Positions 1-64,000 are shown, counted from the stretch's first letter. The stretch is 64,000 nucleotides of DNA from Siphonodentalium dalli (GCA_032622095.1 CP136068.1:56380025-56444024), one strand, 5' to 3'. Made by a program: numbers and translations. The notes: generated from the sequence alone by a model not told the origin.

Positions 1-1258
1 ATAATTCTGCAGATGCGAATAACGTTGAATGGGAAACAGACGCTCTTTATAGAGATGCGTCAAAAACAAACGCTCATTAAATAATCACTTGATTAACCCC
101 CGCCGTGCCTTTGCGGTGATTTGAGATTGGAGAACGGGTGCTCTGAGCTTCTCGAAACCGCGACCACGGTCGTGTCGGTGGGATTTGACACTTACATAGG
201 AAGTTTGAGCTCAATCTTTACACGCGTTTTGGATTCTATGAAGTACACACACACATATATACGAAGTCTCAAAATATATAGTATAGATAGACTAGCAGGT
301 TAGCCCGCCACTGGCGGCATTCGTCCCATGGCTTTGGTCGATCCATTAATTTTAGTTTTTCAATGTAACCCCGTACAGGACCGGGCTACTCAAAAACAAA
401 ATTTCAAGTCGATAGCTCCACCCGTTTCCGAGATCTGGTCTGCGCATGCGCGAATCTGGCGTCGCACGGGCTCGGCGACCCGATAACATTCGTATCCGGG
501 GCAAGATACATTCACATACCAAATTTCAAGTCGATAGCTCCACCCGTTTCCGATATCTCGTCTGCGCATGCGCTGCACGAGCGTCGCACGGGCTCGCCAA
601 TACGACCACCTGGTCAAACTACACTCACGTACCAAGTTTCGTCCCGATCGGTCGAGCTCAATCGGTTAGAGTCTATAAAGGACACACTCATATATATGAC
701 ACTTCCCGTAGGTAGCAAGTTTGAGCTCAATCGGAATTCCCTGGAATTTCCCGTAGATTGGCAGATTCCAGTAGCTTTATAACGGTATATCTGGGGAGAA
801 ATCTGATGCTATATTCGTGATTATGTGGGATGATTTCGGTATATACCGAAGGTATATACTGTAAAAACAAAGCGCGCCATCCGTGCTCGCAGGGAATAAA
901 TTTCGAGCGATAACGTTTGCGTTCCCGTATAATTCTGCAGATGCGAATAACGTTGAATGGGAAACAGACGCTCTTTATAGAGATGCGTCAAAAACAAACG
1001 CTCATTAAATAATCACTTGATTAACCCCCGCCGTGCCTTTGCGGTGATTTGAGATTGGAGAACGGGTGCTCTGAGCTTCTCGAAACCGCGACCACGGTCG
1101 TGTCGGTGTGATTTGACACTTACATAGGAAGTTTGAGCTCAATCTTTACACGCGTTTTGGATTCTATGAAGTACACACACACATATATACGAAGTCTCAA
1201 AATATATAGTATAGATAGACTAGCAGGTTAGCCCGCCACTGGTGGCATTCGTCCCATG
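1..1258. repeat. 928-bp satellite, left side (about 1.4 units)
   Basis: The sequence at position 1 recurs at 929, giving a 928-bp period. The unit holds two similar modules of about 120 bp, each with a TGCGCATGCGCA-type box (about 445 and 565), an inverted TATATACC/GGTATATA hairpin near 838-856, and a junction where a TATAGTATAGATAGACTAG segment leads into a GC-rich head (about 280-316). Short open frames in the unit change between copies and have no coding signature, so I do not call genes here. Confidence 0.9.
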
Positions 1259-1550
1259 GCTTTGTTCGAAAAAGCAATTGCAACAGGTTCCGAGACACTT
1301 GTGCTGCATTTGCAGCAAATTTCGGCAATAGTCAGAAACATGACAATTTTAATTTAATTCTTTGTTTTTCAATGAGTTAATTATTTTGTTTTTCAATGAG
1401 ATAATTGTGCCTTTTTAATTTTTTAATTGAATTTTTTGTTTTTAAATTATACCCGATTTTTTTTTGGTTTTTCAAGGAGTTAATTGTGCCTTTTTAATTT
1501 TGTTTTTCAATTTTACCCGATTTTGTTTTGTTTTTCAATGAACCCGTCCA
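1259..1550. repeat. T-rich degenerate minisatellite
   Basis: Repeated TTTTTCAATGAGTTAATT-like words make up 1340-1545. The mirror block in the right arm (about 9345-9480) is shorter. A third version lies at 15000-15180, next to palindrome 2. Nothing coding is seen. Confidence 0.75.
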
Positions 1551-1797
1551 TGACACTTCCCGTATTTAGCAAGTTTGAGCTCAATCGGTTCGAGTCTATA
1601 AAGGACACACTCATATATATGACACTTCCCGTAGGTAGCAAGTTTGAGCTCAATCGGCATTCCCTGGAATTTCCCAGTCAATATTTAGCAAGTTTGAGCT
1701 CAATCGGTTCGAGTCTATAAAGGACACACTCATATATATATGACACTTCCCGTAGGTAGCAAGTTTGAGCTCAATCGGCATTCCCTGGAATTTCCCA
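1551..1797. repeat. Tandem repeat of about 120 bp (two units)
   Basis: The core AGTTTGAGCTCAATCGG appears four times, alternating with ACACTTCCCGTA and GAGTCTATAAAGGACACAC. The same modules occur in the 928-bp satellite unit (about 660-750), so this is a rearranged piece of satellite. The mirror is at about 9090-9340. Confidence 0.8.
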
Positions 1798-1975
1798 GTC
1801 ACCAACGCGGCGTAATTTTGGTACATATATAGAGACCAATTGTCCATCGGCTGTCATGTGTAGTAAAGATGTCTTATAAGCCGACATTGCCGTGGGGATG
1901 CCCGTTCCTACACGCGTTTTCGATTCTATGAAGTACCCACATATATACACACATACATACACATATATATATATA

Positions 1976-2240
1976 TTCGTATCGGGGGCAAGATACATTC
2001 ACATAGCAAATTTCAAGTCGATAGCTCCACCCGTTTCCGAGATATCGTCTGCGCATGCGCTGCACGGGCGTCACACGGGCTCGCCAATACGACAACGACC
2101 ACCGCCTGGTCAAACTACACACACGTACCAAGTTTCGTCCCGATCGGTCGAGAATCGTATATTTGTATTAATGACAAACAGACAGACAGACAGACAGACA
2201 GAGGTCTTCAAAATATATATGAGATATCTCAAATACTGTA
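1976..2240 (+). mobile_element. RTE/SINE-like 3' tail module
   Basis: The sequence has the layout of an invertebrate RTE/SINE-type tail: CGATAGCTCCACCCGTTTCCG, then ACCAAGTTTCGTCCCGATCGG, then a (CAGA)n run at 2179-2200, then a TTCAAAATATATATGAGATA end. The same layout is seen at 23511-24191 with different bases. The mirror at 8495-8910 carries an extra module of about 128 bp. Family assignment rests on the pattern only. Confidence 0.5.
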
Positions 2241-3312
2241 TGTATATGTATATATACGACCATTAGGGAGAGGAATAGAGTGTGCCTAGCACAGTGTCAT
2301 CCCCGGGCATGACACTATGAGAGGAGCGGCGATACAAGGAAATTCACACAGTACGTTTTTTCGATGAGATATGTCTGTGATTAGTTTTCTCCTGAAATCA
2401 TTTTCAGAGCACTGGTCGTGGCACTGATGGTCGATTCGTGATGTTCACGCCTCACAGTACTGGGAGTGCAGATGGCGAAACAAGCTGACCGATAAAAAAT
2501 GTAACCCCCCCCCCCCGACTGTGTCGAAGTTAATTTAGAGGTCGGCCCACTAACCAACTGGGGTATCCACGTGTTCGGATCTCAATGCAACAACATAATA
2601 TATGCACATTGATCTAAATTAAATATAGGGAGCATATAAACATATATAAATGTATGTATCATATATTTATGTATAAATTCGTATTCAAACAATAAATTAT
2701 CTAGAATGTTATACATGTGTGCAATTGCATTTAGTCGTTCATATTGCAACACCACCCATGCACCCCACATATGTATTATACCGTCGCTTTCACATTCTGG
2801 AGTCAGAAACATCTTTCTGTGAGAATCGATGAGTGTTCAGACCAACTAATAACCGGTCGCATGTTATTGCATCCACGTGCTCCCAGGAGTCTTATTTATC
2901 ATGAAAAAAACGAATGATTTATGCTGCCCAAATTAAATAGCCTTTTGCCCAAATCTTTACAAAATCCGAATCACTCGACCGCTCCGGTGAGAAGTTCAAT
3001 ACCCATTCAGATACATGGCCAAATCAGTACGTAATGCCTGGATTTGTGTTCAATACTCACGATGCCGTACACCGAACTAGAATACTGCAGTACAGTTGTC
3101 CACTGGATACATTAGCACATACTGCCGTAAACCAGATGTTTTTTAATCAGATTTTTTTTAGACCTTTATCCTTTATCCTTCTCTGTAAATTCCTCCTATG
3201 TCAGGAGAACCGTCCTATATATATAGGGTGGACGTGACCACTTCTTCTTGAGCGCATTCTAAATATTGTAGTGTGTCTCACAATCTTCTGATATATGTAC
3301 ATGTAAATATGT
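2241..3312. other. Unassigned arm DNA
   Basis: Holds a C-run at about 2505-2517 (a longer G-run at 8242-8260 in the mirror), an AT-rich stretch at 2582-2820 and a T-rich stretch near 3140-3180. Open frames are short, lack family motifs and are copied in the mirror only because the DNA is. The equivalent in the other arm is 7447-8494. Confidence 0.6.
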
Positions 3313-4075
3313 TTAGATTGGATGAATAGGTGTCAAGTCGGGGTTGAGACCGCCACTAACTGCCGGGGTCCACAGGCGGAGATTTGGGACCAGGTTTCTT
3401 TGCACCAGGATACGAAGTCGGGCTTGTTGAAGTTGATAACCTCTGGATATAGCTTCTATCTTCTGCATGCAGTCATGTGGGACATGGTATATTGAGCATT
3501 CGAGTATTAATTTCAGTAGTTGTTGATTTTGTAAAGACGGGTTCAGACCAACTTGGCTCAGCGTTTCTTTAATTGCGTTTATAAATCGATTTCTGACTTC
3601 ATTGAGACTGTTGCATGATGTTATAAAATGGACCATGTCTTCATGTTCTTTACCGCATAGTTGGCAGATATCTGTGTTGGCAGAGGTAAATTTGGCTTTC
3701 TGCCGTTGGAGAATGTAGGTGGCTGTAGCCATTTTCATTTTGTATGTTGCCTTGGTAGTGGCCAATGGTTCAGAAGCGTCCCAGATTTGATGTACGGAGT
3801 CAGGGGAGTGTCTTGGAGGTTGAGATGCGATAGAGTTGATTTTCCCATGGCTTCCTGTTTCAAAATTTTCATCCAGTGGGAATCTACTGCAGTGTCAACC
3901 ATGGTTTTCCATAAATGTTTTGGAGGAGGTAGTGCTACTGTGTCGTGTGTTGGTGGTAGGTCATACATTTCAGAGAGATTGTTGACTTTAATGAACCAGC
4001 TGTTGGATTTTCCAAATTTGATTGCAAGTTGTCTGGCGGCTAATTGACATTCGATGGAGCCTTGGTTCCGAACTA
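3313..4075 (-). pseudogene. Non-LTR retrotransposon ORF2, C-terminal remnant (left copy)
   Basis: On the minus strand, two overlapping frames (about 4050 to 3735, then 3765 to 3313) read like the end of a LINE ORF2. The second carries a zinc-binding cluster, CQLCGKEHEDMVHFITSC (C-x2-C-x7-H-x4-C), after a TYILQRQKAKF stretch. This layout is typical after the reverse transcriptase domain in many animal LINEs. The endonuclease and reverse transcriptase are absent, so the copy is 5' truncated, and a frameshift separates the frames. It cannot encode a working enzyme. The clade (RTE, CR1 or other) is not resolved. Confidence 0.75.
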
Positions 4076-4399
4076 CATTCCCATAATTATGTTTTCATGG
4101 TTCTCTTATGTACTTCTGCCTCCAGTGGAATAAGACCAAATGTGAGTAGAGCTGCACAGTTGGTTGTTCTTGTATGTAGCTAGGTGCTGTAGACGCTATG
4201 CTGTCTGTACATAAAATGTTTCCAGTTGATGCATCTCCTTCTTGTTAAGGTTTATGACATCTAAACCACACAGTAAGCGACCACATTTTGGTTACATTTA
4301 TGCGGCATTCTATTTTTGTTCATATTTTAACATAATTATGTGATGACTTTTCGCGCGAGTATGCGCCTAAATTGTCAATTGACGAATAAACCTTTCGCT
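4076..4399. other. Unassigned arm DNA
   Basis: Sits just upstream, in element sense, of the truncated LINE copy and may include more of its decayed body. No motif was recognised. The mirror is about 6355-6680. Confidence 0.45.
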
Positions 4400-4980
4400 T
4401 TGTGTCAAAGTGAGATAGCCTTCGTTAACCACAGCATCTCTGCCATGCAAATGCGAAGGTTCGCATTTGGGAAGGTCTCAAAGCCTGATATCTGCATGCA
4501 CCTACTGTAGCATAAAACACTCGTGACTGCTTCCGGTGTCATATAGGTATACAGTGGTAAAGTGCGATTTCTATAAATTCTGGCAAGTTCTGATCGATCG
4601 TAAACTTGGTTTGACGCCAACCGATTGGGAGCGCCAACATCGACATGTATATAGTTGCAATCAAACGGAGTGCGTTAAGGATGATCGCGAATTAAAAAAA
4701 AAATCTCAATTTCAAACAATCAATTTCAAAGGAAAACGCATTATCCTTTATAACCAATTTATGGTATAGTGTTATAGCAACACGTCTTTATCCTCAAAAT
4801 ACGAGAGATATGTTCGAATTATGAAAAAAGTTGTTTAAAAAAAATAAAAACAACCATTTTTCATTATAGACTGTTTGACAGGAAATATTAAAAAAAACAC
4901 ACACATGCACAAACTGCATGATCTAAACTACGAACACAACTATGGTATATATGTGCTCGTCTGCCATCTGAAATCATGAC
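4400..4980. repeat. Inner terminal module of palindrome 1
   Basis: The last part (about 4700-4980) resembles, with substitutions, the sequence at 49250-49490 and the inverted copies at 49757-50503. Shared blocks include TATCCTT(T/C)ATAACCAAT, (T/C)ATAGTGTTATA and ATCTGAAATCATGACTG. The similarity continues past the arm end into the spacer (AGTTTTTTGGCAGCCATTT near 5022). It is thus a dispersed repeat family, not a feature unique to the palindrome. Mirror 5764-6355. Confidence 0.8.
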
Positions 4981-5763
4981 TGTCTGCGATAAATAAATAA
5001 AACATTATTCTTTGCATATTTTAGTTTTTTGGCAGCCATTTTGCAGGACTACACCCAGTTTCACATTCTGCTTCCGACACACAGACCGCCCCTCTCCTGA
5101 ACCCCATCATCGGATCCTCCCGGTGAATATAGACTCTTTACAGAGGAGCGCAGTGATATTTGCGCCCAAATGGAATAGCAAATCCATCGTGCACATTTCT
5201 GTGAACATGCACAACGACAGACAATTCGAGAATTGGCGAATTGGATTCTGGCGTACTATTGTCAAGAACCCAACGCCCAGACCCATCAGACAGATTGATA
5301 GTTACTGTGAAAACAACGAACCGGCCCCTGGCTCCCGACTGGCTTCCAGAGTCCTATTCGAAATCCGCCCCTACCGGGGCCTCCCCGGGGGGTCATACGT
5401 GATTTGAAGTTGGGATGGTGTACAGAATCTGCGGATCGACCAGAACCCAAATTTCCCACTCTACCACCAAGAGACTGGGTTAAGAAAACATCGAACTGGT
5501 TTCTGACTATCAATTGGCTTTCCAGAAAAATATTAAATAGTGTTTCTATGTGTTTTGAGGCAGTGTCACATTCAGCTTCCAACACCCACACCGAACCCCT
5601 CCGAACCCCTCCTCGGAACATCCCGGGGAGAATATAGGCTATACGCAGATGTGGACAGTTAGATTTGCTCCTAAACGGAACAGCAAACCATACGTCACAA
5701 CAACCATTACGTGAATTTGCGAATAGGTTTCTGGCGTAATATTCCGAATCCTGTTCGAAATCC
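4981..5763. repeat. Palindrome 1 spacer with an internal direct repeat
   Basis: Not mirrored. A segment starting near 5052 (CAGTTTCACATTCTGCTTCC) recurs in altered form near 5566 (CAGTGTCACATTCAGCTTCC), and both are followed by a GATCCTCCCGG/ACATCCCGG-type box and a 'gcaaatcc/gcaaacca' segment. Parts match the flanks of the foldback element: 5178-5245 with 39369-39430, and 5275-5325 with 42300-42350. Long open frames cross the region on both strands but lack motifs and follow the GC-rich composition, so I do not call a gene. Confidence 0.7.
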
Positions 5764-6679
5764 GTCATGATTTCAGATGGCAGACGAGCACATATATACC
5801 CTAGTTGTGTTCGTAGTTTAGATCATGCAGTTTGTGCATGTGTGTGTTTTTTTTAATATTTCCTGTCAAACAGACTATTGACCTATAATGAAAAAATGGT
5901 TGTTTTTATTTTTTTTAAACAACTTTTTTCATAATTCGAACATATCTCTCGTATTTTGAGGATAAAGACGTGTTGCTATAACACTATACCATAAATTGGT
6001 TATAAAGGATAATGCGTTTTCCTTTGAAATTGATTGTTTGAAATTGAGATTTTTTTTTTAATTCGCGATCATCCTTAACGCACTCCGTTTGATTGCAACT
6101 ATATACATGTCGATGTTGGCGCTCCCAATCGGTTGGCGTCAAACCAAGTTTACGATCGATCAGAACTTGCCAGAATTTATAGAAATCGCACTTTACCACT
6201 GTATACCTATATGACACCGGAAGCAGTTCGCATCACGAGTGTTTTATGCTACAGTAGGTGCATGCAGATATCAGGCTTTGAGACCTTCCCAAATGCGAAC
6301 CTTCGCATTTGCATGGCAGAGATGCTGTGGTTAACGAAGGCTATCTCACTTTGACACAAAGCGAAAGGTTTATTCGTCAATTGACAATTTAGGCGCATAC
6401 TCGCGCGAAAAGTCATCACATAATTATGTTAAAATATGAACAAAAATAGAATGCCGCATAAATGTAACCAAAATGTGGTCGCTTACTGTGTGGTTTAGAT
6501 GTCATAAACCTTAACAAGAAGGAGATGCATCAACTGGAAACATTTTATGTACAGACAGCATAGCGTCTACAGCACCTAGCTACATACAAGAACAACCAAC
6601 TGTGCAGCTCTACTCACATTTGGTCTTATTCCACTGGAGGCAGAAGTACATAAGAGAACCATGAAAACATAATTATGGG

Positions 6680-7446
6680 AATGTAGTTCGGAACCAAGGC
6701 TCCATCGAATGTCAATTAGCCGCCAGACAACTTGCAATCAAATTTGGAAAATCCAACAGCTGGTTCATTAAAGTCAACAATCTCTCTGAAATGTATGACC
6801 TACCACCAACACACGACACAGTAGCACTACCTCCTCCAAAACATTTATGGAAAACCATGGTTGACACTGCAGTAGATTCCCACTGGATGAAAATTTTGAA
6901 ACAGGAAGCCATGGGAAAATCAACTCTATCGCATCTCAACCTCCAAGACACTCCCCTGACTCCGTACATCAAATCTGGGACGCTTCTGAACCATTGGCCA
7001 CTACCAAGGCAACATACAAAATGAAAATGGCTACAGCCACCTACATTCTCCAACGGCAGAAAGCCAAATTTACCTCTGCCAACACAGATATCTGCCAACT
7101 ATGCGGTAAAGAACATGAAGACATGGTCCATTTTATAACACCATGCAACAGTCTCAATGAAGTCAGAAATCGATTTATAAACGCAATTAAAGAAACGCTG
7201 AGCCAAGTTGGTCTGAACCCGTCTTTACAAAATCAACAACTACTGAAATTAATACTCGAATGCTCAATATACCATGTCCCACATGACTGCATGCAGAAGA
7301 TAGAAGCTATATCCAGAGGTTATCAACTTCAACAAGCCCGACTTCGTATCCTGGTGCAAAGAAACCTGGTCCCAAATCTCCGCCTGTGGACCCCGGCAGT
7401 TAGTGGCGGTCTCAACCCCGACTTGACACCTATTCATCCAATCTAA
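6680..7446 (+). pseudogene. Non-LTR retrotransposon ORF2, C-terminal remnant (right copy)
   Basis: Mirror copy of the fragment at 3313-4075, now on the plus strand. An upstream frame (about 6700-7024, readable from SIECQLAARQLAIKFGKS through YDLPPTHDT) overlaps the zinc-cluster frame 6994-7446, which ends in LTPIHPI and a stop. The cluster reads CQLCGKEHEDMVHFITPC, with Pro in place of Ser in the left copy. The frameshift is shared by both arms, so it predates the inverted duplication or was copied between arms. Confidence 0.75.
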
Positions 7447-8494
7447 ACATATTTACATGTACATATATCAGAAGATTGTGAGACACACTACAATATTTAG
7501 AATGCGCTCAAGAAGAAGTGGTCACGTCCACCCTATATATATAGGACGGTTCTCCTGACATAGGAGGAATTTACAGAGAAGGATAAAGGATAAAGGTCTA
7601 AAAAAAATCTGATTAAAAAACATCTGGTTTACGGCAGTATGTGCTAATGTATCCAGTGGACAACTGTACTGCAGTATTCTAGTTCGGTGTACGGCATCGT
7701 GAGTATTGAACACAAATCCAGGCATTACGTACTGATTTGGCCATGTATCTGAATGGGTATTGAACTTCTCACCGGAGCGGTCGAGTGATTCGGATTTTGT
7801 AAAGATTTGGGCAAAAGGCTATTTAATTTGGGCAGCATAAATCATTCGTTTTTTTCATGATAAATAAGACTCCTGGGAGCACGTGGATGCAATAACATGC
7901 GACCGGTTATTAGTTGGTCTGAACACTCATCGATTCTCACAGAAAGATGTTTCTGACTCCAGAATGTGAAAGCGACGGTATAATACATATGTGGGGTGCA
8001 TGGGTGGTGTTGCAATATGAACGACTAAATGCAATTGCACACATGTATAACATTCTAGATAATTTATTGTTTGAATACGAATTTATACATAAATATATGA
8101 TACATACATTTATATATGTTTTTATGCTCCCTATATTTAATTTAGATCAATGTGCATATATTATGTTGTTGCATTGAGATCCGAACACGTGGATACCCCA
8201 GTTGGTTAGTGGGCCGACCTCTAAATTAACTTCGACACAGTCGGGGGGGGGGGGGGGGGGTTACATTTTTTATCGGTCAGCTTGTTTCGCCATCTGCACT
8301 CCCAGTACTGTGAGGCGTGAACATCACGAATCGACCATCAGTGCCACGACCAGTGCTCTGAAAATGATTTCAGGAGAAAACTAATCACAGACATATCTCA
8401 TCGAAAAAACGTACTGTGTGAATTTCCTTGTATCGCCGCTCCTCTCATAGTGTCATGCCCGGGGATGACACTGTGCTAGGCACACTCTATTCCT
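7447..8494. other. Unassigned arm DNA (mirror of 2241-3312)
   Basis: Mirror of the left-arm stretch. The G-run at 8242-8260 is longer than its C-run partner, an expected replication-slippage or sequencing difference. No gene is recognised. Confidence 0.6.
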
Positions 8495-8910
8495 CTCCCT
8501 AATGGTCGTATATATACATATACATACAGTATTTGAGATATCTCATATATATTTTGAAGACCTCTGTCTGTCTGTCTGTCTGTCTGTTTGTCATTAATAC
8601 AAATATACGATTCTCGACCGATCGGGACGAAACTTGGTACGTGTGTGTAGTTTGACCAGGCGGGGGTCGTTGTCGTATTGGCGAGCCCGTGTGACGCCCG
8701 TGCAGCGCATGCGCAGACGATATCTCGGAAACGGGTGGAGCTATCGACTTGAAATTTGCTATGTGAATGTACCTTGCCCCGGATACGAATTTTATCGGGT
8801 CGCCGAGCCCGTGCGACGCCAGCTTCGCGCATGCGCAGACGAGATCTCGGAAACGGGTGGAGCTATCGACTTGCAATTTGCTATGTGAATGTATCTTGCC
8901 CCCGATACGA
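8495..8910 (-). mobile_element. RTE/SINE-like tail module, with an extra 128-bp unit
   Basis: Mirror of 1976-2240. Two consecutive copies of the 'GGAAACGGGTGGAGCTATCGA' module (about 8725 and 8850) replace the single left-arm copy. This accounts for the 128-base shift in arm pairing. A (TCTG)n run lies at about 8566-8588. Confidence 0.55.
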
Positions 8911-9089
8911 ATATATATATATATGTGTATGTATGTGTGTATATATGTGGGTACTTCATAGAATCGAAAACGCGTGTAGGAACGGGCATCCCCACGGCAA
9001 TGTCGGCTTATAAGACATCTTTACTACACATGACAGCCGATGGACAATTGGTCTCTATATATGTACCAAAATTACGCCGCGTTGGTGAC

Positions 9090-9340
9090 TGGGAAATTCC
9101 AGGGAATGCCGATTGAGCTCAAACTTGCTACCTACGGGAAGTGTCATATATATATGAGTGTGTCCTTTATAGACTCGAACCGATTGAGCTCAAACTTGCT
9201 AAATATTGACTGGGAAATTCCAGGAAATGCCGATTGAGCTCAAACTTGCTACCTACGGGAAGTGTCATATATATGTGTGTGTCCTTTATAGACTCGAACC
9301 GATTGAGCTCAAACTTGCTAAATACGGGAAGTGTCATGGA
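9090..9340. repeat. Tandem repeat of about 120 bp (mirror)
   Basis: Mirror of 1551-1797, with CCGATTGAGCTCAAACTTGC as the repeated core. It leads into the satellite array. Confidence 0.75.
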
Positions 9341-9540
9341 CGGGTTCATTGAAAAACAAAACAAAATGGGGTAAAATTGAAAAACAAAATTAAAAAGGCA
9401 CAATTAACTCCTTGAAAAACCAAAAAAACACATTGAAAAACAAAATAATTAACTCATTGAAAAACAAAAAATAAATTGTCATGTTTCTGACTATTGCCGA
9501 AATTTGCTGCAAATGCAGCACAAGTGTCTCGGAACCTGTT

Positions 9541-12500
9541 GCAATTGCTTTTTCGAACAAAGCCATGGGACGAATGCCGCCAGTGGCGGGCTAACCTGCT
9601 AGTCTATCTATACTATATATTTTGAGACTTCGTATATATGTGTGTGTGTACTTCATAGAATCCAAAACGCGTGTAAAGATTGAGCTCAAACTTCCTATGT
9701 AAGTGTCAAATCCCACCGACACGACCGTGGTCGCGGTTTCGAGAAGCTCAGAGCACCCGTTCTCCAATCTCAAATCACCGCAAAGGCACGGCGGGGGTTA
9801 ATCAAAGTGATTATTTAATGAGCGTTTGTTTTTGACGCATCTCTATAAAGAGCGTCTGTTTCCCATTCAACGTTATTCGCATCTGCAGAATTATACGGGA
9901 ACGCAAACGTTATCGCTCGAAATTTATTCCCTGCGAGCACGGATGGCGCGCTTTGTTTTTACAGTATATACCCTCGGTATATACCGAAATCATCCCACAT
10001 AATCACGAATATAGCATCAGATTTCTCCCCAGATATACCGTTATAAAGCTACTGGAATCTGCCAATCTACGGGAAATTCCAGGGAATGCCGATTGAGCTC
10101 AAACTTGCTACCTACGGGAAGTGTCATATATATGAGTGTGTCCTTTATAGACTCTAACCGATTGAGCTCGACCGATCGGGACGAAACTTGGTACGTGAGT
10201 GTAGTTTGACCAGGTGGTTGTATTGGCGAGCCCGTGCGACGCCCGTGCAGCGCATGCGCAGACGAGATATCGGAAACGGGTGGAGCTATCGACTTGAAAT
10301 TTGGTATGTGAATGTATCTTGCCCCGGATACGAATGTTATCGGGTCGCCGAGCCCGTGCGACGCCAGATTCGCGCATGCGCAGACCAGATCTCGGAAACG
10401 GGTGGAGCTATCGACTTGAAATTTTGTTTTTGAGTAACCCGGTCCTGTACGGGGTTACATTGAAAAACTAAAATTAATGGATCGACCAAAGCCATGGGAC
10501 GAATGCCGCCAGTGGCGGGCTAACCTGCTAGTACTATATATTTTGAGACTTCGTATATATATATGTGTGTATATATGTACTTCATAGAATCCAAAACGCG
10601 TGTAAAGATTGAGCTCAAACTTCCTATGTAAGTGTCAAATCCCACCGACACGACCGTGGTCGCGGTTTAGAGAAGCTCAGAGCACCCGTTCTCCAATCTC
10701 AAATCACCTCAAAGGCACGGCGTGGGTTAATCAAGTGATTATTTAATGAGCGTTTGTTTTTGACGCATCTCTATAAAGAGCGTCTGTTTGCCATTCAACG
10801 TTATTCGCATCTGCAGAATTATACGGGAACGCAAACGTTATCGCTCGAAATTTATTCCCTGCGAGCACGGATGGTGCGCTTTGTTTTTACAGTATATACC
10901 TTCGGTATATACCGAAATCATCCCACATAATCACGAATATAGCATCAGATTTCTCCCCAGATATACCGTTATAAAGCTACTGGAATCTGCCAATCTACGG
11001 GAAATTCCAGGGAATGCCGATTGAGCTCAAACTTGCTACCTACGGGAAGTGTCATATATATGAGTGTGTCCTTTATAGACTCTAACCGATTGAGCTCGAC
11101 CGATCGGGACGAAACTTGGTACGTGAGTGTAGTTTGACCAGGTGGTCGTATTGGCGAGCCCGTGCGACGCCCGTGCAGCGCATGCGCAGACGAGATATCG
11201 GAAACGGGTGGAGCTATCGACTTGAAATTTGGTATGTGAATGTATCTTGCCCCGGATACGAATGTTATCGGGTCGCCGAGCCCGTGCGACACCAGATTCG
11301 CGCATGCGCAGACCAGATCTCGGAAACGGGTGGAGCTATCGACTTGAAATTTTGTTTTTGAGTAGCCCGGTCCTGTACGGGGTTACATTGAAAAACTAAA
11401 ATTAATGGATCGACCAAAGCCATGGGACGAATGCCGCCAGTGGCGGGCTAACCTGCTAGTCTATCTATACTATATATTTTGAGACTTCGTATATATGTGT
11501 GTGTGTACTTCATAGAATCCAAAACGCGTGTAAAGATTGAGCTCAAACTTCCTATGTAAGTGTCAAATCCCACCGACACGACCGTGGTCGCGGTTTCGAG
11601 AAGCTCAGAGCACCCGTTCTCCAATCTCAAATCACCGCAAAGGCACGGCGGGGGTTAATCAAGTGATTATTTAATGAGCGTTTGTTTTTGACGCATCTCT
11701 ATAAAGAGCGTCTGTTTCCCATTCAACGTTATTCGCATCTGCAGAATTATACGGGAACGCAAACGTTATCGCTCGAAATTTATTCCCTGCGAGCACGGAT
11801 GGCGCGCTTTGTTTTTACAGTATATACCCTCGGTATATACCGAAATCATCCCACATAATCACGAATATAGCATCAGATTTCTCCCCAGATATACCGTTAT
11901 AAAGCTACTGGAATCTGCCAATCTACGGGAAATTCCAGGGAATGCCGATTGAGCTCAAACTTGCTACCTACGGGAAGTGTCATATATATGAGTGTGTCCT
12001 TTATAGACTCTAACCGATTGAGCTCGACCGATCGGGACGAAACTTGGTACGTGAGTGTAGTTTGACCAGGTGGTCGTATTGGCGAGCCCGTGCGACGCCC
12101 GTGCAGCGCATGCGCAGACGAGATATCGGAAACGGGTGGAGCTATCGACTTGAAATTTGGTATGTGAATGTATCTTGCCCCGGATACGAATGTTATCGGG
12201 TCGCCGAGCCCGTGCGACGCCAGATTCGCGCATGCGCAGACCAGATCTCGGAAACGGGTGGAGCTATCGACTTGAAATTTTTTTTTTGAGTAACCCGGTC
12301 CTGTACGGGGTTACATTGAAAAACTAAAATTAATGGATCGACCAAATCCATGGGACGAATGCCGCCAGTGGCGGGCTAACCTGCTAGTACTATATATTTT
12401 GAGACTTCGTATATATATATGTGTGTATATATGTACTTCATAGAATCCAAAACGCGTGTAAAGATTGAGCTCAAACTTCCTATGTAAGTGTCAAATCACA

Positions 12501-14530
12501 CCGACACGACCGTGGTCGCGGTTTAGAGAAGCTCAGAGCACCCGTTCTCCAATCTCAAATCACCTCAAAGGCACGGCGTGGGTTAATCAAGTGATTATTT
12601 AATGAGCGTTTGTTTTTGACGCATCTCTATAAAGAGCGTCTGTTTGCCATTCAACGTTATTCGCATCTGCAGAATTATACGGGAACGCAAACGTTATCGC
12701 TCGAAATTTATTCCCTGCGAGCACGGATGGCGCGCTTTGTTTTTACAGTATATACCTTCGGTATATACCGAAATCATCCCACATAATCACGAATATAGCA
12801 TCAGATTTCTCCCCAGATATACCGTTATAAAGCTACTGGAATCTGCCAATCTACGGGAAATTCCAGGGAATGCCGATTGAGCTCAAACTTGCTACCTACG
12901 GGAAGTGTCATATATATGAGTGTGTCCTTTATAGACTCTAACCGATTCAGCTCGACCGATCGGGACGAAACTTGGTACGTGAGTGTAGTTTGACCAGGTG
13001 GTCGTATTGGCGAGCCCGTGCGACGCCCGTGCAGCGCATGCGCAGACGAGATATCGGAAACGGGTGGAGCTATCGACTTGAAATTTGGTATGTGAATGTA
13101 TCTTGCCCCGGATACGAATGTTATCGGGTCGCCGAGCCCGTGCGACGCCAGATTCGCGCATGCGCAGACCAGATCTCGGAAACGGGTGGAGCTATCGACT
13201 TGAAATTTTGTTTTTGAGTAGCCCGGTCCTGTACGGGGTTACATTGAAAAACTAAAATTAATGGATCGACCAAAGCCATGGGACGAATGCCGCCAGTGGC
13301 GGGCTAACCTGCTAGTCTATCTATACTATATATTTTGAGACTTCGTATATATGTGTGTGTGTACTTCATAGAATCCAAAACGCGTGTAAAGATTGAGCTC
13401 AAACTTCCTATGTAAGTGTCAAATCCCACCGACACGACCGTGGTCGCGGTTTCGAGAAGCTCAGAGCACCCGTTCTCCAATCTCAAATCACCGCAAAGGC
13501 ACGGCGGGGGTTAATCAAGTGATTATTTAATGAGCGTTTGTTTTTGACGCATCTCTATAAAGAGCGTCTGTTTCCCATTCAACGTTATTCGCATCTGCAG
13601 AATTATACGGGAACGCAAACGTTATCGCTCGAAATTTATTCCCTGCGAGCACGGATGGCGCGCTTTGTTTTTACAGTATATACCCTCGGTATATACCGAA
13701 ATCATCCCACATAATCACGAATATAGCATCAGATTTCTCCCCAGATATACCGTTATAAAGCTACTGGAATCTGCCAATCTACGGGAAATTCCAGGGAATG
13801 CCGATTGAGCTCAAACTTGCTACCTACGGGAAGTGTCATATATATGAGTGTGTCCTTTATAGACTCTAACCGATTGAGCTCGACCGATCGGGACGAAACT
13901 TGGTACGTGAGTGTAGTTTGACCAGGTGGTCGTATTGGCGAGCCCGTGCGACGCCCGTGCAGCGCATGCGCAGACGAGATATCGGAAACGGGTGGAGCTA
14001 TCGACTTGAAATTTGGTATGTGAATGTATCTTGCCCCGGATACGAATGTTATCGGGTCGCCGAGCCCGTGCGACGCCAGATTCGCGCATGCGCAGACCAG
14101 ATCTCGGAAACGGGTGGAGTTATCGACTTGAAATTTTGTTTTTGAGTAACCCGGTCCTGTACGGGGTTACATTGAAAAACTAAAATTAATGGATCGACCA
14201 AAGCCATGGGACGAATGCCGCCAGTGGCGGGCTAACCTGCTAGTACTATATATTTTGAGACTTCGTATATATATATGTGTGTATATATGTACTTCATAGA
14301 ATCCAAAACGCGTGTAAAGATTGAGCTCAAACTTCCTATGTAAGTGTCAAATCCCACCGACACGACCGTGGTCGCGGTTTAGGGAAGCTCAGAGCACCCG
14401 TTCTCCAATCTCAAATCACCTCAAAGGCACGGCGTGGGTTAATCAAGTGATTATTTAATGAGCGTTTGTTTTTGACGCATCTCTATAAAGAGCGTCTGTT
14501 TGCCATTCAACGTTATTTGCATCTGCAGAG
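9541..14530. repeat. 928-bp satellite array with A/B alternation
   Basis: About 5.4 units with a 928-bp spacing: equivalent segments start at 10188, 11116, 12044, 12972 and 13900. Units alternate between two variants. A units (near 9591, 11448, 13304) read TAGTCTATCTATACTATA and GGCGGGGGTTAATC. B units (near 10530, 12385, 14240) read TAGTACTATATA, GGCGTGGGTTAATC and a longer (TA)n(TG)n tract. The true period is therefore a 1856-bp dimer, a higher-order repeat. Each unit holds two CGCATGCGCA boxes. The many small frames are by-products of repetition. Confidence 0.92.
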
Positions 14531-15347
14531 AGATATACGGAACATACATTAAATTTAAAAAACATTTGTTTTTGACCAACCCTGCGAGCACGGATGGCGC
14601 GCTTTGTTTTTACATAATATAGTTATATACCGAAATCATCCCAGATAATCACGAATATAGCATCAGATATACCGTTATAAAGCTACTGGAATCTGCCAAT
14701 CTACTATTAATATGTGTGTATATATGTGGGTACTTCATAGAATCGAAAACGCGTGTAGGAACGGGCATCCCCACGGCAATGTCGGCAAATATATATGAGT
14801 GTGTCCTTTATAGACTCGAACCGATTGAGCTCAAACTTGCTAAATATTTACTGGGAAATTCCAGGCAATGCCGATTGAGCTCAAACTTGCTACCTACGGG
14901 AAGTGTCATATATATGTGTGTGTCCTTTATAGACTCGAACCGATTGAGCACAAACTTGCTAAATACGGGAAGTGTCATGGACGGGTTCATTGAAAAACAA
15001 AAAAAAATTGGGTAAAATTGAAAAACAAAATTAAAAAGGCACAATTAACTCCTTGAAAAATTGAAAAAAATCGGGTAAAATTTAAAAACAAAAAATTCAA
15101 TTAAAAAGTTAAAAAAGCACAATTAACTCATTGAAAAACAAAATAATTAACTCATTGAAAAACAAAAAATTAAATTAAAATTGTCATGTTTCTGACTATT
15201 GCCGAAATTTGCTGCAAATGCAGCACAAGTGTCTCGGAACCTGTTGCAATTGCTTTTTCGAACAAAGCCATGGGACGAATGCCGCCAGTGGCGGGCTAAC
15301 CTGCTAGTCTACTATATAATTTGAGACTTCCGTATATATATATATAT
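14531..15347. repeat. Degenerate satellite edge and junction with palindrome 2
   Basis: At about 14528 the last satellite unit departs from the consensus, then resumes in pieces: a GCGAGCACGGATGG block at 14584, the 120-bp modules at 14800-14960, and the T-rich minisatellite (as A-rich) at 15000-15180. It ends with a TGAAAAACAAA and CAATTGC segment shared with the left arm of palindrome 1, a GCTAACCTGCTAG head and a (TA)n run, directly abutting palindrome 2 at 15348. Confidence 0.7.
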
Positions 15348-15799
15348 GCGCTCGTTGATGGTTGAAAATCCGGGAGAGTGCTGGGTTTGGTGCAGGTGCG
15401 TTTGGCTGATTTGCTAATTGATTGATTTATTTTTGGGGCTGGCTTTGATGCAGGTTTGGGTGTGGTGCAGGTGCGTTTTGGAATAGGTTGCTTACCCTTT
15501 CCTTTGTCGGTTGAGATTTTCTTCTTGCTTTCTTTCTCTTTCTTGTTTTTTCCTCCGGATTCTCCAATTGTATTTATCAAAATTTCCATTTGTTTTGCGT
15601 TATTTGCGTTAATTATTGCGTTATCCTTTCTTAAATTTTCCATTTGTTTTGTGTTATTTGCCATTTCTTCCTTGTGCGATTTTCGCATCTCGGCCATTTG
15701 GTACGCGTGCGCTTTCTCGTTTCGGTCCATTTTTTGTAGTAGTTGATCAAATTGGTCCTTTAACGATATAAATATGGGATGTTCATGGATTGGATCCAT
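15348..15799 (-). pseudogene. Retrotransposon ORF1 5' fragment (left arm copy)
   Basis: Mirror of the first 452 bp of the gag-like ORF at 31954. On the minus strand it starts at ATG 15799 (MDPIHEHPIF; the right copy has Asp for the second His), runs through a charged helical region and a Lys/Pro-rich region, and is cut at the palindrome edge, after which the frame reads into (TA)n repeat. No ORF2 follows, so it is a fragment. The antisense frame over the same bases is a shadow. Confidence 0.85.
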
Positions 15800-16356
15800 T
15801 TTGCTCGTAACTGTATTGGTCAAATTCGGTGACAAAGTTGTAAAAAATTGAAGTTGGAGCTGCTTGCGGTGTCAGCTCACTAAACAAAAGACCCTATGTT
15901 AATTGCGGTATAAGGCGTTGCAACGTTACAATGGAACTCGAGCGAGGTGTGAAAAATGCCAGGTGCGGGCGAAGAGGTGCGAAATGAGAACAAAGAGATA
16001 CGATACGGATGTAGAGAAGAACTGTAGGCGTTAGATATGTAGATTGCTGTTGACTGGAGAAAAGATTTTGTGCGACTGTCTTCACTGAGAGTCCAGGAGT
16101 GAATGGAATGACCGCAATCGTGTTACATGTACAATTTAAATGAAAGGCACGGGCGCCGCTGAAAACACATCCTTTTTTAGCCAATCACAACGATTATTTA
16201 CGCAACCAAATTACCAGAGTACTCCGTGCAAAGAAATCGAGTACGCCCAATAAGAATTACACCACGAAATGTTTTCTCACCTGAGACCGAAAAAGCGCAG
16301 TATTTCGTTGACTATTGAGTCGAATTATGACCAGAAACTTTCAGTCGTATTACAAA
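15800..16356. other. 5' leader region of the retrotransposon and flank (left copy)
   Basis: Pairs with 31400-31953. As upstream DNA of ORF1 it probably includes the element's 5' UTR and internal promoter. I saw no TATA box at a useful position, as expected for a LINE promoter. An open frame of 96 codons here has a composition like the surrounding DNA and no family motif, so I do not call a gene. Confidence 0.4.
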
Positions 16357-16494
16357 AGAAATAAATACACGGTGTATCGGTGTGTATGTTCAAGTTGTAC
16401 CACAAAATTGATTGTAGGACTCCGCTACGCTACGCTACAGTTTTTTGTGGTACAACTTGACCATACACACCTCTACACCGTGTATTTATTTCTT
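16357..16494. repeat. Hairpin element, arms about 55 bp (left copy)
   Basis: AAATACACGGTGTATCGGTG...TTGTACCACAAAA at 16361-16405 is the reverse complement, with few mismatches, of TTTTGTGGTACAACTTG...CACCGTGTATTTATTT at 16443-16492. The loop of about 35 bp has GCTACGCTACGCTAC. It resembles a small foldback or MITE. The mirror is at 31262-31399. Confidence 0.85.
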
Positions 16495-16529
16495 AAATAT
16501 ATCTTATTTTTATGCTAAGATAATTGCGT

Positions 16530-16930
16530 GGTATTTGTTAGGGTTTCATCGGTATTGCGGTTAACACAAATCCCATATATGGAGATTCCAAATATGGAAA
16601 TTGACTTGCGCATGCGCAGAACATATACAAGGGTCTTACTATAAACGAAGCAATAAGCCATTGATGACAATAAACACCGACGCAGTTAAATAACAGCATT
16701 GCATGTTGGTGTATTGTGTCGTTAAGAGTGTGTTGATGTCTAAATGGATATGATTAACTATTTAAAATTTATTTCGCCTACATATTTCGATAATTATCAG
16801 GTCCATAGTTAGATCATGAAACAATATTTCTGACTTTTGTGTTAAAAGTATTGCTTGGTAATTATCGGGATTGCCGTTTCCTTATATGGAAACTCCTTAT
16901 TTGGAAGTTTCTTGCGCATGCGCAGAATTC
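16530..16930. repeat. Divergent direct repeat with TGCGCATGCGCA boxes (left copy)
   Basis: The segment at 16530-16620 (GGTATTGCGG, then CATATATGGAGATTCCAAATA, then TTGCGCATGCGCAGAA) recurs near 16858-16927 as GGGATTGCCG, TTATATGGAAACTCC and TTGCGCATGCGCAGAA. The mirror is about 30830-31225. Confidence 0.65.
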
Positions 16931-17316
16931 GATGAAGACGTCGCCATTTTTTTATTAGTCCAGAGGCAGAGCAATTTCTATTGACTTCTTTCATTGATTT
17001 AATTTATAATGGCGATGTTATTTGATCAATAATTGTTAATTTTGTGTTGATAACACAATGGTAAGATCAGCAGTTCTGCAAATATCCACCGCACCTGCGA
17101 AGTTGGTTTGTATAATCGCATATTTCAAAGACGCTTTGTTCTGTTGGCGTGTTGCCATTTTCTGCGATTGCTAAATTTACTCAAATTACTGGACTGTCGG
17201 ATTTTTCTTTCGCGATTTACATTTACAAATCAAAATAATGCAAATTCCAAATAAATCCTTTTCTTTTAACGAATATTTCTCCATTCACTATTTGTTATAC
17301 TGATAATAATATTTTA
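16931..17316. other. Unassigned arm DNA
   Basis: No coding, repeat or RNA feature was recognised between the direct repeat and the protease-like ORF. It could hold the start of that ORF, but no convincing in-frame ATG with family sequence was found. Mirror 30440-30829. Confidence 0.35.
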
Positions 17317-17855
17317 TTGCTTTCCGATCACTTTCTTAATCATATTGGTGTACTGTATCACCATGGACCATCGGGCATGGTCAGAGCTGTGAGGGCAAAT
17401 TTACACCAGGGCTGCCAACAGTTTTCACCTTTTAATGGTGTTCAGTGTACAGCAATTGCTTTGGTAGCATTGTTATTTTTTTTCATCTGGCCAGATCAAC
17501 GATCAAAAACCAAAATGATCAACTTGTGAACATTGATGCATATTATTTGGATGGACTGTTAGAACAGGGAACGATTTTGTATTCGCAGTTAGTTCAAAGT
17601 GTACATAGGGACATTCTAAATTCAAACACTGGATATCTTGGACATTATCATTTGCCCGAAAATTTATACCTGTTTAACAATATTTTCCACATCCGATATG
17701 TTCGCGACCAATTTCACGGTGTTGTAAATGGGGATGTAGACATGGTTTTTGGGCAACAATCGTTTCTTGTTCTATTTGTTGTTGTGTATTGCATTACTTT
17801 GATCAAGGTTGCGCTAAGTGTGTTATTCCCACAAAAGGTAAATTTGATGCGTGTT
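17317..17855 (+). pseudogene. Cysteine-protease-like ORF of transposon type, frameshifted (left copy)
   Basis: Two overlapping plus frames together look like one protein. The first contains RANLHQGCQQFSPFNG followed by VQCTAIALVALL (Cys codon 17446-17448). The second, from about 17484, contains NIDAYYLDGLLEQGTILYSQ and ENLYLFNNIFHIRY. An HQG...QCT..AL.ALL block followed by a D/E-G-x-LY block recalls the papain-fold deubiquitinase-like domains (peptidase C76-like) I know from proteins of invertebrate mobile elements. The frames are out of register at a T8 run (17476-17483), which is also present in the mirror. I did not find the expected downstream His motif, so the copy is probably dead or spliced. 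The family call is tentative. Confidence 0.45.
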
Positions 17856-18699
17856 TACATTTCACAATTGGTCTGCCGTGTACAGTCTGCGACGGAATTC
17901 CACATGTCCGAGCGCCATTGATTCCTTAATTACGAGACTAATTAATCGAATGAGGTCAAATTTTCGCATGTAACATGACTCGTATGTTATTCTGCACCAT
18001 TCTGACGAGTGCCGACTTTCATTTCGCATTTTTTTCGTTTTTATCGAAATATAACCATTCTCTATGGAGATCATGTTCCCATGTTAATTTTTTCAACCAA
18101 AAAAAATTCGTTGTTTTGCCAATTTCAAGCTAGTTTATAGCATGGCCACGGCATAATTTGGCCTATTGAGTGATGGTAGACGTTCCTTGAGTGTGCACAA
18201 CAATTTTTGGTCGCAATGAAGCCTACAATCCTGAAATTTGTCAATTTTACTTGGCGTGTGAAGAAAATATTCATTTAAACTTCCAAAATTGGTTGAAATA
18301 TTCTCAACAACATTCAGTTGAATGGTGACATTATTTATATTCACCGACTAACTTCCACGATGAATCAAATTTGTTTTTATTGGTGACAATTATGTCGCGA
18401 GAGATAAAAATGTTAATTTTCTAAAGAAAATGTGAAATTTTAGCTCATTTTAATTAATTTACTGATTAATATTTATTCTGAAGGGTATCGGTGTGGGGCA
18501 AGAGTCTGGCCTGTGCCTTGGGGGTGGAGTGCTGCTCTAATTTCAATTTATATTGATAAAATTGTCGCGAATAATTTGTCGATCAATTAATATTTTTTCA
18601 CATTTGCTTATTATCAAATCTGATGGGTATCGGGTGGGGCAAAATTCTGGCCTGTGCCTTGGGGGGGGGGGGGGGGTTGTGGAGTGCTCCCCAAATTTC
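17856..18699. other. Arm DNA with two short repeats and G-run
   Basis: AAGGGTATCGGTGTGGGGC at 18480 recurs at about 18622 as GATGGGTATCGGGTGGGGC. Both lead to TCTGGCCTGTGCCTTGGGGG, the second with a long G-run at 18660-18677. Frames at 17862-18074 and 18135-18344 (minus) are under 75 codons and have no motif. Mirror 29150-29900. Confidence 0.6.
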
Positions 18700-19228
18700 A
18701 ATTATTGACAAAATATTTATAATCACCGACTAACTTCCACAATGAAATAGATATGTTTTTATTGGTGACAATTATGTCGTGAAAGATTACTATATATGTC
18801 CCATCAATTACTATAGAATTCTGGCACCATCTCTAGAGATAATTCAGATCGTGACCCCCCCCCCCCCCCCATTTTATAGCTTTGGTGCAACAGTACAGTT
18901 CTACAGTTGCGATGCATTATAGGTCAACATTGGTCGTTATCGCTCTGCTAATTAATATCATTTCATCGGTATGAACTCTTAATTCCCCATATAGCCCATC
19001 CTACCCCCCCCCCTCCCCAATTTATCGGTACTTAGGCTTGAACATACCAAGTTCCACTGCATATGGTACACACCAGACATCGCGAAATGTAAACGCGCTT
19101 CAAGCTTCTGAGAAAAACACGGCTACATAGGAAATGTTTGTACAGGAAGATATGTGAGGTGAACTTGTTCAAAAACAAAGAAAGATAGGTCCCAAATCAA
19201 GGTCCCTGTCCAAATCCCCAAATCCACT

Positions 19229-19450
19229 GATGTGAGGTTTAATGATAACTCTATATATCTACATAACCAAAACAAGGATGTGAGGTTTAATGATAACTCC
19301 ATCTACATAACCAATATAAGGATGTGAGGTGTAATGATAACTCCATCTACATAACCAATATAAGGATGTGAGGTTTAATGATATAAACTCGATCTACATA
19401 ACCGATATAAGGATGTGAGGTTTAATGATAACTCCATCCACATAACTAAT
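19229..19450. repeat. 44-bp minisatellite (unit 1, left arm)
   Basis: About five copies of GATGTGAGGTTTAATGATAA followed by CTCCATCTACATAACCAATA. Sister arrays in the same arm are at 20528-20760 and 21838-22070; mirrors are at 25786-26017, 27098-27290 and 28366-28590. Copies differ by a few bases, and spacers are not distinct from repeats. Confidence 0.9.
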
Positions 19451-20527
19451 AAATATGAGTGAATTAAAACAAGTCAACTGACTAAAAATTAATTCCCTGC
19501 AATTTGAATATATACACAGTTTGTTGTGCCCCCCCCCAATGTCCTGTCTCTTTGTATGTATGTCTATCCGTCTAAATTGCTAGAAATGAAATTCCCTGCA
19601 ATTGGTATTTTAGACGATATTTTGAGACCCCAAATGTCCTGTATGTGTGTCTGACACACTTTATGCAACTTTAGGCATATTTGGGGAAAATCCATGATGG
19701 CATCCAATATGGTCGTGGGTGGGAAAGAACGGGAGCGACGATTATCTTAGGCCACACATGCCCTGTCTATCTGGTATTTATGTATGTCTATTTCTGACAT
19801 ACTTCTTGCTATTTTACGCACATTTTTGGCAATTTGGTGGGAGGGACGGAACGGGGGCGACAGCTTCGACGCCGACTGTATTTTACCTGTGGTTGTCGCA
19901 GGGTGTTGCTGGTCTTTGGAACTTTGAAGCTCAAATATGGCGTGGGGGTCTTGGGGGGGGGATGTGGAATGCTACCCAAATTTCAATTATTGACAAAATA
20001 TTTATAATCACCGACTAACTTCCACGATGAAATAGATGTTTTTATTGGTGACAATTATGTCGTGAAAGATTACTATATACGTCCCATCAATTACTATAGA
20101 ATTCTGGCACCATCTCTAGAGATAATTCAGATCGTGATCCCCCCATTTTATAGCTTTGGTGCAACAGTACAGTACTACAGTTGCGATGCATTATAGGTCA
20201 ACATTGGTCGTTATCGCTCTGCTAATTAATATCATTTCATCGGTATGAACTCCTAATTCCCCATATAGCACACCCTACCCCCCTCCATTTATTGGTACTT
20301 AGGCTTGAACATACCAAGTTCAGCTGAATATGGTACACACCAGACATCGCGAACTGAAAACGCACTACAAGCTTGCATTTTCTGAGAAAAACAGATGGAA
20401 ACACGGCTACATAGGAAATGTTTGTACAGGAAGATATGTGAACTCGCATCTGTGAGGTGAACTTGTTCAAACACAAAGAAAGAATGGTCCCAAATCAAGG
20501 TCCCTGTCTAAATCCCCAAATACACTG

Positions 20528-20760
20528 ATGTGAGGTTTAATAATAACTCCATATATCTACATAACCAATACAAGGATGTGAGGTTTAATGATAACTCCAT
20601 CTACATAACCAATATAAGGATGTGAGGTTTAATGATAACTTCATCTACATACCAGTATCCAATTTTAGGATGTGAGGTTTAATGATATAAACTCCATCTA
20701 CATAACCGATATAAGGATGTGAGGTTTAATGATAACTCCATCCACATAACTAATAAATAT
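20528..20760. repeat. 44-bp minisatellite (unit 2, left arm)
   Basis: Five copies, one of which is altered around CAGTATCCAATTTTAGG. The mirror array has four copies. Confidence 0.88.
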
Positions 20761-21837
20761 GAGTGAAATAAAACAAGTCAACTGGCTAAAAATGAAATTC
20801 CCTGCAATTTGAATTTATACACAATTTGTTGTGATCCCCACCCCCCAAATGTCCTGTCTCTTTGTGTGTACATGTCTATCCGTCTAAATTGCTAGAAATG
20901 AAATTCCCTGAAATTGGTATTTTAGACGATTTTTTGTGACCCCAAATGTCCTGTATGTGTATCTGACACACTTTATGCAACTTTAGACATATTTTGGGAA
21001 AATCCATGATGGCATCCAATATGGTCGTGGGTGGGAAAGAACGGGAGCGACGATTATCTTAGGCCACACATGCCCTGTCTATCTGGTATTTATGTATGTC
21101 TATTTATGACATACTTCATGCTATTTTACGCACATTTTTGGCAATTTGGTGGGAGGGACGGAACGGGGGCGACAGCTTCGACGCCGACTGTATTTTACCT
21201 GTGGTTGTCGCAGGGTGTTGCTGGTCTTTGGAACTTTGAAGCTCAAATATGGCGTGGGGGGTCTTGGGGGGTGTGGAATGCTACCCAAATTTCAATTATT
21301 GACAAAATAATTATAATCACCGACTAACTTCCACGATGAAATAGATGTTTTTATTGGTGACAATTATGTCGTGAAAGATTACTATATACGTCCCATCAAT
21401 TACTATAGAATTCTGGCACCATCTCTAGAGATAATTCAGATCGTGATCCCCCCATTTTATAGCTTTGGTGCAACAGTACAGTACTACAGTTGCGATGCAT
21501 TATAGGTCAACATTGGTCGTTATCGCTCTGCTAATTAATATCATTTCATCGGTATGAACTCCTAATTCCCAATATAGCACACCCTACCCCCCCCCCCAAT
21601 TTATTGGTACTTAGGCTTGAACATACCAAGTTCAGCTGCATATGGTACACACCAGACATCGCGAACTGTAAACGCACTACAAGCTTGCATTTTCTGAGAA
21701 AAACAGATGAAAACACGGCTACATAGGAAATGTTTGTACAGGAAGATATGTGAACTCGCATCTGTGAGGTGAACTTGTTCAAACACAAAGAAAGAATAGT
21801 CCCAAATCAAGGTCCCTGTCCAAATCCCCAAATACAC

Positions 21838-22070
21838 TGATGTGAGGTTTAATAATAACTCCATATATCTACATAACCAATACAAGGATGTGAGGTTTAA
21901 TGATAACTCCATCTACATAACCAATATAAGGATGTGAGGTTTAATGATAACTTCATCTACATACCAGTATCCAATTTTAGGATGTGAGGTTTATTGATAT
22001 AAACTCCATCTACATAACCGATATAAGGATGTGAGGTTTAATGATAACTCCATCCACATAACTAATAAAT
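21838..22070. repeat. 44-bp minisatellite (unit 3, left arm)
   Basis: Same array and same altered copy as unit 2, showing that units 2 and 3 are closer to each other than to unit 1. Confidence 0.88.
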
Positions 22071-22580
22071 ATGAGTGAAATAAAACAAGTCAACTGGCTA
22101 AAAATGAAATTCCCTGCAATTTGAATTTATACACAATTTGGTGTGACCCCCGCCCCCCAAATGTCCTGTCTCTTTGTGTGTACATGTCTATCCGTCTAAA
22201 TTGCTAGAAATGAAATTCCCTGCAATTGGTATTTTAGACGATTTTTTGTGACCCCAAATGTCCTGTATGTGTATCTGACACACTTTATGCAACTTTAGAC
22301 ATATTTTGGGAAAATCCATGATGGCATTCAATATGGTCGTGGGTGGGAAAGAACGGGAGCGACGATTATTTTAGGCCACACATGTCCTGTCTGTCTGGTA
22401 TTTATGTATGTCTATTTCTGACATACTTCATTCTATTTTACGCACATTTTTGGCAATTTGGCGGGAGGGACGGAACGGGGGGCGACAGCTTCGACGCCGA
22501 CTGTATTTTACCTCTGGCTGTCGCAGGGTGTTGCTGGTCTTTGGAACTTTGAAGCTCAAAGATTGCGTGGGGGTCTTTGC

Positions 22581-23159
22581 GCGATACATACATGTAATAC
22601 ATACATGTAAGATGCCACACAGGCACAAAAACTTTATTGCTGCAACACGGATGCGAAAAGGTTAAAGGTGCTCAATCTGATTCGATAGTGCCCCCCATAT
22701 AATCGGATTCAAAAAAGATTTTTACAAATGCCACTTCGGTTATCAATTGATTAATTGCTAAAAAATATTCCTAAGCACTGTACTATAGTACAAAATTGCC
22801 TGAAAGGTGTTATTTATCAACATGTTGTTCGGTGAAATTTGGCCTTATTATCCACATAAAGCCTCTTCATTTTATTTATCCATCTTCATTCGCAATTTGG
22901 TCCGATATCAGCAACTTGTCAACTAGGGGAGGCCAAATTCACATTTGATAACCAATTACGCCTAAAAGCTTCAGCGTAATTCAGATTTCCATTACACTTA
23001 AGTTTAATAGCATTGCAATTTAGCATAATTCAAATTCCATATTTCAAAACTCTCATGGAGCTGAAATAGAAGCAGCCAATTACTGATGCTAGTAACTTTT
23101 AATATATATCTATACCTTAGATGATACCATTATATGTAAGGTAGTAAGTCTGAAAACCT
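22581..23159. other. Single-copy-looking inner arm DNA
   Basis: AT-rich. No coding or repeat feature was recognised apart from the mirror at 24697-25275. A nine-base ACATACATG pair lies near 22587-22610. Confidence 0.5.
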
Positions 23160-23260
23160 ATTACGTTTAAGCATAATGGCACTACACTTAAGCGTAGTAG
23201 AGTTGTGAGTGAGGTTATTATGCTTAAGTATAAGTGTATTACGCTTAAGCATAATTAACT
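23160..23260. repeat. Cluster of short GCTTAAGC palindromes (left)
   Basis: TTACGTTTAAGCATAATGG, ACACTTAAGCGTAGTAG, TTATGCTTAAGTATAAG and TTACGCTTAAGCATAATT are near-palindromic words about 25-30 bp apart, at the inner edge of the arm. Weaker versions lie at 22960-23030. A similar cluster lies at 48833-49115. Confidence 0.75.
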
Positions 23261-24615
23261 ATTACAATTTAATTTGTCCTCCCATAGTCGGCTGCTTATT
23301 CGGTCACTAATAATTCTCAATCGTGACAAACAACAGATTATTAAAATCAATCTGATACTTAAGATCGGTTATTTGGCTCGAATCAAATAGTGTTGACCAT
23401 CAAATAAATATAAATTGAGGGCCGTTTAATCCGATTATCTATTTTAAAGCACTATCGATTATCAAACCTGAAATTTTTCCAAAAAACCCCCCAAATATAT
23501 AAATATAAACTAGCAGGTGGACCCGACTTCGTCCGGGCTGTTTCCCCTCTGCTTTTCGGCGAATTGCGCGATTTGACCTTGAATTGTCCATTTTGAAGGT
23601 CAAGGTCAGGTGGGGTCACGATTTGACCTGTCCAAAACACTGCCCGGACAAAAGTACCCGACAAAAGTACCCGTCGAAATCCATCCGGTATTACCCGATT
23701 TGACCTAGAATTGATCATTCTGAAGGTCAAGGACAGGTCGGGGTCACGATTCGACCCATCCAAAACACTCAGTGGACAAAGGTAACTCCACGTATCAAGT
23801 TTCGTCGAAATCCCATCAAACTTCGCGATTTTGACCTTGAATTGACCCGATTTCAAGGTCAATGTCACGTCGCACGGGCAAATGAATAGGCTTACGACAC
23901 TCCCCATACGACAGTATCCCGAGACACAAATTTTCATCGAAATCCCGTGATACTCGGGCGTTCGACCTTGAAATGACCCGATTTCAAGGTCAAGGTCGCG
24001 TCGCACGGGCAAATTAACAGGCCCATGCCACTCCACGGCCGAAAGTACACCCACATACCAAGTTTCATCGAAATCGGCTCGGCCGTTTTCGAGTCCACCC
24101 GAACACACAGACAGACACACACACACACACGCACACCCTCACACACCCCACACACATACACACACAGATTTCCCAAAATATATAATAGATAAACAACTTT
24201 TAAGTTACAATGTGCATACTGTATTTGCTAAACAAGCTAGATAAAACATAATAATTGGTACTTTTCACACCCAAAACTACCAACGTATCCCAATTTTAAC
24301 ACTTTAACTCAATCTGTCTTTAGATTCAATATAAATATTTGACATTTCCACAATGAAATATATCATCGATATATAACAACCAGACCAGATGACAGGCAGA
24401 TAACACACAGATTATCTCGATTACACCAATATGTCTAACTCAGCCAAGCGACCACCCCTCTGATTTGATTAATAACTGAGAAAGCATACATATCCACTAC
24501 AAGTTATCTCTTTACAACAATATCATTTACAATAGTGTCCATGGCCCTCTGACTGGGCAAACCTTTTTCATTCATTGTCGACACATTTGAAAATCAACAT
24601 TCCACTTTGTTCCGA
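23241..24615. other. Palindrome 2 spacer
   Basis: 1375 bp not mirrored. It holds the RTE/SINE-like element (23511-24191) flanked by AT-rich DNA (23261-23510 and 24192-24615) in which nothing else was recognised. Confidence 0.8.
23511..24191 (+). mobile_element. RTE/SINE-like non-autonomous element
   Basis: The head reads CTAGCAGGTGGACCCGACTT, followed by a CGTCCGGGCTG box. The middle has about four tandem modules of 110-130 bp, each with TTCAAGGTCAAGGTC or a variant and 'cgaaatccc'. The end reads CCAAGTTTCATCGAAATCGG, CGGCCGTTTTCGAG, a CA/CAGA microsatellite (24100-24165) and CCAAAATATATAATAGATA. This head, tail and microsatellite layout is shared by many animal RTE-derived tails. A 224-codon minus frame crosses the modules, but it is periodic and antisense to the element, so it is not called as a gene. 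Confidence 0.6.
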
Positions 24616-24619
24616 TATA

Positions 24620-24700
24620 CACTTATATTTAAGCATAATAACCTCACTCACAACTCTACTACGCTTAAGTGTAGTGCCATTATGCTTAAACGTAATAGGT
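24620..24700. repeat. Cluster of short GCTTAAGC palindromes (right)
   Basis: Mirror of 23160-23240, right at the inner edge of the right arm. Confidence 0.75.
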
Positions 24701-25275
24701 TTTCAGACTTACTACCTTACATATAATGGTATCATCTAAGGTATAGATATATATTAAAAGTTACTAGCATCAGTAATTGGCTGCTTCTATTTCAGCTCCA
24801 TGAGAGTTTTGAAATATGGAATTTGAATTATGCTAAATTGCAATGCTATTAAACTTAAGTGTAATGGAAATCTGAATTACGCTGAAGCTTTTAGGCGTAA
24901 TTGGTTATCAAATGTGAATTTGGCCTCCCCTAGTTGACAAGTTGCTGATATCGGACCAAATTGCGAATGAAGATGGATAAATAAAATGAAGAGGCTTTAT
25001 GTGGATAATAAGGCCAAATTTCACCGAACAACATGTTGATAAATAACACCTTTCAGGCAATTTTGTACTATAGTACAGTGCTTAGGAATATTTTTTAGCA
25101 ATTAATCAATTGATAACCGAAGTGGCATTTGTAAAAATCTTTTTTGAATCCGATTATATGGGGGGCACTATCGAATCAGATTGAGCACCTTTAACCTTTT
25201 CGCATCCGTGTTGCAGCAATAAAGTTTTTGTGCCTGTGTGGCATCTTACATGTATGTATTACATGTATGTATCGC

Positions 25276-28200
25276 GCAAAGACCCCCACGCAATCTTTGA
25301 GCTTCAAAGTTCCAAAGACCAGCAACACCCTGCGACAGCCAGAGGTAAAATACAGTCGGCGTCGAAGCTGTCGCCCCCGTTCCGTCCCTCCCGCCAAATT
25401 GCCAAAAATGTGCGTAAAATAGAATGAAGTATGTCAGAAATAGACATACATAAATACCAGACAGACAGGACATGTGTGGCCAAAAATAATCGTCGCTCCC
25501 GTTCTTTCCCACCCACGACCATATTGAATGCCATCATGGATTTTCCCAAAATATGTCTAAAGTTGCATAAAGTGTGTCAGATACACATACAGGACATTTG
25601 GGGTCACAAAAAATCGTCTAAAATACCAATTGCAGGGAATTTCATTTCTAGCAATTTAGACGGATAGACATGTACACACAAAGAGACAGGACATTTGGGG
25701 GGCGGGGGGTCACAACAAATTGTGTATAAATTCAAATTGCAGGGAATTTCATTTTTAGCCAGTTGACTTGTTTTATTTCACTCATATTTATTAGTTATGT
25801 GGATGGAGTTATCATTAAACCTCACATCCTTATATCGGTTATGTAGATGGAGTTTATATCATTAAACCTCACATCCTAAAATTGGATACTGGTATGTAGA
25901 TGAAGTTATCATTAAACCTCACATCCTTATATTGGTTATGTAGATGGAGTTATCATTAAACCTCACATCCTTGTATTGGTTATGTAGATATATGGAGTTA
26001 TTATTAAACCTCACATCAGTGTATTTGGGGATTTGGACAGGGACCTTGATTTGGGACTATTCTTTCTTTGTGTTTGAACAAGTTCACCTCACAGATGCGA
26101 GTTCACATATCTTCCTGTACAAACATTTCCTATGTAGCCGTGTTTTCATCTGTTTTTCTCAGAAAATGCAAGCTTGTAGTGCGTTTACAGTTCGCGATGT
26201 CTGGTGTGTACCATATGCAGCTGAACTTGGTATGTTCAAGCCTAAGTACCAATAAATTGGGGGGGGGGTAGGGTGTGCTATATTGGGAATTAGGAGTTCA
26301 TACCGATGAAATGATATTAATTAGCAGAGCGATAACGACCAATGTTGACCTATAATGCATCGCAACTGTAGTACTGTACTGTTGCACCAAAGCTATAAAA
26401 TGGGGGGGATCACGATCTGAATTATCTCTAGAGATGGTGCCAGAATTCTATAGTAATTGATGGGACGTATATAGTAATCTTTCACGACATAATTGTCACC
26501 AATAAAAACATCTATTTCATCGTGGAAGTTAGTCGGTGATTATAAATATTTTGTCAATAATTGAAATTTGGGTAGCATTCCACACCCCCCCCAAGACCCC
26601 CACGCCATATTTGAGCTTCAAAGTTCCAAAGACCAGCAACACCCTGCGACAACCACAGGTAAAATACAGTCGGCGTCGAAGCTGTCGCCCCCGTTCCGTC
26701 CCTCCCACCAAATTGCCAAAAATGTGCGTAAAATAGCATGAAGTATGTCATAAATAGACATACATAAATACCAGATAGACAGGGCATGTGTGGCCTAAGA
26801 TAATCGTCGCTCCCGTTCTTTCCCACCCACGACCATATTGGATGCCATCATGGATTTTCCCAAAATATGTCTAAAGTTGCATAAAGTGTGTCAGATACAC
26901 ATACAGGACATTTGGGGTCACAAAAAATCGTCTAAAATACCAATTGCAGGGAATTTCATTTCTAGCAATTTAGACGGATAGACATGTACACACAAAGAGA
27001 CAGGACATTTGGGGGGTGGGGGGTCACAACAAATTGTGTATAAATTCAAATTGCAGGGAATTTCATTTTTAGCCAGTTGACTTGTTTTATTTCACTCATA
27101 TTTATTAGTTATGTGGATGGAGTTATCATTAAACCTCACATCCTTATATCGGTTATGTAGATGGAGTTTATATCATTAAACCTCACATCCTAAAATTGGA
27201 TACTGGTATGTAGATGAAGTTATCATTAAACCTCACATCCTTGTATTGGTTATGTAGATATATGGAGTTATTATTAAACCTCACATCAGTGTATTTGGGG
27301 ATTTAGACAGGGACCTTGATTTGGGACCATTCTTTCTTTGTGTTTGAACAAGTTCACCTCACAGATGCGAGTTCACATATCTTCCTGTACAAACATTTCC
27401 TATGTAGCCGTGTTTCCATCTGTTTTTCTCAGAAAATGCAAGCTTGTAGTGCGTTTACAGTTCGCGATGTCTGGTGTGTACCATATTCAGCTGAACTTGG
27501 TATGTTCAAGCCTAAGTACCAATAAATGGAGGGGGGGTAGGGTGTGCTATATGGGGAATTAGGAGTTCATACCGATGAAATGATATTAATTAGCAGAGCG
27601 ATAACGACCAATGTTGACCTATAATGCATCGCAACTGTAGTACTGTACTGTTGCACCAAAGCTATAAAATGGGGGGATCACGATCTGAATTATCTCTAGA
27701 GATGGTGCCAGAATTCTATAGTAATTGATGGGACGTATATAGTAATCTTTCACGACATAATTGTCACCAATAAAAACATCTATTTCATCGTGGAAGTTAG
27801 TCGGTGATTATAAATATTTTGTCAATAATTGAAATTTGGGTAGCATTCCACACCCCCCCCCCAAGACCCCCACGCCATATTTGAGCTTCAAAGTTCCAAA
27901 GACCAGCAACACCCTGCGACAACCACAGGTAAAATACAATCGGCGTCGAAGCTGTCGCCCCCGTTCCGTCCCTCCCACCAAATTGCCAAAAATGTGCGTA
28001 AAATAGCAAGAAGTATGTCAGAAATAGACATACATAAATACCAGATAGACAGGGCATGTGTGGACTAAGATAATCGTCGCTCCCGTTCTTTCCCACCCAC
28101 GACCATATTGGATGCCATCATGGATTTTCCCAAAATATGCCTAAAGTTGCATAAAGTGTGTCAGACACACATACAGGACATTTGGGGTCTCAAAATATCG

Positions 28201-29150
28201 TCTAAAATACCAATTGCAGGGAATTTCATTTCTAGCAATTTAGACGGATAGACATACATACAAAGAGACAGGACATTTGGGGGGGGGGGCACAACAAACT
28301 GTGTATATATTCAAATTGCATGGAATTAATTTTTAGTCAGTTGACTTGTTTTAATTCACTCATATTTATTAGTTATGTGGATGGAGTTATCATTAAACCT
28401 CACATCCTTATATCGGTTATGTAGATCGAGTTTATATCATTAAACCTCACATCCTTATATTGGTTATGTAGATGGAGTTATCATTACACCTCACATCCTT
28501 ATATTGGTTATGTAGATGGAGTTATCATTAAACCTCACATCCTTGTTTTGGTTATGTAGATATATAGAGTTATCATTAAACCTCACATCAGTGGATTTGG
28601 GGATTTGGACAGGGACCTTGATTTGGGACCTATCTTTCTTTGTTTTTGAACAAGTTCACCTCACATATCTTCCTGTACAAACATTTCCTATGTAGCCGTG
28701 TTTTTCTCAGAAGCTTGAAGCGCGTTTACATTTCGCGATGTCTGGTGTGTACCATATGCAGTGGAACTTGGTATGTTCAAGCCTAAGTACCGATAAATTG
28801 GGGAGGGGGGGGGGGGTAGGATGGGCTATATGGGGAATTAAGAGTTCATATAGATGAAATGATATTAATTAGCAGAGCGATAACGACCAATGTTGACCTA
28901 TAATGCATCGCAACTGTAGAACTGTACTGTTGCACCAAAGCTATAAAATGGGGGGGGGGGGGTCACGATCTGAATTATCTCTAGAGATGGTGCCAGAATT
29001 CTATAGTAATTGATGGGACATATATAGTAATCTTTCACGACATAATTGTCACCAATAAAAACATATCTATTTCATTGTGGAAGTTAGTCGGTGATTATAA
29101 ATATTTTGTCAATAATTGAAATTTGGGTAGCACTCCACAACCCCCCCCCC
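25276..29150. repeat. Tandem 1.3-kb units, three copies (right arm)
   Basis: Mirror of 18700-22580. G-runs at 26259-26267, 28803-28816 and 28948-28960 and C-runs at 27852-27862 and 29142-29155 differ in length from their partners. Arrays of the 44-bp minisatellite lie at 25786-26017, 27098-27290 (one unit short) and 28366-28590. Confidence 0.9.
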
Positions 29151-29900
29151 CCCCCAAGGCACAGGCCAGAATTTTGCCCCACCCGATACCCATCAGATTT
29201 GATAATAAATTGAAATTAGAGCAGCACTCCACCCCCAAGGCACAGGCCAGACTCTTGCCCCACACCGATACCCTTCAGAATAAATATTAATCAGTAAATT
29301 AATTAAAATGAGCTAAAATTTCACATTTTCTTTAGAAAATTTACATTTTTATCTCTCGCGACATAATTGTCACCAATAAAAACAAATTTGATTCATCGTG
29401 GAAGTTAGTCGGTGAATATAAATAATGTCACCATTCAACTGAATGTTGTTGAGAATATTTCAACCAATTTTGGAAGTTTAAATGAATATTTTCTTCACAC
29501 GCCAAGTAAAATTGACAAATTTCAGGATTGTAGGCTTCATTGCGACCAAAAATTGTTGTGCACACTCAAGGAACGTCTACCATCACTCAATAGGCCAAAT
29601 TATGCCGTGGCCATGCTATAAACTAGCTTGAAATTGGCAAAACAACGAATTTTTTTTGGTTGAAAAAATTAACATGGGAACATGATCTCCATAGAGAATG
29701 GTTATATTTCGATAAAAACGAAAAAAATGCGAAATGAAAGTCGGCACTCGTCAGAATGGTGCAGAATAACATACGAGTCATGTTACATGCGAAAATTTGA
29801 CCTCATTCGATTAATTAGTCTCGTAATTAAGGAATCAATGGCGCTCGGACATGTGGAATTCCGTCGCAGACTGTACACGGCAGACCAATTGTGAAATGTA

Positions 29901-30439
29901 AACACGCATCAAATTTACCTTTTGTGGGAATAACACACTTAGCGCAACCTTGATCAAAGTAATGCAATACACAACAACAAATAGAACAAGAAACGATTGT
30001 TGCCCAAAAACCATGTCTACATCCCCATTTACAACACCGTGAAATTGGTCGCGAACATATCGGATGTGGAAAATATTGTTAAACAGGTATAAATTTTCGG
30101 GCAAATGATAATGTCCAAGATATCCAGTGTTTGAATTTAGAATGTCCCTATGTACACTTTGAACTAACTGCGAATACAAAATCGTTCCCTGTTCTAACAG
30201 TCCATCCAAATAATATGCATCAATGTTCACAAGTTGATCATTTTGGTTTTTGATCGTTGATCTGGCCAGATGAAAAAAAATAACAATGCTACCAAAGCAA
30301 TTGCTGTACACTGAACACCATTAAAAGGTGAAAACTGTTGGCAGCCCTGGTGTAAATTTGCCCTCACAGCTCTGACCATGCCCGATGGACCATGGTGATA
30401 CAGTACACCAATATGATTAAGAAAGTGATCGGAAAGCAA
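29901..30439 (-). pseudogene. Cysteine-protease-like ORF of transposon type, frameshifted (right copy)
   Basis: Mirror of 17317-17855 on the minus strand, with the same two frames, the same QCTAIALVALL block and the same homopolymer break (A8 at 30273-30280 on the plus strand). No amino-acid difference was noticed between copies in the readable parts. Confidence 0.45.
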
Positions 30440-31261
30440 TAAAATATTATTATCAGTATAACAAATAGTGAATGGAGAAATATTCGTTAAAAGAAAAGGA
30501 TTTATTTGGAATTTGCATTATTTTGATTTGTAAATGTAAATCGCGAAAGAAAAATCCGACAGTCCAGTAATTTGAGTAAATTTAGCAATCGCAGAAAATG
30601 GCAACACGCCAACAGAACAAAGCGTCTTTGAAATATGCGATTATACAAACCAACTTCGCAGGTGCGGTGGATATTTGCAGAACTGCTGATCTTACCATTG
30701 TGTTATCAACACAAAATTAACAATTATTGATCAAATAACATCGCCATTATAAATTAAATCAATGAAAGAAGTCAATAGAAATTGCTCTGCCTCTGGACTA
30801 ATAAAAAAATGGCGACGTCTTCATCGAATTCTGCGCATGCGCAAGAAACTTCCAAATAAGGAGTTTCCATATAAGGAAACGGCAATCCCGATAATTACCA
30901 AGCAATACTTTTAACACAAAAGTCAGAAATATTGTTTCATGATCTAACTATGGACCTGATAATTATCGAAATATGTAGGCGAAATAAATTTTAAATAGTT
31001 AATCATATCCATTTAGACATCAACACACTCTTAACGACACAATACACCAACATGCAATGCTGTTATTTAACTGCGTCGGTGTTTATTGTCATCAATGGCT
31101 TATTGCTTCGTTTATAGTAAGACCCTTGTATATGTTCTGCGCATGCGCAAGTCAATTTCCATATTTGGAATCTCCATATATGGGATTTGTGTTAACCGCA
31201 ATACCGATGAAACCCTAACAAATACCACGCAATTATCTTAGCATAAAAATAAGATATATTT
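30440..31261. repeat. Mirror of 16495-17316, with two TGCGCATGCGCA boxes
   Basis: Contains TTCTGCGCATGCGCAAG at 30831 and 31136. Part of it (31015-31130: ACATCAACACACTCTTAA... to GTAAGACCCT) has a diverged direct relative at 39068-39178. Confidence 0.65.
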
Positions 31262-31399
31262 AAGAAATAAATACACGGTGTAGAGGTGTGTATGGTCAAG
31301 TTGTACCACAAAAAACTGTAGCGTAGCGTAGCGGAGTCCTACAATCAATTTTGTGGTACAACTTGAACATACACACCGATACACCGTGTATTTATTTCT
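31262..31399. repeat. Hairpin element, arms about 55 bp (right copy)
   Basis: Mirror of 16357-16494. The stem words CACGGTGTA and GTGGTACAA(C)TTG are intact. Confidence 0.85.
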
Positions 31400-31953
31400 T
31401 TTGTAATACGACTGAAAGTTTCTGGTCATAATTCGACTCAATAGTCAACGAAATACTGCGCTTTTTCGGTCTCAGGTGAGAAAACATTTCGTGGTGTAAT
31501 TCTTATTGGGCGTACTCGATTTCTTTGCACGGAGTACTCTGGTAATTTGGTTGCGTAAATAATCGTTGTGATTGGCTAAAAAAGGATGTGTTTTCAGCGG
31601 CGCCCGTGCCTTTCATTTAAATTGTACATGTAACACGATTGCGGTCATTCCATTCACTCCTGGACTCTCAGTGAAGACAGTCGCACAAAATCTTTTCTCC
31701 AGTCAACAGCAATCTACATATCTAACGCCTACAGTTCTTCTCTACATCCGTATCGTATCTCTTTGTTCTCATTTCGCACCTCTGCGCCCGCACCTGGCAT
31801 TTTTCACACCTCGCTCGAGTTCCATTGTAACGTTGCAACGCCTTATACCACAATTAACATAGGGTCTTTTGTTTAGTGAGCTGACACCGCAAGCTCCAAC
31901 TTCAATTTTTTACAACTTTGTCACCGAATTTGACCAATACAGTTACGAGCAAA
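31400..31953 (+). promoter_or_regulatory. Upstream region of the retrotransposon (probable 5' UTR)
   Basis: Lies directly upstream of ORF1 and is duplicated in the left arm. Its GC content rises locally (about 31590-31830). Promoter function is inferred from position only. An open frame (31572-31862) ends before ORF1, has no motif and is not called. Confidence 0.3.
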
Positions 31954-32784
31954 ATGGATCCAATCCATGAAGATCCCATATTTATATCGTTAAAGGACCA
32001 ATTTGATCAACTACTACAAAAAATGGACCGAAACGAGAAAGCGCACGCGTACCAAATGGCCGAGATGCGAAAATCGCACAAGGAAGAAATGGCAAATAAC
32101 ACAAAACAAATGGAAAATTTAAGAAAGGATAACGCAATAATTAACGCAAATAACGCAAAACAAATGGAAATTTTGATAAATACAATTGGAGAATCCGGAG
32201 GAAAAAACAAGAAAGAGAAAGAAAGCAAGAAGAAAATCTCAACCGACAAAGGAAAGGGTAAGCAACCTATTCCAAAACGCACCTGCACCACACCCAAACC
32301 TGCATCAAAGCCAGCCCCAAAAATAAATCAATCAATTAGCAAATCAGCCAAACGTACCTGCACCAAACCCAGCACTCTCCCGGATTTTCAACCATCAACG
32401 AGCGCTATCGATTTCAACCCAGCCACTCCAAACTTCAGTTCAAAACAAATGTCCCCCTTAAATAGCCCTACAAGCAGAACTTCATCCCCCAAAGACAATA
32501 CGAGCATGGATTATACAAAACAAGCCTCTGATTCCTTTGCTATCATTGATAAGGAAGATGCCAACCCTATCGCGTGGAATCTTAAAACTAATAGCAAACG
32601 AACAAAGAGGAAATTGGACAATGAATTCGAAAGCAGTAACAAAAACCCACGATTCAACAATAGCCAGCCCAGTCAAAGTCATAGTCAAAGATTATCCCTC
32701 ACAACAGGTCAACCTATTCAAAAACTAACCCTTTTCGCAGAAAATGCTACATCCGACATGAAAAATAGCCCATTTTTTCTTTAA
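31954..32784 (+). CDS. Jockey-type retrotransposon ORF1 (gag-like), truncated
   Basis: 276 codons from ATG 31954. Residues about 10-70 are charged and helical (DQLLQKMDRNEKAHAYQMAE), likely a coiled coil. Residues 80-150 are rich in Lys, Pro, Ser and Thr, and the rest is Ser/Asn-rich and low in complexity. Such ORF1 proteins bind element RNA. The CCHC knuckles usual in Jockey gag proteins are missing, and the RRM-like domain is found only after the stop, in another frame (from 32878), so the protein is cut short. The palindrome edge falls at codon 151 (32405). Upstream TTG-initiated reading is open for 12 codons, but ATG is chosen. Confidence 0.7.
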   Translation: MDPIHEDPIFISLKDQFDQLLQKMDRNEKAHAYQMAEMRKSHKEEMANNTKQMENLRKDNAIINANNAKQMEILINTIGESGGKNKKEKESKKKISTDKGKGKQPIPKRTCTTPKPASKPAPKINQSISKSAKRTCTKPSTLPDFQPSTSAIDFNPATPNFSSKQMSPLNSPTSRTSSPKDNTSMDYTKQASDSFAIIDKEDANPIAWNLKTNSKRTKRKLDNEFESSNKNPRFNNSQPSQSHSQRLSLTTGQPIQKLTLFAENATSDMKNSPFFL

Positions 32785-32877
32785 AAAATCGTGAAAGATC
32801 AAAACTTTGAAATCCAATAGACAAAAAGTGGAAACCTATTAATATATCCAAGCGACATTAAGACAAAATTATATTTC

Positions 32878-33675
32878 ATGAATCAGACTTCCAGGGACCA
32901 CCCCATCCTTACTAAAGTTACATTCCGCCCAACAAGAGGAAAAAGGGAATCGCCTACTAACCGACATGTGGTAATATGCGGGGTCAACCCAGAAATCCCA
33001 ATTGAGGAAATTCAATGGGCCATAGGACCACAGTACGAAGCAAAAAGAATGCACTCTGCCAAGCATGATGACGCCCCTACACGAAAAATTAAAGTAACAT
33101 GCCCGGATGAACCCAGCAAAGAAAGAATGCTAAAGGGGGTCCAACTTGGCGCCAGAGGTCACAAACAAGAAATAATAGAATATATCGAAGATTACAAACC
33201 ACATATAATAGCACTTAACGAAACAAAATTAGATCATAAATCAAAAATCCGTTTTCCAGCATTTAACTTAATACGAAAAGACCGAAATTGCCACGGCGGA
33301 GGTGTTGCCTTCCTTATCCAACACGGCCTAAAATACAAACTTGTAGAAAATATCGCACCTATTGATAATGATGGAAATGTTATTAATGATGAAGTTATTG
33401 CTATAGATATCACTATTGACAACAAAAAAGTCACCATTATCTCCCTGTACTACCCTCCACAAATTACCTCTTCACCCAATCTAGAAACACTTAAATTCTT
33501 TAAAACAAGAAACAAACAATGTATATTTTTAGGCGACTTCAACGCCAAACATCAAATTTTTAATAGCAAAGCAACAAACAAACATGGAGACATCCTATTT
33601 GATATTAAAGAAGAATTAGAGCTTATTCACTTAAACGACGCTGGTGAGCCAACCCATTGTTCAACTCTAACATAG
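32878..33675 (+). pseudogene. Retrotransposon gag RRM-like end fused to endonuclease N-part
   Basis: The frame from ATG 32878 first reads RHVVICGVNPEIPIEEIQWA, a fold like the RRM/'PRE' part of Jockey gag proteins. After KGVQLG it passes directly into an exonuclease-endonuclease-phosphatase domain: PHIIALNETKLD (catalytic Glu), GGGVAFLI, ISLYYPP and FLGDFNAKH (catalytic Asp and Asn). The expected zinc knuckles, the ORF1 stop and the first endonuclease strand are missing, so an internal deletion probably fused ORF1 and ORF2. The frame ends at EPTHCSTLT, before the SxIDL block. Not expected to be active. Confidence 0.75.
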
Positions 33676-34232
33676 GTGCTGATGTTGGAAGCGATCACCT
33701 CCCGCTCGAACTAAAAATAACAAAATTCAAAAGCAGCAAGGCAAAAGTCAAACTAAGAAGAAATATAGGCAAAGCCGACTGGCAAATATTCAAACAGGAA
33801 ATCATTTCAAACCTGTCAAACTCTGACTTAAATTCACCCAGAGCTCTAGAATTAGCTGCAATAAATATATCGGAAACACTTAATAATGCACCTAACTTAG
33901 CATGTCCCAAAAAAGAGGTAAAATCTCATACGTGGAGGGTGTCCAGAGATACACTGAATCTTATAAGGTTCAAAAGGAAAATACGGAGACTCTCAGCGAA
34001 GAACCCCCATGACAATGAATATAAAACACTGTATAATAACCTCAATAGACAAGTTAAACAAAAAATCAAAGAAGAAAAAAATGAATCCTGGAAAAAAATA
34101 ACAACCAGTCTTAATGACCAAAACATGGATAGAAAATTCTGGCAAATAATCAAAACGCTTACGGGCCAAGGGAACAATGCAGCATCAGATAATTCTAAAT
34201 CACTAACTGACCAAAATGGAAAAAAAATCTGA
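33676..34232 (+). pseudogene. Retrotransposon ORF2: endonuclease end and linker
   Basis: A new frame opens with NIGADVGSDHLPLELKI, which contains the catalytic SDH of the endonuclease. Between PTH in the previous frame and SDH here, about 30 residues including the usual S-x-x-D-L block are absent, so this is a small deletion plus a frame change. The linker to the reverse transcriptase follows (KFWQIIKTLTG is a common LINE motif). It ends at an A8 run (about 34212-34220), where one base restores the frame of the next segment. Confidence 0.75.
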
Positions 34233-35244
34233 TAATGACCAAGAAAAAGCCCAAATCTTCGCAGAGAGTCTACGCAAAATCCACACCACCCATGAAGGCG
34301 ATATTTTTAACAAACGTTTTAAACGTTTCGTCAACGATTATATCGATGACAACTCAGAAATCTTCGCACCACTGCTAAAAGATAAAGTCGAACCAGGCGA
34401 CGACGATCTCCTAATGACCGAAATCGACTTGGAAGAAGTGAGAAGGAATCTGAACCGGGGAAAACCTAACAAAGCACCCGGTGACGATGATATCACGTAC
34501 GGCGTAATTAGACAGGCGCCGAACGAGCTATTTATTCGTCTTACTAACCTATATAACAAATGCCTGAGACTGTGTTACTTCCCCAAAACATGGAAAACTG
34601 CAATCGGGACAATGATTCCTAAACCCGGCAAGGACCATACTATCCCAACCAACTATAGGCCCATAAGCTTATTAAAATGCACTGGCAAACTTTTTGAAAG
34701 GATTATTAGCACACGTATAAAGACTCACTTAGAGAGCATTAATTTTTTCAACAAACATCAACGGGCTTATAGGAGCGGGAAAGAGGGCATAGAACATGTA
34801 TATCGATTAACGGAAGATATTAGAACGGCAATAAGCAGACGCTGGGAAACTGGGGCCATATTCCTCGACGTTGAAAAAGCTTTTGACTCTGTATGGCACA
34901 ATGGGCTCAGATACAAACTCAGAACACGCACAGAACTACCACAAAAAATAGTTAGACTTCTATCATCGTTCTTAACACACAGAAACATAGCAGTTAAAAT
35001 AAATGATGAAATTTCCGAAACAGTCAATCTTAAAGCCGGTACCCCCCAGGGGTCAGTCTTAAGTCCTCTCCTTTTTTTAATGTACGTAAACGATATACCT
35101 TTAGAGTCTACACATAATGTACAAGCTTCACAATTTGCAGACGACTTGGGCATATGGACACTAGCAAAAGGAAACAAATTAATTGAACTTAGACTGCAAA
35201 AACAACTCACAGAATTGAAAAATGGTGTTCCAAATGGAGAATAA
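34216..35244 (+). pseudogene. Retrotransposon ORF2: reverse transcriptase domain
   Basis: 342 codons carrying the RT blocks in order: APGDDDITYGVIR (about residue 87), MIPKPGKD, NYRPISLLKCTGKLFERI, FLDVEKAFDSVW (residue 216, catalytic Asp), GTPQGSVLSPLLF (residue 275) and FADDLGIWT (residue 307, catalytic Asp pair). It copies the element RNA at the target site. The FADD box and the following WRIK-type block suit the Jockey superfamily. The frame breaks at 35219-35223, where five A's stand in place of the six needed to read on into KWCSKWRIKLNANKTQ. All catalytic residues are present, so decay is recent or the breaks are base-calling errors. Confidence 0.85.
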
Positions 35245-35780
35245 AACTAAATGCAAATAAAACACAGTTGGTAGTATTTGGGAACCTAACTCATAGATCA
35301 GAGCCAAAACTCACGCTATTTAACGAACCAATAAAACAAAATAAAGAAGCAACTCTATTAGGATTCACTCTAGATGAGAACTTCAGACTTAACAAGCATA
35401 TTAAGAATATTTCAACTAAACCTTTACAAAGAACCGCACTCCTAACGAGACTTCGGGGCACGGGGTGGGGGGTAAACCCAAGCACCCTAATCAAATTATA
35501 TAAACAATTCATTCGCCCAGTCATGGAATACGGGGCAATAGTTACTTCAAAATGCAGTCAAACAAACCTATGCAGAATGCAGCGGGCCCAAAATGTAGCA
35601 CTTAGAAGAGCCCTTTTAGAAATAAGGTCAACACCTATTTCTGCCCTTCACTTGACTGCAGACGTCCCATATATAAAACAAAGGCTTCAAGAACTGGCGG
35701 ACCTAACTTTAACCCGTGTCAGTAACTCCAGTCTCATAACCGAACTAAATCTAAGAAAGTTACTCCTCAACAAGGACTAA
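35245..35780 (+). pseudogene. Retrotransposon ORF2: C-terminal region
   Basis: Continues the RT in another frame: LLGFTLDENFRLNKHIKNI (the LG-LD thumb block), then LRGTGWGVNPSTLIKLYKQF, RPVMEYGAIV and RMQRAQNVALRRAL, all characteristic of Jockey/CR1-type ORF2 C-termini. It ends at TAA 35778-35780 without a CCHC or RNase H domain, which is normal for Jockey elements. Confidence 0.8.
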
Positions 35781-36190
35781 CCACCTAACACCTATTATTA
35801 CTGAACTTGTATTTATTGAATATATGCATATCATTACATTGACTAACACCAAAATCAAAACATAGGTTAGCGGGCGCAAGCCCTAGATGACTCCTTGGGC
35901 GCTGATGAATGTCCTCGGGCGGTGTAGATACGCTTGTCGTGGCCGTAGTATAAGTCATCGAATAATTATCTCCTACAAACCTAACTAACACCCATTGTAT
36001 ACCGGCATTCATAAATAACATGTACACCATTATATATTGACCAACACCAAAATCAAAACATAGGATATCGGGCTCACGCCCTATAGATGGCTCCTTGGGC
36101 GCTGATGAATGTCCTCGGGCGGCAATATACGCTTGTCGTGCCGTAGTATAAGCCGTCGAACAATTATCTCCTCCAAAATCAACTAACATA
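35781..36190 (+). repeat. Retrotransposon 3' UTR with tandem repeat of about 195 bp
   Basis: Two copies start near 35848 and 36043 and share GACTAACACCAAAATCAAAA (GACCAACACC in copy 2), a GGGCGCAAGCCC or GGGCTCACGCCC hairpin, GGCTCCTTGGGCGCTGATGA and TACGCTTGTCGTG. The small hairpin keeps its stem while its loop differs (CGCAAG against CTCACG inside GGG/CCC), a hint of conserved RNA structure. It ends in A-rich DNA. Confidence 0.75.
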
Positions 36191-36542
36191 CTTAATTGAC
36201 AACACTTCCTTTACAGAAATTGTGTATATATATTCAATATTTTTACAAAATCTATTAGAAACAACCCAAAAAAAAAATCATCACAAAAACCAAAAAACCA
36301 TTCACTGTATATATATATATATATATATTCACATATACCATTGTCTACCATCGTACATATTTTTTTCAACCAATAAACTACAACAAGAACATGAACATGA
36401 TTTCACTTACGCCCGCGCCCTGGGAACCCAAAGAAACTGGGGAGGAAACGCAATCATTCTTTAACATCACTACCCGCCACCAGTACAATTACATGGCACG
36501 AACACAAGCATTTTACAAAAGCTATCTTTAATTATTTTGTTA
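36191..36542. other. A-rich and (TA)n DNA
   Basis: Holds A-runs (36270-36300) and a (TA)n run at 36309-36328, which may be the 3' end of the retrotransposon. On the minus strand this is the DNA downstream of the hydrolase stem-loop. Confidence 0.5.
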
Positions 36543-36558
36543 GGCCCTGAAAAGGGCC
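36543..36558 (-). terminator. Histone-type 3' stem-loop
   Basis: On the minus strand the bases read GGCCCTTTTCAGGGCC: a perfect 6-bp stem with the TTTC loop, equal to the animal histone mRNA consensus except for one compensated pair. An AAAGA-containing tract (AATTAAAGATAG) follows about 10-15 bases downstream, where a U7-pairing element would be. The stop codon of the hydrolase ORF is 33 bases upstream. The 5' flank is T-rich rather than A-rich, a departure from the consensus. Confidence 0.6.
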
Positions 36559-36591
36559 ACAGAACTACCCATGCATAACACAGACAACATG

Positions 36592-37189
36592 CTAACCAAA
36601 CGTACTTCGAGTGTAATCTCGAATATGCCTAAGCTTCAACTCGATCACCTTAAAATACGTTTGCATAGGCGGTCTTTCACTATTCCCCGTCGGGTAAGTG
36701 GCTATATGTACGCGGTCGTCGAGATACATTCCCGGAAACTTGATGTCCTTAAAAATAACAAATCGTCTAAGCTGCCGAAGTTTAAGCTTGATTTTATCGT
36801 TGCAAAACTTCCGCACCTCATTGTACCGTTCAACCGTAAGATCAGGATCATTTCTAAATCGTGAACAAGGCAAAATCTCACCAAAGAATACTGCAATACC
36901 ATGGTCATGGAATTCATCGATGAATTCGCACAAAGTGCGAGCCAGCCTTCCCTCGTTCACGACAGAATTGATGTCATTCCCCCCCAAACTGTATAAAAAC
37001 AGCATGGGGTTCCCAATCTATACAGGCCCAGAACAACTCAGAACAATTTGCTAAATTCAAGCCACCACGTGCAAAGAAGAGAACCTCTTTGTCCGGGAGA
37101 TTAAACCAAGAATCGCCATCATACATCCAATCGTAAAGACGAGCAAGGTGACTACTGCCAAACATAGCAACGCGCACTGTGTTAGACAT
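36592..37189 (-). CDS. SGNH/GDSL-type hydrolase-like protein, one apparent frameshift
   Basis: Intronless minus ORF from ATG 37189 (MSNTVRVAMFGSSHLARL) to TAG 36592, about 198 residues. SGNH blocks in order: GSSH with the nucleophile Ser (about residue 11), ARGGLN with the oxyanion Gly, QFGGND with the oxyanion Asn (about residue 70), and DDRVH with the catalytic Asp/His pair near residue 170. Enzymes of this fold are esterases or acyl hydrolases, and relatives occur in invertebrate tyrosine-recombinase and other retroelements. The frame is broken inside GGND by a G7 run (C7 on the plus strand, 36969-36975); six G's would keep it open. No recombinase or RT lies alongside in the same sense. 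It may be a cellular gene, an element gene or a pseudogene. Confidence 0.6.
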
Positions 37190-37229
37190 GTCTAAAAGGC
37201 GGATGGCCTCCAGCTCTTTAGAGTCCCTT

Positions 37230-37241
37230 TTATGCAGACAT
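37230..37241 (-). promoter_or_regulatory. Three-codon upstream ORF
   Basis: ATG TCT GCA TAA lies 41 bases before the hydrolase ATG and starts with the same ATG TCT context. If the transcript starts near 37266, ribosomes would meet it first. Inference from position only. Confidence 0.35.
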
Positions 37242-37295
37242 GACGGATCGAAAACACACTCACACCACAAAAGCATGCACCACACGAAATCCCCG

Positions 37296-37302
37296 CTTTA
37301 TA
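37296..37302 (-). promoter_or_regulatory. TATA box of the hydrolase gene
   Basis: Reads TATAAAG on the minus strand, in the context CTATTATAAAGCGGGG. A start about 30 bases downstream (near 37266) would leave a 5' UTR of about 75 bases before the ATG at 37189. A short TATA-driven leader with no intron and a stem-loop end is the layout of replication-dependent histone genes. Confidence 0.45.
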
Positions 37303-38760
37303 ATAGAGCTCACAGCATGCCGTCATCAATGCCCGCGCAAGCTTAAACTGACCCAATTCACTCATTCTCAAAGGCACACCCTACATTGGTATAACTTTAC
37401 GATTCACTTTCAGAAGCTAGCGCTCATGTCATACACATTCCACTCACCTAACAACACCAACCAAGCGGGATCCGGCTTGAAAACCGACCCAGCACTAGCT
37501 TGGGGTGGGGTGCAGGAACTACAGACCCATAAGTGGTCATAGCTCTCAACGAGTTAGGAACGACATATACCAAAATATGATCGTCCCGCTTGCCGCTCTG
37601 ACGTTTTCTTCGGGAGTAGGACGGTTCACGGCTCAAGAACAGAACATACTGAAATGTACAAAATGTATACAAATTTTAACAAAATAAAGAAATTACCAAA
37701 AAATATAAAACCAAAAAAATCTATTGAATGTAACCATGTAATCATATATATCTCTGTACAAAACCATTCACATCGTCAACAATTAAAGTCTATCTTGTAC
37801 AAAATCTTCAGATTTACTTCACTGATCGGAACCCAACAACTCTGCACATAAAAATGTCAGAGTCTTCACCTACGCCCGTGCTATGGAATGTAGGGCGGCC
37901 CATCCAGTAACAACGAAATAAACAAAACATACTGTCTCTGCGCATTTGGCTATAGCAGAATAGCGGTATGATGGCGCATTGAATCACATTGAATCACACG
38001 CTCTGCCTTGCGGTTGGTTGTTTTTTTTAACAACTAACAAACTAACACTATTTTAAAATTATAACACGGGCCCCGCTCCTTTTTCAGCGCACCAGATGAC
38101 ACGCTCAGCTCTACCATATATTAAAGGGACCCACCGGGCCACCCCTCACACCCCATATTAAAGCTCGTGGGCTCTTCCCCAAATAATCCAACCACTCAAT
38201 TCAATCAAAGAATAACAATAATTCATTATGTCCGCTTTTGCCGGGTTCAGACATGACTGTTTTTCTGTGTGCTATATCTCCAACAACAACAAACCGTGGG
38301 GTGAAGGAGAAGATCACTCGATCTTTTCGACCATCCCGGGCGCTTCGCGCCCATCTACTCACTCTCTCTTGCGGTCATTTCTGTGTTGAACGTTGTTGGG
38401 ACAACATGAATATGATCATCGACTATGGACCATTTTCCTTACACAAAGCGATCTAAATGATCTAGTTTACTAAACTAATCTTATTTCCCTTCTGGTGAAC
38501 AAACGCTTTCAGTTTCAACTTGATTCCGAAATATCGAATATGATCGAGATTCGAATCGACGAATGAACAGCCCGGCCCCATGGAAAATACAATTTTACCG
38601 ATTTATTTTGTCATTTAATATACTTATTAAGTAACTTTCTTTGGTCGTAACATATATCAATATACCATAACATCATCTGGACCATATTCATTGGCAACCA
38701 AACTGCTTTCAAGCGACAAATCGCTAGAAAATTCGTAAGATTGTCAAGATGTAGCAAAAT
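37303..38760. other. Unassigned DNA
   Basis: Contains an A-rich stretch (37650-37800) followed by CACCTACGCCCGTGCTATGG at 37869, which recalls ACTTACGCCCGCGCCCTGGG at 36407. The two may be ends of related elements. A GCTCCTTTTTCAGCGC word near 38077 is not a true stem-loop. Frames here are short and without motifs. Confidence 0.4.
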
Positions 38761-39190
38761 TCAAAGGGTTACGGGTGCGGGTGTACTCCGTTGATGCCCC
38801 GTTTGCGCGGAGTTAGAAAGGACGGGAAAAGTCGCGTGCGGCGATCTGAATAAACCGATTTTTTTCGTGGTACAATTGGAAAAAGTAGAATTGTACCACA
38901 AAACTGGAACGAGATAGCCATGGTAACTCGGGCCACTGGCCAATCAGGACATGACTTTTAAGCATAGTTAGGCAGGGTCGTATTACAATCTAATTTATGC
39001 AACTACGACCCTGATAACTAATCATATATACCAGCCAATTCATTTTAAGATCGTTATTTAAATTGCTTTAGACATCAATACACTCTTAAACGCACATACA
39101 CGACCCACTGGCGTTAAATTAAATCTACTCAGTATTTATTTTATTACTTTTTTATTGCTCAGTATAGAGTTAGACCCTCGACACCTGTCA
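38761..39190. repeat. Diverged relative of palindrome 2 arm, with two hairpins
   Basis: Hairpins: GTGGTACAATT...AATTGTACCAC at 38868-38901 (the stem word is shared with the element at 16357-16494) and AGGGTCGT...ACGACCCT at 38964-39002. At 39068-39178, TTTAGACATCAATACACTC, then ACACGACC and GAGTTAGACCCT track the right-arm sequence 31013-31130 in the same order with many substitutions. Confidence 0.65.
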
Positions 39191-39368
39191 ATATATTTGG
39201 GCTGAATTCATCTGATGCGGTATTATTCCTCGAAATAAACAACAAAACCATCGTTACTTCGAAATGTAGTTTGCGCTAACATTTACACAAATCCTCCACA
39301 TCATTTTTCCTGGCACACACATCAGTTGGATATCCACTGTTAATAACCACCCAATTTGGGTGAAATAA

Positions 39369-39430
39369 CAAACCCATCGTGCACCTCACGGCCAACACAA
39401 CGGTAGTCAATCCGAGAATTGGCGAATTAG
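39369..39430. repeat. Repeat-family fragment flanking the foldback (left)
   Basis: CCATCGTGCAC...CGAGAATTGGCGAATT matches 5186-5245 in the spacer of palindrome 1. The partner flank, at 42300-42350, matches 5275-5325. Confidence 0.65.
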
Positions 39431-40056
39431 TGCAGCGGCCAAATCGAAAAAGACCTCTAGTTTTCAAGATAGCCCTACCCACTGTAGAACATGTTAAAAC
39501 CAACTTTTTTTGAAGAAGAGATATATATTGTTCACGAAAATGATATTGAAAATCAACGGAATTGGAGGTGGCTATTGTCAAATCGACGATGAACGATACC
39601 CACCAGTGTCTTTTTCCAGAAATTAACGATTTTGGTAAAGCGAGCACTGTGGCTATGTCCTAACCTATTTGCCGACATTGTTGGGTTTAAAATTACTGAA
39701 AACAGTGTTAGTTAATTTGGATTTTCCTGCCATTTGGAGCCGAAACATTTATTTTTTGCTGAAAAATCTCTCATTTTCACAAAAATATTTTATTTCAAAC
39801 ATTACCATTCAAATGGGTATTGATATAATGCCGAAATATTTAATCCTTATTTTGTAGCAGTTATCTGACAAGCATATGTAGAAAGTATTTAACAGAAATT
39901 TAGAACGGTTTGCGAAATAATGGATTTTAGCTACCCCTCCCCCAAACACGTTTTTGGTCGAAAAATTACATTTTTTGTTAAGAACTTTACCAAATTTCCC
40001 AACTGGGACCCAACATGGCTCGTGTGCTGACAATTGAACACGTGGGCACTGCTTAG

Positions 40057-40452
40057 GTGATAAAAGACGTGTTCGGGCTTCCAGATCCCAAGTTACAACA
40101 ACACATTTTATTTACTATTACACACAGTAAGTGCTGCATATCACAAGTACTCTATTCTCGCTTAAGATTGAAAAGCAGTAGTTTGAAATATAAGCTATTG
40201 AGTAATCACATTAAAAAGCCCCCTCGCTGTCGTGGCAAAATAGAAACAGCACATTATTACTTATTGGAATGTCCTGAATAAAATGGTCCCAGGATTGAAC
40301 TTCCAAGCGCCATACGGAATGTTATTTTATCAGAAAATACTCTTTTGTGCCGATCACAGGAATTCAGTCATCGTGATAATAGTGAAATATTTGAAGCGAT
40401 TCAAACATTTATCTCGAAAACAAAGCGATTGAAAACAAAGCGATTGTCATAA
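40057..40452 (+). pseudogene. LINE ORF2 C-terminal fragment
   Basis: Reads VLYSRLRLKSSSLKYKLLSN, then PRCRGKIETAHYYLLECPE with the Cys/His cluster seen after the RT domain in several LINE clades. An in-frame TAA at 40279-40281 follows, and the same frame continues with RIELPSAIRNVIL and EIFEAIQTFISKTKR, also family-like. A single nonsense change and a missing first cluster Cys partner (CRG for CG) mark it as dead. It lies in the foldback interior. Confidence 0.65.
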
Positions 40453-40499
40453 CGCTGTCATTTGTGAAAACTTCGTGAAAAGCATTGAAATCCTGCTGA

Positions 40500-41240
40500 G
40501 CGCGAAATTTACACACTCTCTCTCTCTCTCACACTCATATAGATTGTTTACCTCCTGGTAGAACTACCCCATGTCCACAGCCTCAGTTAAAACTGAGAGC
40601 ATATCCCTTCAGTTCGTGGTGTTTTCATGGCTTAAATAGCGTATGTGATCACACAAACAGTTAAAATTGCATTATTGTTATTTACCAGCCACTTTTTTGT
40701 AAAGTGTCACAGGCTGTCGGACACCAACGCAGACTTATATATATTATAGTGTCGGATATAATAGCCATTCGGTCACAACATATGTTTATATTGAGAGCAT
40801 AATCCCTTCAGTGCATGATGTGACCAAGACTTCAAATAGGGTAGGGGTACATAAAACAGCGAGCATGTGCTAGTCGCTTGTTGTGGAATGCCACACGGTG
40901 CAGGCTTTCGGGAACCAACAGATGTTTTAAAAACTAACCTTTGAAAACACCCTCGGTTAATATTGAGATAATATCATTTCAGCATGATGTGACTTCAAAT
41001 AAAGTAGGGGGTCCTCAACATTTTCATTTCTCATTTTTCAGCCACTTTTCGTTAAATGCTCATGCTTTCTGAACCTAATCCATTTATGATTGTATAAATT
41101 GTGTACTTCCTTATGCAGCTACCCATTGTCCATACACTCAGTGAATGATGATATCGTTGCAGTGCGTGGTGTGTTCTAGTCTTCAGATTGGGTGTTGTTG
41201 TAACTGGTGGTTTGGAAGCCTGAGGACATCTTTAACCACG
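40500..41240. repeat. Degenerate tandem repeat of about 190 bp (four units)
   Basis: Related segments near 40580, 40785, 40960 and 41135 share 'CCTC(A/G)GTTAA(A/T)A(C/T)TGAGA', 'CCCTTCAGT', 'GTGATGTG' or 'GTGGTG' and 'CTTCAAATAGGGTA'. A (CT)n run lies at 40513-40531. Copies are strongly diverged. Confidence 0.6.
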
Positions 41241-42463
41241 CTTGCTGTGTTTACAGGTTTCGGTTTTCATCACAGGAATCATGATTTGGTCTCCATTAGA
41301 ATCAGTTAGAAAAGTTTGTGTTCTCGTTATCATAAATATGCATTTTTTCTACCAAAACGTGTTCGGGGGGAGCGGTAGCTAAAATCCAATATATGGCAAA
41401 CCGTTCACAATCAAATTCTTTCTACATGTGATGTCCAGATAACTACTGAGCCATATGAATTATATAGTTGGTCATGTGCTGTTTATAACAAATATTGTAG
41501 ACTATAACATCGATGTCAATGCATGCAGAATTACCTGTTATCAATAAAATATGTTAGGGGTCTGGAAGCCTGAACACATCTGTAATAAATTAAACGGTAT
41601 CTCTGGACAAAACGTTCAGTACAAGATTCATATTGGGTCCCATTAAGATCAATTAGAAAAATGTTTGTAAAGTCGTTAACAAATATATGTAAATTTTCGA
41701 CTAAAAACGTGTAAGGGGGAGGGGTACCTAAAATCGAGTATCTCGCAAACCGTACAAATTTTCTGTTAACTTCTGTCTTAGTATGCTTGTCAGATAACTA
41801 CTACACCATATGGATTAAATTTGTCGGCATTATTACGAAATCCGTTTAAATGATAATATTTGAAAAATAATATTATTGTGAAAAAGAGCGATTTAAAAAA
41901 AAAATGTTTCGGCTCCAAATGGCAGGAAAATCTAAATTAACCAACACTTTTTGCATATCAAGTAAAGATAAGGTATGATGTAATAATTTTAATACCAACA
42001 ATGTTGGAAAATATGTTAGGACATAGACGCAGGACTCGACGCTTTACCAAAATCGTTAATTTCTGGAAAAAGTCACAGATGACTATCGTTCATCGTCGAT
42101 TTGACAATAGCCACCTCCAATTCCGTTATTGTTCACTATCATTTTCGTCAAAAGTATATATTTCTCCTTCAAAAACATTTGGTTTCAACTTGTTTTACCG
42201 TGGGTATGGTACCCGACCACTTTTGGCGTTTGGCCGCTGCATTAAGTCATTTGATGTGGCGGTCGGGTAGAGGAGCCGCAAATTTTCATGAATACAAATC
42301 CTGCACCCCATCCCAAAGACAGATTGTGAATTACTGCGATAACAACGAACTGAACCCACCACCGCCCCGTCTGCCGTAATGAAATATTCTAATGTTTTGA
42401 CTACGTTTTGAACTTGGTACTGTGACTTCTAACTTCATACACGTCTATATACCCGCGTTCTAT

Positions 42464-42528
42464 AGAACCATCGGATTATTGAACCCTCGGACTATTGAAC
42501 CGTCGGCCTATTGAACCCCCGGACTAAC
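42464..42528. repeat. 17-bp minisatellite, four copies
   Basis: GACTATTGAACCGTCG and close variants in tandem. A loosely similar phrase (GGACTACTAAACTGG) begins the array at 47455. Confidence 0.85.
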
Positions 42529-43112
42529 GCACTGCATCCTGTGGTATATACAAAATAAAAGGTATGTACTCGAAAAATAACAATCACCACTAAACGTACT
42601 AACATGCAAGTATCGGAAAGTGCCATGGGAACACAAAATAAAGATCGCCAATAGCTTGCGGCCAATGGTTCGATGTCACGTACAATCAGGTTATTGTTGA
42701 GTTCAGGCATGGTGTGTTTCCACAATTACCCCATTCAATTTACAAGTTACAACCAGTTAGTTGTCGTTTTAAGTGCAGAGAAAGATGCCGTCAGCATTGG
42801 ATCTTTGGCCTCGTACGTTACTCCGATTCGAATTGCATCTCGATTTAAATTATGGAATAACCGATTAATACCGGAACCGAGGTGGCCGTTAATAGTGATC
42901 CATTGTCAATAAATAATGTGTCTCTCAGATAAATATTATCGGTAATTGCTTAATGCCAGCACATAATGATATTCGATTGCTATCATTAAGGTATGTTATT
43001 CTCTCGTCACTCTGTGCACTATATCAGACATTAACCGAAGGATGACTAAATTTTCTGAATGAATATACATTTCCACTCTCTTGAATATTATTGCAATAGG
43101 TAACCTTGATGC
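42529..43112. other. Upstream region of the receptor-like gene
   Basis: No repeat is obvious. TTGCAATAG at 43091-43099 could be a splice acceptor 13 bases before the ATG, so a 5' UTR exon may lie further upstream. No TATA box was fixed. Confidence 0.4.
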
Positions 43113-44147
43113 ATGGACTGTCTGGCGTATATAGGATTATCGAGAATGACGAAAGTGATTCCTTTAAAATTGGAAATAGAAGACTCAGTCAGGAGCAGGA
43201 TTATTATGAAAAATGTGTGCGATAAAGGCTCTTTCGATGATGGCCGCGAGGTAACGTTCAGTAAAGCCGCTGTTCCGTGTCTGCAAAGTATGACTATTGC
43301 TGGACTAAGGGCAAGCGGCAAGGCATCGCTCGCATATGCTTGTTTAGTTGCTACACTGCATTGCGTTAACGTAATCAGATATCTTCCTCGGCACGTTCAT
43401 AACGATGGAAATGTTATGTCGACCAAATCATTCATGAACATTCTTCACCAGATCGTATACACACATAGCTTGTTAAACTGTATTAATATGATTCGCATCA
43501 CGAATGGTAAGAAATGTGATCGGTTTCTTGATTCGTGTGAGCTCCTATATTCAAGAAGGGATCTCAGCGTTGATCGTGTCAGAACTCACGTTCGTCGAGT
43601 CCGAGTAGTGACAGTAATAACCTGGTTCACTGTTTTCTTCGGAATTATGTTCGAAGCTCTAAATCTAGCGCTGGATACAGATTTGGTTGAATACAGTCTG
43701 TTTCCCCTGGATCACACAGGTGGCTGGGAGATGGTGTTTCTTAAAGCTATGTGCACAATATTTTATCTCTATATGGCAGCCGCCATTTTCTTTCCGTGCA
43801 TGTTGTCACTGACTGTTTGCGATGCGATAGTATCGAGTTTCAAAACTGTTGCTGAAGACTTTAGAGATGGAATCGACAACAAGACTGCCGACAAAATTAG
43901 AGTAACGCGCAAACGATTCCAACTTGTATGCAAGACTGTTAAAATTGCGGACGACATGCTAAGCTTCTATCTCGCTACTAACATCGGCATTCCCATGATT
44001 AGCACTTTGCTAATGGGTTATACTCTAATTTCTGACACATCTATTCAGCACAACCTACCTATACTGCTGGCATTTATTGTGTGGGTATCAACATTCATTG
44101 TTGTCCTGGCCATCATTCTGGCGTCGTCATCGTGCGTGAACACCACG
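43113..44147 (+). CDS. Gustatory-receptor-like 7TM protein, exon with TM1-TM6
   Basis: 345 codons from ATG 43113, ending in phase 0 at AACACCACG before the donor GTATGT. Six hydrophobic spans are visible: about residues 70-90 (LAYACLVATLHCVNVI), 106-128, 162-187 (VVTVITWFTVFFGIMFEAL), 207-238, 286-308 (LATNIGIPMISTLLMGYTLI) and 315-340 (LLAFIVWVSTFIVVLAIILA). A long charged loop between TM4 and TM5 (RKRFQLVCKTVKIADDML) and an intracellular N-terminus fit the GR/GRL family of ligand-gated channels. A 62-codon antisense frame is a shadow. Another 7TM family is possible; a profile search would decide. Confidence 0.6.
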
Positions 44148-44274
44148 GTATGTATACATTGTGTCGTTTCTGTTTATCACTCATGAACTCAAGAAATTAT
44201 TGAGTGAATAATTTATGACTTTCGCAACTGACAATCCGATTCAACAATATTTTCCGTTAACAGTTAGTCGAATC

Positions 44275-44874
44275 TTAAAGGGGTACTGTACGCCATTTTC
44301 AATAAATTCCCGGTGATAACAACGATCTATTATCGATACTATATAGAAATATAAGTAATTTGAGTCGAAGATGTATTCTGTAAACGCTCAGGTTAATAGG
44401 CTATCTTAAAATTTAATAATTTAAAAGTTAATAATTTAATATAAATTGATTTTATGGCTCCAGCCATAAAATGGCGTCTCTTAAAATTGGAATTTCCGTG
44501 TACAAAACGTAATCAAATTATAATTGAGGGATACTGGATTAATAAAACAATTGCACACACGATCGTTTGAAACATTGTGCTTATACGGGTAGAAAACCCA
44601 AGCCACTCATTGACTAGTGACCATACACTAACTTAAATGAGTATATGGGACTGCTAAGCATATAATATAATGTTTATTTGATTCATTTGGTTGAAAACTG
44701 TACAAAAATTACTCGACAACGACAATTTGTATTTTTGCATTCCGGTAAATTTGCCACCCGTAACAATACTTCGTACTCAACAGACTTTCAAAAAATGGAA
44801 AAGTTGTTACCTTATTCTCCGACTCGGGGATTATAGAAACCAACAACAACATCTTGGGTACAGTACCCCTTTAA
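44275..44874. mobile_element. MITE, 600 bp, TTAA-flanked
   Basis: Begins TTAAAGGGGTACTGTAC and ends with the exact reverse complement. TTAA at both tips fits a target duplication of the piggyBac-like type. The interior is AT-rich and has no transposase. An open frame at 44691 that crosses the 3' terminal repeat is a by-product. It sits in the intron of the receptor-like gene. Confidence 0.8.
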
Positions 44875-44970
44875 TGATGGGACAAACATTAATTAGTCCA
44901 ATTTTACGATGGCCAAGAAAAGTTTCAAATAATGAATACATTAATTTCTTCTTCGATTTAAGCCATATAC

Positions 44971-45742
44971 TATATACACACGGGGGAATCGATCGAAGGC
45001 AGATCCCAGCAATCAGACGCAGCTCCGATCAGCCAACGCGGCACACCGAGTTTTTGAGTCATTTTTGGAGACAGTAATTTAGAACTCCGCACTAAACCAA
45101 AGATTCCTGACAAATTGAGACGTATGTATTATCTGTTTTAGGTTTGCCCAGTAAATATGGTTATTTTCCAGCACGCAATGAGTGGTGGAACGACAGAGAA
45201 CATGATATATATTGCTGTGGGTGTGTCAGAAATGGTCACCCATGACGAAAATGCCGGCACTGTCGACAAAATATCCATTATTTTGCACGGAAAAATACAC
45301 TACTTTCTATTTACGATTAAATCTACCTGAAGCCAATATTACCCCAAGCCGCCCCAGAAATTTTAGCCCAAAAGTCCACAGAATAAGCATACGACGGAGG
45401 TAAATGGGAAGGGTGATGTAGCGACGATTTCCCAACGAGGCTAAACGGTGATAGCCAACGAGGCCCATCATAGGAGTACGATTATCAAAATGGAGTTACA
45501 CGTTTTGGTATATAAAATGGCAATGCTTTATCCCGAGTTTCTCTGACTCGCAAATTATTGGTGATGGAAGGTGTCACAATTCACATAAAATAACTTGGCT
45601 GCACATTGATTGTTGCATAAGACATAAGTGTTATCCTGAATGTTATATCACTCCAACTGCACTGTGCTGACTCAAAATAGGCATGCATGGATCCTGCAAT
45701 AATGAATGTTTACTGATCTACAGTCTGTTCCAAAGATTCCAA
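44971..45742. repeat. Intronic foldback, left arm
   Basis: Reverse complement, with perhaps one change in seven bases, of 46466-47177. Edges: CACACGGGGGAATCGATCG (outer) and CAGTCTGTTCCAAAGATTCC (inner). It contains TTTTAGGTTTGCCCAGTAA, which looks like a splice acceptor followed by a 62-codon phase-0 open frame. The mirror copy has a stop there, so I do not call an exon. Confidence 0.85.
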
Positions 45743-46465
45743 TAGAACAGAATAGAATATTTATTTACAAATTATATAGGCCGTTGGAAGTTACATAATG
45801 ATTAAACATGTAAAACACAAAATGATTGCAACATTGCGTTTGATAATTGTTATATGCGAAGCATCATCGTTCGACCAACGTGTCAGGTTTTTCTCTGCAA
45901 ATTTACTTAATAGTTTTCAAAGATCCCCTTCTGATAAAGAACTACCGATCATGTTGCATAAGGTATTTATAATCTTTACATCATCATTTCTCATAATCTT
46001 TTGATATTTTTTACTGTCACTCATTTTCGAAAATTCATAGTCATAATCTTCAGTATGTCGATATATTATTTGCCTTAGATCGGACTATTCACTTCACGCA
46101 ATAACAAAATGCATTTCAGTTTCAACACGTGCTGATCGCACATTGTGAATATGTGAATAATACTATGGGATAACAATTTAAAGATATACTGAACTAACAA
46201 GTCATATCAATATGTACGTATTAAATAAAAGAGTTAATAATTACGATCATTATGTCCTATTTTTGTTTTCAGAAGAAAAAAAATGGGAATCCACCTCTTT
46301 CTTTGGTCGAATCTGTTTCTTCCCCTTGTTCTTTTACTGAAAAATAGGACAGAATAATCCTAATGATTAACTTATCTATATATAATATGTACATATTGGT
46401 ATGTCTAGCTAGTTCAGTCTATCTTTGTTCCGGCAATCGCTATCCCTTATTAGTATTCACATATT
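45743..46465. mobile_element. Foldback spacer with LINE 3' tail
   Basis: Starts AATAGAACAGAATAGAATAT then TTATTTACAAAT, which on the minus strand is a (TATTC)n-type LINE 3' end. The tail abuts the arm edge exactly. The rest is AT-rich with no protein motif. Confidence 0.5.
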
Positions 46466-47177
46466 GGAATCTTTGGAACAGACTGTAGATCAGTAAACAT
46501 TCATTATTGCTGGGTCCATGCCTATTTGGAGTCAGTGCAGTTGGAGTGATTAATGTCTGTGCAACAATCAATATACAGCCAAGTTATTTTATGTAAATTG
46601 TGCCATCTTACCATCAACAAGAAGGAAAACATTCGCGAGTTGGAGAAACTCTATTTTGATAATCGTACTCCTATGTATAGTCACTATGATGGGCCTCGTT
46701 GACTATATCACCGTTCAGCCTCGTTTAGGAAATCGTCGCTCTGTCACCCTTCCCGTTTACCTCCGTCGTATGCTTATTCTGTGGAATTTTGGGCTAAACT
46801 TTCTGGGGCGGTTTGGGGTAATATTGGCTTCAAGTAGATTTAATCGTAAATAGCAAGTAGTGTATTTTTCCGTGCAAAATAATGGATATTTTGTCAACAG
46901 TGCCGGTATTTTCGTCATGGGTGTCCATTTTCTGACACATACAGCACTATATATCGTTTTCTCTGTCGTGCCACTACTCACTGCGTGCTGGACTATAACC
47001 ATGTTACTGGACAAACCTAAAACAGATAATACATACCTCTCCATTTGTCCGGAATCTTTGGTTCAGCGCGGAGTTCTAAATTCCTGACTCAAAAACTCAG
47101 AGTGTCGCGTTGGCTGCTCGGAGCGGCGTCCGATTGCCATCAGGAGCGGCCTTCGATCGATTCCTCCGTGTGATATA
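46466..47177. repeat. Intronic foldback, right arm
   Basis: Mirror of 44971-45742. Its minus frame of about 95 codons parallels the plus frame in the left arm with many substitutions. Both are read through by chance rather than selected, since stops and shifts differ. Confidence 0.85.
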
Positions 47178-47454
47178 TGCGCATGCATGGAAGCCAGGGC
47201 CCAGAAACATTTGTTGTTTGTGTTGAGTTAACCGTGTATAAATCGAGGTCCCGAAGCATTGTCCGCGATGCTATCTCCGGTGGCTACTCGATCGCATTGT
47301 AAACAAATGCCCTGGCCACAATTATGTTCGCTTGACAAATGGCATACAGGTTATATTGGTATTGCTATATGAAGCAGAATATCGTGAACGAGACAGTAAT
47401 CACGTAAGCGCCACACATAAGTATCAAATTTCACGGTTACACGGTGAACTATAG

Positions 47455-47960
47455 CCGATGGACTACTAAACTGGATTTTGAACTGCTGAACTGGGTCTAA
47501 CCCATCGACCACACAAGTAAATTCCACAACATCTATATTACAACCAAATATTTCGTTATAATTAAGTGAGTTAAGCTGCGTTCGGGCGAAACTGCACCCA
47601 ACGAACTGCTGATCGGGATTTTGGACTGTTGAACTGGGATGGAGATCAGTGAAATGGTCTCCCCTTCTTGTATTTGGGTATCACCCACCGATTACCAGTC
47701 ACTTTCACTACATCTACCCGAATATCGTCTTTATAACTAAGTTTTTATGCGTTCGGGCAAATCTGCTGAACATACGGTAGGCGAGGAACTGCTGAACGTG
47801 ATTTTGAACTGCCGAACGGGCATGGCGGTCGGTCTAATGTTGTCCCCCGTCGATAACCCATCATTTACAAGTCATTTGCACAAGATGCAACCGAATATAT
47901 CTTCTTATAAATGAGTTAAACTGAATTTGGGCAAATCTGTGCTGATCAGTACTTTAGTCT
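47455..47960. repeat. Degenerate tandem repeat of about 180 bp (three units)
   Basis: GAACTGCTGAACTGGG, GGACTGTTGAACTGGGATGG and GAACTGCCGAACGGGCATGG are each followed by a CGAT or CACC...CATC box, 'ACAAGT(A/C)A' or 'CAGTCACTTTCAC', and 'TATAA(C/T)TAAGTGAGTTAA'-like text. Confidence 0.65.
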
Positions 47961-48832
47961 GTAACGGCGATCAGCAGCCGATTCATCATTTTTGTATCAC
48001 CGGAAATTATGTTTTATTTGTAAAAGAAATTATTAAGGACTTTGCTAACCCAATTTCCCCCAAATTTGATGGAGTCAAAATAAAGGATTATGTTCACTTT
48101 TATTAGTAATCACAGTAACCAAATCCATTGATGCAAAATTTTAAGAGTATAATTCATGGTGGATTATGTTAGAAATACTAAATGTGAAATTTATAGAGGT
48201 TTTTAAAATCTATTTTTTCGAACCCAAATTCAACAAACACAAAGTCCATATCTAAGAAAAAAAATGGCAGTGTGTACTGAACACTGTGAAGAATGATGAA
48301 CAATAAAATAATGTTCATACAATAAAACCTCTCTAAACCGAATTTATCAAGCGTGCTTTGATAAAATTACTAAGAACCAATTGTTACAAATATGATATAG
48401 TAACTTGCCAAACACTGCTTGTTGGGAGGTGACAGTTAAGTGTTAATATATGTGGACAGTGGTGTGTTGTGAATCTCTTGACAAAAGAATTGTGTAATCC
48501 TCAATCTGGGGATACCCTGTAGCCCAGAAACTAGGTCACCAATCAGGAGATAACATCTGCATGTGCAGGTCAGGAAATGCTGATCATAATCCGGCCCAGC
48601 TGGCTTGAGTGAACATTAACTTGACCCATCAAATTCAGTTCCCAAATAGCATTACCGAGCAATGGAATCTAACATTTGTAAACAACTGCTTCCAAGCAAA
48701 AAATCAAAATAACACTCAAGAAATGTGAGTATATTTTTATTGTTCATCAATCTTCAGTGTTCAGTACACATACCCATATTTTTTCTTAGATATGGTCTTT
48801 ATGGGAAGCCAAATTGACATTTAATAAATAAT
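47961..48832. other. Unassigned intron DNA
   Basis: AT-rich. GTTCATCAATCTTCAGTGTTC at 48742 is an inverted partner of GAACACTGTGAAGAATGATG at 48280. With TTCTTAGATATGG at 48784 matching CCATATCTAAGAA at 48247, this suggests another worn inverted repeat of about 540 bp (48247-48796). Confidence 0.55.
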
Positions 48833-49115
48833 TGAGCTTAAGCGCAATAAGGAATCTCTAATTGTGCTCAAGTGCAATAAGAATATTTCTTATTGCGCTT
48901 AAGTGCAATAATAATCCTTATTGTGCTTAATCGCAATAATATATTCCTTAATGCGCTTAAGCACAATTAGATACTCCTTCTCTTATTGCGCTTAAGCTAA
49001 ATTATATTTTCCCTTATTGCGCTTAAGCGCAATTATGGATTCTTTATTGCGTCTAAATGCAATATTAAGATATTCCTTATTGTGCAATGGATATTTGTTA
49101 AGCGCAATAATAGAT
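48833..49115. repeat. Array of GCTTAAGC-centred palindromes
   Basis: About ten copies of words such as TTATTGCGCTTAAGCGCAAT with one or two changes each, spaced 28-35 bp. It resembles the clusters at the inner edges of palindrome 2. Confidence 0.85.
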
Positions 49116-49239
49116 TCCAAAATGTTCCCAGATCCCTGTGGGTAAACTCCTTCGCCCCACCACACTGACATTTCGTTAACTTTCGGCTATTCTCGTGCAT
49201 CTGTTTACTCACTAAGGAGGCGCCCTATTCGTAAGTTCT

Positions 49240-50503
49240 CAATTTGTAAAACTCTCAATTTCTAACTATCAATTTGAAGGAAAATATTATTATCCTTCAT
49301 AACCAATGCTATAGTGTTATAAGAACACACGTTTACTCTCACAATATGGTTTAAAAAGACAACGAATTTGTCATGTAGGTCACTAGAGAGTTCGACAGGA
49401 AGTATTTGCAAATAAAACACTGCATTATCTATCTTATTATACCAAACTAGGGTCTACACTCGGTCTACTATCTGAAATCATGACTGTTTGCAAGAAAATA
49501 AATAAGAAAGTCTTCATTTTATTTTATAGTTTTTTTGGTAGCCATTTGAAGAACATTTGTTTTGGAGGAAAAGTCACAATAAAACAACATTATGTCTGAA
49601 AAGATGAATCAGTATTGAGTGTTTGTAAGATTATTGCAATCGTGGTTGATTAATATTTATGTTGTTTTGGTCCTTCACACGACAAAAATATATAGTTCTG
49701 CAATGGCCACCACACAAAAAAAAAATATGCAATGAAAAATGTTTTATTTATTTTCTCAGTCATCATTTCAGATAGTAGACCGAGTGTAGACCTAGTTGGG
49801 ATAATAAGCTAGAAAATGCAGTGTTTTTTTGTTTGCATATACTTCCTGTCAAACTCTCTAGTGACTCACATATGACAACTTTTGTTTTTGTAAACCACAT
49901 TTTTTTTTCTCTTTTTTTTTATATAATTCAAACATATCTCTCGTATTGCGATGGTAAACAGGTGTTATTATAATACTATAGAATACATTGGTTATGAAGG
50001 ATAATGATTTTGTTTTCAATCAAATTGATAGTTTCACATTGGGATTTTTTGAAAATTCACGAGTAGGTTGTCTTCTTAATCGGAAGAAACTTTTTATAAC
50101 TGGCCATTCAGACGGACCCAATGGTGTCATGATTTCAGATAGTAGACCGAGTGTAGACCTAGTTGGGATAATAAGCTAGAAAATGCAGTGTTTTTTTGTT
50201 TGCATATACTTCCTGTCAAACTCTCTAGTGACTCACATATGACAACTTTTTTTTTTGTAAACCACTTTTGTTTTGTTTTGTTTTTTGTTTTTTACATAAT
50301 TCAAACATATCTCTCGTATTGAGATGGTAAGCAGGTGTTATTATAATACCATAGAATACATTGGTTATGAAGGATAATGATTTTGTTTTCAATCAAATTG
50401 ATAGTTTCACATTGGGATTTTTTGAAAATTCACGAGTAGGTCGTCTTCTTAACTGGAAGATACTTTTTATAACTGGCCATTCAGACGGACCCAATGGTGT
50501 CAT
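49240..50503. repeat. Dispersed family related to palindrome 1: one inverted and two tandem copies
   Basis: Direct units at about 49757-50128 and 50129-50503 (period about 370) share CAGATAGTAGACCGAGTGTA and CACATTGGGATTTTTTGAAA. An inverted partial copy is at 49250-49490. The inverted copy resembles 4700-5040 of palindrome 1, including ATCTGAAATCATGACTG and a (C/T)TTTATAACCAAT block. Open frames at 49988 and 50361 differ at their ends and are not called. Confidence 0.8.
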
Positions 50504-50741
50504 CAATTGTCATTCAGTGTTGTTTACGCAAGTGAAAGTGTCACGCTAAATTAACACAAAAGAACGCCTGATCGAGTATAAGGGAATTGCTGCACAAACA
50601 ACAAAATACCACGTGCAACATTTCGCAATAACACTGAACATCTTCGAGACATATGATGTTTATGTCGTTAATTACTGTGACCAGTTATATCGTCTTTATT
50701 ATTAATTCGAATGTGAACTAAAATTGTAGATTTCTTTGTAG

Positions 50742-50813
50742 GCTCATGATCTGCTCGACGATGTACAGAACTCTCTGGTAGAGACGGAGATTAACACGAA
50801 TGAGTGTCAGGAG
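50742..50813 (+). CDS. Gustatory-receptor-like protein, exon for intracellular loop 3
   Basis: Acceptor TTTCTTTGTAG ends at 50741 and donor GAG|GTAAGT follows 50813. The 72-bp exon keeps phase 0 on both sides and reads AHDLLDDVQNSLVETEIN plus TNECQE. The A-x-x-L-L helix just after TM6 is what GR-family loop 3 looks like, and phase-0 introns near the C-terminus are a known trait of the GR/GRL superfamily. The TM7 exon was not found before 64000, so the gene is incomplete here or broken. Confidence 0.55.
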
Positions 50814-50998
50814 GTAAGTGAACCATAACTCAGTCGTTTTACATTGTATGTGTATAAATGCTTGATTGTGCATATATGTGATTGGCCCATACAATCTTGA
50901 AAATCATGATGGAATGAAATGAATTCGTGCCACCTGCGTTATATAGTAGAAGTGTTGACAAATGAGATATATAAACATATACTGAGGTATGTAGTTCT

Positions 50999-52721
50999 CA
51001 CAGTGGCTAAACCGTACAAACATATAATCAGAAGTCGCTTTCGCCAAGACGAACAATTCTATTCTTAAAACATAAATACTGCAGAAGGATCAAAACAACA
51101 CCATAAAAACACGTTTTCATACCGGATAGACGGTTTCCCCACATTTATAAACGTAAGTATAAAATGTATATACACATTTTCTGATCGCAAACGGACTCCA
51201 TTTGAGCGAAGGACTCTTTTTTTATAGATAAAAACGGCATTTGAACACTTCAGAAAATTATTTTCTCGCAAAAATTCCCTCTTCAAATGTCATTTTAACA
51301 CATGTACAGCATTGTCGGAAATCCCACTATATTGCAGCGGAAAGGCCGTTATGTGTGCAACATATATTGACATTACTGGGCTCGGGTGTATTCACAATAT
51401 GAAAGTAGAGACTATTTATTTGGACACCCCACTCGCCAGTCTCTGTACGCCTAGTTGTTTAAGTTGCTGATGACATCTCTCTTAATGGGGTACTTCCGAA
51501 GATAGCACACTTTTTCAGATCGATAATATGATCAGAAGACACATTTAGGCATAAAATGCAGTCTATATGTCGTTGTTTTTCCAGTTAACGAACATTGCCA
51601 ATTGTCATATTGTCATTCCAATTGTGACACAATAAATTATGTCTTATCCACACGTATCTTAGCCAAGTCTACTTATTTTATTGGAGACACTGGGTCTAAA
51701 ATGTGGGCATATATAAATAGTCCTTAATCCATGGACTTTGTGATGTGCTAGCGCTATATACCCTCCCCCATTGTTTCGGGTTTCCAATATGAATCTAAAT
51801 TGAACTACCAATAGGCAGGGTGGGGTTATTGGGAATAATTATCTCGAGTAGTTTGTGAGTCTCTGCCGGAAAATTCTAACCCAAGAGGTGCAGTTCGAAT
51901 CTAGCACTTGTTGGACTTTTCGGGACTGGTCAGTCGATATTCATGTAGTGATACCCAAGGAGGCACTCGCAGTCACGACCCCTTTGTCACATCACCACAG
52001 ATATAAGGCGATGGTGCACATACGACCTGTACTTTTTATTAGTAAATTCCCACGTATACACAATTTCATCACAAAATATAACATACATCCCCCACCCCCA
52101 AATACAGTTTTGTTACTTGCGGAGTCGAATAGTAAAAGTCACTAAATGTTAATAAGAATACCTTGTTTGATTCAGACAGAGTCTATAAGTTCAATGGCGT
52201 GACATTTCAAAGGTATAGTCATGTTTATATGGGTTGACAGGAACATATCACTACTGTACGATTTATGTACAACGTCGAAACTGGTGATTGTCGCCGTACA
52301 CAACTAGGCGTACAGAGACTGACGAGTGGGTGTCCAAATAAGTAGTTTCTATTTTCAAATTGTGAATACACCCGAGCCAAGGTAATGTCAATATATGTTG
52401 GACACATAACGGCCTTTCCGCTGGAATATACTGGGATTTCCGACAATGCTGTATATGTGTTAAAATGATCTGAAGTGATCAAAATACGTTTTTATCTATA
52501 AAAGAGTCATTTGCTCAAATGGAGCCCGATTGCGATCGGCAAATGTGTATGTACAATTTATAATTACATTTATAACTGTGGGGAAACCGTCTACCCAGTC
52601 TGAAAACTTGTTTTTATGGTGTTGGTTTGATCCTTCTGTAGTATTTATGTTCTAAAATAGAATTTTTTCGTCTTGGCAAAATCGATCTCTGATTATATGT
52701 TTGTACGGTTTAGCCACTGTG
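50999..52721. mobile_element. Foldback element, 1.7 kb
   Basis: Terminal CACAGTGGCTAAACCGTAC and its complement. Arms are 50999-51465 and 52300-52721, with about one change in six or seven bases. Shared words include CATATAATCAGA, ACGGTTTCCCCAC and GTACGCCTAGTTGT. The spacer 51466-52299 has no recognised gene; a 96-codon frame at 51855 has no motif. Confidence 0.8.
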
Positions 52722-53404
52722 GTTTTCACCGACATCTTTACTCGAAAATCCTTTCACCCATGCAGGCAACGATTTGTCACGATTGGTCAACTTCACCTGC
52801 TGATTGTTATGCCTGGTAATAGATGGGAAACCACTATACACCCCACTCATATTTTCATGTTCGTGGTCGTTGGCAGCAGCATACGGGTTACTGAATGGGG
52901 AGAGGGGTGTATGCCTCCCCTATGGGTGTGTGACTCCTCAGTGATTTTATTACACCCTTCGCTGCATGTAGTTTTGTTAGTGATTATATCACTTAACCCC
53001 CCATTTCTGTGTTGCTTTTTTCTTATAGGTGATTCCCTATTTATTTCTTCTAATAAAATAAATGCAACACGTTCTTAAACATTTCACATGATTTCAGATA
53101 TCTGGAACCTTCTGAAAGCTTAGCTTTCTCAATCGACGCATAATTTTCAAATACTCGAATGTTCTCGATACTTATCATTTAAACCCACGCAGCATTGTGG
53201 AATCTTCTAGAAGTTTTCTCACACTGCTTCCTACACCGTAACCATACACTACCCCTTTTTAAAAATGGTACATTTCGACTAACACAATAATTAATTTCGC
53301 ATTCAGCGCTCATAAATATATGCGAATATCATTGCTACTAGGCAGACAACGCGAGAATTTTCTCGAACTATATTAGCATGCATGTCATGTTTTTAATAGA
53401 CTGG
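52722..53404. other. Unassigned DNA
   Basis: No repeat or gene recognised. TTTTTTCTTATAG at 53017-53029 is a good splice-acceptor look-alike, followed by ten open codons, too little to call. Confidence 0.4.
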
Positions 53405-53930
53405 CTAGGCTCCATCACAGTAAAAATCATTAGAGTCGACAAAGCACTCCTGCTATATAATTCGGCTATAATTGTCGCAATAACACAGCGTTGAGCCATA
53501 ATCTCAAACCTCTCACACACGCATACACCCACTCACCCTCACATACACCCTTACACACACCCTCACACACACACATAAATCGCATTATCCGAGTGTCTGA
53601 TGTAAAGATTTGAAAGGCATTCGTAATATAAGCTTGTCAATTGGATAAGTTGTGTATCCCCTAAGAATTACCGGGGTTTTGAAGAGCATTTGGTTATAGT
53701 CATATACCATGGGTAAAAAGTAAGATTCAATCTTTTCATATATTTTCATATTGAATATCACCTAGAGCACAACTTTTCTCATCCGACTTCATATATAGTT
53801 GCCCTAACATCTGTTAACTATGATGTGTTAACATTTACGGCATAGGCAGAGTGAGAGATTGTTGCACAGTGGCTCAAAAAATGCGGCTCCCAATAATATG
53901 ATGCATTTTCACAATTTGATGTTTTTGTCA
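53405..53930. repeat. Old inverted repeat, left arm
   Basis: Pairs with 57355-57700: AGCACTCCTGCTATATAATT with AATTATATAGCAGGAGTGCT, CGTAATATAAGCTTG with CAAACTTATATTACG, and GCGGCTCCCAATA with TATTGGGAGCCG. Interrupted by a CACACA tract (53510-53575) and insertions. The 3.4-kb spacer contains all features from 54137 to 57108. Confidence 0.75.
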
Positions 53931-54136
53931 TTAAATGTTCTGAGACACAAGCAAAGCTACTGTATGTCATATTTAACCATCAATCACTTACCTGCCCTAA
54001 CCGACAGTTGCATATATTGTCTTCTTCGCTGTACACTTATGATGCAGAGTTAATTTAGCAGAACCACCAGTCACAAAAACAACATATGAAACCAAGCAGC
54101 ATGCTGTCTTCTGGAATATTCTGGGTGTTTCTGATG

Positions 54137-54180
54137 ATAGGATAGGATAGGATAATTTATTTACAATATACATGAATTAT
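54137..54180 (-). mobile_element. LINE 3' tail, (TATCC)n
   Basis: GATAGGATAGGATAGGATAA followed by TTTATTTACAATATACATG is, on the minus strand, ...GTAAATAAATTATCC(TATCC)n, a typical LINE terminus. It could belong to the ORF2 fragment at 55683-56018 on the same strand, but 1.5 kb of mixed DNA lies between. Confidence 0.55.
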
Positions 54181-54370
54181 ACAATGGCAGAAATACATAA
54201 TAAGGTAAAGCAGTATATTGTCGGGGGTAGCCTAGCCCTATCGGGCTATCTTCCTGCTACCCCCTAAAACGGGTATCAGTATAAATAATAGAATAGATGC
54301 TTTTATTATATGCTTCCCCATTAAATAGTGGGAAATTGCCGTGGCGTAGAGCGTTATATCCATCGCCTGG

Positions 54371-54434
54371 ACCGACTCGATGGATAACACTGACCGACTC
54401 GATGGATAACACTGACCGACTCGATGGATAACAC
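54371..54434. repeat. 24-bp tandem repeat, 2.7 copies
   Basis: ACCGACTCGATGGATAACAC followed by TG, in perfect tandem. Confidence 0.95.
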
Positions 54435-54829
54435 AATAGTATTACTTTTTCGGAGATTACTTCCGGTTTATAGCGGCGAATCACATTAAGTTTCAAAGCG
54501 TATCAATAACAGCCGGACTATTGTTTTAATTATTGATTTTCACGGTTCATAAACTGTTATTAAATTGTTATAATGTTAACTCATTTGTTTTAATATATTC
54601 TTATCACTAAATTATGTATACATTAATTTTCTCGCATCATTTCAGAATAAAACAATGGGGACTATTTCTTATGGCGGCTATGCTCGATATTTGTCATTCG
54701 GTGGTGAGCAAATCAATTGATGGAATGTAAACAAAATGCAAATGTCGAAGCTTTCTAACAATTTGAAGTGAACTGTAGGACAAAATTAGCAGTTTTGGTG
54801 CGGTTTATAGCGCATATAATAAAAAGAAA

Positions 54830-54984
54830 ACCTACGGGTTTTGGTTGAATACCCGGATTATCTCATTCGTGGGTGCAAGGAGGTATAGAATTTCCACTCG
54901 CGGCTTGCAGCCGCTCGTGGAAATTCTGTACTTCCTTGCACCCACTCATGAGATAATTCGGGTATTCAACCAAAACTCGTAGGT
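54830..54984. repeat. Near-perfect hairpin, arms about 75 bp
   Basis: ACCTACGGGTTTTGGTTGAA (54830) to the centre near 54907 (GCGGCTTGCAGCCGC) is the reverse complement of the right half, which ends TTCAACCAAAACTCGTAGGT, with about half a dozen mismatches. There is almost no loop, so it would extrude as a cruciform or fold as a hairpin RNA. No sequence in the window matches its stem. Confidence 0.95.
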
Positions 54985-55682
54985 ATTCTCTATGTATCCA
55001 TATCCACGCACACGTATACATACAGACTATAATCATATATAAAACTTTGTAGAATCCAGTACTTAGGGCATAACAAAAACAAGTATTGGTGTGGTTGTGA
55101 GCCAATCCAGACGAGTTATAAGATCGAAAATGTATTATCTCTTCATATGAATGTTTTGAACTGTTCAGATTTTCTAAACATATGACAGTTTCCGTTCCAG
55201 TTCCAGTTCCATGGGTTTATTAGGAACAAAACAGTTAGTTTTTTGTTGCTACAACGGATTAAGGCGAGATATAGGCCTACCACCATCTTTAGTTCGGTAA
55301 ACACAATGAGGATCTATAAAGATCGCCGGGAAGTCTCTTTGTTGAGTGAGGTTCTGGGATAATTCAGATTAACAATATTACATATATGTAATGTTATATG
55401 TATGTCTAGCGATATAGGGTCATAGCCACGTTAGAGTAATCATAATAATATACGGTAGCATCTATGATGTATGGTAGTGTATGGGCATGCTAGGAACGAG
55501 AATGCGATGTGTGTCCACTTGCAGGTACGTTGTGAAGAACATTATTCGAGTAGAGTTAGGATTATGTATCGCGTATGACAATTAATGTTCGTAGTATTAT
55601 AGAGCACAATCAGGACATCCTTTGTTTTTACAGCGTACATTTTCTGGGTAATTTCTCAGCATGGCTATCTGTAAGCGCTTCT
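54985..55682. other. Unassigned DNA
   Basis: A GTTCCAGTTCCAGTTCC triplet run lies near 55194. No coding or structured feature was recognised. Confidence 0.4.
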
Positions 55683-56018
55683 TCAATGTGTGCCTGCTTT
55701 GGAATAAAAGTATAGACTTTTTCTATATTGTTCCATGTTGTGGGGAAGGCGTGGTGGGGGTAGGTTTCCTGACCAGTCAGTTCTAGGAAGTTCCAACAGT
55801 ACGGGATTCGGGTGTCTTGGGGTTGATTTTGCTCGTTTGTTGTACATCATTCCAAAAGACGCAGGCAGACGGTTATAACACCAGTCATGCATGAAAATTG
55901 AGGAATTGAGAGTGTGTAAGTCATATATTTTCAAGATATTCTCTCTTTTAAAGAGTGGATCTGTGTGACTCATGTATTTCTTATTGCATATTATACGCAA
56001 TGCTCGTTTTTGTAATAA
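55683..56018 (-). pseudogene. LINE ORF2 C-terminal fragment (Jockey/CR1-like)
   Basis: Minus frame reads LQKRALRIICNKKYMSHTDP, then LFKRENILKIYDLHTLNSSI and FMHDWCYNRLPASFGMMY. The 'QKRALRII....HT.PLF...NILK..D' layout is the familiar end of CR1/Jockey-type ORF2 proteins. No RT motif is present, so it is 5' truncated. The frame stops at 55683. Confidence 0.75.
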
Positions 56019-56625
56019 AAAATCCCGTACCCGCCGTCACGTGTTAGAAAACCCATGTCATATATAGCCAAACTGAGAGATTGTTACACAATGGCCAAAA
56101 ACAAACTATGTCATTCAATATTTTAACCAGCTATACATCATACCAGTTAGATGTAACCAATAAAAGAGTTGTCCTGCTGTTCTCCCATAACATTTACTTA
56201 TTTTGAAGAGCGTGTGGTGAAAGCATATGCGCACATAATGTAAGCATTTCATATATTTCTTCCTCATAAAGCACACACAAATTTAGCCTATATGCAGTAG
56301 TATATGAAGACGTATGTTAGGATATCTTACGTTGCATAATCGCCCAAGTGTTTTCTTGTGGACATATCACCATATGTGTTTGACAAAATAAGGTATTGTA
56401 ATGGCTCAAAACGTGTACATTAAGGTTTATTAAAAGCCATATTGGATTTTATTGGAAATCAATAATGGTTTATCAGCGTTGCCATCAAAAAGATAAACGT
56501 TCTTCCTTTTAAAAAATGTGTTAGTGTCATTAATTATGGACATTGGTAACCATTATATGGTGAAACCACCACACTATCAAACACAGTGTTCTCATTCATG
56601 GGGGCAACTGTTCAAAAAGTGGTTC
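56019..56625. other. Unassigned DNA
   Basis: CTGAGAGATTGTTACACAATGG at 56072 recalls GTGAGAGATTGTTGCACAGTGG at 53850, so a scrap of the old inverted repeat family may be present. Nothing else was recognised. Confidence 0.4.
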
Positions 56626-57108
56626 CTTGTATACTTTTTTAGTAGAAGCATGGCATGTATATTTTCAACATCGGGATGGGTTGTGCTAAATAATTGGACT
56701 CTATTCCATTTTTTTAATGTCACGTGACCTCCAAATCCAAGATGGCTGCCATCATGAGCAAAAATCGGGATATTTTCGAGGATTTTTGCCCATTTTTTGG
56801 ACCAAATCTGTCCCAAATAGCCGCGATATGTCCCCAAACCACCCCATCCACTTGCCTTTATAGTTTACTTGTTCAGTCGAAACAGCAGATGTGCTCAGGA
56901 AGGTAAGAGTTAACAGTATGGGCTGTTTAGCGATTTTCGTTTTGAAGGCTAGGGGTGATTGACATGCCGTTTTTCACCATATCGGTACCCTCTCATCTTG
57001 TTCTACTTCCGGCTCGATAAAAAATTGGAATAGAGTCTTAGTAATCCCTCCAAACTGAATAAGTTAAGAAAATCATAGTGGCTTGCTTCTACTAAAAAAG
57101 TATACAAG
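56626..57108. mobile_element. MITE-like element, 483 bp
   Basis: Perfect 25-bp terminal inverted repeats starting CTTGTATACTTTTTTAGTAG, with weaker inverted similarity further in (GGACTCTATTCCA against TGGAATAGAGTCT). The interior has CCAAGATGGCTGCCATCATG and a CACGTGACC box. No target duplication is clear and no transposase is present. Confidence 0.75.
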
Positions 57109-57354
57109 ATCTACATTTACCCCCACACTAATATAACGCTCTATATATTTTCAGATACGTCACCTTAATGAGTTAGGAATCGCCATATAGTTCCAAGTCC
57201 AAACCATTTCGATGTAATTTCTCGGAATGCCACTCATAACCATTTGTAAATGTATTTATACAAACTTATTGAATTCACGGCCCTATTATATCATGGTGTC
57301 GACTAGTTTATATTTCGTTCGTGGTCATATGTAACCGAAAGATACTCACGCTCT

Positions 57355-57700
57355 AACAAATGTGAAAATGCATCGTATATTGGGAGCCGAATTTTTGAGC
57401 TGCTGAAGCAATCTCTCAGCCTGCCTATGGCTTAAGTGGTAACCCTTGTAAATGTTAGGGGACACAGAACTTGTCCGATTGGCAAACTTATATTACGAAC
57501 ATCTTTCGAACCATTACAACAGACATTCCGATAATGCGCTTTATGCACCAGAACCTTATGCAGCGAATTAATTTTCTTAAACAATATGATTTTGATAAGT
57601 TTTTTGAGATTATGGCTCAATGCTGTGTCATTGCGACCATTATAGCCGAATTATATAGCAGGAGTGCTTTTTCAACTTTTATTATTTTTACTGTGACGGA
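57355..57700. repeat. Old inverted repeat, right arm
   Basis: Mirror of 53405-53930. A 143-codon plus frame starting here (57471-57902) runs half in the repeat, half outside. It has no motif and I judge it accidental. Confidence 0.75.
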
Positions 57701-59589
57701 AAGTAGTCTGTGTATTAACAAGACAGTCAATGACTGTGGGGTCGCTCACGAGTCACCAGGCTGTAAGGACGGAGAAGACTGCGACTCTGAAGACTACAAT
57801 AGTCAGTACTTGTCAAATCACATTAAAACAAGTAGTTCTAAACAGACACAGGCAGAGGGTCTTCGTTTAACGGTGGGATGGGATATGGGGTGTCCTCCTT
57901 GAAATTTCGAACTGCACACCCCTTCCCTTTCCATCAGATCATTGCCCATTACCTCCCAACTGGACCAAACTAAATTACAACTGGTACCTCAAGATCTCCA
58001 ATTTTTGGAAATTTATCAATACTTACTGATAATACCGGTATATATAAAAATTATTACATGTAATATAGGAATCTATAGACAAGTACCAAAAATGATACTT
58101 CATCATTATATGATGAGACTTCACCATTACTTAATAATACTTTAACCAACGATGACAGGCGATGTACTGACATATAAGTATGGTTGTCAAATAAGTATGG
58201 TTTTAGTCTTACGCATGTGCATAGGGGATGAACGAGCGCAACTAACGTAACTTATTTCGTAACCAAATCATGGGAGTTAAAATTATTCAACGCATATGGC
58301 ATAGGTTGTAACGTAAGAAACTCTTTGGCAAAAAAAAGGGTTGTAAAATTTGATATTTTAATGGTCTTTCGAGAATAACGTATGCGCACACACTGCGTGA
58401 CACTGGTATATCTGGTTTTATAAAGTCAGATGGACGGCATTTTTGCCCGCTGTCGTCATGTCGACCAGCAGGTTTTATGTCAATGGGATGTCCGGGAGTT
58501 TAACATTCTGGAAATTTTCATAGCAACCCCCTTCCTATCTTGATATGAAGACAACATACAGCAGATACATACATCGATACATACTCCGAACACACACACC
58601 AAAGCTCCGAGTTATCATATTTCGATTTTTGAAATCTAATATTTTTTGCCACCTGGAATATTTGGCGACCTAGCAAAAATTCGGCTGACTTCTCCCAGAA
58701 ATAGTACAGACATAAGAGGGCGTCGTTACGAGAGGTCAAGCAATAATGTCACTGCTCGATGTACGATCAACGCATCAGTGGCGATCACTAATTAATTCAG
58801 AATGAAAAGACGTTTAAAAGTATCGCCACCAACAAGAATGCGGTACGTTGTGATAATTGACGTGCGGATACATACATATAGAGGGCGTACTTATTGACGA
58901 ATTGGTAATCATGCTTTATTCATTCAAATAGACATGTTGTATGACACCACGCTGATTACACGTGGAAATACTATATGTTTACGTTTGTGATAACATGCGT
59001 TGGGAAATTCCAGTTTGATCTATGAATCACCATATATGGAAGTTGTAAGCCACACACGCGCATCATTAAAATTACCAAGAAAACTCGTTATTATCAGGAT
59101 ACAAGGTTGATATTTTTTAAGTTTTAATTTTTGGGACCCACTACACCGGGAACGCATGTTTTTTTCCCTTTCTTATCCCGGACACCTACCCTTCCAACAC
59201 AAGTGTTTTCCAATGGCAATTGGAGACTCACCGCAAAGTTTGATGAAGATCCCGATATAATATAATTTATCTGAGCCACTTTCTACAAAAATGTGGTCAT
59301 ATTCGAGCTCTAAATAAATATAACATTTTTATTTAAGCCCTATACTCAGCGTTGGTTTGATGCATAGTGAATTTGGTACAAAAACTCATGAGGCCCACAA
59401 CACAGTCACGACCTAAAGCAGTTTTAGTGGAATATCTCTATGTCTAACATTTTTTAAATGTGGGACAAAATAAGACTACCATGAACTTTAAGAAATCTTC
59501 GGATAACATCATATATATAGGATATATCAGTACAATTTGTTTATTTTGGGGGTAGGATGATTGACCGAGCTCAGGATTAATTTCAATGT
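57701..59589. other. Unassigned DNA
   Basis: No repeat family seen elsewhere in the window. CATCATTATATGATGAGACTTC at 58099 is a small palindrome. Short frames are without motif. Confidence 0.4.
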
Positions 59590-60035
59590 TTTAGAATTCT
59601 AGCTAGAATTCCATTAGAGTGTACATATAGAATGCTGCTAGAGTGGCCAGCTAGAGTGAGGTTAGAGTGGCCATATATAATGCTTTTTAGAGTGGCCAGC
59701 TAGAATTACATTACAGTGGTCAGCTAGAATTTCATTATTGTGCCCACATAGAATGCCACTAGAGTATCCAGCTAGAGTGGTATTAGAGTGGCCATATAGA
59801 ATGTTTTTTTAGTGGGATCAGCTATAATTCCATATGAATGAACACATCGAATGCGCTATAGAGTGAGGTCAGAGTGACCCCATATAGAGTGCGTTTAGAA
59901 TGGCCACTGTAGAATGAGGTTATGGTGATTACATAATTATAGTATGTCGTTAGAGTGGCGACATAGAATGCGTTTAGAGTGTCCACCTATATAATATTGT
60001 CAGAGTGGCCACACAGAATGAGGTTAGATTGGGTT
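59590..60035. repeat. Degenerate minisatellite, AGAGTGGCCA-type
   Basis: About 18-20 irregular copies of phrases like TAGAGTGGCCAGCTAGAAT and TAGAGTGGCCATATAGAATG, alternating 'AGCTAGA' and '(A/C)ATAGA' forms with spacing near 22-30 bp. Confidence 0.85.
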
Positions 60036-60299
60036 CCACTATAAATCGCCATGACAAGCACCCCACAATTGTAACCTGCGATCTACGCTGGATACACGTA
60101 CGACCACCCGCTGTCATTATTGTAGACAGTAATATAATGCATGTGTACGTATTAGTAGAGGCTCTTATGTCCATTTTTTGGCTCCCGTGTGCATTTTGTG
60201 AAGAAATATAGCCACTATGCTCATGATGTTGCTTGATATCTCGAGCACCAGAAAACAAATGTTAGACACCTGGAGGTCGCGACTGGGTGGATTTATGAC
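60036..60299. other. Unassigned DNA
   Basis: Two open frames on opposite strands overlap here without family motifs. Nothing is called. Confidence 0.35.
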
Positions 60300-61640
60300 G
60301 TCATCAAGATGGCCGCCATCCAACATTTCAGAGTAGGCACTGAATCAGTTTGATTAATAGCTAGTAGTTAATTTATGGTAGGAAATATAATATTTCTCTA
60401 CTGTTGTTATACTATGATAACAAGCTTCACTTTGACAGAAAAACTGACCACATTTAACCAAGATGGCCGCCAAAATGGCGACCGAAGTTCGGGAAAATGA
60501 TGAATTTTCACACATGTCTCTTAAAACATTCACGGTTGTTTGAAATCGGTAGCTAATAGCAACTTAATTTTAAATACATTTGAATACCTAACCATTTGAA
60601 CATGATAATATGTCATACTGTTGGTCTTATTGCTACAAAATGTCGTCAAAATGTGAATTCATAAATATGCTATGAAATTTTACCAAATATCGATTTTGTA
60701 ATTCGAGTCAGGTGTTAGCCAGAAAATAGCTGAATTTGATGACAAATATTTGCAACATGTTTAAACATATAGATTGCCATATAATTACAACCAAAAAAAG
60801 TGCATCTGTATTCAAGATGGCGACCAAAATGGTTGCCAAAATTGATAAATCACTAACATTTGTCAAATTTTCTTTGATATCACTCCTAATGTGCGATTTA
60901 GTGAATATAGGTGAATATATTTGCTCCGTGTTGGCGTAATAACATGGAGATATGAAACAATATGAATAGTTTGTGAACAATGGCTGTTTATACTCAAGAA
61001 TTATAGAGAATGAAACAACGAAAATGAGATGAAATCATCAAAATGACAACCATGAACATTTCAGAGTTGGCATTGAGTCTGGGAGGAAAATTTAGATAGT
61101 GAAATGATTATGTTTCGCGACCAATAATACCATTGGATCACACTTCCTCTTGAGGGTGCAATTTGGACCTCAAAATACAAGATGGCTCCCAAAACGGCGA
61201 CCGAAATTAGAATAATTGATGATTTTTCACACTCTCCTCTTAATTTATTCACAGCGGTTTGAAATCGTTGGTTACTAGCAAACTTATTTTGAATAAATGA
61301 TACTATCTAATCATTCGACAACCATGATATGTTAGATTAACATATTATTATCCATATGAATCTAAATTCAGGATGGTGACTCAGATGGTTACCAAAATGG
61401 AGAAATCATCCAAATTTGTTAGTTTTCATTGATAACGCTCCTAAGGTGGGTTTCAGTGACTACTGGTAAACACATTTGTTCCCCTGTTGACAAAAGTGCC
61501 AGGAATGCTGATACAATCTGATACAATATGAATATTTTGCGAACAGTAGCTGCTTATATCCGAGATTTCATGAGAATGGAAACAGAAACCATGAAAAGTA
61601 GATAAATTCATCTGATGTTGACCAATTTGAAAATATCCAA
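60300..61640. repeat. Tandem duplication with a period of about 700 bp
   Basis: Blocks around 60300-60360, 60460-60640 and 60815-60920 recur in order at about 61060, 61178-61335 and 61372-61490. Examples: GGCGACCGAAGTTCGGGAAA against GGCGACCGAAATTAGAATAA, and TGATATCACTCCTAA against TGATAACGCTCCTAA. Each half carries several AAGATGGC words. Sequence identity is low, so it is old. Confidence 0.75.
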
Positions 61641-64000
61641 ATCTGAATATATGTAATGCCATCATACTAAGTCAATTCTACCGAAATTCAGCTGCTCACG
61701 GAAGTTAATTCAATGTACATCACACAATGCAGTACCCAAAAATAGTAGCGGCATATAATGGGTTGGCATTACATACATCTTCCATGTTAACAAGCGTAAT
61801 AATTAGTGTATACTAAGTCCAAATATAAGAATAGGAGCTAATATTTGTGTGATTCGTTCTTATTAATATATATGTACGAAAACACAGGGTATACTTTTGT
61901 GAAACTGAGAAAATTTACAATTGCTCGTCCTTGAATAACATCTAGATCAAATTGTGTGTGCATCATGGGAATATATGACAGTAATTGCTTTGTCGCAGAC
62001 CACCAAACGAGAGCTTTCAGATGTGAGCTACATGTGTCTTCTGCGAAGAAGAATCGCATTGGCCGATTTCTACCAGAACTCTGCTTATTACATGCGATCT
62101 ATAGCGACTAGAGATAAATTGTGTTCAGGTTCGTACCAAAACAGAAACTGCTGTGGAGCTCTGGACAGCTCATAGGTCAACTCACTGACTCCACATCTAA
62201 GATTTGCGAAAGTGTGGCTGATTTTGATCGAGCTAGGATAGAAAGATAGCCTCATATAATGAGTTCAATTGGTATACATGTGTATTTGAGTTCCACAGAG
62301 ATAGTTTTCTGGACATCGCATATACTGCAAATTCGTTCCGTGTATGATCCCCATCTTCCTGTGCAGAACTTATGCACTCATCAAGTTTATACTAGATACA
62401 CCCATGTCATATTTGCACATGTGTTATCGAAGTTCTTTCATGCTTGCGTTATGCGGTCTCATCAAAATATCATACAAGAAACATATTCACACCAAATTTT
62501 CTTTAAATGCCTGCATTTCTGTAATTGTATCGGCTATCGGCAATGTTCCAGATAAAATTGATAATAATTTCAAGCACCAATGCACAGTTCGACTTGGCTG
62601 TAGAGGCAATTCAACTCACCAATATGTTGAGGTACATGTATTATTATTGGGTGGAAAGTTTGTAGTATTCTTTCCAGATGTTTTATGCAGGAACATTTGA
62701 TATCCCACTACAATGAAATCAGGTCTGCAGAAAACTCAGGTCGTTAAACGTTGAAATATTATACCTTCCTGAGCAATAGTCAATATCAGTCATGGACTCT
62801 TCAAATAGCTAACAATCCACAATCTTCTCTCAATTCAAGCATAACATTGTTATCTATTACTTCCAACTTTTGCGCAGTATCTATTCCAAGCTTGTAATTG
62901 GCCTACTTGTGGATCCGACTATTATGGTTGTACGGTTTGCCAGAAAATTCTATAAACTACATTTGTCCGATGGACAATTAAATGATTTCGTTCGAGATTG
63001 CGGGGTTTCTGTGATTCGAAGATCTTAACACTTTCTGTGAACTAACAGTTGATGTATAATGCTAATGAATGTCCCCATGTGGACGTTTTGTAAGAAATCT
63101 TAATAAACGTTCCATTAAATGATCTTGATGACCCGTCATTGTATTCATAACTTCGATGCACCATCATATGGCATGGACCAAAGATGAGCTTCTGGTGTTT
63201 CGATGAGGTATTTCATCACTAAATATCCAGGCACTAGGCATAGGCATTTTGATTTCACGATATTTTTTCGTTGACAACCAGGAAGAAGATGAGGAGCCGT
63301 TATTGTCACTTGCTGGACTTTACATGGAGAATGACAAATCTTAGGCTATTTTTGCCCGATACTGATGATTTGACATATTCTAAAATAAACTGACAAGCAT
63401 TAAAGACATATTATGGACTTGGTCGGGTGAGATAAACTTATAAGTTAGTACTCAGACGCTATGCCAACCTGGAGAATGTATCATTATACTAACATCACCT
63501 TAAATTTCAAAGAAATCGACCATCCCACTCCATAGAAAACATCGTCTGATCTACGCTCAATTGTAAATATTTACATCTCGATTCGGGACGCAACAGTCGG
63601 CGATAAACTAACGCAAACGATTTCGCAATCTAGAGTCATTGCATTTAATTAATATATAAGAATGACGGTCTGAGTTGTCAATTTGGGTTACTATTCGTAA
63701 AAATAACTACTTTGAGCCTTAATATTCTCCATTTCTATTTTATCACCCTACCGGAGTGTTTCACATCACTTTAACTCGGTTATGTGCACAGTTCTGTTAG
63801 ACTACATCGAAGTGAATACGCAATGTATCTGCTATGAGGTCAGCGGCCGTATTAAATCTGTATTATGGACTCTCCATTCCACAACCGAAGCAAACATTCT
63901 ATATGGAGTCTCTGATATGCAGTCGGAGAGTTTTATGGTGAGCTCTGTTAGCTTGCGAGATAAGTTTGTAATTCAACTGTAGTTGCTGTAGTTGCTGAGT
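61641..64000. other. Unassigned DNA with a few longer frames
   Basis: Plus frames of 73-118 codons occur at 61954-62175, 62344-62700 and 63782-63982. The first follows a splice-acceptor-like TTGCTTTGTCGCAG at 61987-62000, and the last contains a donor-like ATG|GTGAGC at 63938. None shows a recognised family motif, and none supplies the TM7 end expected for the receptor-like gene, so no gene is called. Confidence 0.35.

Follow-up and report, generated by a model that had tools for sequence, protein, structure and literature searches.

Why does one chromosome carry two giant palindromes side by side, each with its own spacer? The question is raised by a window of 64,000 nucleotides from Siphonodentalium dalli (C8:56,380,025-56,444,024; "the window" means this whole stretch). 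The assembly comprises 2.23 Gb and has nine long contigs, and the host chromosome, with 190 Mb, is the smallest of the nine. In addition, 20 kb of upstream DNA was analysed, positions of which are given as negative numbers, and no runs of N are found across the 84 kb examined. To our knowledge, fold-back scars are known in cancers and birth disorders, and a matched pair has rarely been seen in an ordinary genome.

Two abutting palindromes

Self-comparison of the sequence revealed two inverted repeats, P1 centred at 4981-5763 and P2 centred at 23240-24616, so that the two side-by-side giant palindromes of the original prediction are indeed present. The P1 left arm extends from -9706 to 4980 on the plus strand (1-4980 in the window; its start is C8:56370318), and the right arm, its inverted copy on the minus strand, covers 5764-15347. 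P1 had been given arms of at least 5 kb; the palindrome is real, but a size of about 5 kb is too small, as the arms measure 14.7 kb on the left and 9.6 kb on the right when the upstream DNA is included. The left arm carries an extra 4.3-kb LINE, located at about -9165 to -4831 (L009/L010) and missing from the right arm, which has an open 897-aa frame of an endonuclease-reverse transcriptase-like protein. A target duplication at this LINE was considered and rejected: a 10-bp target deletion is found instead. Both arms of P1 harbor a tandem array of 928-bp units, in the right arm at 9553-14700 and in the left arm at 1-1269, continuing upstream to about -3454 on the minus strand, inverted relative to the right array.

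The P2 arms, expected to be about 7.8 kb, are found at 15348-23239 (plus strand) and 24617-32404 (minus strand). In the left arm, a truncated piece of a LINE ORF1 precedes a repeat element that has three tandem units of 1.3 kb; the right arm is the mate of the left. Most of the P2 arm is a repeat element that is present elsewhere in the genome. This element, at 15348-24618, is dispersed, and each of its about three internal tandem units contains a 44-bp minisatellite; the solo copies differ in unit number. The satellite proposed as a separator of the two palindromes turned out to be the outer part of the P1 right arm, and P1 and P2 abut at 15347/15348, where the two inverted copies are joined directly to each other. 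Host genes were not recognised in the arms. Outside the palindromes, a single open frame of 358 aa at 43110-44186 resembles a 7tm_7 chemosensory receptor (E 2e-5, slightly below the curated cut-off), which would suit an arthropod or a different invertebrate.

Arms of kilobase length with more than 99% identity cannot be a product of chance. Long inverted repeats as such are not rare in this genome, since one comparable long inverted repeat, a transposon at C5:30.0 Mb, turned up in a control of 130 kb from other parts of the genome, made up of ten arbitrarily placed pieces of 10 kb, two pieces of upstream DNA, and the locus of one element. Both inverted termini of this foldback-type transposon (C5:30,001,734-30,008,809; L041:1734-8809) contain tandem arrays with a 527-bp unit; GGTGTGACTAAACACC is terminal, and the element is bordered by a 9-bp direct repeat, CGCTTCGTG. 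Copies of its ends are present at dozens of loci, frequently arranged as facing pairs with about 1.7-7.8 kb between them, and the element resembles the Drosophila FB elements.

Genome-wide, near-identical copies number two for the P1 core arm and two for the P2 arm, and each spacer is found once. A third copy of either arm was not found in the genome search, which scores the best candidates only but would place a third copy of such similarity among its highest-scoring hits, and the region from -20000 to -10480 contains nothing repeated in the window. The suggestion of an amplified region is therefore not upheld, each arm being present just twice. Linkage to a sex chromosome likewise gains no support from the sequence.

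Spacers and the three joints

The P1 spacer (4981-5763, 783 bp, plus strand) is composed of a LINE 3′ end and a diverged satellite. The P1 left arm ends in the apparent last codons and the A-rich tail of this LINE, which passes into the spacer, and the second part of the spacer is a diverged form of a satellite arrayed on other chromosomes. The P2 spacer (23240-24616, about 1375-1377 bp, plus strand) continues the left-arm element, in which a dispersed repeat of 668 bp is nested (23510-24177). For four solo copies of the element, the alignment crosses 23239, enters the spacer, passes over the 668-bp repeat, and reaches 24618. Because these copies cross 23239 and then differ past 24618, the P2 left arm together with the spacer represents the old order. 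The inner edge of the P2 arm was also considered as a transposon terminus, which was rejected as the solo copies extend past 23239 into the spacer. In both palindromes, comparison with related copies shows the spacer to be the ancestral continuation of the left arm. The description of the spacers as unrelated single-copy sequences holds in that each whole spacer occurs once in the genome, and fails in that both continue repeat DNA.

The far ends of the spacers were compared with the same related copies. At the P1 fold-back joint (J1, 5761-5764), satellite copies elsewhere read CCGTC followed by CATCCC, whereas the window reads CCGTC followed by ATGATTTC, with a 3-bp microhomology, GTC. At the P2 fold-back joint (J3, 24615-24618), the four solo copies read CCGATAT followed by TCGAACGA or CCGATAC followed by TCGAAAGA, whereas the window reads CCGATAT followed by ACACTT, with a 2-bp microhomology, AT. 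Past J3, the solo copies continue with TCGAACGATC or a close variant of it, one copy having TCGAAAGATC, and the window re-enters the arm. These comparisons mark the end of the P1 spacer and 24616/24617 as new joints, at which the right arm is attached to the far end of the spacer. By chance, a microhomology of 3 bp or more at J1 together with one of 2 bp or more at J3 would be met in about 1.6% of cases in this sequence. Each palindrome has a single-copy spacer continuous with one arm and a short inverted microhomology at the joint between the spacer and the inverted arm; the right arms restart, reversed, 783 bp (P1) or 1375 bp (P2) back from the turn. Breakage-fusion, one of the origins named in the original prediction, is supported in the sense of breakage and fold-back: a spacer that runs on from the left arm, met by a reversed right arm at a microhomology of 2-3 bp, is a signature of fold-back inverted duplication.

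The third joint is different. At J2 (15347-15348), the P1 right arm stops in an (AT)n tract, where a satellite unit has its edge, and is followed without microhomology by the P2 left arm, which begins inside the LINE ORF1. The 168-bp sequence at 15180-15347 is identical at nine or more other genomic places, the matches always ending at (AT)n, and the unit whose edge lies at 15347 terminates at (AT)n at dozens of further sites. The unit ending there seems to sit on, or to insert at, (AT)n, and its parts compose the 928-bp array. With no microhomology and the edge of a dispersed repeat unit, J2 may have its own history. On the other side of P2, a LINE at 31885-35800 (plus strand) leaves the right arm uninterrupted across the palindrome edge, and its left-arm mate is cut at 15348. 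A second near-identical copy of the LINE remainder was found neither in the genome near this place nor in the 20 kb upstream, so the left LINE copy is truly cut at 15348.

Divergence and age of the arms

The P1 core arms (1975-4980 against 5764-8790) differ by 11 substitutions in 3522 bp (0.31%) and the P2 arms by 26 substitutions in 7778 bp (0.33%), which amounts to equal divergence (Fisher p = 1.0). The differences between arms that had been listed, namely substitutions, a module, and a 44-bp minisatellite unit, were all verified, with the module measuring 122 bp, not 128 bp; a 60-bp insertion is a further difference. The argument drawn from them against an adapter artefact is sound as far as they exclude a palindrome read from one molecule, but a fold made of two haplotypes is still compatible with them.

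Recurrent arm-to-arm gene conversion as a cause of the similarity is not supported by these arms. Mirrored units of the two 928-bp arrays of P1 are no closer to each other than to other units; the left units alternate in one pattern, and the right ones bear a variant absent from the left. The arrays have diverged separately and the 4.3-kb LINE is in one arm only, so a recent duplication suffices for the arm identity. Conversion tracts were not seen when the two arms were compared with each other. The P1 arms thus evolve apart, and youth is enough to account for their identity. If an insect-like mutation rate near 2.8e-9 is assumed, a divergence of about 0.32% would place the event at roughly 0.6 million generations ago. 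Equal divergence could also be expected from two haplotypes, or from two unrelated young events.

Origin of the pair and known systems

From the arms and the LINE, P1 folds and keeps the left side of the chromosome, and P2 the right side. The two palindromes thus have opposite polarity, as they would when facing one break, and they are of the same age (0.31% and 0.33%, p = 1.0), both as expected of reciprocal fold-backs. We lean towards the view that two fold-back inverted duplications with opposite polarities, P1 and P2, most likely arose together, one on each side of a single break. There is about an even chance that the locus has survived in the germline from a single break after which each end folded back and the folded copies were rejoined. 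The chromosome would have broken between the P1 and P2 loci, leaving two resected ends; through replication or folding back, each end would have become fused to its sister, the spacer representing the stagger between the ends. The folded copies would then have broken, one in the (AT)n tract and the other in the LINE, and joined each other. A lone fold-back would give a dicentric or acentric chromosome, and an opposite-polarity pair would give a normal monocentric one; probably, the palindromes are found paired because only such a pair restores a normal chromosome. This scheme takes P1 and P2 to have arisen together from loci that were adjacent before, through one initial break, and the assembly to be correct at the locus. 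The sequence expected between the two spacers is absent from the assembly. A single copying tract with three template switches would lead to the same product as a break with two fold-backs.

Other origins were weighed against the same structure. Two independent fold-back duplications of similar age might have been united by a later rearrangement at 15347/15348; J1 and J3 are each complete alone, and the joint between P1 and P2 lies in (AT)n without microhomology, as such a history would allow. It is nevertheless unlikely, as the equal divergence, the abutment, the opposite polarity, and the one shared joint would all be coincidences, and a fold-back by itself would not be expected to persist on a monocentric chromosome unless it were repaired further. 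Or the palindromes may exist on no chromosome, the arms being two haplotypes placed head to head in the assembly via chimeric reads. The 0.3% divergence, the LINE in one arm, and the differing array variants are indeed haplotype-like, but this fold is quite improbable: two chimeric joints within 19 kb, each at a fixed position and with a short microhomology, and a third joint besides would be needed, random chimeras share no breakpoint, no N runs interrupt the 84 kb, and the LINE is cut at 15348 without a mate on the left.

The remaining explanations concern the arms as copies. An inverted triplication or its remnant (ODIRA or DUP-TRP/INV-DUP) yields paired fold-back joints of opposite polarity, and secondary deletion can enlarge the spacers (PMC10766186). 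It predicts three copies of the arm and, on the far side of P1, a repeat of the right flank, against two arm copies found and no such flank from -20000 to -10480; as a third arm copy is missing, the triplication was disfavoured and is very unlikely. A palindromic transposon of the Foldback type, or a giant insertion of P1 into the P2 left arm, has in its favour that the genome possesses a foldback element with tandem arrays in inverted termini, and that the outer edge of P1 coincides with the edge of a unit dispersed in the genome. The arms occur nowhere else, though; 15348 and 32404 show neither a terminal motif nor a target duplication, with the LINE running through, and the missing part of the LINE is absent from the 10 kb left of P1 and has no second near-identical copy. 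The insertion was rejected because the remaining LINE is not on the left, and the palindromic transposon because the genuine one on C5 differs in copy number, termini, and flanks; the chance left to this explanation is slight. That each arm is found only twice in the genome speaks against the triplication and the palindromic transposon alike. Finally, old palindromes could have been kept alike by arm-to-arm gene conversion, and palindromes of sex chromosomes typically combine highly identical arms with unrelated flanks (PMC3723533). This is hardly tenable here: array units show no closer similarity to their mirror counterparts, the one-arm LINE insertion and the modules persist, and no host gene was recognised in the arms.

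If the reciprocal origin is true, fold-backs of the kind known from cancers also remodel chromosomes in the course of evolution, and palindromes of ordinary genomes may tend to arise as side-by-side pairs, as pairs alone restore a monocentric chromosome. If confirmed, the locus would be a natural and dated reciprocal fold-back pair with all three joints readable at the base level. Interstitial fold-back palindromes in long-read assemblies are then predicted to be adjacent pairs of opposite polarity and equal age.

Several known systems share parts of this structure. Palindromes of mammalian sex chromosomes also have long arms of more than 99% identity and a unique spacer, whereas in P1 and P2 no genes were recognised in the arms and there is no sign of maintained identity. 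Inverted triplications formed by ODIRA are alike in having paired palindromic joints at one locus, but three copies are expected there and two are found here (PMC10766186). In yeast, foldback inversions are formed via large-loop hairpins with loops of up to thousands of nucleotides, and products with multiple fold-backs occur; the stems are mostly at least 4 bp, compared with 2-3 bp here (PMC7467729).

Closer cases come from human cells. Fusion of replicated, resected sister ends leaves breakpoints that lie parallel, with distances of 429 and 2,059 bp in one example (PMC12807874). When breakage-replication-fusion yields two opposite-polarity joints from one break, these are called "reciprocal foldbacks", and 23 cases were found in human cancers (PMC12807874). 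The present pair is similar in its opposite-polarity joints and its parallel breakpoints, which are spaced by hundreds of bp up to 2 kb. Unlike those cases, it is found in a reference assembly, has an estimated age of hundreds of thousands of generations, and has its folded copies joined, the breakpoints of the gap being not recoverable (PMC12807874). Human fold-back duplications have spacers of 766-70,466 bp and microhomologies of 2-8 bp (PMC3907307). The order of arm, unduplicated (disomic) spacer, and inverted arm, the spacer size, and the inverted microhomology of 2-3 bp are all alike in the window, but the outcome in humans is a terminal deletion, a translocation, or a ring, while here both sides of the chromosome are kept and two palindromes are present (PMC3907307).
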